The notes below the pieces were generated by a model. The model was not told the origin of the DNA and searched no databases. It saw only the letters and a list, made by a program, of their open reading frames with translations. Made by a program: the position numbers and the translations under genes. A stretch of DNA of 64,000 bases from Acidovorax sp. Leaf160 (lineage in GTDB: Bacteria > Pseudomonadota > Gammaproteobacteria > Burkholderiales > Burkholderiaceae_C): the NCBI RefSeq assembly GCF_001424265.1, contig NZ_LMOV01000025.1, forward strand, positions 5,843-69,842. Reading direction: 5' to 3'. This document shows positions 1 to 64,000 of the stretch, piece by piece. Every line of letters begins with the position of its first letter. Within the stretch, counting starts at the first letter, position 1.

Positions 1-86
1 AACTTCCGAAGAAGATCTGCAGCGCCAGGAGAGCAAGTGTACAACAGAATTCGGCCTTGAGAGCAACTGTCTGAACTTTGTGTAGG

Positions 87-611
87 TCAGACTCGCCACT
101 TTTCCAGCAGCTTGGCGGGGCTGAGGCTGTCGTACCCTTCGAACGGCTGATGGATCCAAGGGTTGCTTGGCAGGAACTCTACAGAATAGTCGGGCGTGAA
201 CGTCGACAGTCCCTTGGTCCAGATGACCGCACTGCGCAGTTCCGTGATGGGCGCATAGTTGGTCTTGAGCATGGAGATCACTGCGTTGAGCGTATGCCCC
301 GAGTCGGCCAAATCGTCCACCAGCAACACCCGTCCCGCAATCTCACCCTTGGGCGTCGTGATGAACCGGGCCAGGTCGAGATGTCCTTGCACCGTGCCCG
401 CCTCAGCCCTATAGGAGCTCGTAGACATGATGGCGAGCGGCTTGTCGAAGATACGGCTCAGGATGTCTCCCGGACGCAGCCCTCCCCTGGCGAGGCAGAG
501 AATGGTGTCGAACTCCCAGCCCGACTGATGCACCTTGAGCGCCAGCTTCTCAATGAGACTGTGGTACTCGTCATAGCTCACATAGAGATGCTTGCCGTCT
601 TCCGTCAACAT
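87..611 (-). CDS. Phosphoribosyltransferase family protein
   Basis: A 174-residue type I phosphoribosyltransferase, a class that transfers ribose-5-phosphate from PRPP to a base or acts as a regulator. The PRPP loop is seen as VLLVDDLADSGHTL, near residues 95-108, and an upstream ARGGLRPG segment fits the pyrophosphate-binding loop. I chose the ATG at 611 (MLTEDGKHLY) because the longer frame overlaps the end of purA with unconserved residues. GGGA lies upstream of this ATG. It follows purA by 52 bp on the same strand, which suggests a purine salvage role, but the substrate (hypoxanthine, guanine or xanthine) cannot be read from the sequence. Family certain, substrate not. Confidence 0.88.
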   Translation of the reverse strand: MLTEDGKHLYVSYDEYHSLIEKLALKVHQSGWEFDTILCLARGGLRPGDILSRIFDKPLAIMSTSSYRAEAGTVQGHLDLARFITTPKGEIAGRVLLVDDLADSGHTLNAVISMLKTNYAPITELRSAVIWTKGLSTFTPDYSVEFLPSNPWIHQPFEGYDSLSPAKLLEKWRV

Positions 612-663
612 AGTAGATCCCAATAAATTTTGACAATGCGGTTGGCAACCGGGTCGCGACAGC

Positions 664-2043
<1,380 letters not shown>

Positions 2044-2052
2044 TTACCCAAT

Positions 2053-3216
2053 TCAGTTTTCAGACAACTGGACAGACCGGACGGTCCAAAGTCCATCCAC
2101 TTGGAGGAGTTCCCGGTCACACTGGAACTCGTCGACTTCGCTCTCATGCCCCGGAAGTACGCACACCACCGTTTCGCCCTGCCGCCGCAATGCGGCGATG
2201 GCCTCATCCGTGCCCACTCCCTGCCCCCATGGAGCACGGATCGCAGCTTTCAGGGGGCGCGGTGAGATCACGCTCACCAGCTGCTTAATGTCCAGACTGA
2301 AGCCTGCGGCTGGCCGATTGCGACCAAACACGGCTCCCACCTCGTCATAGCGGCCGCCACGCACCAACGCATCGCTGGCGCCGGGGGCGTACATCGCGAA
2401 TCGAACACCGCTGTAGTACGCATAACCGCGCAGGTCTGCGAGGTCGATGGTGATCCTGGAGTGCTGCAACCGCGAAGCCAACGCCCGCAGATCAGCCAGC
2501 ACATCCGACACACCGGGCACCGAGCCCAGCGCCTTGTGCGCTTCGTCCAACACACCGATGTCTCCGTACAAGCGCAGCAGCGTTTGAAGGTGATCCGAGG
2601 TGTGTCGGGCCAGGTCCTGGGTCAACGAAGCCAGCGCACTCTCATCCTTGGCGGCCAGAGCGTCCTGGATGGAGTGCACCTCCTCCCGGCCGAGACCGGA
2701 GCCTGCCAGCAAACAACGAAGAATGCGGACATCGGCCAGATCGACGCTGACATCTTTCACCTCGGCCACCGAAAGGCATTCCAGCGCCAGCAAGGCACTT
2801 TCAACCTCGGCCTCAATGCCCGGGTGCCCATAGATCTCGGCCCCAAACTGCAGCGGTTCGCGGGTGGCATGCGGCTTGTCGGGCCGCGTATGGAGAACAG
2901 GGCCGCAGTAGCAAAGCCGGCTGACGCCACGGCGGTTCAGAAGGTGCGCATCGATGCGAGCTGCCTGTTGCGTGGTGTCGGCGCGCAAGCCCAACGACCG
3001 ACCAGACAGCTGATCCACCAGCTTGAAGGTCTGGAGTTCCAGTGCCTCCCCTGCCCCGGTGAGCAGAGATTCAAGGTGTTCGAGCAAGGGCGGCATGACC
3101 AGCTCGTAGCCATAGCTGCGAGCCGTATCGAGCAACCCTCGGCGCAATTCTTCGATATGCCGCGCCTCGGAGGGCAGCACATCAGCAATGTGATCCGGGA
3201 GGACCCAAGCGGACAT
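2053..3216 (-). CDS. hisZ: ATP phosphoribosyltransferase regulatory subunit
   Basis: A 387-residue paralogue of the histidyl-tRNA synthetase catalytic domain that pairs with a short HisG to carry out and feedback-control the first step of histidine synthesis. Seen in the sequence: an N-terminal [12 protein letters not shown] start, class II synthetase-like motifs including [12 protein letters not shown], the truncated tRNA-binding region typical of HisZ, and a C-terminal [24 protein letters not shown] segment. The length fits HisZ and not a true HisRS, and a real hisS is present at 10597-11922, which supports the call. It is the first gene of the hisZ-purA unit. The 245 bp upstream, between it and hflC, hold no convincing gene. 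Confidence 0.93.
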
Positions 3217-3461
3217 GAGAAAAGGGGAGGCTGTTAAAAACGTGATTCTACCGGGCTACGGTGGAAACCACCGCTCTCCATTGCCCGGATGAACCCGCGA
3301 GGCAGGTCCGGGCACCGGCGGTCGACCAACGAAGCCGAAGCGTATCCAACCCGCCGCCGCTGTGACACGGCAGAAGCCGTCGCGGGATGAAAGGGAGGAT
3401 CGGAGCGCGGACGCCAGGCTGCAGTCAAGCCTGACGCCGCGGCGGCCGCACCAAAACACGT

Positions 3462-4361
3462 TCAGGGACGCGTTGCGTTCGCGGGGGCCGCTCCACGATA
3501 CGCCTTGAAGAACTCCGACGAGGAAGGATCGACCACCATCACGTCGCTCTTCTTGTTGAAGCTGGACTTGTATGCTTCCAGGCTGCGGTAGAACTGGGCA
3601 AACTGGGGGTCGCGTCCAAATGCTTCCGCGTAGATGCGCGCGGCTTCGGCGTCGCCTTCACCCTTCAGCTTTTGTGCGTCACGGTAGGCGTTGGCGATGG
3701 TGATTTCCCGCTGCCGGTCGGCGTCCGCACGGATCTTTTCACCCTCGGCTGCCCCGGTGGAGCGCAGTTCATTGGCAACACGCTTGCGCTCCGCCTCCAT
3801 GCGCCGATACACCGACTCGGTGATCGCTTCGACATAGTCCACCCGCGTGATGCGAACGTCGACCACATCCACACCCCAGGGCTTGGCGCCGCGCACGGCC
3901 TCCAGCACCTCGCGCTTGACCTCGGCCATCAACTCTTCACGTCGCGCGGAAAGCAGTTCCTTGACGGTACGGCGGTTCACTTCTTCCTGGAAAGCGTTGC
4001 GCACCACACGGTTGAGCTGAATGGCGCCGGCATTCTCATCCAGACCCACGTTGCGGATGTACTCCGACGGGTCGGAGATGCGCCAGCGCACATACCAGTC
4101 GATGACCACACGCTGCTTTTCTGCGGTCAGCATCGACTCCGTATCGGAACTGTCGAGCGTCAGCAACCGCTTGTCGATGTAGCGCACGTTTTGAAACGGG
4201 GGCGGCAACTTGAAGTTCAGGCCAGGCTCGGTGATCACTTCCTTGATTTGACCCAGCGCATAGACCACGCCGAACTGGCGCTGGTCGACCACGAAGAGCA
4301 TCGAACTCAACAGGGCAAGCACCACCAGCAACGTGGAGGCGATAAATCCGACTCGGTTCAC
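3462..4361 (-). CDS. hflC: FtsH protease modulator HflC
   Basis: Inner-membrane SPFH/band-7 protein of 299 residues. With HflK it forms the large periplasmic cage around FtsH and modulates turnover of membrane proteins. One N-terminal membrane segment (about residues 5-26) is followed by VVDQRQFGVVYALGQIKEVI, the usual start of the SPFH domain. Helical, charged repeats follow (EAERKRVANELRSTGAAEGEKIRADADR), then an AEAFGRDPQFAQFYRSLEAY block typical of HflC. It starts 9 bp after the hflK stop, so translation is probably coupled. Neighbours hflK, hflX and hfq match the conserved hfq-hflXKC order. Confidence 0.97.
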   Translation of the reverse strand: MNRVGFIASTLLVVLALLSSMLFVVDQRQFGVVYALGQIKEVITEPGLNFKLPPPFQNVRYIDKRLLTLDSSDTESMLTAEKQRVVIDWYVRWRISDPSEYIRNVGLDENAGAIQLNRVVRNAFQEEVNRRTVKELLSARREELMAEVKREVLEAVRGAKPWGVDVVDVRITRVDYVEAITESVYRRMEAERKRVANELRSTGAAEGEKIRADADRQREITIANAYRDAQKLKGEGDAEAARIYAEAFGRDPQFAQFYRSLEAYKSSFNKKSDVMVVDPSSSEFFKAYRGAAPANATRP

Positions 4362-4370
4362 AACTCTCTC

Positions 4371-5693
4371 CTAGCGCGCATCGCGCTCACGCGTACGACT
4401 GGTGTCACGCGCACGAGCATCATTTTGAAAAGTGGACGGATTCGTCGGGGTCAGCCCGGACGTGGTCGCAGGTGGCGTTTCCAGCGAGGGGGCTGCAGCC
4501 GCAGAGCCTCCCTGTGCCACGCTCTGCATGATCCGGTCCAATGGCAGATACAGCAGATTGGAGCCCTTGCTCGAATCCACCAGAACCTTGGTGACGTTGG
4601 TGTAGATCTGCTGCATGGACTCGAGGTACATGCGGTCCCGCGTGACCTGCGGGGCCTTCTGGTATTCCGCCAGCACGGAGCTGAACCGCTGTGCATCACC
4701 CTGGGCCTGCGCCACGATCCGAGCCTTGTAAGCCCCGGCTTCCTCCGTCAGTCGCGAGGCGGAACCCACGGCGCGAGGAATCACGTCGTTGGCATAGGCC
4801 TGCGCTTCGTTCTTCGCACGCTCACGTTCCTGACCCGCCTTCAACACGTCGTCGAAAGCCGCCTGAACCTGCTCGGGCGGGCGCACGCCGCCCTGCTGCA
4901 GATTGATGCCGACGACTTCTACGCCGACCTTGTATCGATCGAGGATGACCTGCATCAGCGCCCGCACCCGCGGCGCGATCTGGTCGCGCTCTTCGGCCAG
5001 GGCGGTGTCCATACGCATCTTGCCCACCACTTCACGAACGGCGGTTTCCGCGGCCTGAACCACCGCATCCGCAGGATTGCGGCTTTCAAACAGCCAGGCC
5101 CTCGCGTCATTCAGGCGGTACTGCACGGCAAATTTGATTTCGACGATGTTCTCGTCTTCGGTCAGCATCGCGGACTCGCGCAAGCCGGTGCTCTTGATCA
5201 CCGCGTCGCGTCCGACGTCGGCCGAACGGATCTGGGTCACGAACACCAACTCATGACGCTGGATCGGATAGGGCAGCCGCCAGTTGAAACCGGCATTGAC
5301 GGTCGTCTTGTATTTGCCGAACTGCGTGATGACGGCCTGCTGGCCTTCCTGAACGATGAAGAAACCAGTCCCCAGCCAGATCAGCAGCGCGACGCCGGCA
5401 ATCAGGCCAACGCCCAGTCCCGCGTTCTTCATGTCCGGCTGAAAGCCACCGCCACCGCCTCCGCCGCCGACGGGGCCGCGACCGCCGCCGTTCTTGCCTC
5501 CGAACAGCCCGCCCAGCTTCCGGTTCAGATCCCGCCAGAGTTCGTCGAGATCCGGCGGCTGCCCGGCATTGTTCTGCTCCCGTCCGCGCTGTCCCTGGGG
5601 ACGCAGCGGCGCAGGCGGGTCGACATCGGGCCGATCCGCACCCTCCTGCTTGTCGTCACCTCGGCCCCACCGCGGGTCATTCAAATTCAACAT
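4371..5693 (-). CDS. hflK: FtsH protease modulator HflK
   Basis: Partner of HflC in the FtsH-associated membrane complex, 440 residues. The start at 5693 gives MLNLNDPRWGR, the characteristic HflK N-terminus; a longer frame to 5750 or 5786 exists but its residues do not look like the family. AGGGG lies just before this ATG at short spacing, so 5750 remains an alternative. Order of parts: a charged, Gln-rich N-terminal cytoplasmic part, a Gly-rich linker, one membrane segment (about residues 105-128), the SPFH domain beginning VQEGQQAVITQFGKYKTTVNAGFNW, then coiled-coil helices. The C-terminal tail is Thr/Pro/Arg-rich, ending in a TRERDAR-type stretch. Confidence 0.95.
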   Translation of the reverse strand: MLNLNDPRWGRGDDKQEGADRPDVDPPAPLRPQGQRGREQNNAGQPPDLDELWRDLNRKLGGLFGGKNGGGRGPVGGGGGGGGFQPDMKNAGLGVGLIAGVALLIWLGTGFFIVQEGQQAVITQFGKYKTTVNAGFNWRLPYPIQRHELVFVTQIRSADVGRDAVIKSTGLRESAMLTEDENIVEIKFAVQYRLNDARAWLFESRNPADAVVQAAETAVREVVGKMRMDTALAEERDQIAPRVRALMQVILDRYKVGVEVVGINLQQGGVRPPEQVQAAFDDVLKAGQERERAKNEAQAYANDVIPRAVGSASRLTEEAGAYKARIVAQAQGDAQRFSSVLAEYQKAPQVTRDRMYLESMQQIYTNVTKVLVDSSKGSNLLYLPLDRIMQSVAQGGSAAAAPSLETPPATTSGLTPTNPSTFQNDARARDTSRTRERDAR

Positions 5694-5805
5694 TCCCCTA
5701 ATTCGCTGGGGCAAGATGGCCCAGCGGAAGGCGCGGCTATGCAGGTTCATGCGGGAAATCTCTCGTTCTCTTAGGACATGGAGCAAACGGGCATTGTGCC
5801 TAATC

Positions 5806-7005
5806 TCAACCGTCGTCCCGCTTCAATTCAGCAGCAAGATCAGGGGTCATCTCGTCACGCTCCTTCAACAGTTCGGCGGCCAATTGCTGGCGAAGCAATG
5901 GCAGGCCCTCCCCTGACTGGGCGCTGAGGAAGATCCGTGGAACGAACACACCGTCCATTTCCAGCACATCTCGTGCAGCGGTGGGCCTCGCCTCGGGCGA
6001 CATCGCGTCGAGTTTGTTGAAGACGAGCAGTTGAGGAATATCCTGGGCGCCGATTTCCGCCAGCACGCGCTGGACTTGAGCTATCTGCTCAGGAAAGGCA
6101 GGATTCGAAGCATCCACCACATGCAGCAGCAGATCGGCGTCGATGGCCTCTTGCAGCGTTGCCTGGAACGCATCCACCAGACCGTGGGGAAGGTCGCGGA
6201 TGAAACCCACCGTATCGGAGATCGAAATCAACCGTCCGGCATCGGCTAGGTACAACTGCCTGGTGGTGGTGTCCAGCGTGGCAAAAAGCTGGTCCGCCGC
6301 ATAGGCGCGGGCCTTGACGAGCGCGTTGAACAGCGTGGATTTGCCGGCGTTGGTGTAACCGACCAAGGAGACATTGAACGTATCGCGCCGGTCACGCTGC
6401 CGCCTTTGGGTGGATCGCTGGCGCTTCACCTTCACCAGACGCTCTTTGGTGCGCTTGATCGCATCGCCGATCATCCGGCGGTCCAGCTCGATCTGGGTTT
6501 CGCCAGGGCCGCCGCGAGTACCGATGCCGCCCCGCTGCCGCTCCAGGTGAGACCAGCGACGGACCAGACGTGTGCTCAGGTACTGCAGCTTGGCCAGTTC
6601 CACCTGCAGCTTGCCTTCATGGCTGCGCGCGCGCTGGGCAAAGATCTCGAGAATCAGGAAAGTGCGGTCGCTGACTGGCAGGTTCAGCACCCGTTCCAGG
6701 TTGCGCTGTTGCGCGGGGCTCAAAGCCTGATCGAAGAGCACCTCGACCGCGCCATGCATCTGCGCCAGGACCTGAATCTCTTCCGCCTTGCCAGATCCGA
6801 CGAAAAGCGCCGCATCTGGCGCCTTGCGCTTGGCGACCAGCCGAGCCACCGGCGTGAGGCCTGCGGTTTCAGCCAGCAGCCCCAGCTCTTCCAACTCGCC
6901 GTCGAAATGGGGCAGGCCGAAGTCCACCCCGACCAGGACCACGGGCGTCGCTGGCGAAGCGGGTTTATCTGAGGAACTCAAGGCAGCAGGTAGTGGCTGG
7001 CCCAC
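5806..7005 (-). CDS. hflX: Ribosome-associated GTPase HflX
   Basis: GTPase of 399 residues that binds the 50S subunit and splits stalled ribosomes. An N-terminal HflX domain (VGSGKAEEIQVLAQ, LILEIFAQRARSHEGKLQVELAKLQYL) is followed by the RGGIGTRGGPGETQIELDRR signature, a coiled linker and the G domain: P-loop GYTNAGKST, switch region, DTVGFIRDLP (G3) and NKLD (G4). The annotated start is a GTG at 7005. I see no good ribosome-binding site for it, so the exact start is uncertain by a few codons. It lies between hfq (30 bp upstream) and hflK in the conserved cluster. Confidence 0.96.
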   Translation of the reverse strand: MGQPLPAALSSSDKPASPATPVVLVGVDFGLPHFDGELEELGLLAETAGLTPVARLVAKRKAPDAALFVGSGKAEEIQVLAQMHGAVEVLFDQALSPAQQRNLERVLNLPVSDRTFLILEIFAQRARSHEGKLQVELAKLQYLSTRLVRRWSHLERQRGGIGTRGGPGETQIELDRRMIGDAIKRTKERLVKVKRQRSTQRRQRDRRDTFNVSLVGYTNAGKSTLFNALVKARAYAADQLFATLDTTTRQLYLADAGRLISISDTVGFIRDLPHGLVDAFQATLQEAIDADLLLHVVDASNPAFPEQIAQVQRVLAEIGAQDIPQLLVFNKLDAMSPEARPTAARDVLEMDGVFVPRIFLSAQSGEGLPLLRQQLAAELLKERDEMTPDLAAELKRDDG

Positions 7006-7035
7006 CAGAACGTGGACAGAGAGAAGACCGGACGA

Positions 7036-7296
7036 TCAGGCCGACGGGCCGGCCTCGGCCGCATCGCTGGACTCGGCCGTCGTGAAATTGACGGCGCGCC
7101 CAGGAACGATCGTGGAAATGGCGTGCTTGTAGACCATCTGGGTCACGGTGTTGCGAAGCAGCACGACGTATTGGTCGAACGACTCGATCTGCCCCTGCAG
7201 CTTGATGCCATTCACCAGATAGATAGACACCGGAACATGCTCACGGCGGAGCGCGTTCAGAAACGGGTCTTGAAGAAGTTGGCCTTTGTTGCTCAC
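7036..7296 (-). CDS. hfq: RNA chaperone Hfq
   Basis: Hexameric Sm-like RNA chaperone that pairs small RNAs with mRNAs. The 86-residue protein begins [14 protein letters not shown]. It shows Sm1 ([25 protein letters not shown]) and Sm2 ([10 protein letters not shown]) and a short acidic tail. The start is a GTG at 7296, preceded by GGAG six to seven bases upstream. An in-frame ATG at 7344 would add 16 residues unlike any Hfq and has no such site. Between der and hflX, as in most Proteobacteria of this class. Confidence 0.97.
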
Positions 7297-7373
7297 GATA
7301 TTCTCCGTGTTCAGGAATGTTGTTGTAAAAGCACACCTTACCACATGGCCGAGGCCGCACGGACCAAAAGGCT

Positions 7374-8729
7374 TTAGCGCCGATCCGACCCTGCGCCCTC
7401 TTCGGCAAAGGGGTTGTGGGACGTTTTCATTTCGATGCGCAACGGCGTGCCGACCAAATTGAATTCCTTGCGGAAACGGCCTTCCAAAAAGCGCTTGTAC
7501 GCATCGGTCACGTGCTCCAGCGAGTTCCCGTGGATGACGATCACCGGCGGATTCATGCCCCCTTGGTGGGCATAGCGCAGTTTCGGCCGGAACATTCCGG
7601 ATCGCTTCGGGCTCTGAAATTGCACAGCCTCCAGCAGCAGCCTTGTCAACACCGGAGTGGACATCTTGCAGGTGGCCGCTTTGTGTGCCTGCACGATCGA
7701 CGTCCAGACCGGCCCCAGACCCTGCCGCTTCTTGGCCGAGATGAAATGCATGGCCGCAAACTTGAGAAACGACAGCCGGGTTTCGATCGAACGCTCCAGC
7801 ATCTGGCGCTCGTACTCATCCACGGCGTCCCACTTGTTCACGGCCAGCACCACGGCGCGGCCGCTTTCCAGGATATAGCCGGCGATGTGGGCATCCTGGT
7901 CGGTCACGCCCTGCGTGGCATCCAGCAGCAACAGCACCACGTTTGCCGACTCGATCGCCTGCAGCGTCTTGACGACCGAGAACTTCTCGATGGCCTCGAA
8001 CACCCGGCCCTTGCGGCGCAGTCCGGCGGTATCGATGAGCTCGAACTTCTGTCCCTGCCGCTCGAATGGCACCGAGATCGCATCGCGCGTGGTGCCGGGC
8101 ATGTCGAAGGCGACGAGTCGCTCTTCTCCCAGCCAGGTATTGATCAGCGTCGACTTGCCCACGTTCGGACGGCCAGCCACCGCCAGGCGCACCGTGGCGA
8201 TGTCCTCTTCTGCGGCATCGTCTTCGGCGTCCGGCCACTGCAGCGCGGCAAGCGCTGTGTCTACCAAGGTGCGAATGCCCTGGCCATGGGCTGCCGAAAC
8301 GGGATGGACTTCGCCCAGCCCCAACTCGTAGAACTCAGCCAGCTGCACGCCCTCGAGCATGCCTTCGGCCTTATTCCCCACCAGCACACAAGGCTTGCCG
8401 AGGCGCCGAAGATATTGAGCGATGTCGTGGTCTTGCGCCGACACGCCAGCCCGCGCGTCCACCACGAAGACCACCACATCGGCTTCTGCCACGGCCTGCT
8501 GCGTTTGCTTGGCCATTTCCCGGTAGATGCCAGCCGAAGCGTCGGGCTCGAAGCCGCCGGTGTCGATCACGATGTATTCGTGCTTGCCCTGCTTGCCATT
8601 GCCATAGTGACGGTCGCGCGTCAGCCCCGCAAAGTCCGCCACGATGGCGTCGCGGGATTTGGTCAGCCGGTTGAACAGCGTCGATTTGCCCACGTTGGGC
8701 CGCCCGACGAGGGCGATTACTGGTTTCAT
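7374..8729 (-). CDS. der: Ribosome biogenesis GTPase Der (EngA)
   Basis: Double-GTPase needed for late 50S assembly, 451 residues. Two G domains in tandem each carry GRPNVGKST, at about residues 8-16 and 186-194, with DTGGF and DTAGL G3 motifs and NKAE/NKWD G4 motifs. An acidic linker ([12 protein letters not shown]) separates them and a KH-like C-terminal domain ([30 protein letters not shown]) follows. It starts 14 bp after the bamB stop. Length and motif order are standard. Confidence 0.98.
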
Positions 8730-8743
8730 GGGCTAGTGCCTTG

Positions 8744-9898
8744 TCATTCGGGACGGAAGCCGTAGATGCCACCGTTGCGAGTGACCACGATGAGGGTGTC
8801 TGCCGAGGCCACCGGGGCGACCGCGATGCCAGACGTGTCGGTGGAAAGCCGGTTCAGCGGGCTGCCATCGTCGCGCGACAGCAAGTGCACCAGACCGGAT
8901 TCATCGCCCACGACGACCGAACGTCCGAGCGCCAGGGGCGCCGTCAGCTGGCGATACAGAAGACGGTCGGAGGACCAGGCCTTGGCGCCGTCCTGACGCT
9001 TCCAGGCCGTCACGGCGCCATTGCTTTCGGCGCCGAAGACGAAGGAGTCGTCACCCTGGACGCCCGTTGCGCCATTGGCCGGTTGCGTCCATTCGACGGT
9101 TCCACGGGCAGCGTCCACGCAGCCGACTGCCGCCTGGAACGCGCGCGCACAGACCTCAGAGCCCCTACGGCTCACCGGGCCCACGATTTCGACCAGACGC
9201 TCCACGTCATTGGTGCCGCGCGGGCTGGCCACCGGGGCTTCCCAGCGCACCACGCCAGAGTCGGGATTGAAGCCCACCAGCCGGCCGGAAAGACCGGCCA
9301 CCAGCGTATCGCCCACCGCCATCAACACGCCGCGTTGACGCAGCGTAAGTGGCTCACCCGGGCGCTGCTGGTTCCACAGCCGTTGGCCCGTGGCCGCATC
9401 GAACGCGGACACCGAGCGGTCGGCGGCCAGGACGAAAACGCGGTTGCCCGCCACCAGCGGCGGCGTGTAGACCTGCGCCTGCAGCGGCTGACGCCACAGC
9501 TCACGCCCGCCTGCCAGCACGACGACGTCGTTCTTCTGGGTGACGACGGCAGTCCATTTGCCATCCCCGCCCACTCCGGCGGAAAGGGGTTGACCCAGTG
9601 AGGCCCGCCAGATGTCGCCGCCAGTGCGAGCATCGATCGCAACGATGGCGCCGTCGGCCGAGGCCAGCGTGACCGTGCTGCCTTGCACCAGCACCTCGAG
9701 CGGCAGACCCGCTGTACTGCCGATCTTGGCCGTCCAGGCCTGACGAACGGGCAACAGCGGAACGTTCGGACCGAGGTCGGCGGGCTTGGGCTTGGAAGGA
9801 CCACCCCAGAGGGAGCACCCCGTCAGCAGCACGGCTGAACCGGCCAGTACCCACCCGCAGACCGCGGGCCGCGCGCAGCGCATCAGAGCGTGCATCAT
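8744..9898 (-). CDS. bamB: Outer membrane assembly lipoprotein BamB
   Basis: Lipoprotein of the BAM complex that folds outer-membrane proteins, 384 residues. A signal peptide ends in the lipobox LTGC, giving an acylated Cys near residue 28. The rest is a PQQ-like eight-bladed propeller with recurring blade motifs of the kind DARTGGDIWRASLG, DAATGQRLWNQQ and DSGVVRWEAPV. The start codon overlaps the stop of the preceding YfgM-like gene by 4 bases (an ATGATG run gives two possible Met starts). Position before der matches the E. coli order hisS-yfgM-bamB-der. Confidence 0.96.
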   Translation of the reverse strand: MMHALMRCARPAVCGWVLAGSAVLLTGCSLWGGPSKPKPADLGPNVPLLPVRQAWTAKIGSTAGLPLEVLVQGSTVTLASADGAIVAIDARTGGDIWRASLGQPLSAGVGGDGKWTAVVTQKNDVVVLAGGRELWRQPLQAQVYTPPLVAGNRVFVLAADRSVSAFDAATGQRLWNQQRPGEPLTLRQRGVLMAVGDTLVAGLSGRLVGFNPDSGVVRWEAPVASPRGTNDVERLVEIVGPVSRRGSEVCARAFQAAVGCVDAARGTVEWTQPANGATGVQGDDSFVFGAESNGAVTAWKRQDGAKAWSSDRLLYRQLTAPLALGRSVVVGDESGLVHLLSRDDGSPLNRLSTDTSGIAVAPVASADTLIVVTRNGGIYGFRPE

Positions 9899-10581
9899 TG
9901 CGCACCCCCGGACTGTGCTGCGGAGGCCACCACCTGGGCAGGGACCTGGGCCCCGAGGGCATTCAGCTTCGCTTCCACCAGCCGGCGGTACTCCATGCGC
10001 TCCTCGAATGCCTTGTACGCAGTCAGGTACTCAGCCGCGGCTTCCTTCTTCTTGTCCTGCAGCACCAGCACATCGCCGCGGCGGTCTGCGAAAGCCGCCT
10101 CGAAGCCGACCGGCACCGCACCGGAAAGCTGGGACAGCGCCTTGTCGTACGCCTTTTGTTCGATGAACAGCGTTGCCAGACGCAGCCGGGCCAGGGCCTT
10201 GTACCCGTCGTCCACGGCGCCCTGTGGCATCCAGTTCAGCGCGGCGACCGCGGCTTCGTTCTTGCCGGCATCCGCCAGCGCCTTGGCTGCGAGCAAGCTG
10301 GCCTGACTCGCCTGCACGGTACCGGAGTAGCGCGATTTCACGTCGTTCAGCACTTGCTCGATGCGATCCGTGTCCGAAGCGCTCACAGCAGCTTCCATCG
10401 CGTCGGACAGTGCGGACGCCTGCGCAGCCTGGCGGTTCTGCCAGTACTGGTAGCCATTCCAGGCAGCGAGACCACCGAACACGACGATGATCACGCCGCT
10501 GATGAGCGTGCCCCAGGTGTTCCAGAAATGCTTCAGCTGATCAAGCTGCTCTTGTTCTTCGAGGTCGAAATGGTTTGCCAT
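9895..10581 (-). CDS. YfgM-like tetratricopeptide membrane protein
   Basis: A 228-residue single-pass membrane protein of the YfgM family, an ancillary subunit near the SecYEG translocon. The sequence shows a cytoplasmic N-terminus rich in charged residues (LEEQEQLDQLKHFW), a membrane segment at about residues 25-42, and periplasmic TPR-like helices with repeated Ala/Leu pairs (ALADAGKNEAAVAALNWM). It lies between hisS (15 bp) and bamB (4-base overlap), the same place as E. coli yfgM. Family assignment is from layout and context; the biochemical role is inferred from the family. Confidence 0.9.
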   Translation of the reverse strand: MANHFDLEEQEQLDQLKHFWNTWGTLISGVIIVVFGGLAAWNGYQYWQNRQAAQASALSDAMEAAVSASDTDRIEQVLNDVKSRYSGTVQASQASLLAAKALADAGKNEAAVAALNWMPQGAVDDGYKALARLRLATLFIEQKAYDKALSQLSGAVPVGFEAAFADRRGDVLVLQDKKKEAAAEYLTAYKAFEERMEYRRLVEAKLNALGAQVPAQVVASAAQSGGAQ

Positions 10582-10596
10582 GATGGTTCGTATGTG

Positions 10597-11922
10597 TCAG
10601 CGGGAAGATTGTAGGGTGGCAGCCCAATCGGGCAGATCCGCCAGCGAGCGCTCCACCTGGTGACCGGTGCCGTCGCGCAGGGATTTCACCAGCACCGCGT
10701 CGCGGGCCATCTCGTCGGCGCCGAACACCAGCGCGTGGTGGGCGCCGCTTGCATCGGCCTTCTTGAACTGCGACTTCATGCTGCCCATCGAATCGCCTGC
10801 GGAGGCATGCATCTGCACGCTCACCCCGGCGGCCCGCAGCTTTTGCAGAGCTGCCATCACACGCGGCAGAAAAGCCGTGTCGGTGACGACGGCATAGGCG
10901 TCGGCTACCAGATCGTGCGTGGGCGTGCCCGCTTCCTTGACCAGCTCCAGGACGCGCTCGACACCCAGCGCCCAGCCCACCGCGGGCGCAGGCTTTCCGC
11001 CCACCTGCTCGATCAGGTAGTCGTAGCGCCCGCCGCCGCAGATCGTGCCCTGGGCGCCCAGCCGATCCGTCACGAACTCGAACACCGTCAGGTTGTAGTA
11101 GTCCATGCCGCGCACCAGGCGGGGATTGATGCGCCAGGCGACGCCGTTGGCATCGAGGATGGCCTTGACCATTTCAAAATGCCGCAGGGATTCCTCGCCG
11201 AGATAATCCAGCAACTTCGGCGCGCCCTCCACCAGCGCCTGCAGGGCGGGGTTCTTGGTGTCGAGGATTCGCAGCGGGTTGCTGTGCAGCCGCCTGCGCG
11301 CCTCCTCATCGAGCTGATCGATGTGCGCCTCCAGATAGCTGATCAGCGCAGCCCGATGGGCCTTGCGCTCTTCCGGCTGTCCGAGGCTGTTGAGTTCCAG
11401 CCGCACGTCCGTCAGCCCCAGTTCCTTCCAGAGCGCATCCGCCAGAAGGATGAGCTCGGCATCGGCCTCGGCGCCCGCGAATCCGAGCGCCTCGGCGCCG
11501 ATCTGGTGGAACTGCCGATAGCGCCCACGCTGCGGACGCTCGTGGCGGAACATCGGGCCCATGTAGTAGAGACGCTTGCCGCCGTCATACAGCATGGCGT
11601 GCTCGACCACCGCGCGCACCACGCCCGCAGTCGACTCGGGACGCAGGGTCAGTTGCTCGCCGTTGAGGCGGTCCTCGAAGGAATACATTTCCTTCTCGAC
11701 GATGTCGGTGACTTCTCCCAGCCCGCGCACGAACAGCGCGGTCGGCTCCACGATCGGCGTGCGCAGATTGCGGTAGGCATAGCGCTCCATGAGCGCGCGC
11801 ACCTTGGCTTCCAGCCACTCCCAGCGTGCAGAGTCGGGCGGCAGGATGTCGTTCATGCCTTTGACGGCAGTCAACTTCTGCGCCCGCTGCGGTGTATTCG
11901 AGTTGTTATTCACTTGAGTCAT
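10597..11922 (-). CDS. hisS: Histidine--tRNA ligase
   Basis: Class II aminoacyl-tRNA synthetase that charges tRNA-His, 441 residues. Motif 2 is seen as [20 protein letters not shown], the two histidine-specific blocks as [14 protein letters not shown] and GGGRYDYL, and motif 3 as [12 protein letters not shown]-terminal anticodon-binding domain follows. The first residues are a short Asn/Thr-rich tail before [15 protein letters not shown], the usual conserved start. It follows ispG by 53 bp. Distinguished from hisZ by the complete catalytic and anticodon domains. Confidence 0.98.
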
Positions 11923-11975
11923 CAGATGGTTGGAGGGCTTGCCTCCGGCATGGCGGATTCGCGTGAATCCGCAGG

Positions 11976-13262
11976 TCAGTCGGCAGCCGCGGCAGCCGCG
12001 CTCTGCCCAAAGCGCCGCGCAATGTACTGGTCGACGATTTCGTGGAACTCTGCAGCGATGTTGTCGCCACGCAGCGTGAGCACCTTTTCCCCGTCGATGA
12101 ACACCGGAGCGGCCGGAGCTTCGCCCGTGCCGGGCAGGCTGATGCCGATGTCGGCATGCTTGCTTTCACCCGGGCCGTTCACGATGCAGCCCATGACGGC
12201 GACCTTGATCTTCTCCACCCCGGGGTACTGCACGCGCCAGACGGGCATTTGCGAGCGCAGGTGGTCGTCGATCTGCTTGGCGAGTTCCTGGAAGGTGGTG
12301 CTCGTCGTCCGGCCGCATCCGGGGCAGGCCGTGACGCTGGGCACGAAGGACCGCATGCCGAGCGCCTGCAGAATCTCTGCCGCGACCACCACCTCCTGCG
12401 TGCGCGCCTCGCCGGGCTGCGGCGTCAGCGACACGCGGATCGTGTCGCCAATGCCCTCCTGCAGCAGGACGGCCAGCGCCGCCGTGGAAGCGACCGTCCC
12501 CTTGGTGCCCATGCCCGCTTCGGTCAACCCCAGGTGCAACGCGTAATCGCTGCGTTTGGCCAGTTCACGGTAGACCGAGATCAGATCCTGCACGCCGCTC
12601 ACCTTGCACGACAGGATGATCTGGTTGCCGTCCAGGCCCATGGCCTCGGCCCGACGGGCCGATTCGATGGCCGAGGTGATCAGCGCTTCGTACATGACCT
12701 GCCGGGGATCCCAGGGCTGCGCACGCTGGCTGTTGACGTCCATCAGCTGCGCCAGCAGTTCCTGGTCCAGGCTGCCCCAGTTCACGCCGATGCGGACGGC
12801 CTTGTTCCAGCGCATGGCGGCATCGATCATCTGGCCGAACTGCCGATCCCGCTTGTCTCCCTTGCCGACATTGCCTGGATTGATCCGGTACTTGGACAGT
12901 GCCTGGGCGCAATCGGGGTACTCGGTGAGGAGCCGGTGGCCGTTGTAGTGGAAGTCGCCCACCAGCGGGACCGTCTCGCCCATGCGATCGAGTTGCTCCC
13001 GGATGTAGGGCACCGCGGCGGCGGCCTCGGGAGTGTTCACCGTGATGCGGACGAACTCCGAGCCCGCCTGCGCAAGTTCCTTGACCTGGATGGCGGTGCC
13101 AATGGCGTCCACGGTGTCCGTGTTGGTCATGGACTGGATCCGCACCGGAGCGCCACCGCCCACGGTGACGACCCGCGAACCCCAGACCACGCGGGCCTGC
13201 CTGGAAGTGCGCATGAGGGGCGCGGCCATGGGCACGGCGCCGGTCGATGTTTCGTAGCTCAC
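11976..13262 (-). CDS. ispG: 4-hydroxy-3-methylbut-2-en-1-yl diphosphate synthase
   Basis: Iron-sulfur enzyme of the MEP isoprenoid pathway that converts MEcPP to HMBPP, 428 residues. The N-terminal barrel begins near [11 protein letters not shown]. The [4Fe-4S] site shows CPGCGRTT and, later, [15 protein letters not shown]. The start is a GTG at 13262 directly after the TAA of the rodZ-like gene, with GAGG about nine bases upstream inside the end of that gene, so it is tightly coupled to it. The length is close to the long betaproteobacterial form. Downstream lies hisS. Confidence 0.98.
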
Positions 13263-14174
13263 TTACTTCACCTCAAAACGGGCGACGTTCTCGCGCGTGG
13301 AACTGGCAATGTCCAGCGGCTGCCCGCGCACCAGCACGGTGGCGGCGTCCGCCTTGCCGATGACGACGGCCCAGGGAGGGCTGCCAGGTGCCACGAGACG
13401 GTCGCCGGCATTCAACATCTTCTGGGTCGTGCCGCCACCCGAAAGGTTGCGCACCTGCACCCAGGAAGTGGCTTTGGCCGCAATCACCAGCACGTCGGAG
13501 CTGGGAGGCGCTGCCGACGGTGCTGCCTGATTCGCTGCAGAGAGGGTCGCCGGCGCGGGTGACGCCACCGAGGCCGCTGCCGGGGTGGCCGCTGGCGTGG
13601 GCGTCACCACCGGCGGATTGGAATTCGCGGGCTGCGCCGAGAACAGCCCATTGGCCGGCGCGCTGGTTGAAGCGGGCTCGACCGCCGAAGCGGCGGGAGC
13701 CGCCGCACTGGCGACCTCTTCGGTTGCAGGGTTGTCGAGCGCCCGGGGCACGAACACCATCGCCACCGCGCCCAGCAGGAGCAGCAGCACCACGGCGACG
13801 ATCGAGCGCGGAACCGCCGAGCCCGCGCCGCTGGATGCGCGCGCGTTGCTGTCCTTGTAGGAAGCGTTGATGCCGCGGTCCGCCGTCAGACGAGGAGCGG
13901 CACCTTGCGGCAGCAAGGCCAGAACGGGTGCCGGATCGATCTTCAAGGTGCGGCACACACTGGAAGCCAATGCACGCACGAAAACCGCGTCCGGGAAGAC
14001 ATCGTAACGATCGGCTTCCAACGCCTCCAGCTTGGGCGCCGAAACCTTCAGCGCCACCGCCAGTGCGTCGATATGGACGCCTGCCGCCTGCCTCGCGTCC
14101 CGCAGCAAGCTGCCCGCCGTGGCATGGCCTGCCGCTGCCGGATTCGTCGTTTCTGTCTCAAGCATCTCACTCAT
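13263..14174 (-). CDS. rodZ: RodZ-like helix-turn-helix membrane protein
   Basis: A 303-residue protein with an N-terminal helix-turn-helix (SLLRDARQAAGVHIDALAVALKVSAPKLEALEADRYD), one membrane segment (SIVAVVLLLLLGAVAMVFV), an Ala/Pro/Ser-rich linker and a C-terminal domain (SWVQVRNLSGG) of the DUF4115 type. RodZ links MreB to the elongation machinery. The start at 14174 is preceded by GAGG eight bases away and overlaps the pilF stop by 8 bases; a longer frame upstream reads through pilF and is rejected. Gene order pilF-rodZ-ispG-hisS supports the call. The periplasmic linker is of low complexity and likely disordered. Confidence 0.9.
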   Translation of the reverse strand: MSEMLETETTNPAAAGHATAGSLLRDARQAAGVHIDALAVALKVSAPKLEALEADRYDVFPDAVFVRALASSVCRTLKIDPAPVLALLPQGAAPRLTADRGINASYKDSNARASSGAGSAVPRSIVAVVLLLLLGAVAMVFVPRALDNPATEEVASAAAPAASAVEPASTSAPANGLFSAQPANSNPPVVTPTPAATPAAASVASPAPATLSAANQAAPSAAPPSSDVLVIAAKATSWVQVRNLSGGGTTQKMLNAGDRLVAPGSPPWAVVIGKADAATVLVRGQPLDIASSTRENVARFEVK

Positions 14175-15006
14175 CGAACGCGCCTCGCTCATAAGCCAGC
14201 AGTTCCCGCGAATCGGGGAACCGCTTGCGCAGTTGCTCCCCCAGCTGCCGCATGGCAATGGTGTCCTTCAAGGCACGTTCAACCTTGATTCCCAGCCACA
14301 GCGACTCGGCGCTCGCGAACTCGCCGTTGTTCACCCTTCGCACATAGAACTGCGCCTGCTTGGCATCACCCCTGCGAAACTTCAGCGAAGCCAGGCCGTA
14401 ACCGATGACCGGGCTTCCGGCATCGAGTTCATATGCACGCAACAACACCTGCTCTGCCGCAGTCAGATCGCCGGAGCGCTCCAGGCACACGCCTTGCGAC
14501 ATCAAGGTTTTGCTGCGCGAAGTGTAGGCGGGCACTGCCAGCGCGCGGTCGAACCACTGCATGCTTTCCGCATAGCGCTGGCGCTGGCACTGCAGCCAAC
14601 CGAAGTTGTGCATGATGTCCGGGTCGCCCGGCCGCAATGCCTGAGCACGGCGAAGACCCTCTTCTGCCTGCACCAGGTTGCCCAGCCGCATGTAGATGAG
14701 CGCCATTAGGTGATGGGCATCGGCGAAGGTCGGGTCGTGCGCGATGGACTGCTTGACCTCGTCCAGCGCGACAGTCGTCTGGCCCATCTGGAAATAGTTG
14801 GCGGCCAGCTCCAGGCGGATGCGGGCTCGCCGGCGCACTTCCGACTCATCGGATGGCGTGACCACCGGCTCGGAAGCATACGAGGCACCGGTGGCAGAAG
14901 TGGTGGTGGTGGTAGTCGTGGTGCAACCGCCCACTACGAACCCGGAAGCGCCGGCCACAGCCGCGATGGCCACCCACCGTTGCCACCGCATTCCTGCATT
15001 TGCCAT
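14167..15006 (-). CDS. pilF: Type IV pilus pilotin PilF (PilW) lipoprotein
   Basis: Outer-membrane lipoprotein with TPR repeats that helps the PilQ secretin assemble, 279 residues. The signal peptide ends in VVGGC (lipobox). An unusual run of eight threonines follows at once, then TPR units (ANYFQMGQTTVALDEVKQSI, HHLMALIYMRLGNLVQAEEGL, HNFGWLQCQRQRYAESMQWF). The start at 15006 has AAGGGGGC four bases upstream; an ATG at 15030 is also in frame but lacks this. It follows rlmN by 33 bp and overlaps rodZ. Its pilus partners lie 40 kb away in the minor-pilin operon. Confidence 0.93.
   Translation of the reverse strand: MANAGMRWQRWVAIAAVAGASGFVVGGCTTTTTTTTSATGASYASEPVVTPSDESEVRRRARIRLELAANYFQMGQTTVALDEVKQSIAHDPTFADAHHLMALIYMRLGNLVQAEEGLRRAQALRPGDPDIMHNFGWLQCQRQRYAESMQWFDRALAVPAYTSRSKTLMSQGVCLERSGDLTAAEQVLLRAYELDAGSPVIGYGLASLKFRRGDAKQAQFYVRRVNNGEFASAESLWLGIKVERALKDTIAMRQLGEQLRKRFPDSRELLAYERGAFDE
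14901..14923. repeat. GGT/ACC trinucleotide tract in pilF
   Basis: A near-perfect (GGT)n run on the plus strand, read on the minus strand as a string of threonine codons just after the lipidated cysteine of PilF. Changes in copy number would add or remove threonines without a frameshift, so it could alter the length of the tether between the lipid anchor and the TPR domain. Confidence 0.75.
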
Positions 15007-15039
15007 GTCTGCCCCCTTGATGTGATGCATGCCCGCCGT

Positions 15040-16161
15040 TCAGGTCACTGGCTTGAGCGCGATCACTCGCTGCTTGGCCATGCGCTCTGACGCGCGCGTG
15101 CGATCTTTTACATCTCCGGCCAGCTGGCCGCAGGCCGCATCGATGTCGTCGCCGCGCGTCTTGCGCACGGTCGTAACGATACCTGCCTCGCTCAGCAGCT
15201 TCGCAAAAACCGACACTTGCTGAGGGGAAGACCGGTGCAGGCCGGACGCAGGGAACGGGTTGAAGGGAATCAGGTTGAACTTGCACCACACGCCTCGGCT
15301 GGCGTGCGTGCGCACGAGATCGATCAACTGCTGGGCATGCTCCGGCTGGTCGTTCACGCCGTCCAGCATGCAGTATTCAAAGGTGATGAAGTCACGCGGT
15401 GCGTGCTCCAGGTACCGGTTGCAGGTTTCCAGCAACTCGGCGATGGGGTACTTGCGGTTCAACGGAACCAGGTTGTCGCGCAGCGCATCATTGGGCGCGT
15501 GCAGCGACACCGCCAGCGCGACCGGACAGTCCTGCGCGAGCCGGTCCATCATCGGCACGACGCCCGAGGTCGAAACGGTGACCCGGCGCCGCGACAGGCC
15601 ATAGCCATGGTCGTCGAGCATCACCCGCAGCGCAGGCACCAGAGCTGCATAGTTCTGCAGGGGTTCACCCATCCCCATCATCACGACGTTGGAGATCACG
15701 CGATCTGACACGCCCAGGCGGCTGCGCAGCGCATGCTCGGCAAACCAGAGCTGGGCCACGATCTCACCCGTGGTGAGGTTGCGGCTGAAGCCCTGATGGC
15801 CCGTGGAGCAGAAGCGGCAACCCACGGCGCACCCGGCCTGGGAAGACACGCACAGCGTTCCCCGGTCATCCTCGGGAATGAACACGGTCTCCACCGCATT
15901 GCCGTCACCGACGTCGAACAGCCATTTGACCGTTCCGTCCGCCGAGACGTGTTCGCTGATGACGCGCAGGCCGGTCACCACCGCGACGCCCTTGAGCTTT
16001 TCACGGAGCGACTTGGCCAGATCACTCATGGCGTCGAATTCGCTCGCGCCACGCTGATGGATCCAGCGAAAGAGTTGGGTCGCCCGAAAGCGCTTCTCAC
16101 CCAGCCGCTCGCAGAAAGCGGCCAGCCCGTCCAGCTCGAAATCAAGCAGGTTGGTGGTCAT
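15040..16161 (-). CDS. rlmN: Dual-specificity 23S rRNA/tRNA (adenine C2) methyltransferase RlmN
   Basis: Radical SAM enzyme that methylates C2 of A2503 in 23S rRNA and A37 of some tRNAs, 373 residues. The cluster motif is visible as CAVGCRFC (Cys 111, 115, 118). [10 protein letters not shown] and the substrate loop follow, and a Cys in DIDAACGQL near the C-terminus is the expected methyl-carrying residue. It lies between ndk (99 bp upstream) and pilF, as in most Burkholderiales. Motifs are complete. Confidence 0.98.
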
Positions 16162-16260
16162 GGCGTCAGTCAGGCGTTGCGAGGCAGGCAGCGGTTACAC
16201 GCAGCGAGGCGCCCCGGCAGGCATGCCGAGACTCAGGCGGGTGCGCGCAACCGGAACGCA

Positions 16261-16686
16261 TCAACGCGAGTAGATGTTCAGGCCAGGGAAGAAGAACGCG
16301 ATTTCGACCTGGGCCGTTTCAGGCGCGTCGGAACCGTGGACTGCATTGGCGTCGATGCTGTCGGCGAAATCGGCGCGGATCGTGCCGGCTTCTGCCTTCT
16401 TGGGGTCGGTGGCGCCCATCAGTTCGCGGTTCTTCAGGATGGCGTTCTCGCCTTCCAGCGCCTGGATCATCACGGGGCCGGAGATCATGAAATCGACCAG
16501 GTCCTTGAAGAAGGGACGTTCCTTGTGCACGGCGTAGAACTGCTCGGCTTCGCGGCGCGACAGGTGGGCCATGCGGGCGGCGACGACCTTCAGGCCGGCA
16601 GCTTCGAAGCGGGCGTAGATCTGGCCGATCACGTTCTTGGCAACTGCGTCGGGCTTGATGATGGAGAGAGTGCGTTCGATAGCCAT
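16261..16686 (-). CDS. ndk: Nucleoside diphosphate kinase
   Basis: Balances nucleoside triphosphate pools by phosphate transfer through a phosphohistidine. The 141-residue product shows [11 protein letters not shown] with Lys 11, and the active-site histidine in NAVHGSD (His 117). Length and motifs are standard. It lies between rluB and rlmN with its own 79-bp upstream gap, which includes a TAGAAT that could be a -10 but no matching -35. Confidence 0.98.
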
Positions 16687-16765
16687 TGTTTTATCCTGAT
16701 GTGTGAGGTTGCGGTGACTTTTGCCCTATGGACAAAGCTTTCCATTCTATCGCGGAGGTGAAACC

Positions 16766-18103
16766 CTAGCGCCCTCTGCGGCGCGGGCCGGGGCCGCCGT
16801 TGCCGCGCTTCTGGTCCTGGCGCTGGCGCATCAGGCTGTCGCTGCCGATATAGCCCACCGAGGTCTTCATCGGATCAGGCTGCGCGGACGGGGATGCGGA
16901 GCGCCCCTTGGGCGCCGTGCCGTCTTCCCGGCGCGAACGCGGTGCGCGGCCCACCGGGGAGCCTGCCGCCTTGGCCCCCGTGCCGGCGCCTCGCGCCTGC
17001 GGGCCTCGGGCACCACGCGGCTTGGCCCGCTCCACTGGTGCCTCCGCCTCCGCAGCACCCTCGGCCGGTCGGCCCCGGGCCGGGCCAGCCGCGTTGGCCA
17101 GCGCCCGGATGTCGCGCTCGTCCAGCTCCAGCCAGGCCCCGCGCTTCAACCCGCGCGGCAGCATCATCGCGCCGTAGCGGATGCGGATCAGCCGGCTGAC
17201 GGCGTGCCCCACGGCCTCCATCATGCGGCGAACCTCCCGGTTGCGCCCCTCGGAAATGGTCACGCGGTACCAGCAGTTGGAGCCTTCGCCGCCACCGTCC
17301 TCGATGGAGCCGAACGCGGCAAAGCCGTCTTCCAGCTGCACGCCATCCAGCAGCCGCTGTTTTTCTTCGTTGCTCAACGCGCCCAGCACCCGCACCGCGT
17401 ATTCGCGCTCCAGCCCGAAACGGGGATGCATCAGCTGGTTGGCCAGCTCGCCAGAGCTGGTGAACAGCAGCAGCCCTTCCGTGTTCAGGTCCAGCCGGCC
17501 TACCGATTGCCACTTGCCCTGCATCAGTCGAGGCAGCTTGCGGAACACCGTCGGACGGTTTTGCGGATCGTCGTGGGTGACGACTTCGCCTGCAGGCTTG
17601 TGATAGGCGATCACCCGCGCTGGCGGCGGATCGATGCGATAGCGGATCGGCTTGCCATTGACGCGGATCTGATCGCCATGCTGGATGCGCTGCCCCACGT
17701 GGGCGGGCTCGTTGTTGACCGAGATGCGCCCTTCCAGAATGAGCTGCTCCATCTCCAGCCGCGAACCCAGCCCGGCCTGCGCCAGCACCTTGTGCAGCTT
17801 GGGGGTCTCCACCTGGGGCTGCAGCACCCGCTTCGTGGGTGCCAGCTCCTGCTGCGCCTCGTCTTCGTCGAGCTTGCCCGACACCACGTCGGCAAAGCCG
17901 TAGCCGTCGGCCTGTGGCGACACTGGCGCGCGGGCCGGCGACCTGGCCGTGCGCGGGGCGACGGCCTTGGTGCCTGCGACACGGCCACCCTGGCCGCTGC
18001 GAGCGCTTCGGGCGCCTTCGCCGCGCGGCTTGCGCTGGGCTCCGCCCTCGGCAGGGGCAGCGTCGGGGCCGGAAACCGGCTCATCCTGGTGGGATTCATT
18101 CAT
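16766..18103 (-). CDS. rluB: 23S rRNA pseudouridine(2605) synthase RluB
   Basis: RsuA/RluB-type pseudouridine synthase, 445 residues. An S4 RNA-binding domain ([28 protein letters not shown]) precedes the catalytic domain with [14 protein letters not shown], whose Asp is the nucleophile, and [26 protein letters not shown]. Both ends carry long basic, Arg/Gly/Pro/Ala-rich extensions of low complexity (about residues 1-85 and 330-445), which is why it is longer than the usual 250-300. The start at 18103 overlaps the scpB stop by 8 bases. The tails probably bind RNA non-specifically (inference). Confidence 0.94.
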
Positions 18104-18827
18104 CTTGTGTTCCTGTAGCAGCCGTCGGCGACCCCTCGGCCCCATCCACCTGCAGTGTTGTTAATGCGCCCGCGTCGTCCGGCGCGGCGCCGTCTTGCGC
18201 CGCTGCACCGCTCCGCGCAGCGGGCTCGCCGGGCGCCGCAACTGCCGCAGCCTCGGCAGCCTCTGTACCTTCACCCTCCGCCAACCCCAGCGCATCGAAC
18301 ATGTTGGCTTGCACGACCGGGTCGTCCAGCACCGGCAGTTGATCGAGCGACTGCAGCCCCAGATCGTCCAGGAACTGCCGGGTGGTGGCGAAAAGCGCCG
18401 GCCGCCCTACCGTTTCCCGGTGTCCGATGACCTCCACCCAGCCCCGGTCTTCCAGCTGCTTGATGATCAGGCTGTTGACCGTGACGCCGCGCACGTCTTC
18501 GATGTCGCCACGGGTGACCGGCTGCCGGTAGGCAATGATGGCCAGCGTCTCCAGCGCCGCCCGCGTGTAGCGGGGCGGCTTCTCGGGGTGCAGGCGGTCG
18601 AGGTACTCGCGCATTTCCGGCCGACTCTGGAACCGCCAGCCCGAAGCGACCTGGACCAGCTCCACACCGCTTGGCGCCCAATCCTGCTGCAGCTCCAGCA
18701 GCAGCGTCTTGAGCGTATCGGCGCCGAGGGCATCGTCGAACAGCCCGCGCAGCTCACGCACCGTCACTGGCTGCGGTGCGCAGATCAGCGCGGTTTCCAG
18801 AACCCGTTTGGCTTCCACCGTATTCAT
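18096..18827 (-). CDS. scpB: Segregation and condensation protein B
   Basis: Kleisin-partner subunit of the SMC-ScpAB condensin, 243 residues. Two winged-helix domains are visible: [26 protein letters not shown], and the characteristic [24 protein letters not shown] followed by [25 protein letters not shown]. The start at 18827 gives [11 protein letters not shown]. The upstream frame to 18968 is discarded because it is not ScpB-like. The C-terminus is an Ala/Glu-rich acidic tail. scpA is not in this window; scpB is coupled to rluB, a common betaproteobacterial pairing. Confidence 0.94.
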
Positions 18828-18986
18828 GATGTTCAGCAATCCCGAGGAAGGTGCACGTGAGCCCGCAGCGTGACAGCGAACGGCAGCACAACAGGGAGCA
18901 AGAAAGAGATGAGGCGCGTGTACAGCGATGGACCAGGCGCCATGCCGAGCGAAAGAGTGTCGGCACAAGCGTGTGCGGACCTGGGC

Positions 18987-20012
18987 TCAATTGTAGCGCA
19001 GGCCCCAAAATTCGACGGCGGCCGCCATGTCCTCCGGCAACGGCGCCTTCCACTCCATCGGGACGCCCGTGACAGGGTGCGCGAAGGCCAGTCGAAAGGC
19101 ATGCAGGGCCTGGCGCGACAGCCCGGCGGCAGGAACGCCGCCGTACAAGCCATCGGCCACCAAGGGATGCTGCAGCGACGCCATGTGCACGCGGATCTGG
19201 TGCGTCCGGCCCGTGTGCAGCGTGCACCGCACCAGGCTGGCCTCGGCCCCTGCAGCCAGCAGGTCGATGTCGGTACGGGCCGGCTTGCCGGCGTGCAGCC
19301 CCAGATCCACCACCGCCATCCGCAGGCGGTTGCGAGGATCCCGACCTATCGGCGCGTCCACGCGGCGGTGGCCGGCGTGCCGCCAGCGGCCCATGGCGAT
19401 CGCCAGATACTGGCGCGACACCTCTCGCGCGGCAATCATCCGCACCAGGGCGTCCATGGTGGCGCGCTCACGGGCCACCACCATCAGGCCGCTGGTGTCC
19501 TTGTCCAGGCGGTGCACGATGCCGGCCCGCGGCACCAGGCAGGCGCGGGGGTCGCGGGCCAACAGGCCATTGAGCAGCGTGCCGCTCCAGTTGCCGGGTG
19601 CCGGGTGCACCACCAGACCGGCGGGCTTGTTGATCACGAGCAGATGGTCGTCTTCGTAGACCACCTCGAGCGCCATGGCTTCCGGCTTGAAGGCCTGGCT
19701 CTGCTCGGTCGGCCGGATCTCCACGGTGATGCGGTCGCCCGCCTTCACCTTGGCCGATGGCTTGGCAGCCGGTGTGTCGTTCCAGCGCACCAGCCCTTGC
19801 GCCAGCAGCTGCTGCAGATAGCTGCGGGACAGCTCCGGCACCAGATCGGCCAGCGCCTTGTCGAGTCGCGCACCGTGGTGCCCCGCGCCGACGACCAGCT
19901 GCCGCAGCTCGCCTTCGGCCTCCTCTGCAGCCGCAACCGCATCCTGCGGACTCGCTTCGTCCCCGTCGTCGGGCTCGAAGCCTTCGCCCGCAGGCGCGCC
20001 GGTCCCGCTCAA
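18987..20012 (-). CDS. rluD: 23S rRNA pseudouridine(1911/1915/1917) synthase RluD
   Basis: RluA-family pseudouridine synthase, 341 residues. An acidic N-terminal extension (residues 1-35) is followed by an S4 domain (ARLDKALADLVPELSRSYLQQLL) and a catalytic core with GIVHRLDKDTSGLMVVA, in which the Asp after RL is the nucleophile, and GRTHQIRVHMASL. Overlaps nlpD by 4 bases, so it is the last gene of the surE-pcm-nlpD-rluD unit. RluD rather than RluC is favoured by the length and by the HLLVINKPAGLVVHPAPGN block. Confidence 0.93.
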   Translation of the reverse strand: MSGTGAPAGEGFEPDDGDEASPQDAVAAAEEAEGELRQLVVGAGHHGARLDKALADLVPELSRSYLQQLLAQGLVRWNDTPAAKPSAKVKAGDRITVEIRPTEQSQAFKPEAMALEVVYEDDHLLVINKPAGLVVHPAPGNWSGTLLNGLLARDPRACLVPRAGIVHRLDKDTSGLMVVARERATMDALVRMIAAREVSRQYLAIAMGRWRHAGHRRVDAPIGRDPRNRLRMAVVDLGLHAGKPARTDIDLLAAGAEASLVRCTLHTGRTHQIRVHMASLQHPLVADGLYGGVPAAGLSRQALHAFRLAFAHPVTGVPMEWKAPLPEDMAAAVEFWGLRYN

Positions 20013-20896
20013 CGGGAAGGCAGGTAACGCACCGGATCGACCGGCTTGCCCTGCCGGCGGATCTCGAAGTGCAGCTTGACCCGGTCGGTATCGGTGCTGC
20101 CCATTTCGGCGATCTTCTGGCCGCGGCGCACGTTCTGGTCTTCCTTGACCAGCAGCGTCTGGTTGTGGGCGTAGGCGGTCAGGTAGGTGTTGTTGTGCTT
20201 GAGGATGACCAGGTTGCCATAGCCCCGCAGGCCGGCACCGGCATAGACCACCCGGCCGTCGGCCGCCGCGAGCACCGGATCACCGGCCTTGCCGCCGATG
20301 TCGTAGCCCTTGTTGCGCGCCTCGTCGAAGCCCGCCAGCAGCGGGCCGGAAGAAGGCCAGATGAAGGGCATGTCGTCCTCGTTGCCGGCGGCGGCCGGCG
20401 CCGCAGCGGGCGCGGAACCGGCTGGCGCCGTCGTGGCCGATGCACCCGGCCGCGCGGCACTGGCGGCCGGCGCCGGAGGCAGGGCCGACGCGGTCACCGG
20501 GCGCGTCACCACGCCGGTGTCGGCAGCCACTGCGGTGCTGGCGGAGGCCGGAGCACCCGGTGGCGCGACGCGCAGCACCTGGCCCACCTCGATCAGATTG
20601 GCGTTGTCCAGCCCATTCCAGCGAGCGATGTCTTTCCACGTCTGGCCATGTTCCAGGCCGATGCGGATAAGCGTGTCGCCCGGCTTGACGGTGTAGTAGC
20701 CGGCCTTGCCGGCGTTCTCTGCCCCGGGCAGGGGCTTGACCGCAGAAGCCAGGGGCGCCGGGGACGAGGAAATCGCCCCTGCCGCCGTGCCGCGATCTTC
20801 GACCGGAGCCCTGTTGACGCGGGTGCCGCAGCCCGCCAGCACCAAGCCAGCGAGCGCGATAGAACCCCAAGCAACAAGACCACGCGATACCAACAT
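20009..20896 (-). CDS. nlpD: Murein hydrolase activator NlpD (LysM and M23 lipoprotein)
   Basis: Lipoprotein of 295 residues. Lipobox LAGC near residue 21, a LysM domain (YYTVKPGDTLIRIGLEHG), an Ala/Pro-rich linker and a C-terminal LytM/M23 domain (FIWPSSGPLLAGFDEARNKG). The usual first zinc histidine is absent: the site reads NKGYDIGG where active enzymes have an H-x-G-x-D type motif, as in E. coli NlpD. It is therefore expected to activate an amidase rather than cut peptidoglycan itself. The start at 20896 has the signal peptide right after it; the longer frame to 21064 overlaps pcm. Coupled to rluD by an ATGA overlap. Confidence 0.93.
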   Translation of the reverse strand: MLVSRGLVAWGSIALAGLVLAGCGTRVNRAPVEDRGTAAGAISSSPAPLASAVKPLPGAENAGKAGYYTVKPGDTLIRIGLEHGQTWKDIARWNGLDNANLIEVGQVLRVAPPGAPASASTAVAADTGVVTRPVTASALPPAPAASAARPGASATTAPAGSAPAAAPAAAGNEDDMPFIWPSSGPLLAGFDEARNKGYDIGGKAGDPVLAAADGRVVYAGAGLRGYGNLVILKHNNTYLTAYAHNQTLLVKEDQNVRRGQKIAEMGSTDTDRVKLHFEIRRQGKPVDPVRYLPSR

Positions 20897-20907
20897 AAGC
20901 AATCCCT

Positions 20908-21690
20908 TCAGGCAATCCCCGATTTTAGGGGGACAAAATGTACGGGCTCCAAAACGCTCTGCTGGAGCCCGTGTGCAGTCTTGTCGACCACCAGCAGCAC
21001 CTGCTGGCCGTTCGCGCCGACGGTCGGCGCCACGAGCCGCCCACCCACGGCCAGCTGGTCGCACCAGTGTTGCGGCAGCATGTCACCGCCCGCCGCCGAG
21101 ATGATGGCGGCATAGGGCGCGCCCTTGGCGTAGCCCAGCATGCCGTCACCGAGGAGAAGATGCACGTTGGCCAGCCGCAGCGGGCGCAGGTTGTCGCGCG
21201 CCTTCTCATGCAACGCGCGCAGTCGCTCGACGGTATACACCTCGCGCACCAGCCGGGACAGCACGGCCGCCTGATAGCCGCATCCGGTGCCGATTTCCAG
21301 CACCCGCCCGAGCCCGCCGCCCGTGCGGGCAGCGTCGGCCCCGAGCAGCAGTTCCACCATGCGCGCGACGACGCTGGGCTTGGAGATGGTCTGCCCCAGG
21401 CCGATCGGCAGGCTGGTGTCTTCGTAAGCCTGGTTGACGAGCGCGCTGTCCACGAAGCGGTGGCGCTCCACGGCGCCCATGGCCGCCAGCACGGCCGGCG
21501 ACTGGATGCCGGACGCGGCCAGCCGCTGCACCATGCGGGCGCGCACGGCGGCGGAATCCAGCCCCAGGCCCTGCGGCGCTGCAGGCGCCTGCGCGGGGGG
21601 GCGGAGTGCGGCGCCTGCCGGCCGCGCCGGGACAGCGGGGGGCTGCGCCTGCAGCCGCGCCGGAAACCCGGGCCTGCGCTGCTGCGTCAT
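20908..21690 (-). CDS. pcm: Protein-L-isoaspartate O-methyltransferase
   Basis: Repairs isoaspartyl residues using S-adenosylmethionine, 260 residues. The SAM-binding loop is seen as [15 protein letters not shown], preceded by the PCMT block [36 protein letters not shown] and followed by [10 protein letters not shown]. The first 45 residues are a Pro/Ala/Arg-rich extension beyond the usual length of about 210. Its ATG at 21690 overlaps the surE stop in an ATGA. SurE and Pcm are a classic stress-survival pair. Confidence 0.95.
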
Positions 21691-22487
21691 GAGGCCACGC
21701 GCTCCGCGACCCGCGGGGCAGCCTCGTCCGCGGGCACCAGGCGCGCGGCGGTCTGCGCCCAGTAGCCCAGGCCTTCGTGGTCGGTCAGATCGACCTTGAG
21801 CGGCGTCATGGCAACGTGCCCTTGCGCGGTGGCATGGAAGTCCGTGCCTTCCGCGTCGTCCTTGGCGGCACCCGCGCTGCCGATCCAGTACATCGTCTCG
21901 CCGCGCGGGCTCTGCTGCTCGATCACCCGCTCGGCCGCATGGCGCCGCCCCAGACGGCACAGCTTGATGGGCCGCAGCGCATCGAGCGGCATGTTCGGGA
22001 TGTTGATGTTGAGCAGCCATGGGGCCTCGCCCACCAGGCGCTGCTGCTGCATCTGCTGCACGATCTCGCGCGCCTTGCAGGCGGCGGCCTCGATCTCCCC
22101 CCAGCCCTTGTCCACCTGCGAAAAGGCGATCGCCGGAATGCCGAACAGGTAGCCTTCCATCGCCGCGCCCACGGTGCCCGAATAGATGGTGTCGTCGCCC
22201 ATGTTGGCACCGTTGTTGATGCCGGAAACGACCAGATCGGGCCGGTACCCCAGCAGGCCGGTGAGGGCGATATGCACGCAGTCGGCCGGCGTGCCGTTCA
22301 CGTACCGGAAGCCATTGGCCGCGCGCTGCACGTAGAGCGGCGAGTGCAAGGTCAGCGCGTTGGACTTGGCGCTGTTGTTGTGCTCCGGCGCCACCACTTC
22401 CACGTCCGCGATGGACTTGAGCGCCTCATGCAGCGCCACGATGCCGGGCGCCTGGAAACCATCGTCGTTGGAAATGAGAATCTTCAT
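21687..22487 (-). CDS. surE: 5'/3'-nucleotidase SurE
   Basis: Metal-dependent nucleoside monophosphate phosphatase, 266 residues. Begins [16 protein letters not shown] with the paired metal-binding aspartates (ND D), then [13 protein letters not shown] and [11 protein letters not shown], and [25 protein letters not shown], all SurE signatures. The start is the ATG at 22487; the ORF continuing to 22775 has no conserved residues. First gene of a four-gene coupled unit with pcm, nlpD and rluD. rpoS, which follows nlpD in many relatives, is absent here. Confidence 0.97.
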
Positions 22488-22638
22488 GGAGTCGATCTGG
22501 CTGGATTCGGCGGATTGTAGGCGGCGCCCTACGCGCGCCGCGCCGCGCGGGACGGGCGCTCCGGCCCGGTCGCTCCAGGGACAACCGGCGCCCGGCCCCG
22601 CACCTATGATGCGGCGCACTGAAGAACGGAGACCCTCC

Positions 22639-23613
22639 ATGCACGCTTGGCTTTGCACCGACCCCACCGGCGTAGACGCGCTCACCTGGACCGAACACCC
22701 CACCCCGGCGCCCAAGGCCGGCGAGGTGCTGATCGAGATCAAGGCCGCGAGCCTGAATTTTCCGGATCTGCTCATCGTTCAGAACAAGTACCAGATGAAG
22801 CCGCCGCTGCCCTTCGTGCCGGGTTCGGAATACGCCGGGGTCGTGCAGGCGGTGGGAGAAGGCGTGACGCACCTGCGCCCCGGCCAGAACGTGGCCTGTC
22901 TGAGCGGCACGGGCGGCTTCGCCACCCACGTGATCGCGCCGGCTGCGCTCTGCATGCCGCTGCCCGAGGGCTTCTCGCATGTCGATGCGGCCGCCTTCAT
23001 CATGATCTATGCCACATCGCACCACGCACTGATCGACCGCGCCCAGCTGAAGGCGGGCGAAACCGTGCTGGTGCTGGGCGCTGCCGGCGGGGTCGGTACG
23101 GCGGCCATCCAGATCGCCAAGGCGCAGGGCGCCCGGGTGATCGCCGCTGCCTCCACGGAAGAAAAGTGCGCGCTCTGCCTCTCGGTCGGTGCCGATGCCG
23201 TCATCAACTATGGCCAGGAAAACCTGCGCGAGGCCATCAAGGCCCTGACCGAAGGCCGCGGCCCGGACGTGATCTACGACCCGGTGGGCGGCGAATACAC
23301 GGAGCCGGCCTTCCGCTCCATCGCCTGGCGCGGGCGTTACCTGGTGGTCGGTTTCGCGGCCGGCCCCATCCCCGCGCTGCCGCTCAACCTGCCCCTGCTC
23401 AAGGGCGCGTCGCTGGTGGGCGTGTTCTGGGGAGATTTCGCCAAGCGGGAACCGCAGAACAATGCGGCCATGATGGGCGAGCTGGCGCGGTGGTATGCCG
23501 AGGGCAAGGTCAAGCCCGTCATCGACCGCACCATGCCGATGTCGCAGCTCAAGGCGGCGTATGCCCACATGGGTTCGCGCGGCGTGATGGGCAAGCTGGT
23601 CATGGTGAACTGA
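22639..23613 (+). CDS. NADPH:quinone oxidoreductase family protein
   Basis: Medium-chain dehydrogenase/reductase of the zeta-crystallin type, 324 residues, without the catalytic zinc ligands of alcohol dehydrogenases. An N-terminal GroES-like fold ([35 protein letters not shown]) is followed by a Rossmann domain with [23 protein letters not shown]. Probably reduces quinones or activated alkenes with NADPH; the substrate is not visible. The ATG at 22639 has GGAG about eight bases upstream. Divergent from surE across 151 bp and isolated from the next gene. Confidence 0.9.
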
Positions 23614-23743
23614 GCCGGCCCCGGGTGCAGGCCGCCGCTCCCGGCCGTCTCCACCCGCCTTGATCGGCAGGCCCTCCGTCCTGTTCAACGCCCTCGGCGT
23701 CTGTCAAACTCGCACCCCTCTTGATCCGATGGTGGCGCCTGGC

Positions 23744-25288
23744 ATGGCAGACCGTAACCCTTCCGAAATCGCCCGCGAAACGCTGAAGCTGCTCGCATCC
23801 CGCAGGCTGGCCCCCACCCCCGACAACTACCAGGCGCTCTACGACGAGATCGCCGGCACCCGCAGCACGCCCGGTTTCCCGGAAGGCCCGCTGCGGCAGA
23901 TCTCCCGGGTACTGCCCGGGCAGACCCCCGCCCAAAAGCGGTTGCTGGGTCTCTTCGAAAACGCCATCGCCGCCAGCGACTGGGGTGCGCTCCAGGGCGT
24001 GCTGGTGAGCTATGCCAACCTGGGGCTGCATGCGGCCTCTCCCCCGGTGGCGGCCAGGGAGCCCGACAGCCCCGCCAGCCAGGGCCCGGTCACGGCACTG
24101 CCCGCCGAGCTGGCCGACCAGCTGGTGCGGCTGATCGACACCCTGATGCCCGCCCTGGGCGAGGACGACAGCCGCGTACACGAACTGGCCGCCCAGCTGG
24201 TGCAATTCCTGAAACAGCCCGGGCCGCCGGCTTCCACGCTGCAGCTGATGCTGAACAACTTCAGCTACCGCCTGTCGTTCGCGGCCGAAGACCAGGCGGC
24301 CATCCGCACCAGCCTGCTGGCACTGCTGCAGATGGTGTTCGAGAACATCGCTGCGCTCAGCATGGACGACCGCTGGCTGCACGGACAGGTGGAGGCGCTG
24401 ATCGCCGCCTCCACGCCGCCGCTGACGCTGCGCCGGCTCGATGACGTGCAGCGCCGCCTCAGGGACGTGATCTTCAAGCAGACGGAGGCCAAGACCCGCC
24501 TGATGGAGGCGCAGGACCAGATGAAGGAACTGCTGGCCGCGTTCGTCGAGCGGCTGGCGCAGATGGACCAGTCGAGCAGCAGCTACCACGACACGCTGGA
24601 GGACTGCGCCGAACGCATCGGGCAGGCCACGCACCTGCAGGAAATCACGCCGCTCCTGGAACAGGTCATGTCCGCCACCCGCGCGATGGCACTGAACAGC
24701 CGCGTCGCCCGGGACGAGCTGCACCAGCTGCGCGAGCGCTCCGAGATGCGGCATACGCAGATCACCGAGCTGCAGAAGGCGCTGAACGAAGCCAGCTCCC
24801 AGGCACGCCACGATCCGCTCACCGGCTCGCTCAACCGCAAGGGGCTCGACGAAGTGATGGAACGCGAGATTGCCCGCGCCCGGCGCAACGACGCCCCGCT
24901 CTGCGTGGCATTGCTGGACCTGGACAACTTCAAGGCGATCAACGACCGGCTGGGGCATTCGAGTGGCGACCAGGCCCTGGTCCACCTGGCGGCGGTCGCC
25001 CGCGAGGTGATGCGTCCGCAGGACATGCTGGCACGCTACGGCGGCGAAGAATTCGTGCTGGTGCTGCCCGACACGGCCCTGCCCCAGGGTGTCGACGCCA
25101 TGACCCGGCTGCAGCGCGAACTCACCACCCGCTACTTCATGCGCGAACAGGAGAAGGTGCTCATCACCTTCAGCGCCGGCGTGGCGCAACTGGGGCCGCA
25201 GGAAAGCAGCAGCGAGGCGATCCGGCGCGCCGACCAGGGGATGTACCTGGCCAAGCGCGCGGGCAAAAATCGCGTGACGGCGGCGTGA
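23744..25288 (+). CDS. Diguanylate cyclase with N-terminal helical region
   Basis: A 514-residue soluble protein whose C-terminus is a GGDEF domain that makes c-di-GMP from two GTP. Seen: DPLTGSLNRKGLDEVM, LDLDNFKAINDRLGH and the active-site GGEEF. RPQD stands five residues before it, matching the RxxD inhibitory site for product feedback. The N-terminal 330 residues begin NPSEIARETLKLLASRRLAPTPDNYQALYDEI, a helical start seen in other betaproteobacterial cyclases, and continue as helices with coiled-coil character (RLDDVQRRLRDVIFKQTEAKTRLMEAQDQ). No membrane segment. ATGs at 23729 and 23744 are both possible; the second gives the conserved start. Confidence 0.9.
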   Translation: MADRNPSEIARETLKLLASRRLAPTPDNYQALYDEIAGTRSTPGFPEGPLRQISRVLPGQTPAQKRLLGLFENAIAASDWGALQGVLVSYANLGLHAASPPVAAREPDSPASQGPVTALPAELADQLVRLIDTLMPALGEDDSRVHELAAQLVQFLKQPGPPASTLQLMLNNFSYRLSFAAEDQAAIRTSLLALLQMVFENIAALSMDDRWLHGQVEALIAASTPPLTLRRLDDVQRRLRDVIFKQTEAKTRLMEAQDQMKELLAAFVERLAQMDQSSSSYHDTLEDCAERIGQATHLQEITPLLEQVMSATRAMALNSRVARDELHQLRERSEMRHTQITELQKALNEASSQARHDPLTGSLNRKGLDEVMEREIARARRNDAPLCVALLDLDNFKAINDRLGHSSGDQALVHLAAVAREVMRPQDMLARYGGEEFVLVLPDTALPQGVDAMTRLQRELTTRYFMREQEKVLITFSAGVAQLGPQESSSEAIRRADQGMYLAKRAGKNRVTAA

Positions 25289-25426
25289 CGACGGCGTGAA
25301 CGCTAGGTAACCGGCCAGCCACCGTGGGATAACCCTGCGCGGCAGGCTGCGGCGATCCGCAGGGCAGCAGGACGCGGCATCGACTCGGTACACTCGGCCA
25401 CTTCCGCCTACCGACACCCGCTAACC

Positions 25427-25912
25427 ATGAGCGCGCCTTCCGATCCCACGCGAGATGCCCTTGAGGCCTACAAGGCACTGCTGGCGGCCACCGGCCCCGC
25501 CGGACTCGATTTTCTGAATGCCCGGGTGCCGCACCGGTACACCGGCGTCTACCGGCTGGACGGCGCCGTGCTGCGCAATGTGCATCTGTTCGACAAGCAG
25601 GGCGTGGTCACCCCGGACTTCCTGGCCACCGTTCCGCTGCAGGACAGCTTCTGCCAGTTCGTGATGCGCGACGGCGGTTTCAGCTCCAGGGACACGGCTT
25701 GCGACCCCCGGCTGGACGGGCACAAGTACCAGGGCGTCATGGGTTCCTATCACGGCCTGCCGCTGCTCGACAACCAGGGCCAGCTGTATGGAACGCTGTG
25801 CCACTTCGACACCGAGCGCTTCCCCCTGCCGGACGAGGAGTACGCCCTGCTGCAGAAGGTTGCGCGCGTGCTGCCGGCCTATCTGAACAAGCGCCCCATT
25901 CCGCCCGTCTGA
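25427..25912 (+). CDS. GAF domain-containing protein
   Basis: A 161-residue protein that is almost entirely one GAF domain, a small-ligand sensing fold. The layout of residues 20-150 (YTGVYRLDGAVLRNVHLFDKQG, QDSFCQFVMRDGGFSSRDTACDPRL, GMPLLDNQGQLYGTLCHFDTE-type block) matches GAF proteins of the free Met-sulfoxide-reductase-like or sensor type. FCQFV with a single Cys is present, but the full Cys triad of fRMsr is not obvious, so I call it a sensor. It stands alone between a diguanylate cyclase and a convergent Gly-rich gene, so it may sense a ligand for the neighbouring cyclase (inference only). Confidence 0.82.
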   Translation: MSAPSDPTRDALEAYKALLAATGPAGLDFLNARVPHRYTGVYRLDGAVLRNVHLFDKQGVVTPDFLATVPLQDSFCQFVMRDGGFSSRDTACDPRLDGHKYQGVMGSYHGLPLLDNQGQLYGTLCHFDTERFPLPDEEYALLQKVARVLPAYLNKRPIPPV

Positions 25913-25919
25913 GGTGCCC

Positions 25920-25958
25920 GCCGCCGGGCTCTCCTCATGAGGAGCGCCCAGCGGCGGC
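25920..25958. terminator. Strong hairpin between convergent genes
   Basis: A long hairpin in the 56 bp between the GAF gene (plus) and the Gly-rich gene (minus). The inner arms form a perfect 14-base palindrome at 25931-25944 (CTCCTCATGAGGAG), extended by GGGC/GCCC and GCCGCC/GGCGGC pairs with small bulges. There is no U-tract on either side, so termination would have to rely on the stem alone or on Rho. Its position suggests a bidirectional transcription barrier. Confidence 0.6.
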
Positions 25959-25968
25959 CAGCGGCCCG

Positions 25969-26865
25969 TCAGGGCTTGCTCTGCGCGTCCGTCAAGGTAC
26001 CGCCGGCCCGTTGGCCGGACTCGGACTCTGACGCGGATGCAGGCCGGGACGACGTGGAGGACGCGGACTGCGCGCCTCCACCCCCCTCAGCGCCGCTGAC
26101 TCCGCTCGCTCCGCTGGCGGAACCGCCGCCTCCACCCGCCCGGGCGCGCTGGCTGCGCCAGGCATCGAAATCTTCCGAGAACTTCTGGTAGCGTTCGCTG
26201 CGCCAGCTCTCGTAATCGCTGTCCAGCCGGCGCATCTGTTCCTCGCGCCACCGCTGGTAGTCCGGATCGGGATGGCCGCCCGTCTGCGCGCTCCGTCCGC
26301 CCGAGCGGCGGGAGTCCTCATCGCGGCCCCGGCTGTAACCGGTTTCGGCTGCCTCGCGCAGGAAATCATCGCCCTGCTGCGATCGCCCCGGCCCACTCCA
26401 CTGGCCACCCCACTGCCCTTCGGAAGGGCCATTGAATCCGTCATGGGCGTGGCGATGCCGGCCTTCGTAGCCGCCATAGCCGCTGCCGCTGGGCGGGCCC
26501 AGGCCGCGCGCGCCGCCGCCCGGTCCGCTGTAGCCCCCGTTGGCTGCCTGCCCGCCCGTGCCGCCGTAGCCGCGCGAGCCGCCGCCCCCGTAGCCGCCGT
26601 AGCCGGCACGGGAGGCGCCGGAGCCGTACAGCGTCGGCTCGTTGTCGGCCCCGCTACCGTAGTCGCCACCGCCCTGGTGGTGCTCCGCCGTGTAGTCGTG
26701 CTGGCGCGAAGACGGCCCGAAGCCGTGCTCCTGCCCGCCCTGCGGCGTGCGGTGGCCATCACCGCCCGGCCGGCTCCACTGCTCGGCCTGGCGGCCGGAG
26801 CGGCCGGCGTCCTGCTCTCGCCCCGCCCACCTGCGGCGGGGATCGTCGTGGTCACGTGAGTCCAT
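25969..26865 (-). CDS. Gly-rich protein with Tyr-Trp-Arg C-terminal repeats
   Basis: Not recognised as a named protein. The 298-residue product has a charged Arg/Asp/Gln-rich start, a Gly/Tyr-rich middle (GYGGYGGGGSRGYGG), then a block with regular aromatic spacing: DPDYQRWREEQ, DSDYESWRSERYQKF and EDFDAWRSQR (about residues 205-245). A Gly/Ser/Ala-rich tail follows. I prefer this frame to the two overlapping ones because only it gives this ordered aromatic repeat, and I recall similar WR-repeat C-termini in Comamonadaceae hypothetical proteins. No signal peptide or membrane segment. Likely largely disordered; function unknown, perhaps RNA- or surface-binding. Confidence 0.7.
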   Translation of the reverse strand: MDSRDHDDPRRRWAGREQDAGRSGRQAEQWSRPGGDGHRTPQGGQEHGFGPSSRQHDYTAEHHQGGGDYGSGADNEPTLYGSGASRAGYGGYGGGGSRGYGGTGGQAANGGYSGPGGGARGLGPPSGSGYGGYEGRHRHAHDGFNGPSEGQWGGQWSGPGRSQQGDDFLREAAETGYSRGRDEDSRRSGGRSAQTGGHPDPDYQRWREEQMRRLDSDYESWRSERYQKFSEDFDAWRSQRARAGGGGGSASGASGVSGAEGGGGAQSASSTSSRPASASESESGQRAGGTLTDAQSKP

Positions 26866-27138
26866 GGATGAAACCTCCAATCAGATCCGCATCGGAAGCC
26901 GGGCGCGTGGCCCGCTGCGCTGCAGCCCCGCGGGCGGCCGACTCCGCCAGCAGGTCCAGCCAAGGCTGCGGGCGCGCGCGCAGCGCCGGGGGTAGGAGCA
27001 TGCCGACGATCAGGGGCAGGCACGCGGCCCGCCGGCGGCCCGCCCATGCACAATGGCGACCCTCCAGGCGCACCGTGCGCCGCGTGCCACCGCGCCTGCC
27101 TCCCGGCAGGCCCTGGCCACTGCAAGTGATCTGACTCC

Positions 27139-29760
27139 ATGGAAATGCCCGTCTCCCCCGCCCACACCCCCATGATGGCCCAGTACCTGGGCCTGAAGGC
27201 GCAGCACCCCGACACGCTGCTGCTCTACCGCATGGGTGACTTCTACGAGCTGTTCTACGAAGACGCCGAAAAGGCCGCGCGGCTGCTCGACATCACGCTC
27301 ACCCAGCGCGGCCAGTCGGCCGGGCAGCCGGTGGTGATGGCCGGGGTGCCGTTCCATGCGCTGGAGAACTACCTGGGCCGCCTGATCAAGATGGGCGAAT
27401 CGGTCGCCATCTGCGAGCAGGTGGGCGAAGTCGGCGCCACCAAGGGCCCGGTCGAGCGCAAGGTGGTGCGCGTGGTCACGCCCGGCACGCTCACGGACAG
27501 CGAACTGCTCTCCGACAAGGCCGAATCGATGCTGCTGGCGGTGCAGCAGGGTGCGCGGGCGCGCTGCGGCCTGGCCTGGATGTCGGTGACGCAGGGCATC
27601 GTGCACCTGGCCGAGTGCAGCCACGACGAGGTGGGCGCCTGGCTGGCGCGGGTGGCGCCCAGCGAAGTGATCTACAGCGCCGGCACCACCGAACGCTTCG
27701 AGCAGCAGCTGCAGGCGCTGCGCCAGAGCGGGGCCCTCGCCTGCCCCCTGAGCCTGCGGCCGGACTGGCAGTTCGACGCCGCCCTGGGCGAGCGCAAGCT
27801 GCTGGAGCATCTCCAGGCCTCCAGCCTGGCGGCCTGGAATGCCGAGGCGCTCGCCCATGCGCATGCGGCGGCCGCCGCGCTGCTGTCGTATGCCGAGCAC
27901 ACCCAGGGCCACGCCCTGACCCACGTGCAGAGCGTGCGGGTGCAGCAGAGCGACGAACTCATCGCCCTGCCCCTGGCCACGCGGCGCAACCTGGAGCTGG
28001 TGCGCACGCTGCGCGGCGAAGACGCGCCGACGCTCTTTTCGCTGCTGGACACCTGCATGACCGGCATGGGCAGCCGCCTGCTGAAAAGCTGGCTGCTGGA
28101 GCCGCGCCGCGACCGCGCCGACGCCCGCCAGCGCCTGGCTGCCACCGCCGCCCTGCGCGGCACCGGGGCCGGCGCCGGTCCGTGGCAGGTGCTGCGTGCC
28201 GAGCTGCGCGGCGTGAGCGACGTGGAACGCATCACCGCCCGCATCGCGCTGCGCCAGGTGCGTCCGCGCGAGCTGGTGGGGCTCTGCAAGACGCTACAAA
28301 AAGCAGAGCTACTTGCCCAGACTAATCAAGCGCCCGAGCCGTTTTTGACCCAAATCTTCGAGCAGCTGCGGCCGCCGGTGGATTGCGGCACGCTGCTGCG
28401 TACGGCCATCCATGAAGAGCCCGCCGCACTGGTGCGCGACGGCGGCGTGATCGCGGCCGGCTTCGATGCCGAACTGGACGAGCTGCGCGGCATCCAGACG
28501 CATTGCGACGACTTCCTGCTGGACCTGGAAACCCGCGAACGCGCCCGCACCGGCATTCCCAATCTGCGGGTGCAGTTCAACAAGGTGCACGGCTTCTATA
28601 TCGAGGTCACCAGCAGCCATGCGGCCCGCGTGCCGGACGACTACCGCCGCCGCCAGACGCTGAAGAACGCCGAGCGCTTCATCACGCCCGAACTGAAGGC
28701 TTTCGAGGACAAGGCCCTGTCGGCGCAGGAGCGCGGCCTGGCGCGCGAGAAATGGCTCTACGAACAGGTCCTGGACCAGCTGCAGCCGCACGTGCCCGCC
28801 CTCGCCCGCCTGGCCCAGGCGCTGGCCACGCTGGACGTGCTGTGCACCCTGGCCGAACGCTCGCTCACGCTGAACTGGTGCGCCCCGCAGTTCGTCAACG
28901 AACCCTGCATCGACATCGAGGCCGGCCGCCACCCGGTGGTGGAAGCGCGCCTGGCCGAAACCTCGTCCGGCGCCTTCATCCCCAACCACACGCGGCTGAA
29001 CGCCAACACGCGCATGCAGGTCATCACCGGCCCCAACATGGGCGGCAAATCGACCTACATGCGGCAGGTGGCGCTGATCGTGCTGCTGGCCAGCATGGGC
29101 AGCCACGTGCCGGCCACGGCCTGCCGGCTGGGGCCCATCGACGCCATCCACACCCGCATCGGCGCGGCCGACGACCTGGCCAACGCGCAATCGACCTTCA
29201 TGCTGGAGATGACCGAGGCCGCGCAGATCCTGCACGCCGCCACGCCGCACAGCCTGGTGCTGATGGACGAGATCGGCCGCGGCACCAGCACCTTCGACGG
29301 CCTGGCGCTGGCGAGCGGCATCGCCACGCACCTGCACGACCGCACCAAGGCGTTCACGCTCTTCGCGACGCATTACTTCGAGCTGACCGAGCTGTCGGCG
29401 CGCCACCAGCATGCCGTCAACGTGCATGTGGGCGCGACCGAGACGGGCGCATCGATCGCCTTCCTGCACGAGATCCAGCCCGGGCCGGCCAGCCGCAGCT
29501 ACGGCATCCACGTTGCCAAGCTGGCGGGCGTGCCCGGGCCGGTGCTCAACCATGCGCGGCACACGCTGGCCGCGCTGGAAGAGCGGGCCGGCGAAGGCGA
29601 GGCGCAGGTGGACCTGTTCGCTCCGCCACCGGAGGACCCGGGAGCCGGCCTCAGCGCCGTGGAAGCAGCGCTGGACGCCATCCATCCCGACGCGATGAGC
29701 CCGCGCGAGGCGCTGGACGCGCTCTACCAGCTCAAGCGGCTGGCGCAGGGCGCGGGCTGA
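27139..29760 (+). CDS. mutS: DNA mismatch repair protein MutS
   Basis: Recognises mispairs and small loops and starts repair, 873 residues. The N-terminal mismatch-binding domain shows [18 protein letters not shown] with the Phe-x-Glu intercalating motif, followed by the connector, core and clamp regions (VLVRDGG-type, [37 protein letters not shown]). The ATPase carries [13 protein letters not shown] (Walker A, about residue 634), [12 protein letters not shown] (Walker B/D-loop) and [11 protein letters not shown]. Two in-frame Met codons (27139 and 27145) start it; neither has a strong ribosome-binding site. Bases 28293-28350, in the core domain, match the interspersed repeat family of this window without breaking the frame. 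Confidence 0.98.
28293..28350 (+). repeat. Interspersed palindromic repeat, copy inside mutS
   Basis: A 17-base degenerate palindrome GCTACAAAAAGCAGAGC (28293-28309), 19 variable bases, then AGCGCCCGAGCC and GTTTTTGACC. Same layout and spacing as the other copies in the window. AT-richer than the flanking mutS sequence and read in frame as [20 protein letters not shown]. Confidence 0.75.
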
Positions 29761-29785
29761 TCGGGCCGGTGCAGGCAGTTCAAGC

Positions 29786-29840
29786 CCAACAGGCCGCCGG
29801 CGCCCGCTCTGTCAGGGCGCGCAGCTATCGTTTTTGAATC
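29786..29840 (-). repeat. Interspersed palindromic repeat, copy downstream of mutS
   Basis: On the minus strand: 17-mer GATTCAAAAACGATAGC (29840-29824), whose left arm has decayed, then exactly 19 bases, then GGCGCCGGCGGCC followed by TGTTGGGC. It lies between mutS and the Anbu-type protease gene, in the 162-bp gap. Confidence 0.6.
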
Positions 29841-29922
29841 GCTCTTGCGCGCAAGACCCGCCCCCGGCGCCACGGCGGGGCGCGCACTACACTTGCGGCT
29901 TTTGCCCCGGGCCGCCTCCAAC

Positions 29923-30753
29923 ATGACGTATTGCGTCGCCATCAAACTCAACGCCGGACTTGTGTTCCTCTCCGATTCCCGCACCAACGCCGGCCTCGAC
30001 CAGATCAGCTCTTTCCGCAAGATGATGATCTACGAGAAGCAAGGCGACCGCTTCATGGTGCTGCTGTCGGCCGGCAACCTGAGCATCTCGCAGTCGGTGC
30101 GCGAGATCCTGCAGGTCGAGCAGATCGCCAGCCCCGACGAAGACGGCGAACCCATCACCATCTGGAATGCCACCAGCATGTTCGACGTGGCCCGCGTGCT
30201 CGGCTCGGCGGTGCGCCGCGTGCACGAGCGCGACGGCCTGGCGCTCAAGCGCGCGGGCGTGGACTTCAACGTCTCGCTGGTGCTGGGTGGGCAGATCCAG
30301 GGCGAGGGCATGCGCCTGTTCCAGGTCTATTCGGCGGGCAACTTCATCGAGGCGACCTCCGAAACCCCGTATTTCCAGGTGGGCGAATCGAAATACGGCA
30401 AACCGGTGCTCGACCGCGTGCTGACCCCCGAGACCCCGCTCGACGAAGCCGCCAAGTGCGCGCTGGTGTCGATGGACAGCACGCTCAAGTCCAACCTGTC
30501 GGTCGGCCTGCCGCTCGATCTGGTGGTGTATGAGGAAGGCCGCTTTTCCACCGACAAGATCGTCTGCATCGACGAGAACAACCCCTACTTCCGCATGCTG
30601 CACAACAGCTGGGGCCAGAAGCTGCGCGAAGTATTCGACAGCATCGAAGACCCGGAATGGAACGGCGGCGCCACCGAGGTCCCGATCTGCGTCGACCCGA
30701 CCCGCAGCCGGCCGATCCGCAAGATCACCAACCCGCGCGACAAGCTGATCTGA
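29923..30753 (+). CDS. Anbu-type proteasome-like protease
   Basis: Bacterial proteasome-like (Anbu) subunit of 276 residues with an Ntn-hydrolase fold. The start at 29923 gives MTYCVAIKLNAGLVFLSDSRTNAG; removal of Met would expose Thr as the N-terminal nucleophile, as in HslV and proteasome beta subunits, and DSRTNAGLDQISSFRKM follows as in the family. Later blocks KCALVSMDSTLKSNLSVGLPLDL are also typical. Anbu usually sits with an ATP-grasp protein, an alpha-E protein and a transglutaminase, but none of these is adjacent. The longer frame upstream of 29923 runs through the repeat-containing gap and is rejected. Confidence 0.92.
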   Translation: MTYCVAIKLNAGLVFLSDSRTNAGLDQISSFRKMMIYEKQGDRFMVLLSAGNLSISQSVREILQVEQIASPDEDGEPITIWNATSMFDVARVLGSAVRRVHERDGLALKRAGVDFNVSLVLGGQIQGEGMRLFQVYSAGNFIEATSETPYFQVGESKYGKPVLDRVLTPETPLDEAAKCALVSMDSTLKSNLSVGLPLDLVVYEEGRFSTDKIVCIDENNPYFRMLHNSWGQKLREVFDSIEDPEWNGGATEVPICVDPTRSRPIRKITNPRDKLI

Positions 30754-30858
30754 CGCCTGAGCCTGGCGCTTGGGGTGTGCAGCGCCCCGCGCAGGCTCGC
30801 AGCCCCGCTCCCAACTCGCCGCCCCGCCGCCCCGCCGCCCCGCCGACGCCCACCGTCC

Positions 30859-31683
30859 ATGCCACGCATCGTTTTCTCGCACGCCAACAGCTTCCCGGCC
30901 AGCACCTATCGCGTGCTTTTCAGCGAGCTGCGCCGCCGCGGCTACGAGGTCAGCGCGGTGGAGCAGTTCGGCCACGACGAGCGCTACCCCGTCACCAACA
31001 ACTGGCCGAACCTGGTGCAGCAGCTGGCCGACTTCGCCGACGCCGAGCAGCAGCGCAGCGGCGAGCCGGCCTTTCTGGTCGGGCACTCGCTGGGCGGCTT
31101 TCTGAGCGTGATGGCAGCGGCCCGCCACCCGCACCTGGCCCGGGCGGTGCTGCTGCTGGATTCGCCCCTGCTCAGCGGCTGGCGCGCCGGCGCGCTCCAG
31201 GTCGCCAAGCGCACGCAGCTGGTGGGCTCGGTGTCGCCCGGCAAGATCAGCCGGGCCCGGCGCAACAGCTGGGCCACCTCCGACGAGGCGTTCGAGCACT
31301 TCCGTCGCAAGAAGGCCTTCGCCCACTGGGACGAGCGGGTGCTGCGCGACTACGTCACGCATGCACTGCGCGACCATGAGGGCCAGCGGCTGCTCGCATT
31401 CGACCGGGCGGTCGAGACCGCCATCTACAACACCATCCCGCACGACCTGGACCGCCTGCTGCGCAGCCACCCGCTGCACTGCCCGGCGGCGTTCATCGGC
31501 GGGCTGGCGTCGCAGGAAATGCGGCAGGTCGGCATGGCGTTGACCCAGCGCATCACCCAGGGCCGCATCGCGCTGGTGGATGGCAGCCACCTCTTTCCCA
31601 TGGAGCGGCCCATCGTCACGGCGGCCGCCATCGAAGCCGCGCTGCTCAACCTGGCAGCGGTGCAGGACGGCGCGCGGGGCTGA
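30859..31683 (+). CDS. Alpha/beta hydrolase
   Basis: A 274-residue alpha/beta hydrolase. The nucleophile elbow is VGHSLGG (Ser 77), with an oxyanion-type HANSFPASTYRVLF start, and a C-terminal DGSHLFPMERP supplies the likely catalytic His. A helical cap (about residues 110-200) holds RRKKAFAHWDERVLRDYV. The start at 30859 gives MPRIVFSHANSFPA; the frame from 30775 adds only a Pro/Arg-rich stretch. Substrate unknown. It lies 105 bp after the Anbu-type gene in the same direction, so cotranscription is possible. Confidence 0.88.
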   Translation: MPRIVFSHANSFPASTYRVLFSELRRRGYEVSAVEQFGHDERYPVTNNWPNLVQQLADFADAEQQRSGEPAFLVGHSLGGFLSVMAAARHPHLARAVLLLDSPLLSGWRAGALQVAKRTQLVGSVSPGKISRARRNSWATSDEAFEHFRRKKAFAHWDERVLRDYVTHALRDHEGQRLLAFDRAVETAIYNTIPHDLDRLLRSHPLHCPAAFIGGLASQEMRQVGMALTQRITQGRIALVDGSHLFPMERPIVTAAAIEAALLNLAAVQDGARG

Positions 31684-31777
31684 GCCCCCGCAGCCCAGAC
31701 GAACTGACGGCCAGCCGTCTGCGACCGGGCAGGCCCGCGTGGCTCGGATGCGTCAAGCATCTGCTTGCGCATCCTCT

Positions 31778-31800
31778 ACACTGCGCCATCGTTACAGTGT
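31778..31800. promoter_or_regulatory. Putative operator palindrome upstream of DUF2236 gene
   Basis: Inverted repeat ACACTG (31778-31783) / CAGTGT (31795-31800) with an 11-base spacer. The two half-sites are one helical turn apart in the style of TetR-family operators. It precedes the short frame at 31810 and the DUF2236 gene. No TetR-type gene is visible in the window to go with it. Confidence 0.35.
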
Positions 31801-31809
31801 GATACGCCG

Positions 31810-31938
31810 ATGACCGCCTTCGCGACGCCCGCCCACGCCTTCGTGCCGCCCGACCCGGCGCGTCGCCCGCACGGCCTCGGCACAGCCGCCGCGCCAGGTT
31901 CGTCCGGCCGCCGCCACACGCACGAGGAACCGGCATGA
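31810..31938 (+). CDS. Possible 42-codon leader frame
   Basis: An ATG at 31810 opens a frame of 42 codons (MTAFATPAHAFVPPDPARR...) that ends in TGA overlapping the ATG of the DUF2236 gene as ATGA. The overlap is typical of translational coupling. However, no clear ribosome-binding site precedes it, the composition is Ala/Pro/Arg-rich like random high-GC sequence, and no domain is recognisable. It may be the remnant of a longer gene or a chance frame. Confidence 0.25.
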   Translation: MTAFATPAHAFVPPDPARRPHGLGTAAAPGSSGRRHTHEEPA

Positions 31939-33374
31939 CGCGACAGCCTGCCGCCGCCGCCATCCCCGACGCACTGCTGGACGCCCAGCCCTGGCAGGCC
32001 GATCCGCTCGCCGACGACACCATCGCCCGCATCCTTGCGCCGCAGGCCGCCGGCAGCGATGGATCGGGCGAACCCTGGCAGCGCATCGCCTGCGTGAACC
32101 GCCTGTTCGCAAGCTGGACCGACAACGCCACGCTGGCCGGCTGGCGCGCGCCCGAGGGCACGCTGCCGGAGGTCGCCCAGGCGCTGCAGTCGTATCTGCA
32201 GACCGGCCGCGCGCTGCCCGCCTGGGCCGACGCTGAGCGGGTGGAGCGGGCCGAAGCGCTGTTCATGGACCACGGTGCGCTGTCCTGCGTGCTGCTGTTC
32301 TGCTCCAGCCTGCCAGAGTGCTATGTGATTCCCGATCTGGCGAGCGTGCTGCATGTCGCAGGCGAGCTGGAGCACCACACAGAACACCGCATCCGATCCA
32401 CGGCCGCCATGATCTTCCCGGTGATGATGCAGGGCGGCCTGACGCGGCCGGACGGCGCCGGCGTGGCCCAGGTGCTGAAGGTGCGGCTGATCCACGCCAC
32501 CATCCGCCACCTGATCCTGCGCGGCGCCCCCGTGCCGGGCCAGCCTGCGGGCGAGATCGCGCCGCTCGAGCGCCCGGCCGACGCAGGCCTTTACCAGACC
32601 CTCTATGCCAGCGGCTGGAACGTGGGGCGCGACGGACTGCCCTGCAACCAGGCCGAGCTGGCCTACACACTGCTCACCTTCGGCTACGTCTTCCTGCGCA
32701 GCCTGCGCCGGCTGGGGCTGGGGTTCACGCCAGCGGACGAGCAGGCCTACCTGCATGCATGGAACGTGGTCGGCCATGTGCTGGGCATCGACGATTCCCT
32801 GATGGCGCACACCATGGAAGACGCCGCCGATCTGCTGGAGCGCCTGCAGGCCCGAGGCCGCGCCCAGATCACGCAGCCCGACGCCCGACCGGCCCTGGCC
32901 GCCGCATTGATGACGACCATGGAGCAGGCCATTCCGTGGCGCCTGGCACGGCCCTTCCCGCGGCTGATGACGCGCTACCTGTGCGGGCGCAGCACGTCAG
33001 CCGAACTGGCGCTGGACGGGCAGCGTGCGCCCTGGACGTCCTGGCTGCTGTTCTGGACCCTGCTCGGCCTCTGCCGGCTGATCGATACCGTGGCGCGCTG
33101 GATCTGGCCGCAGTTCTCGCTCTCGCGCAGTTTCACGCGCGTGCTGGGCTACCACCTGCTGGTGAAGGTGCTGATGGACCAGACCCGCCCCCTGCAGCTG
33201 CCTGCGCATGTGCTGCATCAGCTGGGCAGGTGCGTCGCAGGCTGGAGCGACGACCCGCGAGCGCCGCGGTGGCTCAATCGCCTCGAAGACCGATTGACGA
33301 CCACCGGCTCCTGGCTGTTCGCTGGCGAGCACGCAGCGCGCACGGCCCCCGTGGCGCCCGGCCCGCTGCGGTAA
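31935..33374 (+). CDS. DUF2236 / MpaB-like oxygenase family protein
   Basis: A 479-residue protein of the DUF2236 family, which includes fungal MpaB and the rubber oxygenase Lcp, both heme enzymes. Matching blocks: EHHTEHRIRSTAAMIFPVM, where Lcp has its Arg/Thr heme-pocket segment; KVRLIHATIRHLIL, the usual R-x3-H-x2-R helix; and AYLHAWNVVGHVLGIDDSLM, the family W-x2-G-x2-LG block. The central domain is helical; residues 370-400 (WLLFWTLLGLCRLIDTVARWIW) are hydrophobic and may be membrane-associated. Whether it binds heme or oxidises anything is inference from the family. No clear ribosome-binding site; it may be coupled to the leader frame. Confidence 0.85.
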   Translation: MTRQPAAAAIPDALLDAQPWQADPLADDTIARILAPQAAGSDGSGEPWQRIACVNRLFASWTDNATLAGWRAPEGTLPEVAQALQSYLQTGRALPAWADAERVERAEALFMDHGALSCVLLFCSSLPECYVIPDLASVLHVAGELEHHTEHRIRSTAAMIFPVMMQGGLTRPDGAGVAQVLKVRLIHATIRHLILRGAPVPGQPAGEIAPLERPADAGLYQTLYASGWNVGRDGLPCNQAELAYTLLTFGYVFLRSLRRLGLGFTPADEQAYLHAWNVVGHVLGIDDSLMAHTMEDAADLLERLQARGRAQITQPDARPALAAALMTTMEQAIPWRLARPFPRLMTRYLCGRSTSAELALDGQRAPWTSWLLFWTLLGLCRLIDTVARWIWPQFSLSRSFTRVLGYHLLVKVLMDQTRPLQLPAHVLHQLGRCVAGWSDDPRAPRWLNRLEDRLTTTGSWLFAGEHAARTAPVAPGPLR

Positions 33375-33487
33375 GCGGCACGACAGCAACTTCTGACACA
33401 CTCCAGGCCGCTCGCTGCCCCCGCCTGACCCGTCAGCCCTGCGCCCGCACCGACGCCGCACCCGCTCCCCTCGCTGACCGTCTCGCC

Positions 33488-35347
33488 ATGCTGCCGCCGT
33501 CCCACCGCCTTCTTTGCCAGCGCCCATCCCGCGTCCCTCAGGGCGCCGCCGGGCGGCTGCGTTTTTCTGCGGCCCGCGCAGCCGGGGCCATGTGGGCGCT
33601 GGTATGGGCGCTGGTGCTGGCACTGGTCTGGGGCCTGCTGGCCAGCTCCACCGCGGCCGCCCAGCCGGTGCTGCAGCTGCAACCCGGTGCCGCGCCCTCC
33701 AATGCGTGGCCCTATCTCGCGATGCGGTCCGACCCGACCCGCGAACTCGGCGTGGCGGACATGCTGCAGCAGCCCGGGGCCTTCGGTCCGGTCGCCACGC
33801 CCGCGGGTTCGCTGGGCGTGCGGACCGACGCCGTCTGGCTGCGCATGGTGCTGCGCGCACCGGTCGTTCCAGCCGGTACATCCGTCACGTGGACGGTCAA
33901 CATCGACTATCCCCTGCTGCATGAAATCGACGTCTATCTGGTGCACCAGAGCGCGGTGCTGCAGCAGGCGGCACTGGGCAATCTGCAGCCCGTGGAGGGC
34001 CGGGCACTGCGCTGGCGGACACCGGCACTGGACCTGGCTCTGGTGCCGGGGGCCGAGCACGAACTCTTCATCCGACTGCGTACCGGCGGCGGCATGATCG
34101 CGCCCATCCACATCGGCGACAAGCAGCAGCTCCATTCGGCGGGCTTGCGGGAACAGATGGTGCAGGGCCTCTTCGCGGGGCTCGCCTGCTGCCTGGTGGT
34201 CTACAGCCTGGCGCAGTGGATCACGCTGCGTCAGCGGCTGTTCGGCTACTACGCGCTGCTGGTGACGGGCAGCGCCGGCTTCTCGCTGCAGTTCTTCGGG
34301 GTGGGCGGGCAGTTCCTGTGGCCCGGCAATCTGTGGATGGAGCAGCACATCGGCGTGCTGCTGAGCAGCATGGCGGCCACGGCCTCTTTCCTGTTCATGG
34401 GCCACGTGCTGCAGCAGCTGCAGCCGGGTTCGCGCATCCTGCGGCTCATGCGGGCCGGGGCCTGCGTCACCGCGGCGTGCGGGCTGGCCTTCCTGCTCGA
34501 CATCCTCTCGACCCGCGGCGCGATGATGGTGCTGAGCGTGCTGGGCCCGCTGCCCTCCATCATCAGCGTGCCGGCCGCGCTGCGGCTCATGGCCCGGCGC
34601 GACCCGCTGGGCGGCACGCTGCTGACGGCCTGGGGCATCTATCTGCTCGGCGCCGTCGCACTGGGCCTGCTGGTGCAGGGCCGCCTGCCGGCGAACGGCT
34701 GGACGATGCACCTCTTCCAGATCAGCTCGGCCATCGACATGCTGCTCTTCATGCGCATGCTGGGGCTGCGAACGGCGGAGCTTCGGCTGGAGGCGACACG
34801 CGTGCAGCGTGAACGCGACGCCCTGCGGTCGCTGGCGCACAGCGACCCGCTGACCGATCTGCCCAATCGGCGCGGGCTCGATATCGCACTGAACGCTGCG
34901 CTGCCCAAGGCACGGCCGGGCGGGCTGCTGGCGGTGTACGTCCTCGATCTGGACGGCTTCAAGCCGGTGAACGACCGCTACGGCCACGACGTGGGCGACC
35001 GGCTGCTGGTCGCCGTGACCGCCCGCCTGCGTGAACACCTGCGGCATGCCGACACCGTGGCCCGCATCGGTGGCGACGAATTCGTGGTCATGGCGGGCGA
35101 GCTGCCCGACGCAGACCATGCGCAGGACTGGGGGAACCGGCTGCTGAATGCGTTCCGCCAGCCCTTCAGCGTGGGGCCGGATGAGATCCGGGTCGGCCTG
35201 ACCATCGGCTACGCGCTGGCCCCCACCGACGCGCACGACGCGGCGACGCTCATCAAGCTGGCCGACGCCGCGATGTACCACGGCAAGCAGAGCGGCCGGT
35301 TCTGCGTGCGCCGCAACACCGGCGACCTGGCGCTTTCTTCGAGCTGA
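33488..35347 (+). CDS. 7TM-DISM diguanylate cyclase
   Basis: A 619-residue membrane sensor. A signal/first membrane segment (WALVWALVLALVWGLL, about residues 36-52) precedes a periplasmic 7TMR-DISM extracellular domain (VWLRMVLRAPVVPAGTSVTWTVNIDYPLLHEIDVYLV), then seven membrane helices (residues about 215-430), and a cytoplasmic GGDEF domain with DPLTDLPNRRGLD, LDLDGFKPVNDRYGHD and RIGGDEFVV. The RHAD sequence is five residues before GGDEF, an intact RxxD feedback site. Expected to make c-di-GMP in response to a periplasmic carbohydrate-like ligand. The start at 33488 is chosen after DUF2236; a Met at 33590 also fits. Confidence 0.9.
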   Translation: MLPPSHRLLCQRPSRVPQGAAGRLRFSAARAAGAMWALVWALVLALVWGLLASSTAAAQPVLQLQPGAAPSNAWPYLAMRSDPTRELGVADMLQQPGAFGPVATPAGSLGVRTDAVWLRMVLRAPVVPAGTSVTWTVNIDYPLLHEIDVYLVHQSAVLQQAALGNLQPVEGRALRWRTPALDLALVPGAEHELFIRLRTGGGMIAPIHIGDKQQLHSAGLREQMVQGLFAGLACCLVVYSLAQWITLRQRLFGYYALLVTGSAGFSLQFFGVGGQFLWPGNLWMEQHIGVLLSSMAATASFLFMGHVLQQLQPGSRILRLMRAGACVTAACGLAFLLDILSTRGAMMVLSVLGPLPSIISVPAALRLMARRDPLGGTLLTAWGIYLLGAVALGLLVQGRLPANGWTMHLFQISSAIDMLLFMRMLGLRTAELRLEATRVQRERDALRSLAHSDPLTDLPNRRGLDIALNAALPKARPGGLLAVYVLDLDGFKPVNDRYGHDVGDRLLVAVTARLREHLRHADTVARIGGDEFVVMAGELPDADHAQDWGNRLLNAFRQPFSVGPDEIRVGLTIGYALAPTDAHDAATLIKLADAAMYHGKQSGRFCVRRNTGDLALSSS

Positions 35348-35416
35348 GCCCCACGCGGCGGGGCACGCGGGCCGCGCCGAGGCAGGCGAACGGCAAGCCG
35401 CGCGCCGGGGGAAGGC

Positions 35417-36241
35417 TCAGTCGACCCAGGCGACCGCGCCGCTCCATGCCGTCCACAGCACGATCACACCGAAGACGATGCGGTAGTACGCGAACGGCAC
35501 GAAGCTGTGCGTGCTGATGTAGCGCAGCAGCCAGCGCACGCACACCAGCGCGCTGAGGAAGGCGAAGACCAGCCCGGTGAGAAAGAGCGGCAGGTCGGCC
35601 CAGGCCAGCAGATGGCGCTCCTTGACCAGGCTGTAGACACCGGCGCCGATCAGCGTCGGAATCGCCAGGAAGAACGAGAAGTCTGTGGCGGCCTTGCGCG
35701 ACAGCCCCAGCAGCATCCCGCCGATGATGGTGGCGCCGCTGCGGCTGGTGCCCGGCACCATGGCCAGGCACTGCACCAGTCCCACCTTCAGCGCGTCGAG
35801 CATGGTCATGTCATCCACCGACTCCACGCGAATGGCGGTACGGGGGCGCTTCTCGGCCCAGAGGATGATGAAGCCGCCGATGATGAAGGTGCTGGCCACC
35901 ACCGTGGGAATGAAGAGGTGGGCCTTGATGGCCTTGCCCACCAGCAGCGCCAGCACCACCGCCGGGAGGAAGCCGATCAGCACGTTGAGCGCGAAGCGCT
36001 GCGCCTGCCGCTGGGTGGGCAGCGCCACCAGCGTGGCGCGGATCTTCTGCCAGTAGACGAGGATGACCGCGAAGATCGCACCGGTCTGGATGGCGATGTC
36101 GAAGACCTTGGCCTTCTCGTCGTCGAAGCCGAGCAGCGCGCCGGCGAGGATGAGGTGGCCCGTGGAGGAGACGGGAAGAAACTCGGTCAAGCCTTCGACC
36201 ACGCCCATAGCGGCGGCCTTCAGCAGCAAAACAATATCCAC
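35417..36241 (-). CDS. uppP: Undecaprenyl-diphosphatase
   Basis: Integral membrane phosphatase (BacA/UppP) that recycles the C55 lipid carrier for peptidoglycan synthesis and gives bacitracin tolerance, 274 residues. Family motifs: [19 protein letters not shown] with the conserved Glu and Ser, and [20 protein letters not shown] with the catalytic-region Arg. Multiple membrane helices. The only start that gives the family N-terminus ([17 protein letters not shown]) is a GTG at 36241; no ATG is near, and AGAGA precedes it by about five bases. The in-frame extension to 36505 is not conserved. Confidence 0.95.
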
Positions 36242-36519
36242 GGAAATCTCTGCGTCAGTTCCAAACCCGGGAATTATGTGCGCTCGCCATGACAGGGCTG
36301 CACGCCGCGGCAGATGTTCAGGCTTTTTTGCCGGGCACCCGAGCGCGCGGGGCGGCCGGGCCACTGGCCCCCCACGCGCCGGGGCGCCCCGGCTGGCGCC
36401 ACCCGGCGGCGATTCGCGCTCGCGCCCCCCCGTTCCGTCGCAACCGCCTGGCCGGCCGGGCCAAGCTGATCGACAGTGCGCCACCGCCCTGCCGTTGCAG
36501 GGCATCGAAGGACGCCGCC

Positions 36520-37116
36520 ATGCTGCTCGATCTGATGATGCATCACCCCGAAGCCCTGACCCGGCTGGTGCGGGGCACGCCGCGCAGCGTCTGGCTGCTG
36601 CTGGCCGGGCTGCTCGCCTGGGGCATTGCGCAACGCCGCCCGCGCAGCGTCAGCCTGCGCCGCTCGGTAGCGCTGCCGCTGGGCATGGCGGCGCTGGGCG
36701 CCTGGGGCGTGGTGACGGTGGCGCGGCCGGCGGGCATGGTCTGGCTGCCATTGGCGCTGTGGCTGGCGGCCGCCGCCATCAGCGCCGGGCTGCTGTGGCT
36801 GCGGCGCCCGCGCGCGACAGCCGGCACCCGTTACGACCCCGTCCTGCGGCGCTTCGATCTGCCGGGCAGCATGACGCCGCTGCTGTTGATCCTCGCGCTG
36901 TTCAGCCTGAAATACGCCGTGGGCCTGGAGAGTGCGCTGAACGCGCACCCAGGCACCGGCTTCGTGCTGGCCGTGGCGATCGCGTACGGCCTGGGCACGG
37001 GGTGCTTCCTGGTGCGGGCGTTGCGCCTCTGGCGCCTGACGCTGGAGCAGCGTGCGCAACCCGCCGCAGTCCCGTTGCGTGACGCGCCTTTGCCCCTCCG
37101 CCGGGAGGCGCATTGA
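36520..37116 (+). CDS. Predicted integral membrane protein
   Basis: A 198-residue protein of unknown function. Four or so hydrophobic helices are clear ([69 protein letters not shown]), followed by [21 protein letters not shown] and an Arg/Pro-rich tail. No catalytic motif. The start at 36520 gives [17 protein letters not shown]; the frame from 36289 runs through Pro/Arg-rich sequence unlike a protein. It is divergent from uppP across 278 bp and precedes the LytS-like kinase on the same strand. I recall DUF6622-type proteins with this layout in betaproteobacteria, but this is only a guess. Confidence 0.7.
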
Positions 37117-37150
37117 CGGCGTAAGCGGCGCGCGCCCATCCATGGGCCGC

Positions 37151-37200
37151 ACAGCAACCCCAACGGCAACCGCAACCGACTCCGACACCGACACCCGCGC
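37151..37200. repeat. Low-complexity CAACCG/CCGACA tract
   Basis: A short stretch of imperfect hexanucleotide-type repeats (CAACCC, CAACGG, CAACCG, CAACCG, CCGACA) in the gap before the LytS-like kinase. It gives runs of Ser/Val/Gly in minus-strand frames, which I do not accept as genes. Likely a slippage-prone sequence in the kinase leader. Confidence 0.45.
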
Positions 37201-37266
37201 CAACCACCGCACAATCCTCCCGCTGGCACACCCGTCCAGCGCCACCGCCCCCACTCACCATCCGCC

Positions 37267-38412
37267 ATGCAGCCCCAGCACCGATCCGAACTCCTGCGTC
37301 ACGGCGTCTTCGTGGTGGCGTGCTCCGTGCTCATCGCGACCGGCCTCGCGCTGGTGGGCCACGGCCCGCTGGACGAAACCCTGGCCTATTCGCTTCCCAT
37401 CGGCGTAGTCAGCTGGCTCAGCATCGACCTGGGGCGCATGTGGTTCTCGCGCCGCCGTGCGATTCCCTGGCCTGGCGGTGGCCGCGGCCTGCAAGGCTGG
37501 CTGCTGGTGGCGGCGGGCTCCGCGTTCGGGTATTGCGTCGGCATGGCGCTGGGCAGCTGGTACAGCGGCCGCCCGCTGCACCTGACCAGCTTCGCCTCCC
37601 CACTCATGCTGACCTCCCCGCTGGTCATCACCGTCCTCGCCAGCGCAGGCTTGTCCTTCTTCTTCTACAGCCAGGGCAAGGCACGCTTTCTCATCGCCAG
37701 CGTGGCGCAGGCCCAGCGGGACGCCGCCGAGGCCCGGCTGGCGCTGCTGCAGTCGCAGCTGGAACCGCACATGCTCTTCAACACCCTGGCGAACCTGCGC
37801 GTGCTGGTGGCGAGCGACCCCCAGCGTGCCCAGGCCATGCTGGACCACCTCATCGACTACCTGCGCGCCACGCTGGTGGCATCGCGCTCGACGGTGCATT
37901 CGCTGGCCGAGGAGTTCGCGCGCCTGAACGATTACCTGGAGTTGATGGCCGTCCGGATGGGCCCCCGGCTGTCGTTCACGCTCGATCTGCCCACGGCGCT
38001 GGAGGCCGTGCCGGTGCCGCCGCTGCTGTTGCAGCCGCTGGTGGAAAACGCCATCCGGCACGGACTGGAGCCGGTGCTGGTGGGTGGCCGCATCGCCGTG
38101 CGGGCCCGTCTGGTCGATGCCACCGCCGAGCTGCCGCCACGTCTGGAGCTGACCGTGGAGGACGACGGCGCCGGCCTGCCGCCCGGCTGGACGCAGCCGG
38201 CCCCCGCCGCGTCGCCCAGCGCCGGCAGCTCCTTCGGTCTGGCACAGGTGCGCGAGCGCCTGGCCACGCTCTACGGCGCGCATGGCGCTATTGAACTAAT
38301 AGCAAACATCGCAGGCGGAACCAGCGCCAAAGCCGTATTTCCCTTGAATTCAGCGGCGGCCCGCCCGCTGCAGGACTTGCCCGCATGCCCACTGAACCAC
38401 CCCGCGCACTGA
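37267..38412 (+). CDS. LytS-like sensor histidine kinase
   Basis: A 381-residue sensor kinase of the LytS/AlgZ (His_kinase) class. Four membrane segments span about residues 11-134. The phosphoacceptor is in LQSQLEPHMLFNTLANL (His 168), and LLLQPLVENAIRHGLEP (N box), VEDDGAGLP and SFGLAQVRERLATLYG form the ATPase. It partly overlaps the LytTR regulator (28 bases), so the two are clearly a pair. The last 40 codons fall on a copy of the interspersed repeat (38287-38343) and read GAIELIANIAGGTSAKAVFPLN; the C-terminus beyond the ATPase core is thus repeat-derived. Confidence 0.92.
   Translation: MQPQHRSELLRHGVFVVACSVLIATGLALVGHGPLDETLAYSLPIGVVSWLSIDLGRMWFSRRRAIPWPGGGRGLQGWLLVAAGSAFGYCVGMALGSWYSGRPLHLTSFASPLMLTSPLVITVLASAGLSFFFYSQGKARFLIASVAQAQRDAAEARLALLQSQLEPHMLFNTLANLRVLVASDPQRAQAMLDHLIDYLRATLVASRSTVHSLAEEFARLNDYLELMAVRMGPRLSFTLDLPTALEAVPVPPLLLQPLVENAIRHGLEPVLVGGRIAVRARLVDATAELPPRLELTVEDDGAGLPPGWTQPAPAASPSAGSSFGLAQVRERLATLYGAHGAIELIANIAGGTSAKAVFPLNSAAARPLQDLPACPLNHPAH
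38287..38343 (+). repeat. Interspersed palindromic repeat, copy at end of LytS-like kinase
   Basis: Near-perfect 17-base palindrome GCTATTGAACTAATAGC (38287-38303), 19 bases, then AGCGCCAAAGCC and GTATTT. Sense orientation to the kinase gene and open in its frame. Its AT-rich core stands out from the surrounding GC-rich sequence. Confidence 0.8.
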
Positions 38413-39365
38413 TTGCCGAAGACGAACCGCTGCTGGCCGAGGCGCTGCACCAGGAACTGGCGCGCGCCTGGCCTGAACTGCAGGTGCTGGCCACGGTGGG
38501 CGACGGGCAGTCCGCCGTGCGTAAGGCGCTCGCCTTGCAGCCCGACGTATTGTTCTTCGACATCCGCATGCCCGTGCTGGACGGCCTCGATGCGGCGCAC
38601 GAACTGGCCGACGCGTGGCCGGAGACGGGGGCTGCCTTCCCCGCCCTGGTGTTCGTCACCGCCTACGACCAATACGCCGTGCAGGCCTTCGAAGCGCAAG
38701 CCATCGACTATGTGCTCAAGCCCGTCCAGCCCCAGCGGCTGCTCCGGACGGTCCAGCGCTTGCGGGCCGCCCTGTCGGCGCGCACTGCGCCCGCCGCGCG
38801 GTCCGGGGCCGGGGCGGCAGGCAGCGGGGATGCGTCCGGGGCCGCCGTTGCCGCAATGGCCGGGCCACCCGGAGCGTCCGCGACGGTGGCGCACTACGAG
38901 GACGACGCTGACGACAACGACAACGACGCCGGCACCCTGCAGGCCGTGCTGGCGCAGCTGCGCGCCTTGACCGCCCTTCCGCTGGGAGGGCGCGCGCCGA
39001 TGCCGGCGCCGTCGCCACCCGCCGTGCCGGCCGGCGCTCCGCCGCTGCAGCTGCTGCAAGCCGGCATCGGCAACCAGATCCACCTGGTGCCGGTGCAGGA
39101 GGTGGTCTACTTCGAGGCGGCCGACAAATACGTGCGCGTGCTGACCGCCACACGCGAATACCTGGTGCGAACGCCGCTCAAGGAACTGGCCGCGCAGCTG
39201 GACGCGCAGCAGTTCTGGCAGATCCACCGCGGCACCGTGGTGCGCGCGGCGGCCATCGCCAGTGCCGTCCGCGACGAGGCCGGGCGGCTCCATGTGCAAT
39301 TGCACGGCCGGCCCGAACGGCTGGCCGTGAGCCGGCTGTACGCGTCGCTGTTCAAGGCCATGTGA
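38385..39365 (+). CDS. LytTR family response regulator
   Basis: A 326-residue transcription regulator paired with the LytS-like kinase. Receiver domain with acidic pair Glu12-Asp13, phosphoacceptor Asp 59 in FFDIRMPVLDG, and KPVQP (Lys about 112). A linker of about 95 residues, rich in Ala, Gly and Asp, links to a C-terminal LytTR DNA-binding domain (HLVPVQEVVYFEAADKYVRVLTATREYLVRTPLKELAAQL) that usually binds direct repeats. The linker is longer than usual. The targets are unknown; nothing in the neighbourhood shows its site clearly. Confidence 0.92.
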   Translation: MPTEPPRALIAEDEPLLAEALHQELARAWPELQVLATVGDGQSAVRKALALQPDVLFFDIRMPVLDGLDAAHELADAWPETGAAFPALVFVTAYDQYAVQAFEAQAIDYVLKPVQPQRLLRTVQRLRAALSARTAPAARSGAGAAGSGDASGAAVAAMAGPPGASATVAHYEDDADDNDNDAGTLQAVLAQLRALTALPLGGRAPMPAPSPPAVPAGAPPLQLLQAGIGNQIHLVPVQEVVYFEAADKYVRVLTATREYLVRTPLKELAAQLDAQQFWQIHRGTVVRAAAIASAVRDEAGRLHVQLHGRPERLAVSRLYASLFKAM

Positions 39366-39411
39366 GCCCTGACAACGCAGTGTGGCGAAGGCTGGCGGGC
39401 GGACGCGGGCC

Positions 39412-40605
39412 TCAGTAGCCGTACAGCCAGGGCAGATCCAGCAGCCGCCCGCCCGCCAGGCGCAACGACCAGTCCCGCCCCCACCGCACCAGTCCCATCG
39501 CGTGGAAGATGCGGCCATTGCGGCGCGCTCTTTCCTGCACCCGCGCCACCCGGCGCCAGCGTTGCCGGGCGTAGTGCTGCAGCCGGTCGGCCACGGGCAC
39601 GCCGGCGAGCGCCAGCGCGACCTGGAGCGCGGCAGCATCTTCGATGGCCATGCCCGCGCCCTGGGCCAGATAGGGCCGCATCGGGTGGGCGGCATCGCCG
39701 AGCAGGGCAACGCGGCCCCGGGCGATGTCGAGCGGGCCGCGCACGGGCGGGCGGTCGGACAGGGGCCAGAGCCGCCAGCCGGAGCCTGCCTGCGGCACTG
39801 CCCGCACCATCTCCTGCAACGCGGCACAGGTGCCGGCGAGGGCGGATTCCAGATCCGCCGCGTTGGCGGCGTGGTCCCAGCCCTCCAGGTTGGCGGGCGG
39901 CGTGCCGTGGCGGATGGCCACCACGTTCATCAGTTCGCCCCTGCGCAGCGGGTACTGCACCACGTGCAAGCGGGGCCCGAGCCAGGCGGTGACCCGTGCG
40001 GTGCGCAGCCCGGCCGGAAGATCGGCCTGGCGCACGACCGCCCGATAGGCCAGGTGCCCCGCGCTGCGGGTGGGCTCCGCGCCCAGCATCCGCGCACGCG
40101 TGACGCTGCGCAGCCCGTCGGCGCCGATGAGCAAATCGCCCGTCACGGCAACGCCGCTGGCGAGCGTGAGGGCGACGCCACCTTCGCTCTGCCGATGGTC
40201 TGCCACGGCATCGGCCAGATGCCATCGCAGGTCGGCCTGCGACTGCGCCGAGGCCAGTAGCAGCCCGTGGAGATCGGCCCGGTGGATGGTGGCGTAGGCG
40301 GCACCGTAGCGCGTCAGGATGTCGGCCCCCAGGGGCAGCGCGGCCAGTTCGGCGCCGGTCAGGGCACTGCGCACCTGCAGCCGATCGGGGAAAGCGGCAA
40401 CGGCGTCCAGCGCGCCTTGCAGGCCCCAGTCGCGCAAGCGGCGCACCGCATTGGGCCCCAGCTGCACCCCGGCGCCGACTTCACCGAAGGCCGGCGCCTG
40501 CTCGAACAGGCGCACCGCGCATCCGGCGCGCGCGGCTCCGATGGCAGCGGCCAGGCCGCCGATGCCGCCCCCGGCGATGAGCACCGCCTGTGTGTTTTTC
40601 TGCAT
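39412..40605 (-). CDS. FAD-dependent monooxygenase
   Basis: Flavoprotein of the aromatic hydroxylase (salicylate/3-hydroxybenzoate-6-hydroxylase-like) family, 397 residues. FAD motifs are complete: VLIAGGGIGGLAAAI at the N-terminus, LLIGADGLRSVTR (DG motif), and GRVALLGDAAHPMRPYLAQGAGMAIEDA (GD motif). Substrate unknown. Two in-frame Met codons, 40620 and 40605, come from a 15-bp tandem duplication and both fit; I took the inner one, which starts closer to the FAD fold. No good ribosome-binding site is visible at either. It is convergent with the LytTR gene. Confidence 0.88.
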   Translation of the reverse strand: MQKNTQAVLIAGGGIGGLAAAIGAARAGCAVRLFEQAPAFGEVGAGVQLGPNAVRRLRDWGLQGALDAVAAFPDRLQVRSALTGAELAALPLGADILTRYGAAYATIHRADLHGLLLASAQSQADLRWHLADAVADHRQSEGGVALTLASGVAVTGDLLIGADGLRSVTRARMLGAEPTRSAGHLAYRAVVRQADLPAGLRTARVTAWLGPRLHVVQYPLRRGELMNVVAIRHGTPPANLEGWDHAANAADLESALAGTCAALQEMVRAVPQAGSGWRLWPLSDRPPVRGPLDIARGRVALLGDAAHPMRPYLAQGAGMAIEDAAALQVALALAGVPVADRLQHYARQRWRRVARVQERARRNGRIFHAMGLVRWGRDWSLRLAGGRLLDLPWLYGY

Positions 40606-40625
40606 GCCGCTTTTCTGCATGCCGC
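40596..40625. repeat. 15-bp tandem duplication at monooxygenase start
   Basis: TTTTCTGCATGCCGC occurs twice in direct succession on the plus strand. On the minus strand each unit supplies a start codon (ATGCAGAAAA), so the gene has two adjacent identical starts, reading MQKSG-MQKN. Confidence 0.9.
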
Positions 40626-40687
40626 GATTGTGCGGGCGGCCGCAGGCGCCCACCCCGAGCCTCGTCAAAGCGGAGGCACGCCGCGTC

Positions 40688-43600
40688 TCACGTGGGCGAG
40701 CCCAGCGCCGCTTCGAGCGCCTCGGCCGGCCCCGGGCGCCCGAACAGATAGCCCTGGAAGCCGTTGCAGCCGTGCAGCTTCAGGAAAGACAGCTGGCCCG
40801 TGGTCTCGACGCCCTCGGCCACCACGTTCAGGTCCAGGCTGTCGGCCAGCGCCAGGATGGTGCGCACGATGGCGGCGTCGTTCGGATCGGTCAGCACGTC
40901 GCGCACGAAACCCTGATCGATCTTGACCTGGTCGAGCGGCAGGCGCTTGAGGTAGCTGAGCGACGAGTAGCCGGTGCCGAAGTCGTCCAGCGAAAAGCCG
41001 ACACCCCCGCTCTTGAGCTGGCTCATCCGTCCGATGGTGTCCTCGATGTCGCCCAGCAACATGCTTTCGGTCAATTCGAGCTTCAGGCGGCGCGGCTCGG
41101 CGCCAGTGTCGCGCAGCACATCGAGCACTTCACCCACGAAGCCGGGCTGACGGAACTGCCGCGCGCTGACGTTGACGGAGACGGTGAGGTGGCGCGTGTC
41201 CTCGCGCTGCGACCAGCGCACCAGCTGCTCGCACGCGGACTTCAGCACGAAGCGGCCCAGCGGAAGGATCAGCCCGGTCTGCTCGGCCAGGGGAATGAAA
41301 TCCATCGGGCTGATCATTCCGCGCTCCGGGTGCGGCCAGCGCACCAGGGCCTCGGCACCGCTGATGCGCGTGCGGCCGTCCACGATGGGCTGGTAATGCA
41401 CCCGCAGCTCCCCCCGGGCGAGGCCCTGGCGCAGATCGGCCTCCAGGTGCGAGCGGGCATTGGCCTGGGCCTGCATGTGCGGGTCGAAGAAACGCTGGGT
41501 ATTGCGGCCGGCCGCCTTGGCCTGGTACATGGCCAGGTCGGCCCGTTTGAGCAGTTCGTCCACGCTGCAGGGCTGGTCGCCGAACAGCGTAATGCCGATG
41601 CTGGGCGTGCTGAAGTGCTGCTGGGCGCCGAGTTCGAAGGGCTCGTTCAGGCAGGCCAGCAGCTTATCGGCCACGCGCTCGGCCTGCGCCGCCGCATCGA
41701 TGGTGGAGAGATCCAGGTCCTCCAGCATGACCACGAACTCATCGCCACCGAAGCGGGCCACCGTGTCGGTGGCCCCCACGCAGCCCACCAGCCGGTGCGC
41801 CACCTGCGCCAGGAGGCGGTCGCCCATGTCGTGCCCGAGGGTGTCGTTCAGGTCCTTGAAGTTGTCCAGGTCGATGAACAGCAGGGCCCCGGGCCGGCCA
41901 TGGCGCTGCGAGGCGGCCGTGGCGCGTTGCAACCGGTCGAGCAGCAAACGGCGATTGGGCAGGCTGGTCAGCGCGTCGTAGAAAGCCAGGCGCTCGATCT
42001 CCTGCTCGGCACGCTTGCGGTCGGTGATGTCGCGGCACACGCCCAGCAGGCCGGTGACATGGCCCTGCGCGTCGCGGATCGGGGTCTTGATGGTTTCGAA
42101 GCAGCAGGTGCTTCCGCCGTCGGCCAGGGTGAGTTCTTCCTCGAACGCGAGCGGGTGCCCCGAGGCCATGGCGCGGGCATCGAGTTCGCGCATGCGCTGG
42201 GCCTCGGCGGCGGGCCAGACGGCTTCGTCGGTCTTCCCGAGGATCTCGCCCTCGGGCCGGCCGACCCAGCGCTCGAAGGCGGGGTTGGCCAGCAGGTAGC
42301 GGCCCTCGGCGTCCTTGAGCGACACCATGTCGGGGATGGAATTCACCAGAACCGCCAGACGGCTGCGCTGCTGATCCAGCTCGTACGCCATGCGGCGCTG
42401 CGCCGTCAGGTCGTAGGCGAAGCTGACCACGGCCACCACGCCGCCGTCCGGCCCGAATTCCGGCGCGAAGGTGGTGTGGCGAAACTGCGGGCCGTCGGCA
42501 TAGTCGATGCGGTTCTCGAACACCGCTATGTGCCCGGACAACGCCTTCTGCAGATGCGGCATGGCCTGCGCCAGCACCACCGGCGGCAGCACGTCGCTCA
42601 GCAACTGGCCTTCCAGCGCGCCGACATCGGTGTGCAGCCACTGCGCCTGCAGGGGATTGACGTAGAGCAGCCGCAGGTCGGCGCCGATGCGGGCCACGCC
42701 ACCCGGCAGGTTGCGCAGCAGCCCATCGAGCTGCGCGCCGCGCCGACGGGCGAGCAGTTCGTTTTCCCGCTGTTCGGTCACGTCGGTTGCCACGCCGTCC
42801 CAGATCACCCGGCCGTCGGGCAGCGCGCGCGGTGACGAGCTCATGCGGATCCAGCGCACCTCGCCGTCGGTACGGACCACCCGCACCACGTTGTCGCTCA
42901 CGCCCATGGACGCGAAAGACTGCTCCTCCACCCGGTCGTTCAGGGTGCGATCCGCCGGCAGGATGCGGTCGTAGAGCAATGCCGGGTCGCGCAAGGCATC
43001 TTCGACGCGCACGCCTACCAGCCGCTCCACTGCCTCGCCCATGTAGATGAAACGCCGGCTTCCGTCGTGGTCGCGCATCAGCTGGTAGGTCACGCTGTCG
43101 GGCAGGTTGCGCCCCAGCAGGTGCAGCCGCACTTCGCTGTCGCGCAACTGGGCTTCCACCTCGCGCGCTCGCAGGAACGGCCGGCGAATGCCGGACACGT
43201 ACATCGCCTGGAACAACAAGGCATAGGCGGTCACACGCAGCCCGTGGGACGCCAGATCGGCCACCCAGGGCCACCCGGTCGGCCACCGGGCCACCACACC
43301 GGCCAGCGCCAGCAAGGCGGCCGATCCGGCGAGCCAGCGGCTCTGCCCACCGTTCGCGGGCGCAGGCCGTCGCCAGAGCACCAGCGCCGCCAGCCCGAGA
43401 CCCACCGTGCCAAGCCAGCCCAGGGCCACGCCGTGGAAAGGCTCGGACGCCAGCGCCAGCCGGACCGGCAGCCCGCCGGCACCCAACCAGGCCAGGCCCA
43501 CGGACAGCAGCGCCGCGCCTGCCGCCCAGGCCGTGCAAGGCCCCCGCATGCGCAGGCCGAATGCATACATCAGCCACGCCAGGCTCTCCACCAGGCGGGC

Positions 43601-43993
43601 GCTGAGCCCATAGAACGCCGACGCGTCCTGCTGGCCCGGCGCCAACGCCGCGCCCACGGAAGCCTGCAGCAGCATGGCATGCAGAAAATTGCCGACAGCC
43701 GCCACGGCGAGGGCCCCCACCAGCAGGTGGGCCCGGCGGTCGGGTTCCGGATCGAGGGTGTGCAGCGCCAATGCCACGGACATCAGCCCGAGCAGCACCA
43801 CCACGAGGTCGAGAAACAGCTCGACTCCGCCCAGGTTGTCGGCGCCCGACCCCGGCAGCCGCAGCATGTGGACCAGCAGAAACGCCGAGGCCAGGCCGAT
43901 CACCACCACGGTCACCGCTGGCGCTCTGGGCAGTTGCGAGAGGGGCGGCTCGATCAGCTGCGGAGCAGGCGACCGTGGGTGCGGTTCACTCAT
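40688..43993 (-). CDS. Membrane-bound PAS-GGDEF-EAL protein
   Basis: A 1101-residue c-di-GMP enzyme. The N-terminal region has seven or eight membrane helices (about residues 25-270) in MASE-type layout. Three PAS segments follow (about 295-410, 420-530, 540-655; seen as RRFIYMGEAVERLVG, RLLYVNPLQAQWLHT, GRYLLANPAFERWVG), then GGDEF (DALTSLPNRR, GGDEFVVM) and EAL (GAEALVRW, DDFGTGYSSLSYL, VVAEGVET). The EAL motifs appear complete, so phosphodiesterase activity is likely. The GGDEF sequence is intact but lacks the RxxD inhibitory site, where GATD stands instead. Preceded by an inverted repeat that could regulate it. Confidence 0.93.
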   Translation of the reverse strand: MSEPHPRSPAPQLIEPPLSQLPRAPAVTVVVIGLASAFLLVHMLRLPGSGADNLGGVELFLDLVVVLLGLMSVALALHTLDPEPDRRAHLLVGALAVAAVGNFLHAMLLQASVGAALAPGQQDASAFYGLSARLVESLAWLMYAFGLRMRGPCTAWAAGAALLSVGLAWLGAGGLPVRLALASEPFHGVALGWLGTVGLGLAALVLWRRPAPANGGQSRWLAGSAALLALAGVVARWPTGWPWVADLASHGLRVTAYALLFQAMYVSGIRRPFLRAREVEAQLRDSEVRLHLLGRNLPDSVTYQLMRDHDGSRRFIYMGEAVERLVGVRVEDALRDPALLYDRILPADRTLNDRVEEQSFASMGVSDNVVRVVRTDGEVRWIRMSSSPRALPDGRVIWDGVATDVTEQRENELLARRRGAQLDGLLRNLPGGVARIGADLRLLYVNPLQAQWLHTDVGALEGQLLSDVLPPVVLAQAMPHLQKALSGHIAVFENRIDYADGPQFRHTTFAPEFGPDGGVVAVVSFAYDLTAQRRMAYELDQQRSRLAVLVNSIPDMVSLKDAEGRYLLANPAFERWVGRPEGEILGKTDEAVWPAAEAQRMRELDARAMASGHPLAFEEELTLADGGSTCCFETIKTPIRDAQGHVTGLLGVCRDITDRKRAEQEIERLAFYDALTSLPNRRLLLDRLQRATAASQRHGRPGALLFIDLDNFKDLNDTLGHDMGDRLLAQVAHRLVGCVGATDTVARFGGDEFVVMLEDLDLSTIDAAAQAERVADKLLACLNEPFELGAQQHFSTPSIGITLFGDQPCSVDELLKRADLAMYQAKAAGRNTQRFFDPHMQAQANARSHLEADLRQGLARGELRVHYQPIVDGRTRISGAEALVRWPHPERGMISPMDFIPLAEQTGLILPLGRFVLKSACEQLVRWSQREDTRHLTVSVNVSARQFRQPGFVGEVLDVLRDTGAEPRRLKLELTESMLLGDIEDTIGRMSQLKSGGVGFSLDDFGTGYSSLSYLKRLPLDQVKIDQGFVRDVLTDPNDAAIVRTILALADSLDLNVVAEGVETTGQLSFLKLHGCNGFQGYLFGRPGPAEALEAALGSPT

Positions 43994-44036
43994 GCGGGGA
44001 AGGTCCAGGCCGGCGAATACATGTCGTCACAAGTGT

Positions 44037-44062
44037 ATAGACGGCAAGAGAGTACCGTCTAT
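44037..44062. promoter_or_regulatory. Inverted repeat upstream of PAS-GGDEF-EAL gene
   Basis: Arms ATAGACGG (44037-44044) and CCGTCTAT (44055-44062) form a perfect 8-base inverted repeat with a 10-base spacer, lying 44-69 bases before the start at 43993. On the minus strand TATACA next to it resembles a -10 box. It could be an operator or a hairpin in the leader; nothing identifies a regulator. Confidence 0.4.
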
Positions 44063-44213
44063 CGGCAAAAGCGCGGACTCGGCGCGGCTTCGAAGGCCAA
44101 GACTATCGCGGCATCCCGCCCGGCATGGGCCACCACCGAACGGCACCTCCAGCCGAGCCGGCATCACCAGCCGGCGGCAGATGCGGGCGCGCCGAAGCCG
44201 GCCGGCAGCGGGC

Positions 44214-47129
44214 TCAGCTCAGCAGTTGGCGCAACACATAGGGCAGGATGCCGCCTGCCCGGTAGTAGTCCACTTCGATGGGCGTGTCGATGCGCAAGGT
44301 GACTACCACTTCCTGGCGGGAGCCATCCGGCCGGTGGATCACCAGCCGGGCATCGCTCTGCGGGGTAAGCGCCGGGTCGGGCAGGACGTCGATCACTTCG
44401 CTGCCCTGCAGGCCCAGCTTCTCCCAGGAGTCGTCGCCCCGGAACTGCAATGGCAGCACGCCCATGCCGACCAGGTTGGAGCGGTGGATGCGTTCGAAAC
44501 TGCGCGCGATCACCGCCTTGATGCCGAGCAGCTGCGTGCCCTTGGCGGCCCAGTCGCGGCTCGAACCCGTGCCGTACTCTTCCCCCGCAAAAATCACGGT
44601 GGGCGTTTCGTGCGCGATGTACTGCATGGCGGCATCGAAGATGAACATCTTGGTGCCTTGCAACGGCCCCTCGTTCTGGAACAGGGTGACTCCGCCCTCC
44701 TCCCGCGAGCCGTCTGCCAGCGGCGGAATCATCAGGTTCTTGATCCGCACGTTGGCGAAGGTGCCCCGCATCATCACGTCGTGATTGCCCCGGCGCGCGC
44801 CGTAGCTGTTGAAGTCCGCTTTCAGCACGCCGTGCTGCAGCAGCCATTGCCCAGCCGGCGATGTGTCCTTGATGGAACCCGCCGGGGAGATGTGGTCGGT
44901 GGTGATCGAGTCGCCAAACAAGGCCATGATGCGCGCACCCTGCACCGATTCAGCAGCTTTTTGGCCGCCAGCGCTTGACTGTCCTGCATCCCCTGCTATT
45001 GGATCAATAGCAAACTGGGCAAAGAACGGTGGCTCGGCGATGTAGGTACTGGCGGGCCAGACATAGGTGTCGCCTTCCACGCCCAGGATGTTGTTCCAGA
45101 GCGCGCCAGGCTCGGTCTTGACCTTGGCGTAATTCGCCTTGAACGCCTTGCCGTTCATGGCGAACTTCATCAGCGCCTGCACCTCGTCGCTCGACGGCCA
45201 GATATCGCCCAGATAGATATCCCGCCCGCCCCGGCCGCGCCCCACGGGCTCGGTCATCAGGTCGCGCAGCACCGTGCCAGCGATGGCATAGGCCACCACC
45301 AGCGGCGGGCTGGCCAGGAAGTTGGCCTTGATGTTCGGGTGGATGCGCGCCTCGAAGTTGCGGTTGCCCGACAGCACGGCCGCACACACCAGGTCGTTGC
45401 CGGTAATGGCCTCGTTCAGCTCGGGAGCCAGGTCGCCCGCGTTGCCGATGCACGTAGTGCATCCGTAGCCCGCCAGGGCGAACCCCAGCTTTTCGAGGTA
45501 GGGCATCAGGCCGGTTTCCGTCAGGTATTCCGTGACGATGCGTGACCCGGGGGCGAGCGACGTCTTGATGTGAGGCTGCACCTTCAAGCCCGCTTCGACG
45601 GCCTTCTTGGCCAACAGGCCCGCGGCCAGCAACACGCTCGGGTTCGACGTGTTGGTGCAACTGGTGATGGCGGCGATCAGCACATCGCCATTGCCGATGG
45701 TCGTGTCGGCGCCTTTTACCGGCACCCGGGCGGTGGCGTCCGAACGCTTCACCGCCAGCTTGGGCTTGTTCTGCTCCATCTCCACCAGGAAACGCGGACC
45801 GCCTTCCGGTGCCGGTTTCTCCTCTGGTGGCCGAGGCCGGGCTTCCTCGCCCCGGCGGTGGATGTGGTGCCGGGTGTGCAACAGCTCTGCAGGCCGGTTG
45901 AAGCCATTCTGGGCAGCAGGCTGCGAGAACAGCGAGGTGAACTGGCTGGCGACCTGGCCCAGCTCGATGCGGTCCTGCGGCCGCTTGGGGCCAGCGAGGC
46001 TGGGGGTGACATCGCCCAGGTCCAGGCGAACGACTTGCGAGTAGTCGATGTCGCCATCCTGGGGCACGCCGAACAGGCCCTGGGCCTTGAAGTAGCCCTC
46101 GAAGGCCTCGATCTCGGCCCGCGTGCGCCCCGTGCCCCTGAAATAGTCGATAGTCTTTTCGTCGACCGGGAAAAAGCCCATCGTCGCGCCATACTCCGGG
46201 GCCATGTTGCCGATGGTGGCGCGATCGGGAAGGGACAGCGTCCTCGTGCCTTCGCCGAAGAATTCGACGAATTTGCCCACTACCTTGTGCCTGCGCAGGA
46301 TTTCCGTGACCGTGAGCACCAGGTCGGTGGCGGTGACACCCTCGCGCAGTCGCCCGGTCAATTCGAAACCGACCACGTCGGGCGTGAGAAAGTACACCGG
46401 CTGGCCCAGCATGGCGGCCTCGGCTTCGATCCCGCCCACACCCCAGGCGACCACACCGATGCCATTGATCATGGTGGTGTGACTGTCGGTGCCGACCAGC
46501 GTATCCGGGTAATAGACACCGCCCCGGCCCTGATGCACGCCCCGCGCGAGATATTCCAGATTAACCTGGTGCACGATGCCGAAACCCGGCGGAACCACGC
46601 CGAAGGTCGCGAAGGCCTGCATGCCCCATTTCATGAATTCGTAACGCTCGCGATTGCGCTGGAACTCGAGCTTCATATTCAGATCGAGGGCTTTCTTCGT
46701 GCCGTAATAGTCCACCATCACCGAATGGTCGACCACCAGATCCACGGGTACCAGCGGCTCGATCTTTTTGGGGTTCTTGCCCAACCGCTGCGCCGCACTG
46801 CGCATGGCGGCCAGATCGGCCAGCAAAGGCACGCCCGTAAAATCCTGCAACACCACCCGGGAAACCACAAAAGGGATTTCCTCGGTGCGTTGTCCATTGG
46901 CCTGCCATTGCGCCAATTGCTGCACGTGCCCCGCAGTCACTTTGCGGCCGTCGCAATTGCGCAGCACCGATTCCAGCACGATGCGAAGAGATACAGGCAA
47001 ACGGGCGACCGACGGAAACTGCTCCGACAAAGCCGGGAGCGAATAAAACATTCCCTGCCGACCCGAAGCCGTTGTAAATGATTGCAAAGTTGCGGGAAAC
47101 GCGTGTTCTGCGGAGGGGCTCGGGTTCAT
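44214..47129 (-). CDS. acnA: Aconitate hydratase A
   Basis: TCA-cycle aconitase of the AcnA/IRP type, 971 residues, longer than the usual 890-910. [4Fe-4S] ligands are seen in [11 protein letters not shown] and [12 protein letters not shown]; other blocks include [39 protein letters not shown] and [13 protein letters not shown]. Two insertions explain the length. A Pro/Glu/Arg-rich linker lies at about residues 410-470. The other insertion, read [18 protein letters not shown], coincides with a copy of the interspersed repeat (44958-45011). The gene is alone on its strand, with a 463-bp leader downstream of the H-NS-like gene. Confidence 0.96.
44958..45011 (-). repeat. Interspersed palindromic repeat, copy inside acnA
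   Basis: Minus strand: palindrome GCTATTGATCCAATAGC (45011-44995), 19 bases, AGCGCTGGCGGCC, then AAAAA. It lies in frame and in the sense direction of acnA, where close relatives of E. coli AcnA have no such residues. Confidence 0.85.
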
Positions 47130-47592
47130 GGGACTCCTTGGGGCTAATCTTGGGGCTGATGCGGGCTTGTGGGCTACAGGTCGCCGCGGCGGTCAGCGCG
47201 GCGCTTTCGAACTGCTACTGGAGGTCCACCGCTGGAGATACGGTTTCCGTGGCCCGGCCCCCGCAGCGCTGGGTGAACGCACGTCGGAACACCCCGTCGC
47301 TGGCTCGGGGTACGGCCTGAACCCGCGCAACCCGGCAGCGATGCATGCGGGGGGATGCCGCGAAGCTGCCGGCGGCCACTTTCCAGTCGATTAGACATAG
47401 CTCGACATTCTGCGCTGCGTTTTTGCCCCTGCATGTCAGCGAGCGCCGCGCCCTGAGCACATTCCCCATTCACGCATCCCATCTGCATGGGCCCAAGAAA
47501 AAAGCCCGTCGTTACCGACGGGCTTCGATCATTCACCAAGGGCGGCCGAGTCAATCCGCCTCATACACGAGGCGGCTCAGGCGCGTATTAAC
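47130..47592. other. 463-bp gap between acnA and the H-NS-like gene
   Basis: No gene is supported here; frames on both strands have unconserved, Arg/Pro/Gly-rich products. It holds the H-NS-like gene terminator at 47498-47524. It also holds a 21-bp inverted repeat GTCGA (47386-47390) / TCGAC (47402-47406) with TTAGACATAGC between, which could be an acnA operator, because it is about 260 bases upstream of the acnA start; this is speculative. Confidence 0.5.
47498..47524 (-). terminator. Rho-independent terminator of the H-NS-like gene
   Basis: Stem AGCCCGTCG (47503-47511) with CGACGGGCT (47516-47524), loop TTAC, followed on the minus strand by a run of six U. It lies about 70 bases after the stop of the H-NS-like gene and therefore separates its transcript from acnA. 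Confidence 0.88.
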
Positions 47593-47889
47593 TCAAATCG
47601 CGAACTTTTCGCGGCTTTCGTTTTGAATCCACTTGGGCGCCTTGCCGCGACCGGTCCACGTCTGGCCGGTAGCCGGATTGCGGTATTTGGGAGCCACTTT
47701 GGTTCCGCTGGTAGAGGAACGGGTGGCGGCACGACCAGAAGGAAAAACGTCTTGCGCGGTCAAACCATATTCAGCGACCAAACCGCGGACCTGGGCCACG
47801 GCGTCGGACAATTCACGGCGGCGCGCCTCGCTGATCTGTTGCTCCAGGGCTTCGCGTTGCTTGAGCAGGTCTTTGTAGCTGGTGGTCAT
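47593..47889 (-). CDS. H-NS family nucleoid-associated protein
   Basis: A 98-residue H-NS histone-family protein. N-terminal helices for oligomerisation (YKDLLKQREALEQQISEARRREL) are followed by a Ser/Thr/Lys linker and a C-terminal DNA-binding segment TWTGRGKAPKWI, the Burkholderiales variant of the H-NS AT-hook-like loop. Silences AT-rich DNA, of which the pilus operon downstream is an example. A well-formed promoter lies 36 bases upstream of the start and a terminator follows. The family is certain; which named paralogue (BpH3, Bv3F-like) is unresolved. Confidence 0.93.
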   Translation of the reverse strand: MTTSYKDLLKQREALEQQISEARRRELSDAVAQVRGLVAEYGLTAQDVFPSGRAATRSSTSGTKVAPKYRNPATGQTWTGRGKAPKWIQNESREKFAI

Positions 47890-48235
47890 GGTGTGGTATC
47901 GGGCACGAATGAAAGGAAGGCCGCATTATAAGAACGTTTTTAAGGATGCTTAAACATCTTTCATAAATCAGCTTGAAAACACACCTGCCATCCGTGCGCC
48001 ACCTACGCAGTCGCCGGACGCAAAAAAAGCGGATGAAGCGCCCGGAGTCTGCGGCATCTCGGGACCTTGCAGCCTGGAAAGAGGAGTCGGCCATTAACTT
48101 CGCCGCCCGGCAGAGGCCGGTTTTCCTCACCGGTCGCCCGAGCATCAGGCCCAGGATGCGTTGGACGCTCCGACATTCGGCGCGCCCGCTCGCTCGCGCA
48201 AAATGGCAGCTTCTCTTCTTCAGAAGACTGATTCC
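47890..48235. other. 346-bp gap between divergent H-NS-like gene and apaH
   Basis: Holds the H-NS-like gene promoter (47925-47953) within an AT-rich stretch of about 60 bases (47920-47980). No gene is supported; a 200-base GC-rich part then leads to apaH, with no obvious apaH promoter. Confidence 0.5.
47925..47953 (-). promoter_or_regulatory. Promoter of the H-NS-like gene
   Basis: On the minus strand a consensus -10 TATAAT (47930-47925) is 17 bases from TTAAGC (47953-47948). An imperfect inverted repeat, AAGGATG/CATCTTT around CTTAAA (about 47942-47961), covers the -35 region. The setting is AT-rich, as expected for autoregulation by an H-NS protein. Confidence 0.7.
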
Positions 48236-49078
48236 ATGGCAATTTACTGTGTAGGCGATGTACAGGGGTGCGATGGCGCTCTGCAAAGACTGGTGGACCG
48301 CATCGGTTTTTCCCCCAGTCGGGACACGCTGTACTTGCTGGGCGACCTGGTGAACCGGGGCCCCGCTTCGGCCGCCGTGCTGCGCCGCTGCGTGCGATGG
48401 GGTGACAGCGCCCGCGCACTGCTCGGCAACCACGACCTGCATCTGCTGGCAGCCGCCCACGGCGCGCGCGCCCCTTCGCGCAGGGATACGCTGGCCGATG
48501 TATTGGAAGCGCCCGACCGGGAAGGCTTGCTGGACTGGCTGCGGCAGCAACCGCTGGCGCGCACACTGGAGCTTGCAGGTGAACCCTTGCTGATGGTGCA
48601 TGCCGGCGTCCTGCCGCAATGGACGCTGCAAGACACGCTCTCCTACGCCAGCGAGGTTCAGTCGGTGCTGCGCGGCCCTCGGCTGCCGGACTTTCTGCAC
48701 AGCATGTACGGAAATACGCCCGATCGATGGAGCGACCACCTCGAAGGCCTCGACCGTATTCGCACGATCGTGAACGCACTCACCCGCCTGCGGTTCTGCA
48801 CGCCGGACGGTGTGATGGATTTCGACAGCACCGAATCAGCGGCCCAGCCACCCGCCGGCCTGGTGCCATGGTTCGAAGCGCCGGGGCGGCGCACCGAGAG
48901 CACGCTGATCGCCTTCGGGCACTGGTCCACCCTGGGTTGGCTCGAACGCCGCCACCTGCTCGGACTGGATACCGGTTGCGTCTGGGGAGGCTGCCTGAGT
49001 GCGGTGCGCTTCGGCGCCACCCTGGCGGAAAGGGAGCACCTGAAGGTGGACTGCGAAGCATCGCAAAAGCCGGGTTGA
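48236..49078 (+). CDS. apaH: Symmetrical bis(5'-nucleosyl)-tetraphosphatase
   Basis: Hydrolyses Ap4A to two ADP and also removes Np4 caps from RNA, 280 residues. Metallophosphatase motifs are complete: GDVQGC near residue 8, GDLVNRGP, GNHDLHLL, and VHAGVLPQW, then FGHWSTLG. The start at 48236 gives MAIYCVGDVQGC; the frame from 48161 has no conserved residues. It stands alone, divergent from the H-NS-like gene and convergent with rhlE. Confidence 0.96.
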   Translation: MAIYCVGDVQGCDGALQRLVDRIGFSPSRDTLYLLGDLVNRGPASAAVLRRCVRWGDSARALLGNHDLHLLAAAHGARAPSRRDTLADVLEAPDREGLLDWLRQQPLARTLELAGEPLLMVHAGVLPQWTLQDTLSYASEVQSVLRGPRLPDFLHSMYGNTPDRWSDHLEGLDRIRTIVNALTRLRFCTPDGVMDFDSTESAAQPPAGLVPWFEAPGRRTESTLIAFGHWSTLGWLERRHLLGLDTGCVWGGCLSAVRFGATLAEREHLKVDCEASQKPG

Positions 49079-49166
49079 GACGGCACCGCCACCCACCTGC
49101 GCTCAGACGGCCACAGCACCCTGCCCGTACCACACCGTTCCACGGGTGCAGGTCAAGGGTGCGGAA

Positions 49167-50651
49167 TCAGCAAGCCTGCTCGGATGCTTCCGGCAGCGAC
49201 GCCGGTGGCGAGGTTTCGGCTGCTCCCGGCACGGGGGCCTTGAACAGTGCCGCCACCTTGCGTCGCGGCTTGATGTTCGCGGAGATACTGCTGCGGGCGG
49301 GTTGGGCCTTGGCGGCGGCCTCCCAGCCTGGAGCGCCCTCATGGGAGGCGGTGGGCTCGTAGGGCTTGTCGAAGAAAGGATCGCGCGGCGCCGCAGATTG
49401 CCGATAGGTGCGCGACTCGCGTCGCTCCCGGCCGCCACCACTGCTGGCGCCTTGCTCTTCCTCGCGCCAGGCGCGACGGCCATCGTTGAACCGGCCGGAG
49501 GGACGCTCCACCTCGAATTCGATCGGCTCGAGTTCGATCTTCTTCTTGATCAGCTTTTCGATGTCGCCCACCAGGCGCGCATCGCTGCTCGACACCAGCG
49601 TGACCGCCAGACCGGAAGCGCCGGCACGGCCCGTGCGGCCGATACGGTGCACGTAGTCTTCCGCGTTGAACGGCACGTCGAAGTTGAACACGGCCGGAAC
49701 GTCCTTGATGTCGAGGCCGCGAGCGGCGACATCGGTGCAGACCAGCAGATCGACTTCGCCCTTCTTGAACGCTTCCAGTGCCTTCAGACGCTCGTCCTGG
49801 CTCTTGTCGCCGTGCAGCGCGGCGGTCTTCAGACCCTCGCGCTCCAGCGAACGCGCCAGCCGGCCGCAGCCCAGTTTGCTGTTCACGAAGATGAAAGCCT
49901 GGCGCACGCCTCGGTCCTTCAGCACCTTGTGGATGGCACGCCGCTTGTCGTCGTCGGACGCCGAATAGAAGCGCTGCTCCACCGTCGAAGCGGTTTCGTT
50001 CGGACGCGCGACTTCGATCGTGATCGGGTCTTGCAGATAGCTGCTGGCCAGACGCTTGATCTCGGGCGAGAACGTTGCCGAAAACAGCAGCGTGGTGCGT
50101 TGCTTGGGCAGGTACGACAGGATGCGCTGGAGATCGGGCAGGAAGCCGATGTCGAGCATGCGGTCGGCTTCGTCAAGCACCACGTACTCGACCTGGTTGA
50201 GCACGGCGTTCTTGGCCTCGATGTGATCGAGCAAGCGGCCGGGCGTGGCCACCAGCACCTCGACGCCTTTTTTCAGCTCCAGCGTCTGGGGCTTCATGTC
50301 CATGCCGCCGAAGACGACCGTGCTGCGCAGCTTGGTGTGCTTGGCGTAGAGCGCGATCTGCTGAGCGACCTGGTCGGCCAGTTCACGGGTCGGCAACAGC
50401 ACCAGGGCGCGCACGGGATGCCGGGCGGGGGACGTCGAGCTGTTCTCGTGCTTCATCAGCCGCTGCAGCAGCGGCAGGGAGAAAGCGGCCGTCTTGCCGG
50501 TGCCGGTCTGGGCGGCACCCATCACGTCCTTGCCGGTCAAAACGACGGGAATGGCCTGCGCCTGGATGGGCGTCATGGACTCGTAGCCCATGTCGGCGAC
50601 GGCGCGGGCCAGCGGCTCGGCCAGCGATAGATTGGAAAAGGAACTTGTCAT
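49167..50651 (-). CDS. rhlE: DEAD-box RNA helicase RhlE
   Basis: ATP-dependent RNA helicase of 494 residues. The Q-motif region, AQTGTGKTAAF (motif I), DEAD in VVLDEADRMLDIGF, SAT, and TDVAARGLDI, HRIGRTGRAG are all visible. The C-terminal 110 residues are a basic, Ser/Arg/Glu-rich tail (REERRESRTYRQSAAPRD and after) that probably binds RNA. AAGG stands six bases before the ATG at 50651. The leader holds a copy of the interspersed repeat, which may supply promoter-like AT-rich sequence. RhlE rather than other DEAD proteins is favoured by the length of the core and tail. Confidence 0.93.
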   Translation of the reverse strand: MTSSFSNLSLAEPLARAVADMGYESMTPIQAQAIPVVLTGKDVMGAAQTGTGKTAAFSLPLLQRLMKHENSSTSPARHPVRALVLLPTRELADQVAQQIALYAKHTKLRSTVVFGGMDMKPQTLELKKGVEVLVATPGRLLDHIEAKNAVLNQVEYVVLDEADRMLDIGFLPDLQRILSYLPKQRTTLLFSATFSPEIKRLASSYLQDPITIEVARPNETASTVEQRFYSASDDDKRRAIHKVLKDRGVRQAFIFVNSKLGCGRLARSLEREGLKTAALHGDKSQDERLKALEAFKKGEVDLLVCTDVAARGLDIKDVPAVFNFDVPFNAEDYVHRIGRTGRAGASGLAVTLVSSSDARLVGDIEKLIKKKIELEPIEFEVERPSGRFNDGRRAWREEEQGASSGGGRERRESRTYRQSAAPRDPFFDKPYEPTASHEGAPGWEAAAKAQPARSSISANIKPRRKVAALFKAPVPGAAETSPPASLPEASEQAC

Positions 50652-50750
50652 TTGAGCCTTCTATTGTCGCACCAGGGAGCGACAAGGCCATTTTTTCGCT
50701 ACGGCGCGGCCTCACCCAGAGCATGGGCGCTCCAGGATCGGTCGCCATTT

Positions 50751-50803
50751 GCTACATTATTAATAGCATCCAGCCCAGCAATGACGGGCGCTCAGCCCCA
50801 AAA
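50751..50803 (+). repeat. Interspersed palindromic repeat, copy in rhlE leader
   Basis: Palindrome GCTACATTATTAATAGC (50751-50767), 19 bases, GGCGCTCAGCCCC, then AAAA. It lies about 100 bases before the rhlE start, in antisense orientation to rhlE, and is the only AT-rich stretch in that leader. Confidence 0.8.
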
Positions 50804-50841
50804 CCTCAAGGCACTCACCCCGTCGCAACGGCCGAGCGAAA

Positions 50842-51717
50842 TCACAACGTTCGGGCAGAGAAGGTGTCGCAGCCCTTCACGCTACCGTTCTGCAGCCCGT
50901 TCTGGAACCAGCGCTGGCGCTGCGCACTGGAGCCGTGCGTGAAGCTGTCGGGCACGACGGCGCCCCCACTGGCCCGCTGCAACGCATCGTCGCCGATCTT
51001 GGCGGCCGCGTTCATGGCCTCCTCCACGTCGCCCTGCTCCAGAATGTGGCGGGCATCCTGGGCATGGTGCGCCCAGACGCCAGCAAAGCAATCGGCCTGC
51101 AGTTCGAGCCGCACGGACAGCTGGTTGTACTCCGTCTGGCTGACCCGGCCCCGCATCTGGTCGACCTTGCCGCTGATGCCGAGCAGGTTCTGCACATGGT
51201 GGCCGACCTCATGGGCTACGACGTAGGCCTGGGCGAAGTCGCCGGGCGCACCGAGCTGGTTCTTGAGCGTTCTGTAGAAACTCAGATCGATGTAGACCTT
51301 CTGGTCTGCGGGGCAGTAGAAAGGCCCCATGGCGGCCTGCCCGGTTCCGCAGGCAGTGGGGGTGCGGCCATCGAACAGCACCAGCCGAGGCTGCGCATAT
51401 TGGCTGCCACCCTTCTTGAAGATGTCGCCCCAGACGTCTTCCGTGTCGGCCAGGACGGTGGACACGAAGCGCGCCATCGTATCGTCAGCTGGCGGGCGCT
51501 GGGCCGGGGCTTGCTGCACCTGCGCCGGCGCGCCGCCACCGCTCAACATACCCAGCAGGGTCAGAGGGTTGATCCCGAAGATCCAGCCGCCCAGCAGCGC
51601 GATGACGATCGTGCCAATGCCGATGCCACGGCCACCAAAGACGGGAAATCCACCCCCGCCCCCCGCCCCGCGGCGGTCCTCGACGTTGTCGGACTCGCGA
51701 TTGCCTTCCCATTTCAT
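50842..51717 (-). CDS. ypfJ: YpfJ-type neutral zinc metallopeptidase
   Basis: A 291-residue protein with one membrane segment (GIGIGTIVIALLGGWIFGI, about residues 31-49) and a zinc metallopeptidase domain carrying HEVGHH (His 169 onward) and a later helix with RLELQADCFAGVWAHHA. A conserved CGTG and CPADQK block sits before it. The start at 51717 has GAGGGAG seven bases upstream; a GTG at 51723 is in frame but too close to that site. Its substrate is unknown. It stands between rhlE and a small unknown gene. Confidence 0.92.
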   Translation of the reverse strand: MKWEGNRESDNVEDRRGAGGGGGFPVFGGRGIGIGTIVIALLGGWIFGINPLTLLGMLSGGGAPAQVQQAPAQRPPADDTMARFVSTVLADTEDVWGDIFKKGGSQYAQPRLVLFDGRTPTACGTGQAAMGPFYCPADQKVYIDLSFYRTLKNQLGAPGDFAQAYVVAHEVGHHVQNLLGISGKVDQMRGRVSQTEYNQLSVRLELQADCFAGVWAHHAQDARHILEQGDVEEAMNAAAKIGDDALQRASGGAVVPDSFTHGSSAQRQRWFQNGLQNGSVKGCDTFSARTL

Positions 51718-51912
51718 GCCCACACTCCCTCGCGCCGGTTCAGGCGCACCATGTACAGGACGCGGATGTTAAGTCCTGCGCCGCCTCATCCCGCGAGGTA
51801 GCTCACTCAGCGCACGCAGCACTGCAGCGGTGCTGCGCCGGCATGCGCGCCGTCCGCCCCTACCGGTGCGCGGACTGCCTGACCTGCGCACTTCACCGCA
51901 TGGCGCACGCGC

Positions 51913-52134
51913 TCACTGCGCCATGTTGGCCGGGTGCAGGTCTACCGTGGAGCTGACCTGCACCGGCTTCACGGCCTGCCGGGCCGCCTGTTCCACCTGG
52001 CCACTGACCACCATGCCGACTGCGACCAATTGAATGGCGATGACGACCGAGCCGATTCCCACTACCCACGGCTTCATGGAAGAGTCGGACACCTCCGTAG
52101 AGCGTTGGGCCGGGGACAGGTGGATCGTAGGCAT
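51913..52134 (-). CDS. Small single-pass membrane protein of unknown function
   Basis: A 73-residue product not recognised. It has a hydrophilic N-terminus, one hydrophobic segment (WVVGIGSVVIAIQLVAVGMVVSG, residues 23-45) and a Gln/Val-rich C-terminus (VEQAARQAVKPVQVSSTV). The ATG is preceded by AGAGGA with seven bases of spacing, a strong ribosome-binding site, so I accept it as real. Alternate frames on the other strand lack this. Confidence 0.6.
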   Translation of the reverse strand: MPTIHLSPAQRSTEVSDSSMKPWVVGIGSVVIAIQLVAVGMVVSGQVEQAARQAVKPVQVSSTVDLHPANMAQ

Positions 52135-52260
52135 CGTTATTCCTCTTTAGTCGTTGATGGCACGAATGCTAAAAGTGCCACTTCGATGGGCTCCGAGGTT
52201 ATTCACGCAGCCACCTGTAGGACTGACTCCAGAGCGCAAACTGCCGCGCGGTCGCACCAT

Positions 52261-52291
52261 AAAAAAAGCCTGCCACAGGCAGTGGCAGGCT
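52261..52291 (-). terminator. Rho-independent terminator
   Basis: Stem AGCCTGCCAC (52267-52276) with GTGGCAGGCT (52282-52291), loop AGGCA, followed on the minus strand by a run of seven U. It terminates the transcript of the 109-residue protein gene upstream, and isolates the 73-residue gene. Confidence 0.88.
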
Positions 52292-52390
52292 TCGATGGCG
52301 GACACCGGGAATGGGATCAGCGGCTGTCAGCGGAACTGGATGATTCGATATGCGGTAATTCCTGGCGGTCCGAACCAGACGCCTCGCCAC

Positions 52391-52720
52391 TCAGTTGCGT
52401 GTTGCACGGGCAAAGGGAGAGCGGCCCGCGAAATAAGGCGCCAACTCTTCCGTCAACGTTTGCAATTCAGCGTCGTCCTGCAGCGCCCAAGCCCGCTCGA
52501 GCTGTTCGACCGCATAGCGACGATCCCCCAGCATCATGGCGGCGCTGACACACTGACCATGCGCTGCCATGCGCAACAGAAACGCATCCAGCGAGTGCGC
52601 AGGCCAGTAGGCCATGCCGCAACGCGCCCAATCGGATGCATTGCTGGCTGATGCCTGGCCGATTGCGTCGGCAGGACCGGGAACACGGGCGGCGGGGGTG
52701 GACGAGTGAAAGGCAAGCAT
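52391..52720 (-). CDS. Hypothetical protein (109 aa)
   Basis: A 109-residue protein not recognised. Ala/Ser-rich start, a helical middle with Cys, Trp and Met, and AVEQLERAWALQDDAELQTLTEELAPYFAGRSPFA near the end. No membrane segment or motif. AAGGA stands seven bases before the ATG, and a strong terminator follows, so it has its own transcription unit. Its function cannot be guessed from the sequence. Confidence 0.65.
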   Translation of the reverse strand: MLAFHSSTPAARVPGPADAIGQASASNASDWARCGMAYWPAHSLDAFLLRMAAHGQCVSAAMMLGDRRYAVEQLERAWALQDDAELQTLTEELAPYFAGRSPFARATRN

Positions 52721-52879
52721 GATGACGTCCTTGGCAGTGGTCAGTTCAGTAAATCTTGAGCAGCAAACGTTTCGCTCAAAGCACCGGCAAATGCTACCCA
52801 GCCGCCCAGGCGCTGACCCGCTGAAAGGGGGGAATACCGTCGTAGGACTTTTCCCCGAGCCACGCCTTGCAAGCTGTCT

Positions 52880-53446
52880 TCAGGCCTTGGGCAGCGTCAC
52901 GCCCACCTGGCCCTGATACTTCCCGCCGCGGTCTTTGTAGCTGACCTCGCAAACCTCGTCACTTTCAAAGAACAGCACCTGCGCACAGCCCTCCCCTGCG
53001 TAAATGCGCGCAGGCAGCGGGGTGGTGTTGCTGAATTCGAGCGTGACATACCCTTCCCACTCCGGCTCGAACGGCGTCACGTTGACGATGATCCCGCAGC
53101 GGGCATAGGTGCTTTTGCCCAGGCAAATGGTGAGCACGTTGCGCGGAATACGGAAGTATTCGACCGTGCGCGCCAGCGCAAAACTATTGGGCGGAATGAT
53201 GCAGCTGTCTCCATGAAAATCGACGAAACTCTTTTCGTCGAAATTCTTCGGGTCCACCACCGTGCTGTGGATATTGGTAAACACCTTGAATTCGGGCGCG
53301 CACCGAATGTCGTACCCATAACTGCTGGTGCCGTAGCTGATGATCTTGCGGCCGTCCTGCTCCCGGATCTGGCCCGGCTCGAACGGCTCGATCATTCCGT
53401 TCTGCTTTGCCATGCGGCGGATCCACTTGTCGCTCTTGATGCTCAT
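52880..53446 (-). CDS. dcd: dCTP deaminase
   Basis: Deaminates dCTP to dUTP for thymidylate synthesis, 188 residues, trimeric. Core blocks [45 protein letters not shown] and [31 protein letters not shown] are typical, with the catalytic Glu in the last. The start at 53446 has AGGAG seven bases upstream; the ORF also opens at 53467 without one. The Gln/Arg in QVLFFESDE fit the family. Confidence 0.97.
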
Positions 53447-53614
53447 TGCGTTACTCCTGTGCTGCATTCTAGGGACGGAGCAGCCCCTGGGTCGGCAAGT
53501 CCGGCGAGCCGGTCACCCACGGCGCAACCGGCAGGAGCCCCCTCAAGGTCGGCGACGATGCGGGACGTGTGCGTGCAGCGACGCAATCACGCCGCCGGGC
53601 AGAACCGCAGCGAC

Positions 53615-53670
53615 CCGTCCGATGCGATAGCAGCCAACCCGCCTGGCAAGAGCGCTATGCACCGTTTCCG
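53615..53670 (+). repeat. Possible decayed copy of the interspersed repeat at the guaD stop
   Basis: ATAGC ends at 53631, exactly 19 bases separate it from AGCGCT (53651-53656), then CACCGTTT follows. The left arm of the palindrome is lost. The stop codon of guaD (TAG on the minus strand, 53657-53655) lies in the AGCGCT box. Only one clear half, so treat as tentative. Confidence 0.35.
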
Positions 53671-54941
53671 GCGGTGACCGTGCGTTCGATGACTCGGTCA
53701 TCGCCCAGCACGATCAAGGCGAACAGCAATTCGTCCAGGCTCTCTGCCTGCGCGGTCTTGCGCGCCAGCAGCGGAGTCGCCTTGGGATTGAGCACCACGA
53801 AATCAGCTTCCGTGCCCGGCTGCAGGGTGCCCACGACACCGCCCAGCCCCAGCGCCTCAGCCGCGCCCCCCGTGTGCCGCCACCACAGCTCCTGCGGACT
53901 CAGGCTGAGTCCCGGCTTGGTTTGCCCTTCTCGGCCCACGTAGTACGCCGCCAGCATGGTGTGGAACGGGCTGAAGCTGGTCCCGCCGCCCACATCGCTG
54001 GCCAGACCATGATGAAAGCCGACACGCCGGGCACCCTCGTAGTCGAAGAAGCCGCTGCCGAGAAACAGATTGCTGGTCGGGCTCACCGCCGCAGCCGTCC
54101 CGGTGTCGCGCATCAGCGCGCGGTCAGCATCGTCGAAATGGATGCAATGGGCATAGACCGCCCGCTCGCGCATCAGGCCGAAGTCGTCATAGATCGAGAG
54201 ATAACTGCGGGCAGCGGGAAACAGCTCCCGCGCCCAGCGAACCTCGTCCAGGTTTTCCGCCACGTGCGACTGGATCCAGACGTCCGGGTACCGGGCGGCC
54301 AACTCGCCCGCGCCGCGCAGCTGCGCCTCGCTGCAACTGGGCGCGAAGCGGGGCGTGATGGCATATCCCAGCCGGCCCTGGCCGTGCCAGCGCTGAATGA
54401 GGGTTTCGGTGTCGATCAAGGACTGCTCGGTCTGGTCGCGCACGCCATCGGGCGAATGCCGGTCCTGCAGCACCTTGCCCGCGATGAGGCGCTGGCCGCG
54501 CTTGTGCGCTTCGGCCATCAGCGCATCCACCGACGCGGGATGCGAGGTCGCGAAAGTCAGTGCGGTCGTCACACCATGGCGTTGCAGCTCATCCAGGAAC
54601 ACCGTGGCCACTTCGGCGGCGTAGACCGGGTCGGCAAACCGCGACTCGTGCGGGAAGGTGTAGTTCTCGAGCCACGGCAGCAGGCCTTCGGCCGGTGATC
54701 CGATCACATCCGTCTGAGGAAAGTGGATGTGCATGTCGATGAAGCCGGGGGCGATGATGCGATCCGGCCAATGCGTGAAGGGCAAGTGCGCAAACTGGGG
54801 TGCCAATGACTGCCATGCCCCGGCCGCCTTCACGCGCCACCGGTTCTGGCCGTCCAGTTGCAGAGCAAGCAAGCCATCAGGATCGAATGCTGCCGATCCT
54901 TCAGGCGTGAAGCGAAGGAGTGATGACCGGTAAATTTGCAT
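53655..54941 (-). CDS. guaD: Guanine deaminase
   Basis: Zinc amidohydrolase that turns guanine into xanthine for purine breakdown, 428 residues. Metal ligands: APGFIDMHIHFPQ (His 71, His 73), IQSHVAEN (His), YAHCIHFDD (His) and SDVGGGTS (Asp). The start at 54941 gives MQIYRSSLLRF, and the frame upstream to 55064 is not family-like. It is divergent from the minor-pilin operon and probably transcribed alone. Its stop overlaps a possible repeat copy. Confidence 0.94.
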   Translation of the reverse strand: MQIYRSSLLRFTPEGSAAFDPDGLLALQLDGQNRWRVKAAGAWQSLAPQFAHLPFTHWPDRIIAPGFIDMHIHFPQTDVIGSPAEGLLPWLENYTFPHESRFADPVYAAEVATVFLDELQRHGVTTALTFATSHPASVDALMAEAHKRGQRLIAGKVLQDRHSPDGVRDQTEQSLIDTETLIQRWHGQGRLGYAITPRFAPSCSEAQLRGAGELAARYPDVWIQSHVAENLDEVRWARELFPAARSYLSIYDDFGLMRERAVYAHCIHFDDADRALMRDTGTAAAVSPTSNLFLGSGFFDYEGARRVGFHHGLASDVGGGTSFSPFHTMLAAYYVGREGQTKPGLSLSPQELWWRHTGGAAEALGLGGVVGTLQPGTEADFVVLNPKATPLLARKTAQAESLDELLFALIVLGDDRVIERTVTAGNGA

Positions 54942-55087
54942 TGTGGAAAAATCGTGGGCACAAGTAGCGGACCCGGAACCGCAGACCCGCAATGGGCAGT
55001 CATTCTGACCCAACTGCCAGCGCAGTGGACGATGAGTTCCCATTCGTCTGACGGGTGCTGCCATTGGTCCACCACGGCTGGCTCGTT

Positions 55088-55100
55088 CCGCACAGTGCGG
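55088..55100. promoter_or_regulatory. Perfect palindrome ahead of the minor-pilin operon
   Basis: CCGCACAGTGCGG is a perfect 13-base palindrome (odd centre) 10 bases before the fimT start. A ribosome-binding site AGGA lies between it and the ATG. It could be an operator or a small hairpin in the leader that affects translation of the operon. Confidence 0.45.
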
Positions 55101-55110
55101 TTAGGATTTT

Positions 55111-55695
55111 ATGAAAGACCCGTGCCCCATGCTTCCACCCCACCCCCTCCAATCCAACACCGCGCGCGGTTTCACCGCCATCGAGTTGATGGTCGTCATT
55201 GCGATCGTGGCAACACTGACCGCGCTGGCAGCACCCAGCTTTCGACCCATCATCGAGAAGTGGCGAATCCGAGATGCCGCCGACAACTTTACCTCGGCTC
55301 TTTATGTCGCACGCACCGAAGCCATCAAGCGTGGGGGCAGGGTTGTGCTTCGCAAAAACCCGTTAAACGCGCAAGACTGCCCCTCTTCGGACACCATCCA
55401 AGACTGGGGTTGTGGCTGGTTCTTGTATGTGGACGTTAATAACAACGAGATTTTTGACGCAGGAACAGACGTAATGCTTCAAAAGTCGCCCCCACTCAAA
55501 TCGCTACTTTTCACCAATAAAGCTTCCAACGTCTCTTACTACAAATTCGACCGCTGGGGCAAGGCTGGAGTAACTGCGATGGGATTTACCTTGTTACCCT
55601 TACCAGACGGAGTCTCCTCGCCTTACGTCACCACGCTCTGCATTTCGTCTGGCGGGCGGGTGCAACGGCAGGAAGGGGATGTGGCGTGTCAATAA
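55111..55695 (+). CDS. fimT: Minor pilin FimT/GspH family
   Basis: A 194-residue prepilin-like protein. Type IV prepilin cleavage site RG/FTAIELMVVIAIVATL, with Glu 5 of the mature protein, then a GspH-type globular region. Cys pairs in it may form disulfides. The start at 55111 has AGGA five bases upstream; a Met at 55129 has no site. First gene of fimT-pilV-pilW-pilX-pilY1-pilE. The sequence is of lower GC than its neighbours. Confidence 0.9.
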   Translation: MKDPCPMLPPHPLQSNTARGFTAIELMVVIAIVATLTALAAPSFRPIIEKWRIRDAADNFTSALYVARTEAIKRGGRVVLRKNPLNAQDCPSSDTIQDWGCGWFLYVDVNNNEIFDAGTDVMLQKSPPLKSLLFTNKASNVSYYKFDRWGKAGVTAMGFTLLPLPDGVSSPYVTTLCISSGGRVQRQEGDVACQ

Positions 55696-56321
55696 CGATA
55701 TCGGCTGCTCGGCGGCAAGCTGGCTTGACCCTCATTGAATCGCTCATTGCCATTGTGGTCATGGCGCTTGGCATCCTGGGCATTGTGGGAATCCAGTTGC
55801 GCACCTTGGTGGAAACACAGACGAGCAACAGCAGGGCACAAGCCATCAGGCTGATTGACAACCTGAGTGAGCGGGTGCGGCTCAACCCCAGCGCGAGCAC
55901 TCCCTCCGTGAGCGCCAACTACATTACCGGCTTCGGTGACATGCCTGCCAGCACCAGCTGCGCCAGTGGCTGTACCGCACCCAATCTGGCGGCTTACGAC
56001 CGTGGTGCTTGGAAGCGTCTTGTGCAGTCAACCCTGCCGTTAGGCGACGCTGCGGTTTTCTATGCTGCGGATGAAACCGACGCGGGCAATCGCAGGCAGC
56101 TGGGCGTGATGGTCAGTTGGAGAGAAAACGAGAAAGTCCGAGCCACAGATTCCGCCGCAGAGACAGCAGCCTATAAACAGCCGTTCGCCGTGACCGGTGC
56201 CAGCAATGTCTCGTGCCCGGCAGACCGGATCTGCCACCTGCAGTACATCCCGCTGGCCAATCGATGCCTGCCGTACCTTCTGTCGGGTTCTGCAGACCCC
56301 AGCTTTTTTTGCCCCCAATGA
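55686..56321 (+). CDS. pilV: Minor pilin PilV
   Basis: A 211-residue prepilin with cleavage G/LTLIESLIAIVVMALGILG and Glu 5. The globular part has an even number of Cys. The start is a GTG at 55686, overlapping the fimT stop by 10 bases, which fits translational coupling. Its own stop overlaps the pilW ATG. PilV is one of the minor pilins that prime fibre assembly. Confidence 0.88.
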   Translation: MSITISAARRQAGLTLIESLIAIVVMALGILGIVGIQLRTLVETQTSNSRAQAIRLIDNLSERVRLNPSASTPSVSANYITGFGDMPASTSCASGCTAPNLAAYDRGAWKRLVQSTLPLGDAAVFYAADETDAGNRRQLGVMVSWRENEKVRATDSAAETAAYKQPFAVTGASNVSCPADRICHLQYIPLANRCLPYLLSGSADPSFFCPQ

Positions 56322-57142
56322 AACCCGTTTATCTCCCCCATCCGGCGCCGCTGAGCCGCCGCCAACGCGGTATCACGCTGATCGAGCTGATGGTGGGCAT
56401 CACCATCGGTCTTCTGACCGTGGCCGTGGCCATGGGGGCACTCATGGTATCGCGCGGTGCCTCTGGAACAATTTCTGATGCCACCCAGATGCAGCAGCAA
56501 GCCGCTTATGCCTTTCGAGTCATCGGGCAGCAACTGCGTCAGGCAGGGTCGATTCGCCTCAATCTTGCCGCAACTCAGGCGGTGCCGACCACGATCACCC
56601 CGCAGGAGGTTGTGGCGTTTGAAACCAGCTTCGACAAGGCGACCAATACCGTTACCGGCCTGGATAGCCCCAGCAGTTCGCAATTCAAGCTTTCTGTGGC
56701 CTATCAGAACTATACGGAGGCCAACTTCTCAACCTCGCTTCCGGCATCCCTCTTTAGAAACTGTCTCGGGGAAAACGGTACTGCAACTATCGTTCAGAGT
56801 CAGTTCACCCTGCGAAACGGTAGCCTCCACTGCGCAGGCACTGGCGGGGCGCAACCGGTCATCAGAAACGTACAGGACTTCCAAGTATGGTATTTGCTTC
56901 AAGCCAATGCCGATGTGGGCAACCCCACGATCCAGCGCGTCAATGCAGCAGGAGTGGGCTCCAACTGGGCAAGAGTATTTGCAGTGGAGGTGTGTCTGGA
57001 CCTTTTTGGTGATGAAACCGTGGATATTCCTGCCGCTTCTACCTATCAGGATTGCGGGAATAATGCCGCTAGTTTCAACAGAAGACTGCATACGGTGTTT
57101 CGAAATACCTATCAAATCCGCAGCCAGGGTGTGGCAGGCTGA
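56318..57142 (+). CDS. pilW: Minor pilin PilW
   Basis: A 274-residue prepilin with cleavage RG/ITLIELMVGITIGLL and Glu 5. The start ATG at 56318 overlaps the pilV stop in an ATGA. A longer frame from 56213 is rejected because it runs through pilV. The C-terminal part is variable and Asn/Thr-rich. Expected to complex with PilV, PilX and FimT at the pilus tip. Confidence 0.88.
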   Translation: MKPVYLPHPAPLSRRQRGITLIELMVGITIGLLTVAVAMGALMVSRGASGTISDATQMQQQAAYAFRVIGQQLRQAGSIRLNLAATQAVPTTITPQEVVAFETSFDKATNTVTGLDSPSSSQFKLSVAYQNYTEANFSTSLPASLFRNCLGENGTATIVQSQFTLRNGSLHCAGTGGAQPVIRNVQDFQVWYLLQANADVGNPTIQRVNAAGVGSNWARVFAVEVCLDLFGDETVDIPAASTYQDCGNNAASFNRRLHTVFRNTYQIRSQGVAG

Positions 57143-57147
57143 ACGAC

Positions 57148-57885
57148 ATGGTTCCCATGACACATCGCAAAGCCCAAAGAGGCGTTTCCCTGATCATCGT
57201 GATCGTTCTGATCATGCTGTCCATGCTGCTGGCGCTTTGGGCGTCGAGATCGGCACTGTTCAATGAACTGATCGTGGGCAACGACGCGGATTACCAGCGG
57301 GCGTTCGAAGCCGCACAAGCCATGATTCAGGATGCCGAAATGGACATTCAAGGCACCAAAGCGGATGGGAGTGCCTGCACGCCGGCTTCAGGACGACCCC
57401 GGGTATGCCGCGTTCCGGACTCCGTCAATAGCGTGTGGTTCGTCGACGAAGATCGCGAAGTGGGGGATCTGATCGCCACGTTGACAGCCCAGCCCACGGG
57501 CTGTCTGAACGGAATTTGCGCCAAACGAACGGGCCCGCAGGATTTTTGGAACGACCCCACTACCCTTCAGGCCATGACAGCAGCGAATGTTGGCGCGCGG
57601 TACGGCGAATACACGGGAGCTTTGATAGGAAGCACCAGCAGCCAGTCCAGCAACGCCATTTTGAATCGAACGGCTGCAGGCACCGGAGCGTGGTACTGGG
57701 TGGAGATCATGCCCTATGACTCGAACGCCGGCAATTCAGGCTTGGTCACCAACGGATCCAAGATGCTCGCCTTGAATCTGAAACCCTATGTCGTCTATCG
57801 GATCACGGCAATTGCTCGAGGCTTGAAGCCCAGCACCCAGGCCGTGATCCAGACGACTTATGCCCGCCAGAAAACCAAGAATTAA
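57148..57885 (+). CDS. pilX: Minor pilin PilX
   Basis: A 245-residue PilX-type prepilin. The cleavage site RG/VSLIIVIVLIMLSMLLALWA lacks the Glu 5 of the other pilins, a difference usual in this subclass. The globular part has Cys in ACTPASGRPRVC and CLNGIC. Starts 5 bp after pilW. PilX often contacts PilY1 at the pilus tip, which is encoded next. Confidence 0.86.
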   Translation: MVPMTHRKAQRGVSLIIVIVLIMLSMLLALWASRSALFNELIVGNDADYQRAFEAAQAMIQDAEMDIQGTKADGSACTPASGRPRVCRVPDSVNSVWFVDEDREVGDLIATLTAQPTGCLNGICAKRTGPQDFWNDPTTLQAMTAANVGARYGEYTGALIGSTSSQSSNAILNRTAAGTGAWYWVEIMPYDSNAGNSGLVTNGSKMLALNLKPYVVYRITAIARGLKPSTQAVIQTTYARQKTKN

Positions 57886-57894
57886 GAGACCAGC

Positions 57895-60800
57895 ATGCGA
57901 AACAAAGTCTTGTTACGGACGGTTATTGGTGGCTTGGTGACTAGCATGGGCGCGGCGTTGCCCGCCGCCGCCGCTCCACTCAATCTGGCTCAATATCCCG
58001 CAGGCTCCGCTTCGCGGCAGCCGCCGCCAAATGTGATCGTCTCGGTGGATAACTCGGGGAGTATGGGAACCAACGGTATCAACGCGCTCAAGGCGGCGCT
58101 AAAGGACACCTTCGCGCCCGCGAACCTTCCAGACGGGAGCATTCGCCTCGCATACCAGTCCATGTGGAACTGCAATACGATTCCGAGCACCCATGCTAGT
58201 TGCGCCAGCGGTGGGGTGTCGTGGAACACGATGCGCGAACTGCAGGGCGGCACGACGCCGAGCGAAGCTAGCCAGCGCGGCCAGTTCTTTCGTTGGATCG
58301 ACACATTGAACGCTGCCAACGGCACGCCCTCACACGCCATGATGCGTAACGCTGGTGAATATCTGCGGACCACTGGAGCTGCCAACCCGTGGAATGCCGA
58401 ACCGGGTACCGTCGACAATTCACCCCAGACCTGCCGCCGCTCTTATCACATCCTGATGACTGACGGCGGATGGAACAACACGCAGTCGAACACTATCGGA
58501 AATGCTGACGGTACGAACACGACATTCCCTGATGGCACCGTGTATGACGCAGGTTCTGCGCAGTCCAAGATTTACAGCGACGCCTGGGGCTACGGAGCCA
58601 AGTGGGGAGACAAAAACAAGAACGACCCACTCCCCACTCTGTCGGACATGGCCTTCTATTACTGGGCCACTGATTTGCAAAATGGCATTCCCAATGGACT
58701 GACACCGCTCATCAGAAAAGCGGGAGACGAGGTATTTACCAATCAAGGAAAATCAGTCACCATCAACGAGTACTGGAATCCAAAGAATAACCCTGCCAAC
58801 TGGCAGAACATGGTAACGTATACCATTGGCTATAACTCGGCGGCTGACTGGCAAAGGAATAACGCAAATACTAACCCACTATTCAATACGGCACAGGGCA
58901 TGTACGGAGGCGACTTCGCAGCTGCAATAGTGGGCAACAAATATTGGTTGGACCCTATCAATAATGATGAGAATGGTCGCCGAGAAGAACTGTGGCACAT
59001 GGCAATCAACAGCCGAGGGAAGTTCTATCCCGCCAAAACTTCCGAAGACCTGAAAAATGCCTTCAATGAAATCGTTGGCGGCATCATCAACGACAACAGC
59101 AAACCCATCACCGGTTATGCAGGATCAGGCACGACGAATATCCGAGCCGATCTTGCCGAGTACGTCTCCGGCTACGAGGCGGACAAATGGAAAGGCTACG
59201 TTTATTCCAACGTGGTGGCGAAAACATCCGGCACGAAGTCGGCCAACCCTGCATGGGGCATCATCAACGGACAAAACCCGCCCAAGGACAGGAAAACCAC
59301 GGCAGACAAGCTGGACGAACTGGCCAGTGTGAGCACGCGCGTCATTCTCACCACCAATGATGCCACTGGCGCAGCAGTCCCCTTCGAATGGGACGTCGGG
59401 GTCGGAAAACTGAGTGCGGCGCAAAAAGCCGTTTTCAACGCCTCTGACAATCTGGGCGAAGACCGCGTGAACTTCCTGCGCGGCGATCGCACCAAGGAAG
59501 GCAATACGGCAGCCAGACCTTTCAGAGAGCGCGCTTCGCGCCAAGGCGACATCGTCAATTCGTCCGTGTGGTACGTGAAGGGGGCCGTCAGCAACTTCAA
59601 TTTACCGGGCTACACGTCATTCCTTGCCGCTCAGAAAGCTCGCATTCCGATGGTTTATGTCGGGGGCAACGACGGAATGCTGCACGGTTTTTCCGCCGTG
59701 GATGGGATGGAGAAGATTGCATACGTTCCCAAGGGCGTGATCAAGACGCTGCCTCTGCTGACCAGTTCCAACTATGCTCACCGTTACTACGTCGATGGTT
59801 CGCCTTTCACCGGCGATGTGGATGTCGGCACCAATGCCTCCGATTGGCGCACCTTGCTGGTGGGGAGTCTGGGCGCGGGTGGCAAGGGCTACTTCGTGAT
59901 GGACGTCACCAAGCCGGGTACCACCGACAACTCCATCGCCTCCAACTTCACTACCAACGCGACCGATCGTGCCAACGTCGTGCTCATGGACAAGACGCTT
60001 AACAAGGCCGACGCAGTCGCTGCCGGTTCGGACGAAGCGGATCTGGGCCATATCTTCGCGACCCCTGTGGTCGATGAAGCCAACCCGGCCAAGACCACGC
60101 AGATTGCCAAACTGAACAACGGCAGATGGGCAGTCATCATGGGAAATGGCTACAACAGCACCAACGAACGCCCCGTGCTTCTCATTCAGTACCTGAGCGG
60201 CCCTGATCGCGCCTTGAAGAAGATCGTGGCCGCATCGACCGGCACGAACGCGGTCGGCAACGGGCTGTCTGCGCCCCGCGTGGTCGACATCAATGGCGAT
60301 GGGAGTCCGGACGTCGTCTACGCCGGGGATCTCAAAGGCAACCTCTGGAAGTTCGACCTTCTATCGAACAATGCGGATAACTGGGGAGTGGCTTTCTCGG
60401 GCTCGCCCTTCTACACCGCCACCTATCAGAATGCAGGCGTTTCCAGTACCCAGCCGATCACGGCGGCTCCCACAGTCAAGGCCAACGACCGAGGTGTGGG
60501 AGGCGTGATGGTCGCCTTCGGTACCGGCCAGAACGTGACCGAGGCTGACAGAACCGACATTTCCAAGCAGACCATCTATTCGATCCTGGACAGCACCCGT
60601 TATAAGCTCGTCAGCTCCCGACTGGCCCTGGACACCTCCGTGACCGTCAGTCCCGTCGGCACCGGAACCACCGATCTGGTAGCCCAGACGCTGGTGGGAA
60701 CGGCCATCAACGGCGATGGCAACAGCTCGGGGCGGGTTTTCTGGAAGATGAGCGCCAATACCGTGACCTATACGGGTGCCAATGCCAAGAAAGGCTGGTA

Positions 60801-61188
60801 CTTCAATCTTCCGGAAACCGGTGAGCGCCTTTTGAAAACCATGCAGTTCTTCGACAACAGCAACGTCCTGGAAGTGCTCACCCAGGTTCCGGCGTCTGGT
60901 GGGAACTCGCAGGAAGAGACGTGTTCGCCTTCGCCTCAGGAAGAAAAGCAGTTCAGGACGCTGCTGAACATCATGGATGGACGCAAACCGAACGTGCAAG
61001 TGATGGACCTGAATGGCGACGGCATTTACAACACCGCAGACAATCAGGACCGGGGAGTGTCGCGAATGAGCACTTCGAAGGGCGCCAAGGGCATTGCGAT
61101 CAACAAGCGGATCATCAAGAGTGGAGATGACTCTCTGGCCAGGCTGCCGGAGCAGGCTCTGCGACCCAGCTGGCGCCAGATGCAATGA
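57895..61188 (+). CDS. pilY1: Type IV pilus tip adhesin and biogenesis factor PilY1
   Basis: A 1097-residue secreted protein. Signal peptide of about 27 residues ending in AAAA. A von Willebrand A-like segment with the metal-site motif DNSGSMG (Asp 52, Ser 54, Ser 56) leads an N-terminal domain that is variable. The C-terminal PilY1 propeller begins near VYVGGNDGMLHGFSAVDG (residue about 590) and carries calcium-loop-like sequences, DINGDGSPD from Asp 798 and DLNGDG from Asp 1038. It is AT-richer than neighbours, especially at 58500-59100. It sits between pilX and pilE, as in other betaproteobacteria. Confidence 0.93.
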   Translation: MRNKVLLRTVIGGLVTSMGAALPAAAAPLNLAQYPAGSASRQPPPNVIVSVDNSGSMGTNGINALKAALKDTFAPANLPDGSIRLAYQSMWNCNTIPSTHASCASGGVSWNTMRELQGGTTPSEASQRGQFFRWIDTLNAANGTPSHAMMRNAGEYLRTTGAANPWNAEPGTVDNSPQTCRRSYHILMTDGGWNNTQSNTIGNADGTNTTFPDGTVYDAGSAQSKIYSDAWGYGAKWGDKNKNDPLPTLSDMAFYYWATDLQNGIPNGLTPLIRKAGDEVFTNQGKSVTINEYWNPKNNPANWQNMVTYTIGYNSAADWQRNNANTNPLFNTAQGMYGGDFAAAIVGNKYWLDPINNDENGRREELWHMAINSRGKFYPAKTSEDLKNAFNEIVGGIINDNSKPITGYAGSGTTNIRADLAEYVSGYEADKWKGYVYSNVVAKTSGTKSANPAWGIINGQNPPKDRKTTADKLDELASVSTRVILTTNDATGAAVPFEWDVGVGKLSAAQKAVFNASDNLGEDRVNFLRGDRTKEGNTAARPFRERASRQGDIVNSSVWYVKGAVSNFNLPGYTSFLAAQKARIPMVYVGGNDGMLHGFSAVDGMEKIAYVPKGVIKTLPLLTSSNYAHRYYVDGSPFTGDVDVGTNASDWRTLLVGSLGAGGKGYFVMDVTKPGTTDNSIASNFTTNATDRANVVLMDKTLNKADAVAAGSDEADLGHIFATPVVDEANPAKTTQIAKLNNGRWAVIMGNGYNSTNERPVLLIQYLSGPDRALKKIVAASTGTNAVGNGLSAPRVVDINGDGSPDVVYAGDLKGNLWKFDLLSNNADNWGVAFSGSPFYTATYQNAGVSSTQPITAAPTVKANDRGVGGVMVAFGTGQNVTEADRTDISKQTIYSILDSTRYKLVSSRLALDTSVTVSPVGTGTTDLVAQTLVGTAINGDGNSSGRVFWKMSANTVTYTGANAKKGWYFNLPETGERLLKTMQFFDNSNVLEVLTQVPASGGNSQEETCSPSPQEEKQFRTLLNIMDGRKPNVQVMDLNGDGIYNTADNQDRGVSRMSTSKGAKGIAINKRIIKSGDDSLARLPEQALRPSWRQMQ

Positions 61189-61204
61189 GACCGAGACGAA
61201 CGGC

Positions 61205-61654
61205 ATGAAAAGAAACAGCACGTCATCCGCAGGCTTTACGCTGATTGAAGTCATGATCGTTGTGGCGATCGTGGCCATCCTTTCCGCCGTCGCCATTCCG
61301 AGCTATCAGGAGTACATCCGTCGAGGCCACCGCGCAGAAGCCCGCGCTACTCTGTTGCAGGGATCCCAATGGCTGGAGCGCGTGGCTACCGCGCAAGGCA
61401 CTTACCCATTGACGAGCGCCAATGTGTTCCCGGCGGGCCTGCAGAGCACGCCTTCGGCACGCTACACGATCGCCTTGACATCTCCGACAGGCGGAGTGGC
61501 TGCCGACAATGGACGCACCTACACCTTGACGGCGACTCCCGCTGGCGCCCAAATTGGCGACCGCTGTGGCAACTTCACGCTGACCGAGGCAGGGATCAGG
61601 GGCGCGGCAGGGTCCACCACCAGCGCATTGGCGAGCGAATGCTGGACCAAGTGA
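61205..61654 (+). CDS. pilE: Type IV pilin PilE
   Basis: A 149-residue prepilin with cleavage AG/FTLIEVMIVVAIVAILSAVAIPSYQEYIRRGHRAEARA and Glu 5, the canonical start. Two Cys near the end (DRCGNFT and ASECWTK) fit the disulfide loop. Starts 17 bp after pilY1. It overlaps ribD by 16 bases, so ribD translation is linked to the pilus operon transcript. Could be major or minor pilin. Confidence 0.92.
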   Translation: MKRNSTSSAGFTLIEVMIVVAIVAILSAVAIPSYQEYIRRGHRAEARATLLQGSQWLERVATAQGTYPLTSANVFPAGLQSTPSARYTIALTSPTGGVAADNGRTYTLTATPAGAQIGDRCGNFTLTEAGIRGAAGSTTSALASECWTK

Positions 61655-62781
61655 GCGGAACGGCGACTGAAAAAGACGAGTCGTTCATCGAGGAAGCGCT
61701 CAGCCTCGCGGCGCGCGCGCTTTTTGTTTCCAACCCCAATCCACGCGTCGGCTGCGTGCTTGTCTCTGCCGCAGGAACCATTCTCGGAACGGGCTCCACG
61801 CAGCGTGCGGGGGGACCCCACGCAGAAGTAATGGCTTTGCGCGAAGCGCAGCAAGCCGGCCACTACGTCCATGGAGCGACTGCCTACGTCACGCTCGAGC
61901 CTTGCTCCCACCAGGGTCGCACAGGGCCTTGCTGCGAAGCCCTGATACGGGCTGGCATTCGCAGGGTCGTCGCCTCACTGGCCGACCCCAATCCGCTGGT
62001 CGCGGGCCAAGGCTTCGAGCGCTTGGCCGCGGCGGGGGTGGAAGTCCTCGTAGGTCCCGGTTCCGCTGCATCGCGTGACCTGAACATCGGCTTCTTCAGC
62101 CGCATGATCCGCGGCACGCCCTGGGTTCGAATGAAAGCGGCCGTGTCCCTGGACGGCGCCACCGCACTCGCCAATGGCGCTAGCCAGTGGATTACGTCAG
62201 CGGCGGCGCGGGCGGATGGGCAAGCCTGGCGAGCCCGAGCCTGCGGCGTGCTCACCGGCATCGGCACCTTGCTCGAGGATGATCCGTTGCTGAACGTCCG
62301 GGAGGTGGCGACCCCTCGTCAGCCCCACCTGGTGATTGTGGACAGCCGCCTGCAGACTCCGCTGCATGCCAAGCTCTGGCAGGCGTCCGACCGATCGGTC
62401 CTGATCTACTCGGCGCATGCCGAACCCGAACGGAGCAACGCGCTGCAGGCGCTGGGCGCCGAAGTGATCGACCTTCCCAATGCCGCCGGAAAAGTGGATC
62501 TCTCCGCCATGCTGCGGGACCTCGGCGCCCGCGGAATCAACGAACTTCACGTCGAAGCCGGGCACAAGCTCAATGGCTCTCTGGTGAGAGAGGGGCTTGT
62601 GGATGAATTGCTGCTCTACGTTGCGCCCAAGCTGCTTGGCGCAGGCGCACAGGGCCTGGCCGAGTGGGGGCCGCTGCAGGAACTGGGGCACGCACTCTCC
62701 CTGGAATTCGAAACCGTCGAGCCGGTTGGATCGGATTTACGCATCGTGGCACGAGTTGCCGGGCGGGCTGCCTTCGGCTGA
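61639..62781 (+). CDS. ribD: Bifunctional riboflavin-specific deaminase/reductase
   Basis: Two early steps of riboflavin synthesis, 380 residues. N-terminal deaminase with the zinc site HAE (His 61, Glu 63) and EPCSHQGRTGPC (Cys 89, Cys 98); C-terminal reductase with VRMKAAVSLDGATALANGASQWIT and LHVEAGHKLNGSLV. The ATG at 61639 overlaps pilE; a GTG at 61651 would give a 4-base overlap and is an alternative. No ribosome-binding site is strong. No FMN riboswitch can be placed, as the gene begins inside pilE. Confidence 0.95.
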   Translation: MLDQVSGTATEKDESFIEEALSLAARALFVSNPNPRVGCVLVSAAGTILGTGSTQRAGGPHAEVMALREAQQAGHYVHGATAYVTLEPCSHQGRTGPCCEALIRAGIRRVVASLADPNPLVAGQGFERLAAAGVEVLVGPGSAASRDLNIGFFSRMIRGTPWVRMKAAVSLDGATALANGASQWITSAAARADGQAWRARACGVLTGIGTLLEDDPLLNVREVATPRQPHLVIVDSRLQTPLHAKLWQASDRSVLIYSAHAEPERSNALQALGAEVIDLPNAAGKVDLSAMLRDLGARGINELHVEAGHKLNGSLVREGLVDELLLYVAPKLLGAGAQGLAEWGPLQELGHALSLEFETVEPVGSDLRIVARVAGRAAFG

Positions 62782-62903
62782 GCCGACGGGCAGCCACGAT
62801 TCGGCGGGGCCCGACCCGTCCCGATCAGCGCGCCTGTCCGACACCGGATGCGGGTTAAACAACGGTATACCAGCGGACTCTGTTGCTACCTGACGCGGCC
62901 CCT

Positions 62904-64000
62904 ATGCCCACCCGTGCTTCGCCCTCCTGGCACCGCTGCTCCAGCGTAGCCGCTGCGCTTCTCGCTGCCATCTTCACCGTGGGCTGCAGCAGCTTGCCCA
63001 AAGATGTCGAGCGTCCGATCTCCACGGCCCTGCAGACCCCGCAGGCCACGTCCCTGGGCAGTCTGCTCACGCCCCGACCGCCCGCCAGCCCCAACGATCC
63101 GACCGCCTCCGCCTTCCTGCTGCTCAACACCCCCGAAGAGGCCTTCACCAGCCGCCTAGCGCTGGTTCGCCAGGCCCAGAAGACGCTGGATCTGCAGTAC
63201 TACGCCATCCACGTCGATGCGAGCAGTGAACGGCTGCTGCGCGGGGTGGTGGGCGCGGCGCGGCGGGGGGTGCGGGTGCGGATTCTGCTCGACGACTTTC
63301 ACAGCACCGGGCGCAACGCTTTGGTGATGCGCATGGCGTTCGAGCCCAATATCGAAATGCGCATGTTCAACCCGGTCGCCGGCTCTCGGGGCTCGGCCCT
63401 GGGGCGGATGTGGGGGTCGCTCACCGACTTCGCCCGGGTGCAGCAGCGTATGCACAACAAGCTGTTCCTTGCAGACAACGCCATGGGCGTGACCGGCGGG
63501 CGCAACCTGGGGGACGCCTATTTCGGCAACTCCGAATCGGGCAACTTCGTGGACATGGACGTGCTGGCTGCTGGCCCGATCGTGCGGGAAATGTCGCGCA
63601 GCTTTGACAGCTACTGGAACAACGAACGCGCCTATCCGGTGCAATCGCTGATCACGCGGGAGGAGCTTGCGAACATCCGGGCCCAGGTGCTGGACGACGA
63701 CGGCAGCAACGCGCCGCGCATCGGCGGTGAGCCCCCGGGCGCGGATGGCACCCCGGCGGCTACGTCGCAAACAACGGCAGCGGCGGCATCAGCGCCCGCC
63801 ATGCCCAATGAGTCAGCGGCCCGAAACTCGGGCAGCCGGCCCCGGCCGCCCGATGGCGAGCCACGCCCTGCACTCGGCGGGCCGACGCGCGAACAGCGCG
63901 AACGCATTGCGCGCGAGCAGCCGATGGACCTGGCGCAGGCCGACTTCGTCTGGGCGCCTGCCGTGCTGATGGTGGACAAACCCACCAAGATACCGCTGGA
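62904..64000 (+). CDS. Phospholipase D-like lipoprotein (cut by window end)
   Basis: Open to the end of the window, 365 codons seen. A signal peptide ends in TVGC (lipobox, Cys near residue 32). A PLD-type domain begins AQKTLDLQYYAIHVDASS; the first HKD motif is HNKLFLADN (His-x-Lys-x4-Asp), followed by GGRNLGDAYFGN. Pro/Ala/Ser-rich linker after about residue 260. The layout with ClsC-type cardiolipin synthases is likely, but the second HKD lies beyond the window. Start at 62904 is the only Met; no clear ribosome-binding site. It may act on phospholipids or on surface polymers. Confidence 0.82.
   Translation, partial: MPTRASPSWHRCSSVAAALLAAIFTVGCSSLPKDVERPISTALQTPQATSLGSLLTPRPPASPNDPTASAFLLLNTPEEAFTSRLALVRQAQKTLDLQYYAIHVDASSERLLRGVVGAARRGVRVRILLDDFHSTGRNALVMRMAFEPNIEMRMFNPVAGSRGSALGRMWGSLTDFARVQQRMHNKLFLADNAMGVTGGRNLGDAYFGNSESGNFVDMDVLAAGPIVREMSRSFDSYWNNERAYPVQSLITREELANIRAQVLDDDGSNAPRIGGEPPGADGTPAATSQTTAAAASAPAMPNESAARNSGSRPRPPDGEPRPALGGPTREQRERIAREQPMDLAQADFVWAPAVLMVDKPTKIPL

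Follow-up and report, generated by a model that had tools for sequence, protein, structure and literature searches.

A dispersed 67-bp repeat with lineage-specific dialects in Comamonadaceae: a candidate protein-read DNA site and possible uptake signal

Background

USS, the uptake sequences of Pasteurellaceae, and the DUS of Neisseriaceae are 9-12 bp long and present in thousands of copies; such sequences raise DNA uptake or transformation and bind a minor pilin. Rickettsia palindromic elements are insertions, tolerated in frame inside housekeeping proteins. The element described here differs from USS and DUS in size and number: its three modules span 67 bp, and its copies number a few hundred. 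Like the Rickettsia elements it is a palindromic repeat found in frame within housekeeping proteins; unlike them, several of its copies inside genes do not differ in length from one relative to another. It resembles DUS and USS in being maintained in place, in coding and non-coding DNA over the chromosome, and in its link with natural transformation, which in Acidovorax is species-specific (PMC4212676). With DUS, as PMC3630211 describes them, it further shares a dispersed distribution that extends to coding sequence where the frame allows, a conserved core, clade-specific dialects and the coexistence of two dialects in some genomes.

Two other families were considered. REP and REPIN sequences with their RAYT transposase, the subject of PMC3116915, PMC3733652 and PMC8266576, have in common with the element hundreds of short palindromic copies, a preference for gene 3' ends and a single-copy RAYT-like gene. 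BRE (Betaproteobacterial repeat element), which a portion of PMC3110155 reports in Bordetella, Polaromonas, Delftia and Acidovorax, is also dispersed and of similar size, with some copies wholly inside coding sequence. According to the same portion, BRE are about 90 bp long, 69% GC in Bordetella and often in tandem, against 67 bp and mostly 35-57% G+C for the element; on this comparison by description the two could still be one family. No description of the element was found in a search of open-licence PMC papers. Near misses were stem-loop families (PMC2267715) and GTAG/CGTC repeats (PMC3733652); the palindromic repeats of the Rhodoferax genome paper are, in the part of PMC2755013 that concerns them, CRISPR.

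Identification and architecture of the element

The first-pass annotation had listed five copies of a palindromic repeat in the window, i.e. the whole stretch of 64 kb analysed, and had likened them to short elements of Comamonadaceae. Sixteen copies located elsewhere in the same genome, with the five window copies excluded, served to build a model (R1). R1 recovers all five at the places and on the strands first proposed (Table 1), and its best match overlapping none of them has an E-value of 0.24; three of the five score weakly, and for those three the window-only test is marginal. In the genome, 150 out of 6123 first-look candidates were scored and all 150 match at E <= 1e-4. The genome holds at least 150 copies, and extrapolation gives it a total of roughly 300-400. 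The existence of a dispersed, genome-wide family is beyond doubt, and searches of the family's genomes with R1 confirm that it extends to other Comamonadaceae.

Table 1. Copies of the element in the window and the genes that host two of them
Feature	Coordinates	Strand	Evidence
Copy 1, inside mutS, sense, phase 2	28290..28352	+	R1 29.9 bits, E 1.7e-8
Copy 2, intergenic, downstream of mutS	29781..29845	-	R1 14.3 bits, E 0.0071
Copy 3, in 3' part of putative histidine kinase gene	38284..38345	+	R1 16.7 bits, E 0.00097
Copy 4, inside acnA, sense with gene	44952..45014	-	R1 35.8 bits, E 1.2e-10
Copy 5, in putative rhlE leader	50748..50808	+	R1 14.1 bits, E 0.0087
mutS, host of copy 1	27139..29760	+	ORF; predicted MutS from translation
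acnA, host of copy 4	44214..47129	-	ORF; predicted aconitase from translation

Alignment of 100 copies delimits a 67-mer with sharp borders as the full repeat unit. Module 1 is the palindrome TTTGCTAT-N7-ATAGC, whose gap is fixed at 7 bp; a trial pattern with a 6-base gap gave no matches above chance because the true gap is 7 bases. Modules 2 and 3 are a lineage-specific middle segment, then GGAGGCC plus an A/T tract. The A-tract occurs both ways round, as TT in 69 and as AA in 27 of the 100 copies. The fixed spacing of the initial layout was found again, 143 of the 150 scored genomic copies having a width of exactly 63 bases; the element itself is longer than first drawn, extending to position 67 where it closes with a second A-rich box. 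The accompanying idea of a constraint on structure rather than on sequence had to be abandoned. The stretch between the boxes is partly conserved in sequence, and stem partners show no covariation: 78.1% of cells are paired in 16 copies, compared to 77.8% after shuffling. In the 100 copies, the strongest column couplings join neighbouring columns and none joins stem partners, and no inverted repeat spanning the element from end to end is visible by eye at its borders.

Distribution in and among genomes

The position of 100 copies relative to genes was obtained with a simple gene caller. They are distributed as follows: 60 are intergenic, 24 overlap a gene end and 16 lie inside genes; some copies reside inside essential genes. 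The element favours gene 3' ends and downstream-of-gene positions, and divergent gaps are avoided (1 of 60 against 55 of 222). In tandem gaps its orientation to the genes is balanced, 20 against 20. This balance, together with the lack of covariation, indicates that the constraint acts on DNA and not on RNA structure. Positions in the genomes G253 and G258 (55 and 74 top-scoring sites, respectively) fit random placement with no strand bias, and not the even scatter that had been described. The element is rare on mobile DNA: BLAST with one consensus, representing a single dialect, found it in 3 of 72,556 plasmid records and in 0 of 50,697 phage records.

Between genomes, the element is either present or absent. 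R1 is positive in 82 of 250 family genomes and negative in 168, and 53 to 67 of the 141 sampled Comamonadaceae genera carry the element. It is wholly lost in some close relatives, and its sites are decaying in G263 and G257. Acidovorax temperans carries it in the dialect of G000, and A. defluvii (L220) carries it as well.

Dialects and change in place

Relatives were compared at 17 of the 26 loci located in them. At orthologous loci the left arm retains the history of the locus, and the middle is rewritten lineage-wide: the middles of G000 and G258 match at 0.34 at orthologous sites and at 0.33 at unrelated ones, compared to 0.54-0.63 within a genome (12 loci). Counts obtained with R1 and with R2, the model of a second dialect, are reciprocal over 17 congeners, one of which, G259, is independent of the R2 seed. 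The clade of G251, G254, G255 and G265 has mixed counts (142-146 for R1, 15-22 for R2), as expected of a dialect shift. A third dialect is present in G295 and G496, which belong to another genus. The G255 dialect is weakly defined, with a middle identity within the genome of only 0.40-0.47.

Sites are also conserved in place. Outside the left arm, the comparison of G253 with G252 shows differences at 16 of 99 informative positions and at 85 of 165 uninformative ones (11 loci, p 5e-9); for intergenic loci alone the figures are 7 of 45 and 40 of 75 (5 loci). At the UvrA locus the anchors are separated by 108 nt in G000 and by 45 nt in G255 and G257, i.e. a filled and an empty site. At least in UvrA, the copy was inserted cleanly, as 63 nt, a change that point mutation does not give.

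Candidate readers of the element

The element is very probably a selected DNA site, rather than an RNA or, in the main, a jumping element. A trans-acting protein or complex would read the three modules, which are set at fixed distances within about 67 bp; new sites would arise by insertion or local mutation, and selection or biased recombination would keep them. If the specificity of the reader changed, the sites would follow, their middles being rewritten in place at many loci in a dialect-like manner, and if the reader were lost they would decay. A site kept, rewritten in step and sometimes lost across the genomes of a family is strong evidence for a sequence-specific reader. The clean insertion in UvrA and the weak definition of the G255 dialect count against this explanation.

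The likeliest reader would be the type IV pilus DNA-uptake system, for which the element would mark self DNA. Acidovorax and Verminephrobacter show natural transformation that is species-specific and pilus-linked; A. temperans is reported to be transformable solely by DNA of its own species, and A. defluvii showed no transformation (PMC4212676). The presence of the element in A. defluvii counts against uptake, as do a length and a copy number unlike those of known uptake sequences; no receptor was found. By analogy with these systems, a role in DNA uptake is suggested tentatively, and the same reserve applies to the whole statement, namely a genome-wide site read by a protein, with the uptake system as its most likely reader. 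It is possible, if somewhat doubtful, that the element is a self-DNA code outside the two families with established codes: a 67-bp composite with at least three dialects, maintained at its sites by a bias of type IV pilus uptake in the 53 to 67 genera mentioned above. Such a code, if true, would account for the reported species barrier that limits transformation in Acidovorax.

A chromosome-organising or regulatory protein, bound as a dimer on the palindrome with a second module on the middle, could also be the reader, its specificity having drifted and the sites having followed. The in-place evidence (rewriting, dialect counts, informative positions) fits this protein equally well, and the palindrome with its fixed 7-bp gap, the A-tract, the random orientation and the near confinement to chromosomes (in the one-dialect plasmid and phage search) all agree with it. 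We nevertheless consider it rather unlikely, given that the random placement without strand bias of the top-scoring sites of G253 and G258 offers neither domain spacing nor polarity, and that complete loss in close relatives would hardly be expected of a housekeeping protein with an architectural role.

Copying of a REP/REPIN-like element by a single-copy RAYT-type transposase, which the sequence would track, is unlikely. One PF01797 gene is present in each of the 17 congeners, the RAYT-like gene reaching 75.7 bits with NCBIfam REP_Tyr_transpos, slightly below the cut-off of 80. A copy of the element lies upstream of the gene in 9 of the 17 (R1, E <= 0.03; in G263 a left arm is seen by eye), and the downstream-of-gene preference and the UvrA insertion are consistent with such copying. 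However, the gene occurs in 237 of the 250 family genomes, in 79 of 82 that are R1-positive and in 158 of 168 that are R1-negative. Being present regardless of the element, it was rejected as the obvious partner and retained as a rival only. G000 has no copy of the element beside the gene. Other points against REP and REPIN are the 16 copies in 100 that the simple gene caller places within genes, the change of middles at orthologous places without movement of the sites, and the GTAG/CGTC tag, which is not conserved (no more than 15 of 100 copies have CTAC/GTAG at any one fixed place, and a single copy has CGTC). The MITE- or REP-like mobile element of the first-pass annotation does not agree with copies that stay put at orthologous loci.

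A neutral relic of an old MITE family, with a speed of decay that differs by lineage, is very improbable: diverged copies, insertion at some sites and decay in G263 and G257 would be accounted for, but not the almost unchanged length of 150 copies nor the far better conservation of orthologous sites at informative than at other positions, and decay cannot give the middle another shared spelling. A structured RNA maintained through base pairing, such as a terminator, a leader or a small RNA, is hardly credible, as the inverted repeats of the G000 dialect and the preference for gene 3' ends are outweighed by the lack of covariation, the balanced orientation to transcription, the loss of the second inverted repeat in other dialects and the absence of Rfam matches at gathering score in the window and 12 further loci.

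If the protein reading the element is the uptake machinery, the element is a candidate for the signal still missing from the account of species-specific transformation in Acidovorax. Uptake codes would then have arisen more than twice and could be far longer than has been assumed. Should a chromosome protein read it instead, the element would represent a binding system that is new, spans the genome and offers natural losses for comparison.

Copies of the window in their host genes

At the site of copy 2, several relatives show a left arm or a weak copy. Copy 3 has the same place and a similar length in both aligned relatives (L118 and L121). The acnA copy is found at the same place in several congeners; in others it is reduced in length or rich in G+C. 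Synonymous change shows no reduction in acnA, which counts against the explanation favoured above. In-gene copies provide a rare view of proteins bent to accommodate a DNA signal. In mutS the stop codons of the element consensus are replaced, and the alignment of the copy is free of indels across 10 relatives. Its left arm has 63% A/T at third positions; in 119 other mutS windows (10 genomes) the median is 5.7% and the highest value 24%.

A large family of dispersed sites

We examined a dispersed 67-base element of Acidovorax sp. Leaf160 (genome G000), of which the first-pass annotation had described five copies. These copies are real: a model of the G000 form (R1), seeded with alignment A2, i.e. 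16 G000 copies from elsewhere with the five window copies excluded, recovered 5/5 (E 1.2e-10 to 0.0087), and the best R1 match overlapping none of them in the 64-kb window had an E value of 0.24. The family is far larger than that annotation had stated. R1 has at least 150 matches in G000 (4.72 Mb, 29 contigs) at E <= 1e-4, i.e. all 150 that were scored, the best of 6123 first-look candidates. The exact left arm, TTGCTAT-N7-ATAGC, has 179 matches with both strands summed (a near-perfect palindrome may score on both), and the reversed pattern has 0. As only 48 of 100 listed G000 copies hold this exact pattern, the total is roughly 300-400 copies, with which the five of the 64-kb window agree.

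Coordinates of element copies in the window and of two further copies
Location	Strand	Setting
28290-28352	+	mutS
29781-29845	-	
38284-38345	+	
44952-45014	-	acnA
50748-50808	+	
G175:C46:1589-1651 (L062)		sole R1 match outside own family, order sample
L144:3871-3933		starts one codon past called start of CysN-like gene

The anatomy was read from a gapless alignment of 100 non-redundant G000 copies (98 other loci plus the window mutS and acnA copies). The search behind it supplied 117 matches, under whose limit the remaining three window copies fell; 17 were dropped (two duplicates, two of 62 bases, 13 weak or on the opposite strand). Conservation has sharp edges at positions 1 and 67, with almost none in the 40 bases before and the 56 after. 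The consensus is roughly TTTGCTATtAATTTaATAGCtacaaGCGCTTgTATATCAAGCGCTGGAGGCCgATTTGaCTtgAAAT, and 143/150 R1 genome matches have exactly 63 model bases. In the parts measured, mean identity between two copies is only about 55-65%. The strongest column couplings in the 100 copies concern adjacent columns; at positions 55-56, 69 copies have TT and 27 have AA, the other 4 being mixed, as an A-tract read via DNA shape would show. No covariation of stem pairs was found in the 16-copy or the 100-copy alignment. The first reading, a MITE- or REP-like element constrained by structure, gives way here to a selected DNA site with dialects, which is what the sequences suggest.

Genomic setting

With gene calls from a simple codon-usage script, which makes the classes approximate, the 100 G000 copies divide into 60 in intergenic DNA, 24 across a gene end (the 3' end in 18) and 16 inside genes. 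Orientation is even in tandem gaps (20 and 20). Divergent gaps hold 1/60 intergenic copies, against 55/222 for element-free gaps of 60 bases or more at the same loci (p 8e-7). Eleven in-gene copies are sense and 5 antisense. The single open frame of the consensus is used by 8/11 sense copies, and the three in another phase, mutS among them, are without the consensus stop codons of that phase. The carriers, as read from translations rather than by profile search, include MutS, UvrA, aconitase, ThiL, TrmJ, CCA-adding enzyme, CysN, carboxyltransferase and PBP1C. In the CysN-like case the element would encode the N-terminus. In the CCA-adding enzyme (L193, L279-L284) the left arm coincides with a TIN.IA stretch after RRD, presumably a conserved motif of this enzyme; element-free relatives have the same residues there in G+C-rich codons.

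In UvrA, 108 nt separate two anchors in G000, compared with 45 in G255 and G257 and likewise 45, hand-counted, in G258 (all three congeners); a site can thus arrive as a 63-nt insertion. Among the relatives compared, neither MutS nor the carboxyltransferase nor an outer-membrane factor varies in length, and both routes, insertion and replacement, seem to exist.

Distribution

In the order sample R1 was positive in 5/250 genomes, 4 of them in the own family (G000 counted). The fifth match, in G175, may come from a stray contig, since its assembly has 89% completeness and 6% contamination. In the family sample, where filters were stricter and no more than 21 candidates were scored in each genome, R1 at E <= 1e-6 found 82/250 genomes and 53/141 genera. 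The exact left arm was found in 104/250 genomes and 67/141 genera, with up to 187 matches, counts of 1-2 per genome being possibly chance; the reversed pattern never exceeded 2 per genome. A strict 49-base pattern of the G000 dialect occurs in 39 stretches, in records named Acidovorax, Ramlibacter, Giesbergeria or metagenome bins, the latter named only Burkholderiales, Proteobacteria or Gammaproteobacteria. BLAST with one consensus matched no phage record and three plasmid records, one from each of Diaphorobacter, Comamonas and Delftia. The Comamonadaceae plasmids NZ_CP049911.1, NZ_CP101744.1 and NC_019312.1 have one near-consensus copy each; typing of the three element-bearing plasmids gave two non-mobilizable and one conjugative.

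Within the genus the distribution of R1 is all or none: of 17 congeners, seven have at least 140-150 matches and G263 has 73; the others have 8 (G260), 4 (G259), 4 (G258), 1 (G264) and, in five congeners, 0. The G263 count is about half that of its relatives. Some in-gene sites of G263 are G+C-rich with the protein little changed, whereas the closely related G252 has retained the A/T-rich form (SrkA, L291); G263 is perhaps losing the element system now. G257, with zero R1 and R2 matches (R2 being a model of a second dialect), appears by reading of its CCA-adding enzyme and an FAD protein to retain protein traces of former sites. Such decay would be the expected effect of losing a putative reader.

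Dialects

R2 was built without structure from 13 copies (10 of G258, 3 of G260). It has at least 150 matches in G258 and in G260 and 105 in G259, which contributed no sequence to it; 0-1 in G000, G252, G253 and G263; 15-22 in G251, G254, G255 and G265; the remaining six of the 17 congeners have none. The group with 15-22 R2 matches looks transitional between dialects, because these stand beside 142-146 R1 matches and because 5/11 G255 loci have in common a middle of intermediate form, resembling ATATGCCCTAG..GAATATGCGCT or ..ATTGCGCT. In G295, of another genus of the family (g151), 187 exact left arms accompany only 2 R1 matches. In stretches of G295 and G496 a third middle, TGCTTAGGCAATAAATACGCCGGCTA, follows 30/32 left arms (at least 13/26 letters), its consensus being derived from the copies on which it was scored.

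For orthologous sites, 26 G000 loci were located in six relatives and 17 compared (ThiL in four relatives only); mutS and acnA, entered only for G000, G252, G253 and G258, brought these to 19. The left arm was recognised at 15/19 loci in G252 and in G253, 12 in G258, 11 in G255, 7 in G263 and 0 in G257, in-gene ones in the same frame. G258 keeps the left arm with a middle like AAACTATTCAATGAATCCGGCGGCATGG rather than TGCAAGCGCTTGTATATCAAGCGCTGG, also within mutS, acnA, the CCA-adding enzyme and the carboxyltransferase. At the 12 loci shared by G000 and G258, middle identity is 0.34 between orthologous and 0.33 between unrelated sites, with 0.54 (G000) and 0.63 (G258) within genomes. The left arm gives 0.81 for orthologous sites versus 0.65-0.66, and the right part 0.56 versus 0.44, so some locus history is kept. 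By the left-arm and middle values, the sites are old and common to both genomes, with the middle rewritten. Within one dialect (G000 versus G253 or G252) no rewriting effect was observed, the middle giving 0.59-0.60 orthologous and 0.51-0.57 within genome. For G000 versus G255 the picture is less sharp, with 0.47 between orthologous and 0.45 between unrelated sites, and 0.57 and 0.42 within genomes. At one intergenic locus (ig_L153; L153, L339-L344), kept in the middle comparison and left out of the conservation test below, the middle module is to one side of the palindrome in G000 and G252 and to the opposite side in G253, G255 and G258, as if it had flipped around the palindrome.

Conservation in place

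Orthologous copies were compared outside the left arm, because it had served to find them. Between G253 and G252, 16/99 informative and 85/165 uninformative positions differ (11 loci, p 5e-9). Which positions count as informative was decided from G000 copies, and loci were picked for good G000 copies, a choice that biases toward conservation in G000, not between G253 and G252. Intergenic loci alone give 7/45 and 40/75 (5 loci, p 4e-5). Over 10 genomes, third positions of the mutS left arm are 63% A/T, whereas 119 other windows have a median of 5.7% and do not exceed 24%. Synonymous differences in mutS are 8/58 (14%) versus 24% in the median window. In acnA the A/T excess is present (57%), and the synonymous difference is not lowered (34% versus 37%).

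Candidate functions

As described in PMC3630211, uptake-sequence dialects consist of dispersed sites with a shared core and clade dialects, lying in genes where frame allows; the element resembles them in each respect and in having a mixed group. According to the portion consulted of Davidson et al. 2014 (PMC4212676), which names no uptake sequence, natural transformation occurs in A. temperans and A. facilis, no tested Acidovorax took up DNA of another Acidovorax species, and Verminephrobacter takes up DNA sequence-selectively, in a process that requires type IV pili. The G000 dialect is present in A. temperans DSM 7270 (L201, L207, L225, L234). From the likeness of dialect pattern, these transformation reports and the A. 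temperans copies, we take a role in uptake as our leading inference, rather than a result. A. defluvii also carries the G000 dialect (L220) and did not transform in the hands of Davidson et al. (PMC4212676), which either speaks against uptake or is a matter of conditions. The element differs from uptake sequences in length and copy number and from REPs in the tag feature, and is therefore placed in no known family.

Top-scoring sites on two chromosomes, 55 on one and 74 on the other, are placed as expected at random and show no strand bias, which speaks against segregation-type sites. The obvious candidate reader, a RAYT-like (PF01797) gene present in 237/250 family genomes, shows no association with the element (79/82 R1-positive, 158/168 R1-negative). 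Each of the 17 congeners has exactly one such gene, and the score of the gene falls just short of the NCBIfam cut-off. An element copy lies just upstream of it in 9/17 congeners (R1, E <= 0.03), G000 not among them, and G258 and G260 have a near-consensus second-dialect copy upstream of theirs (stretches L236-L252).
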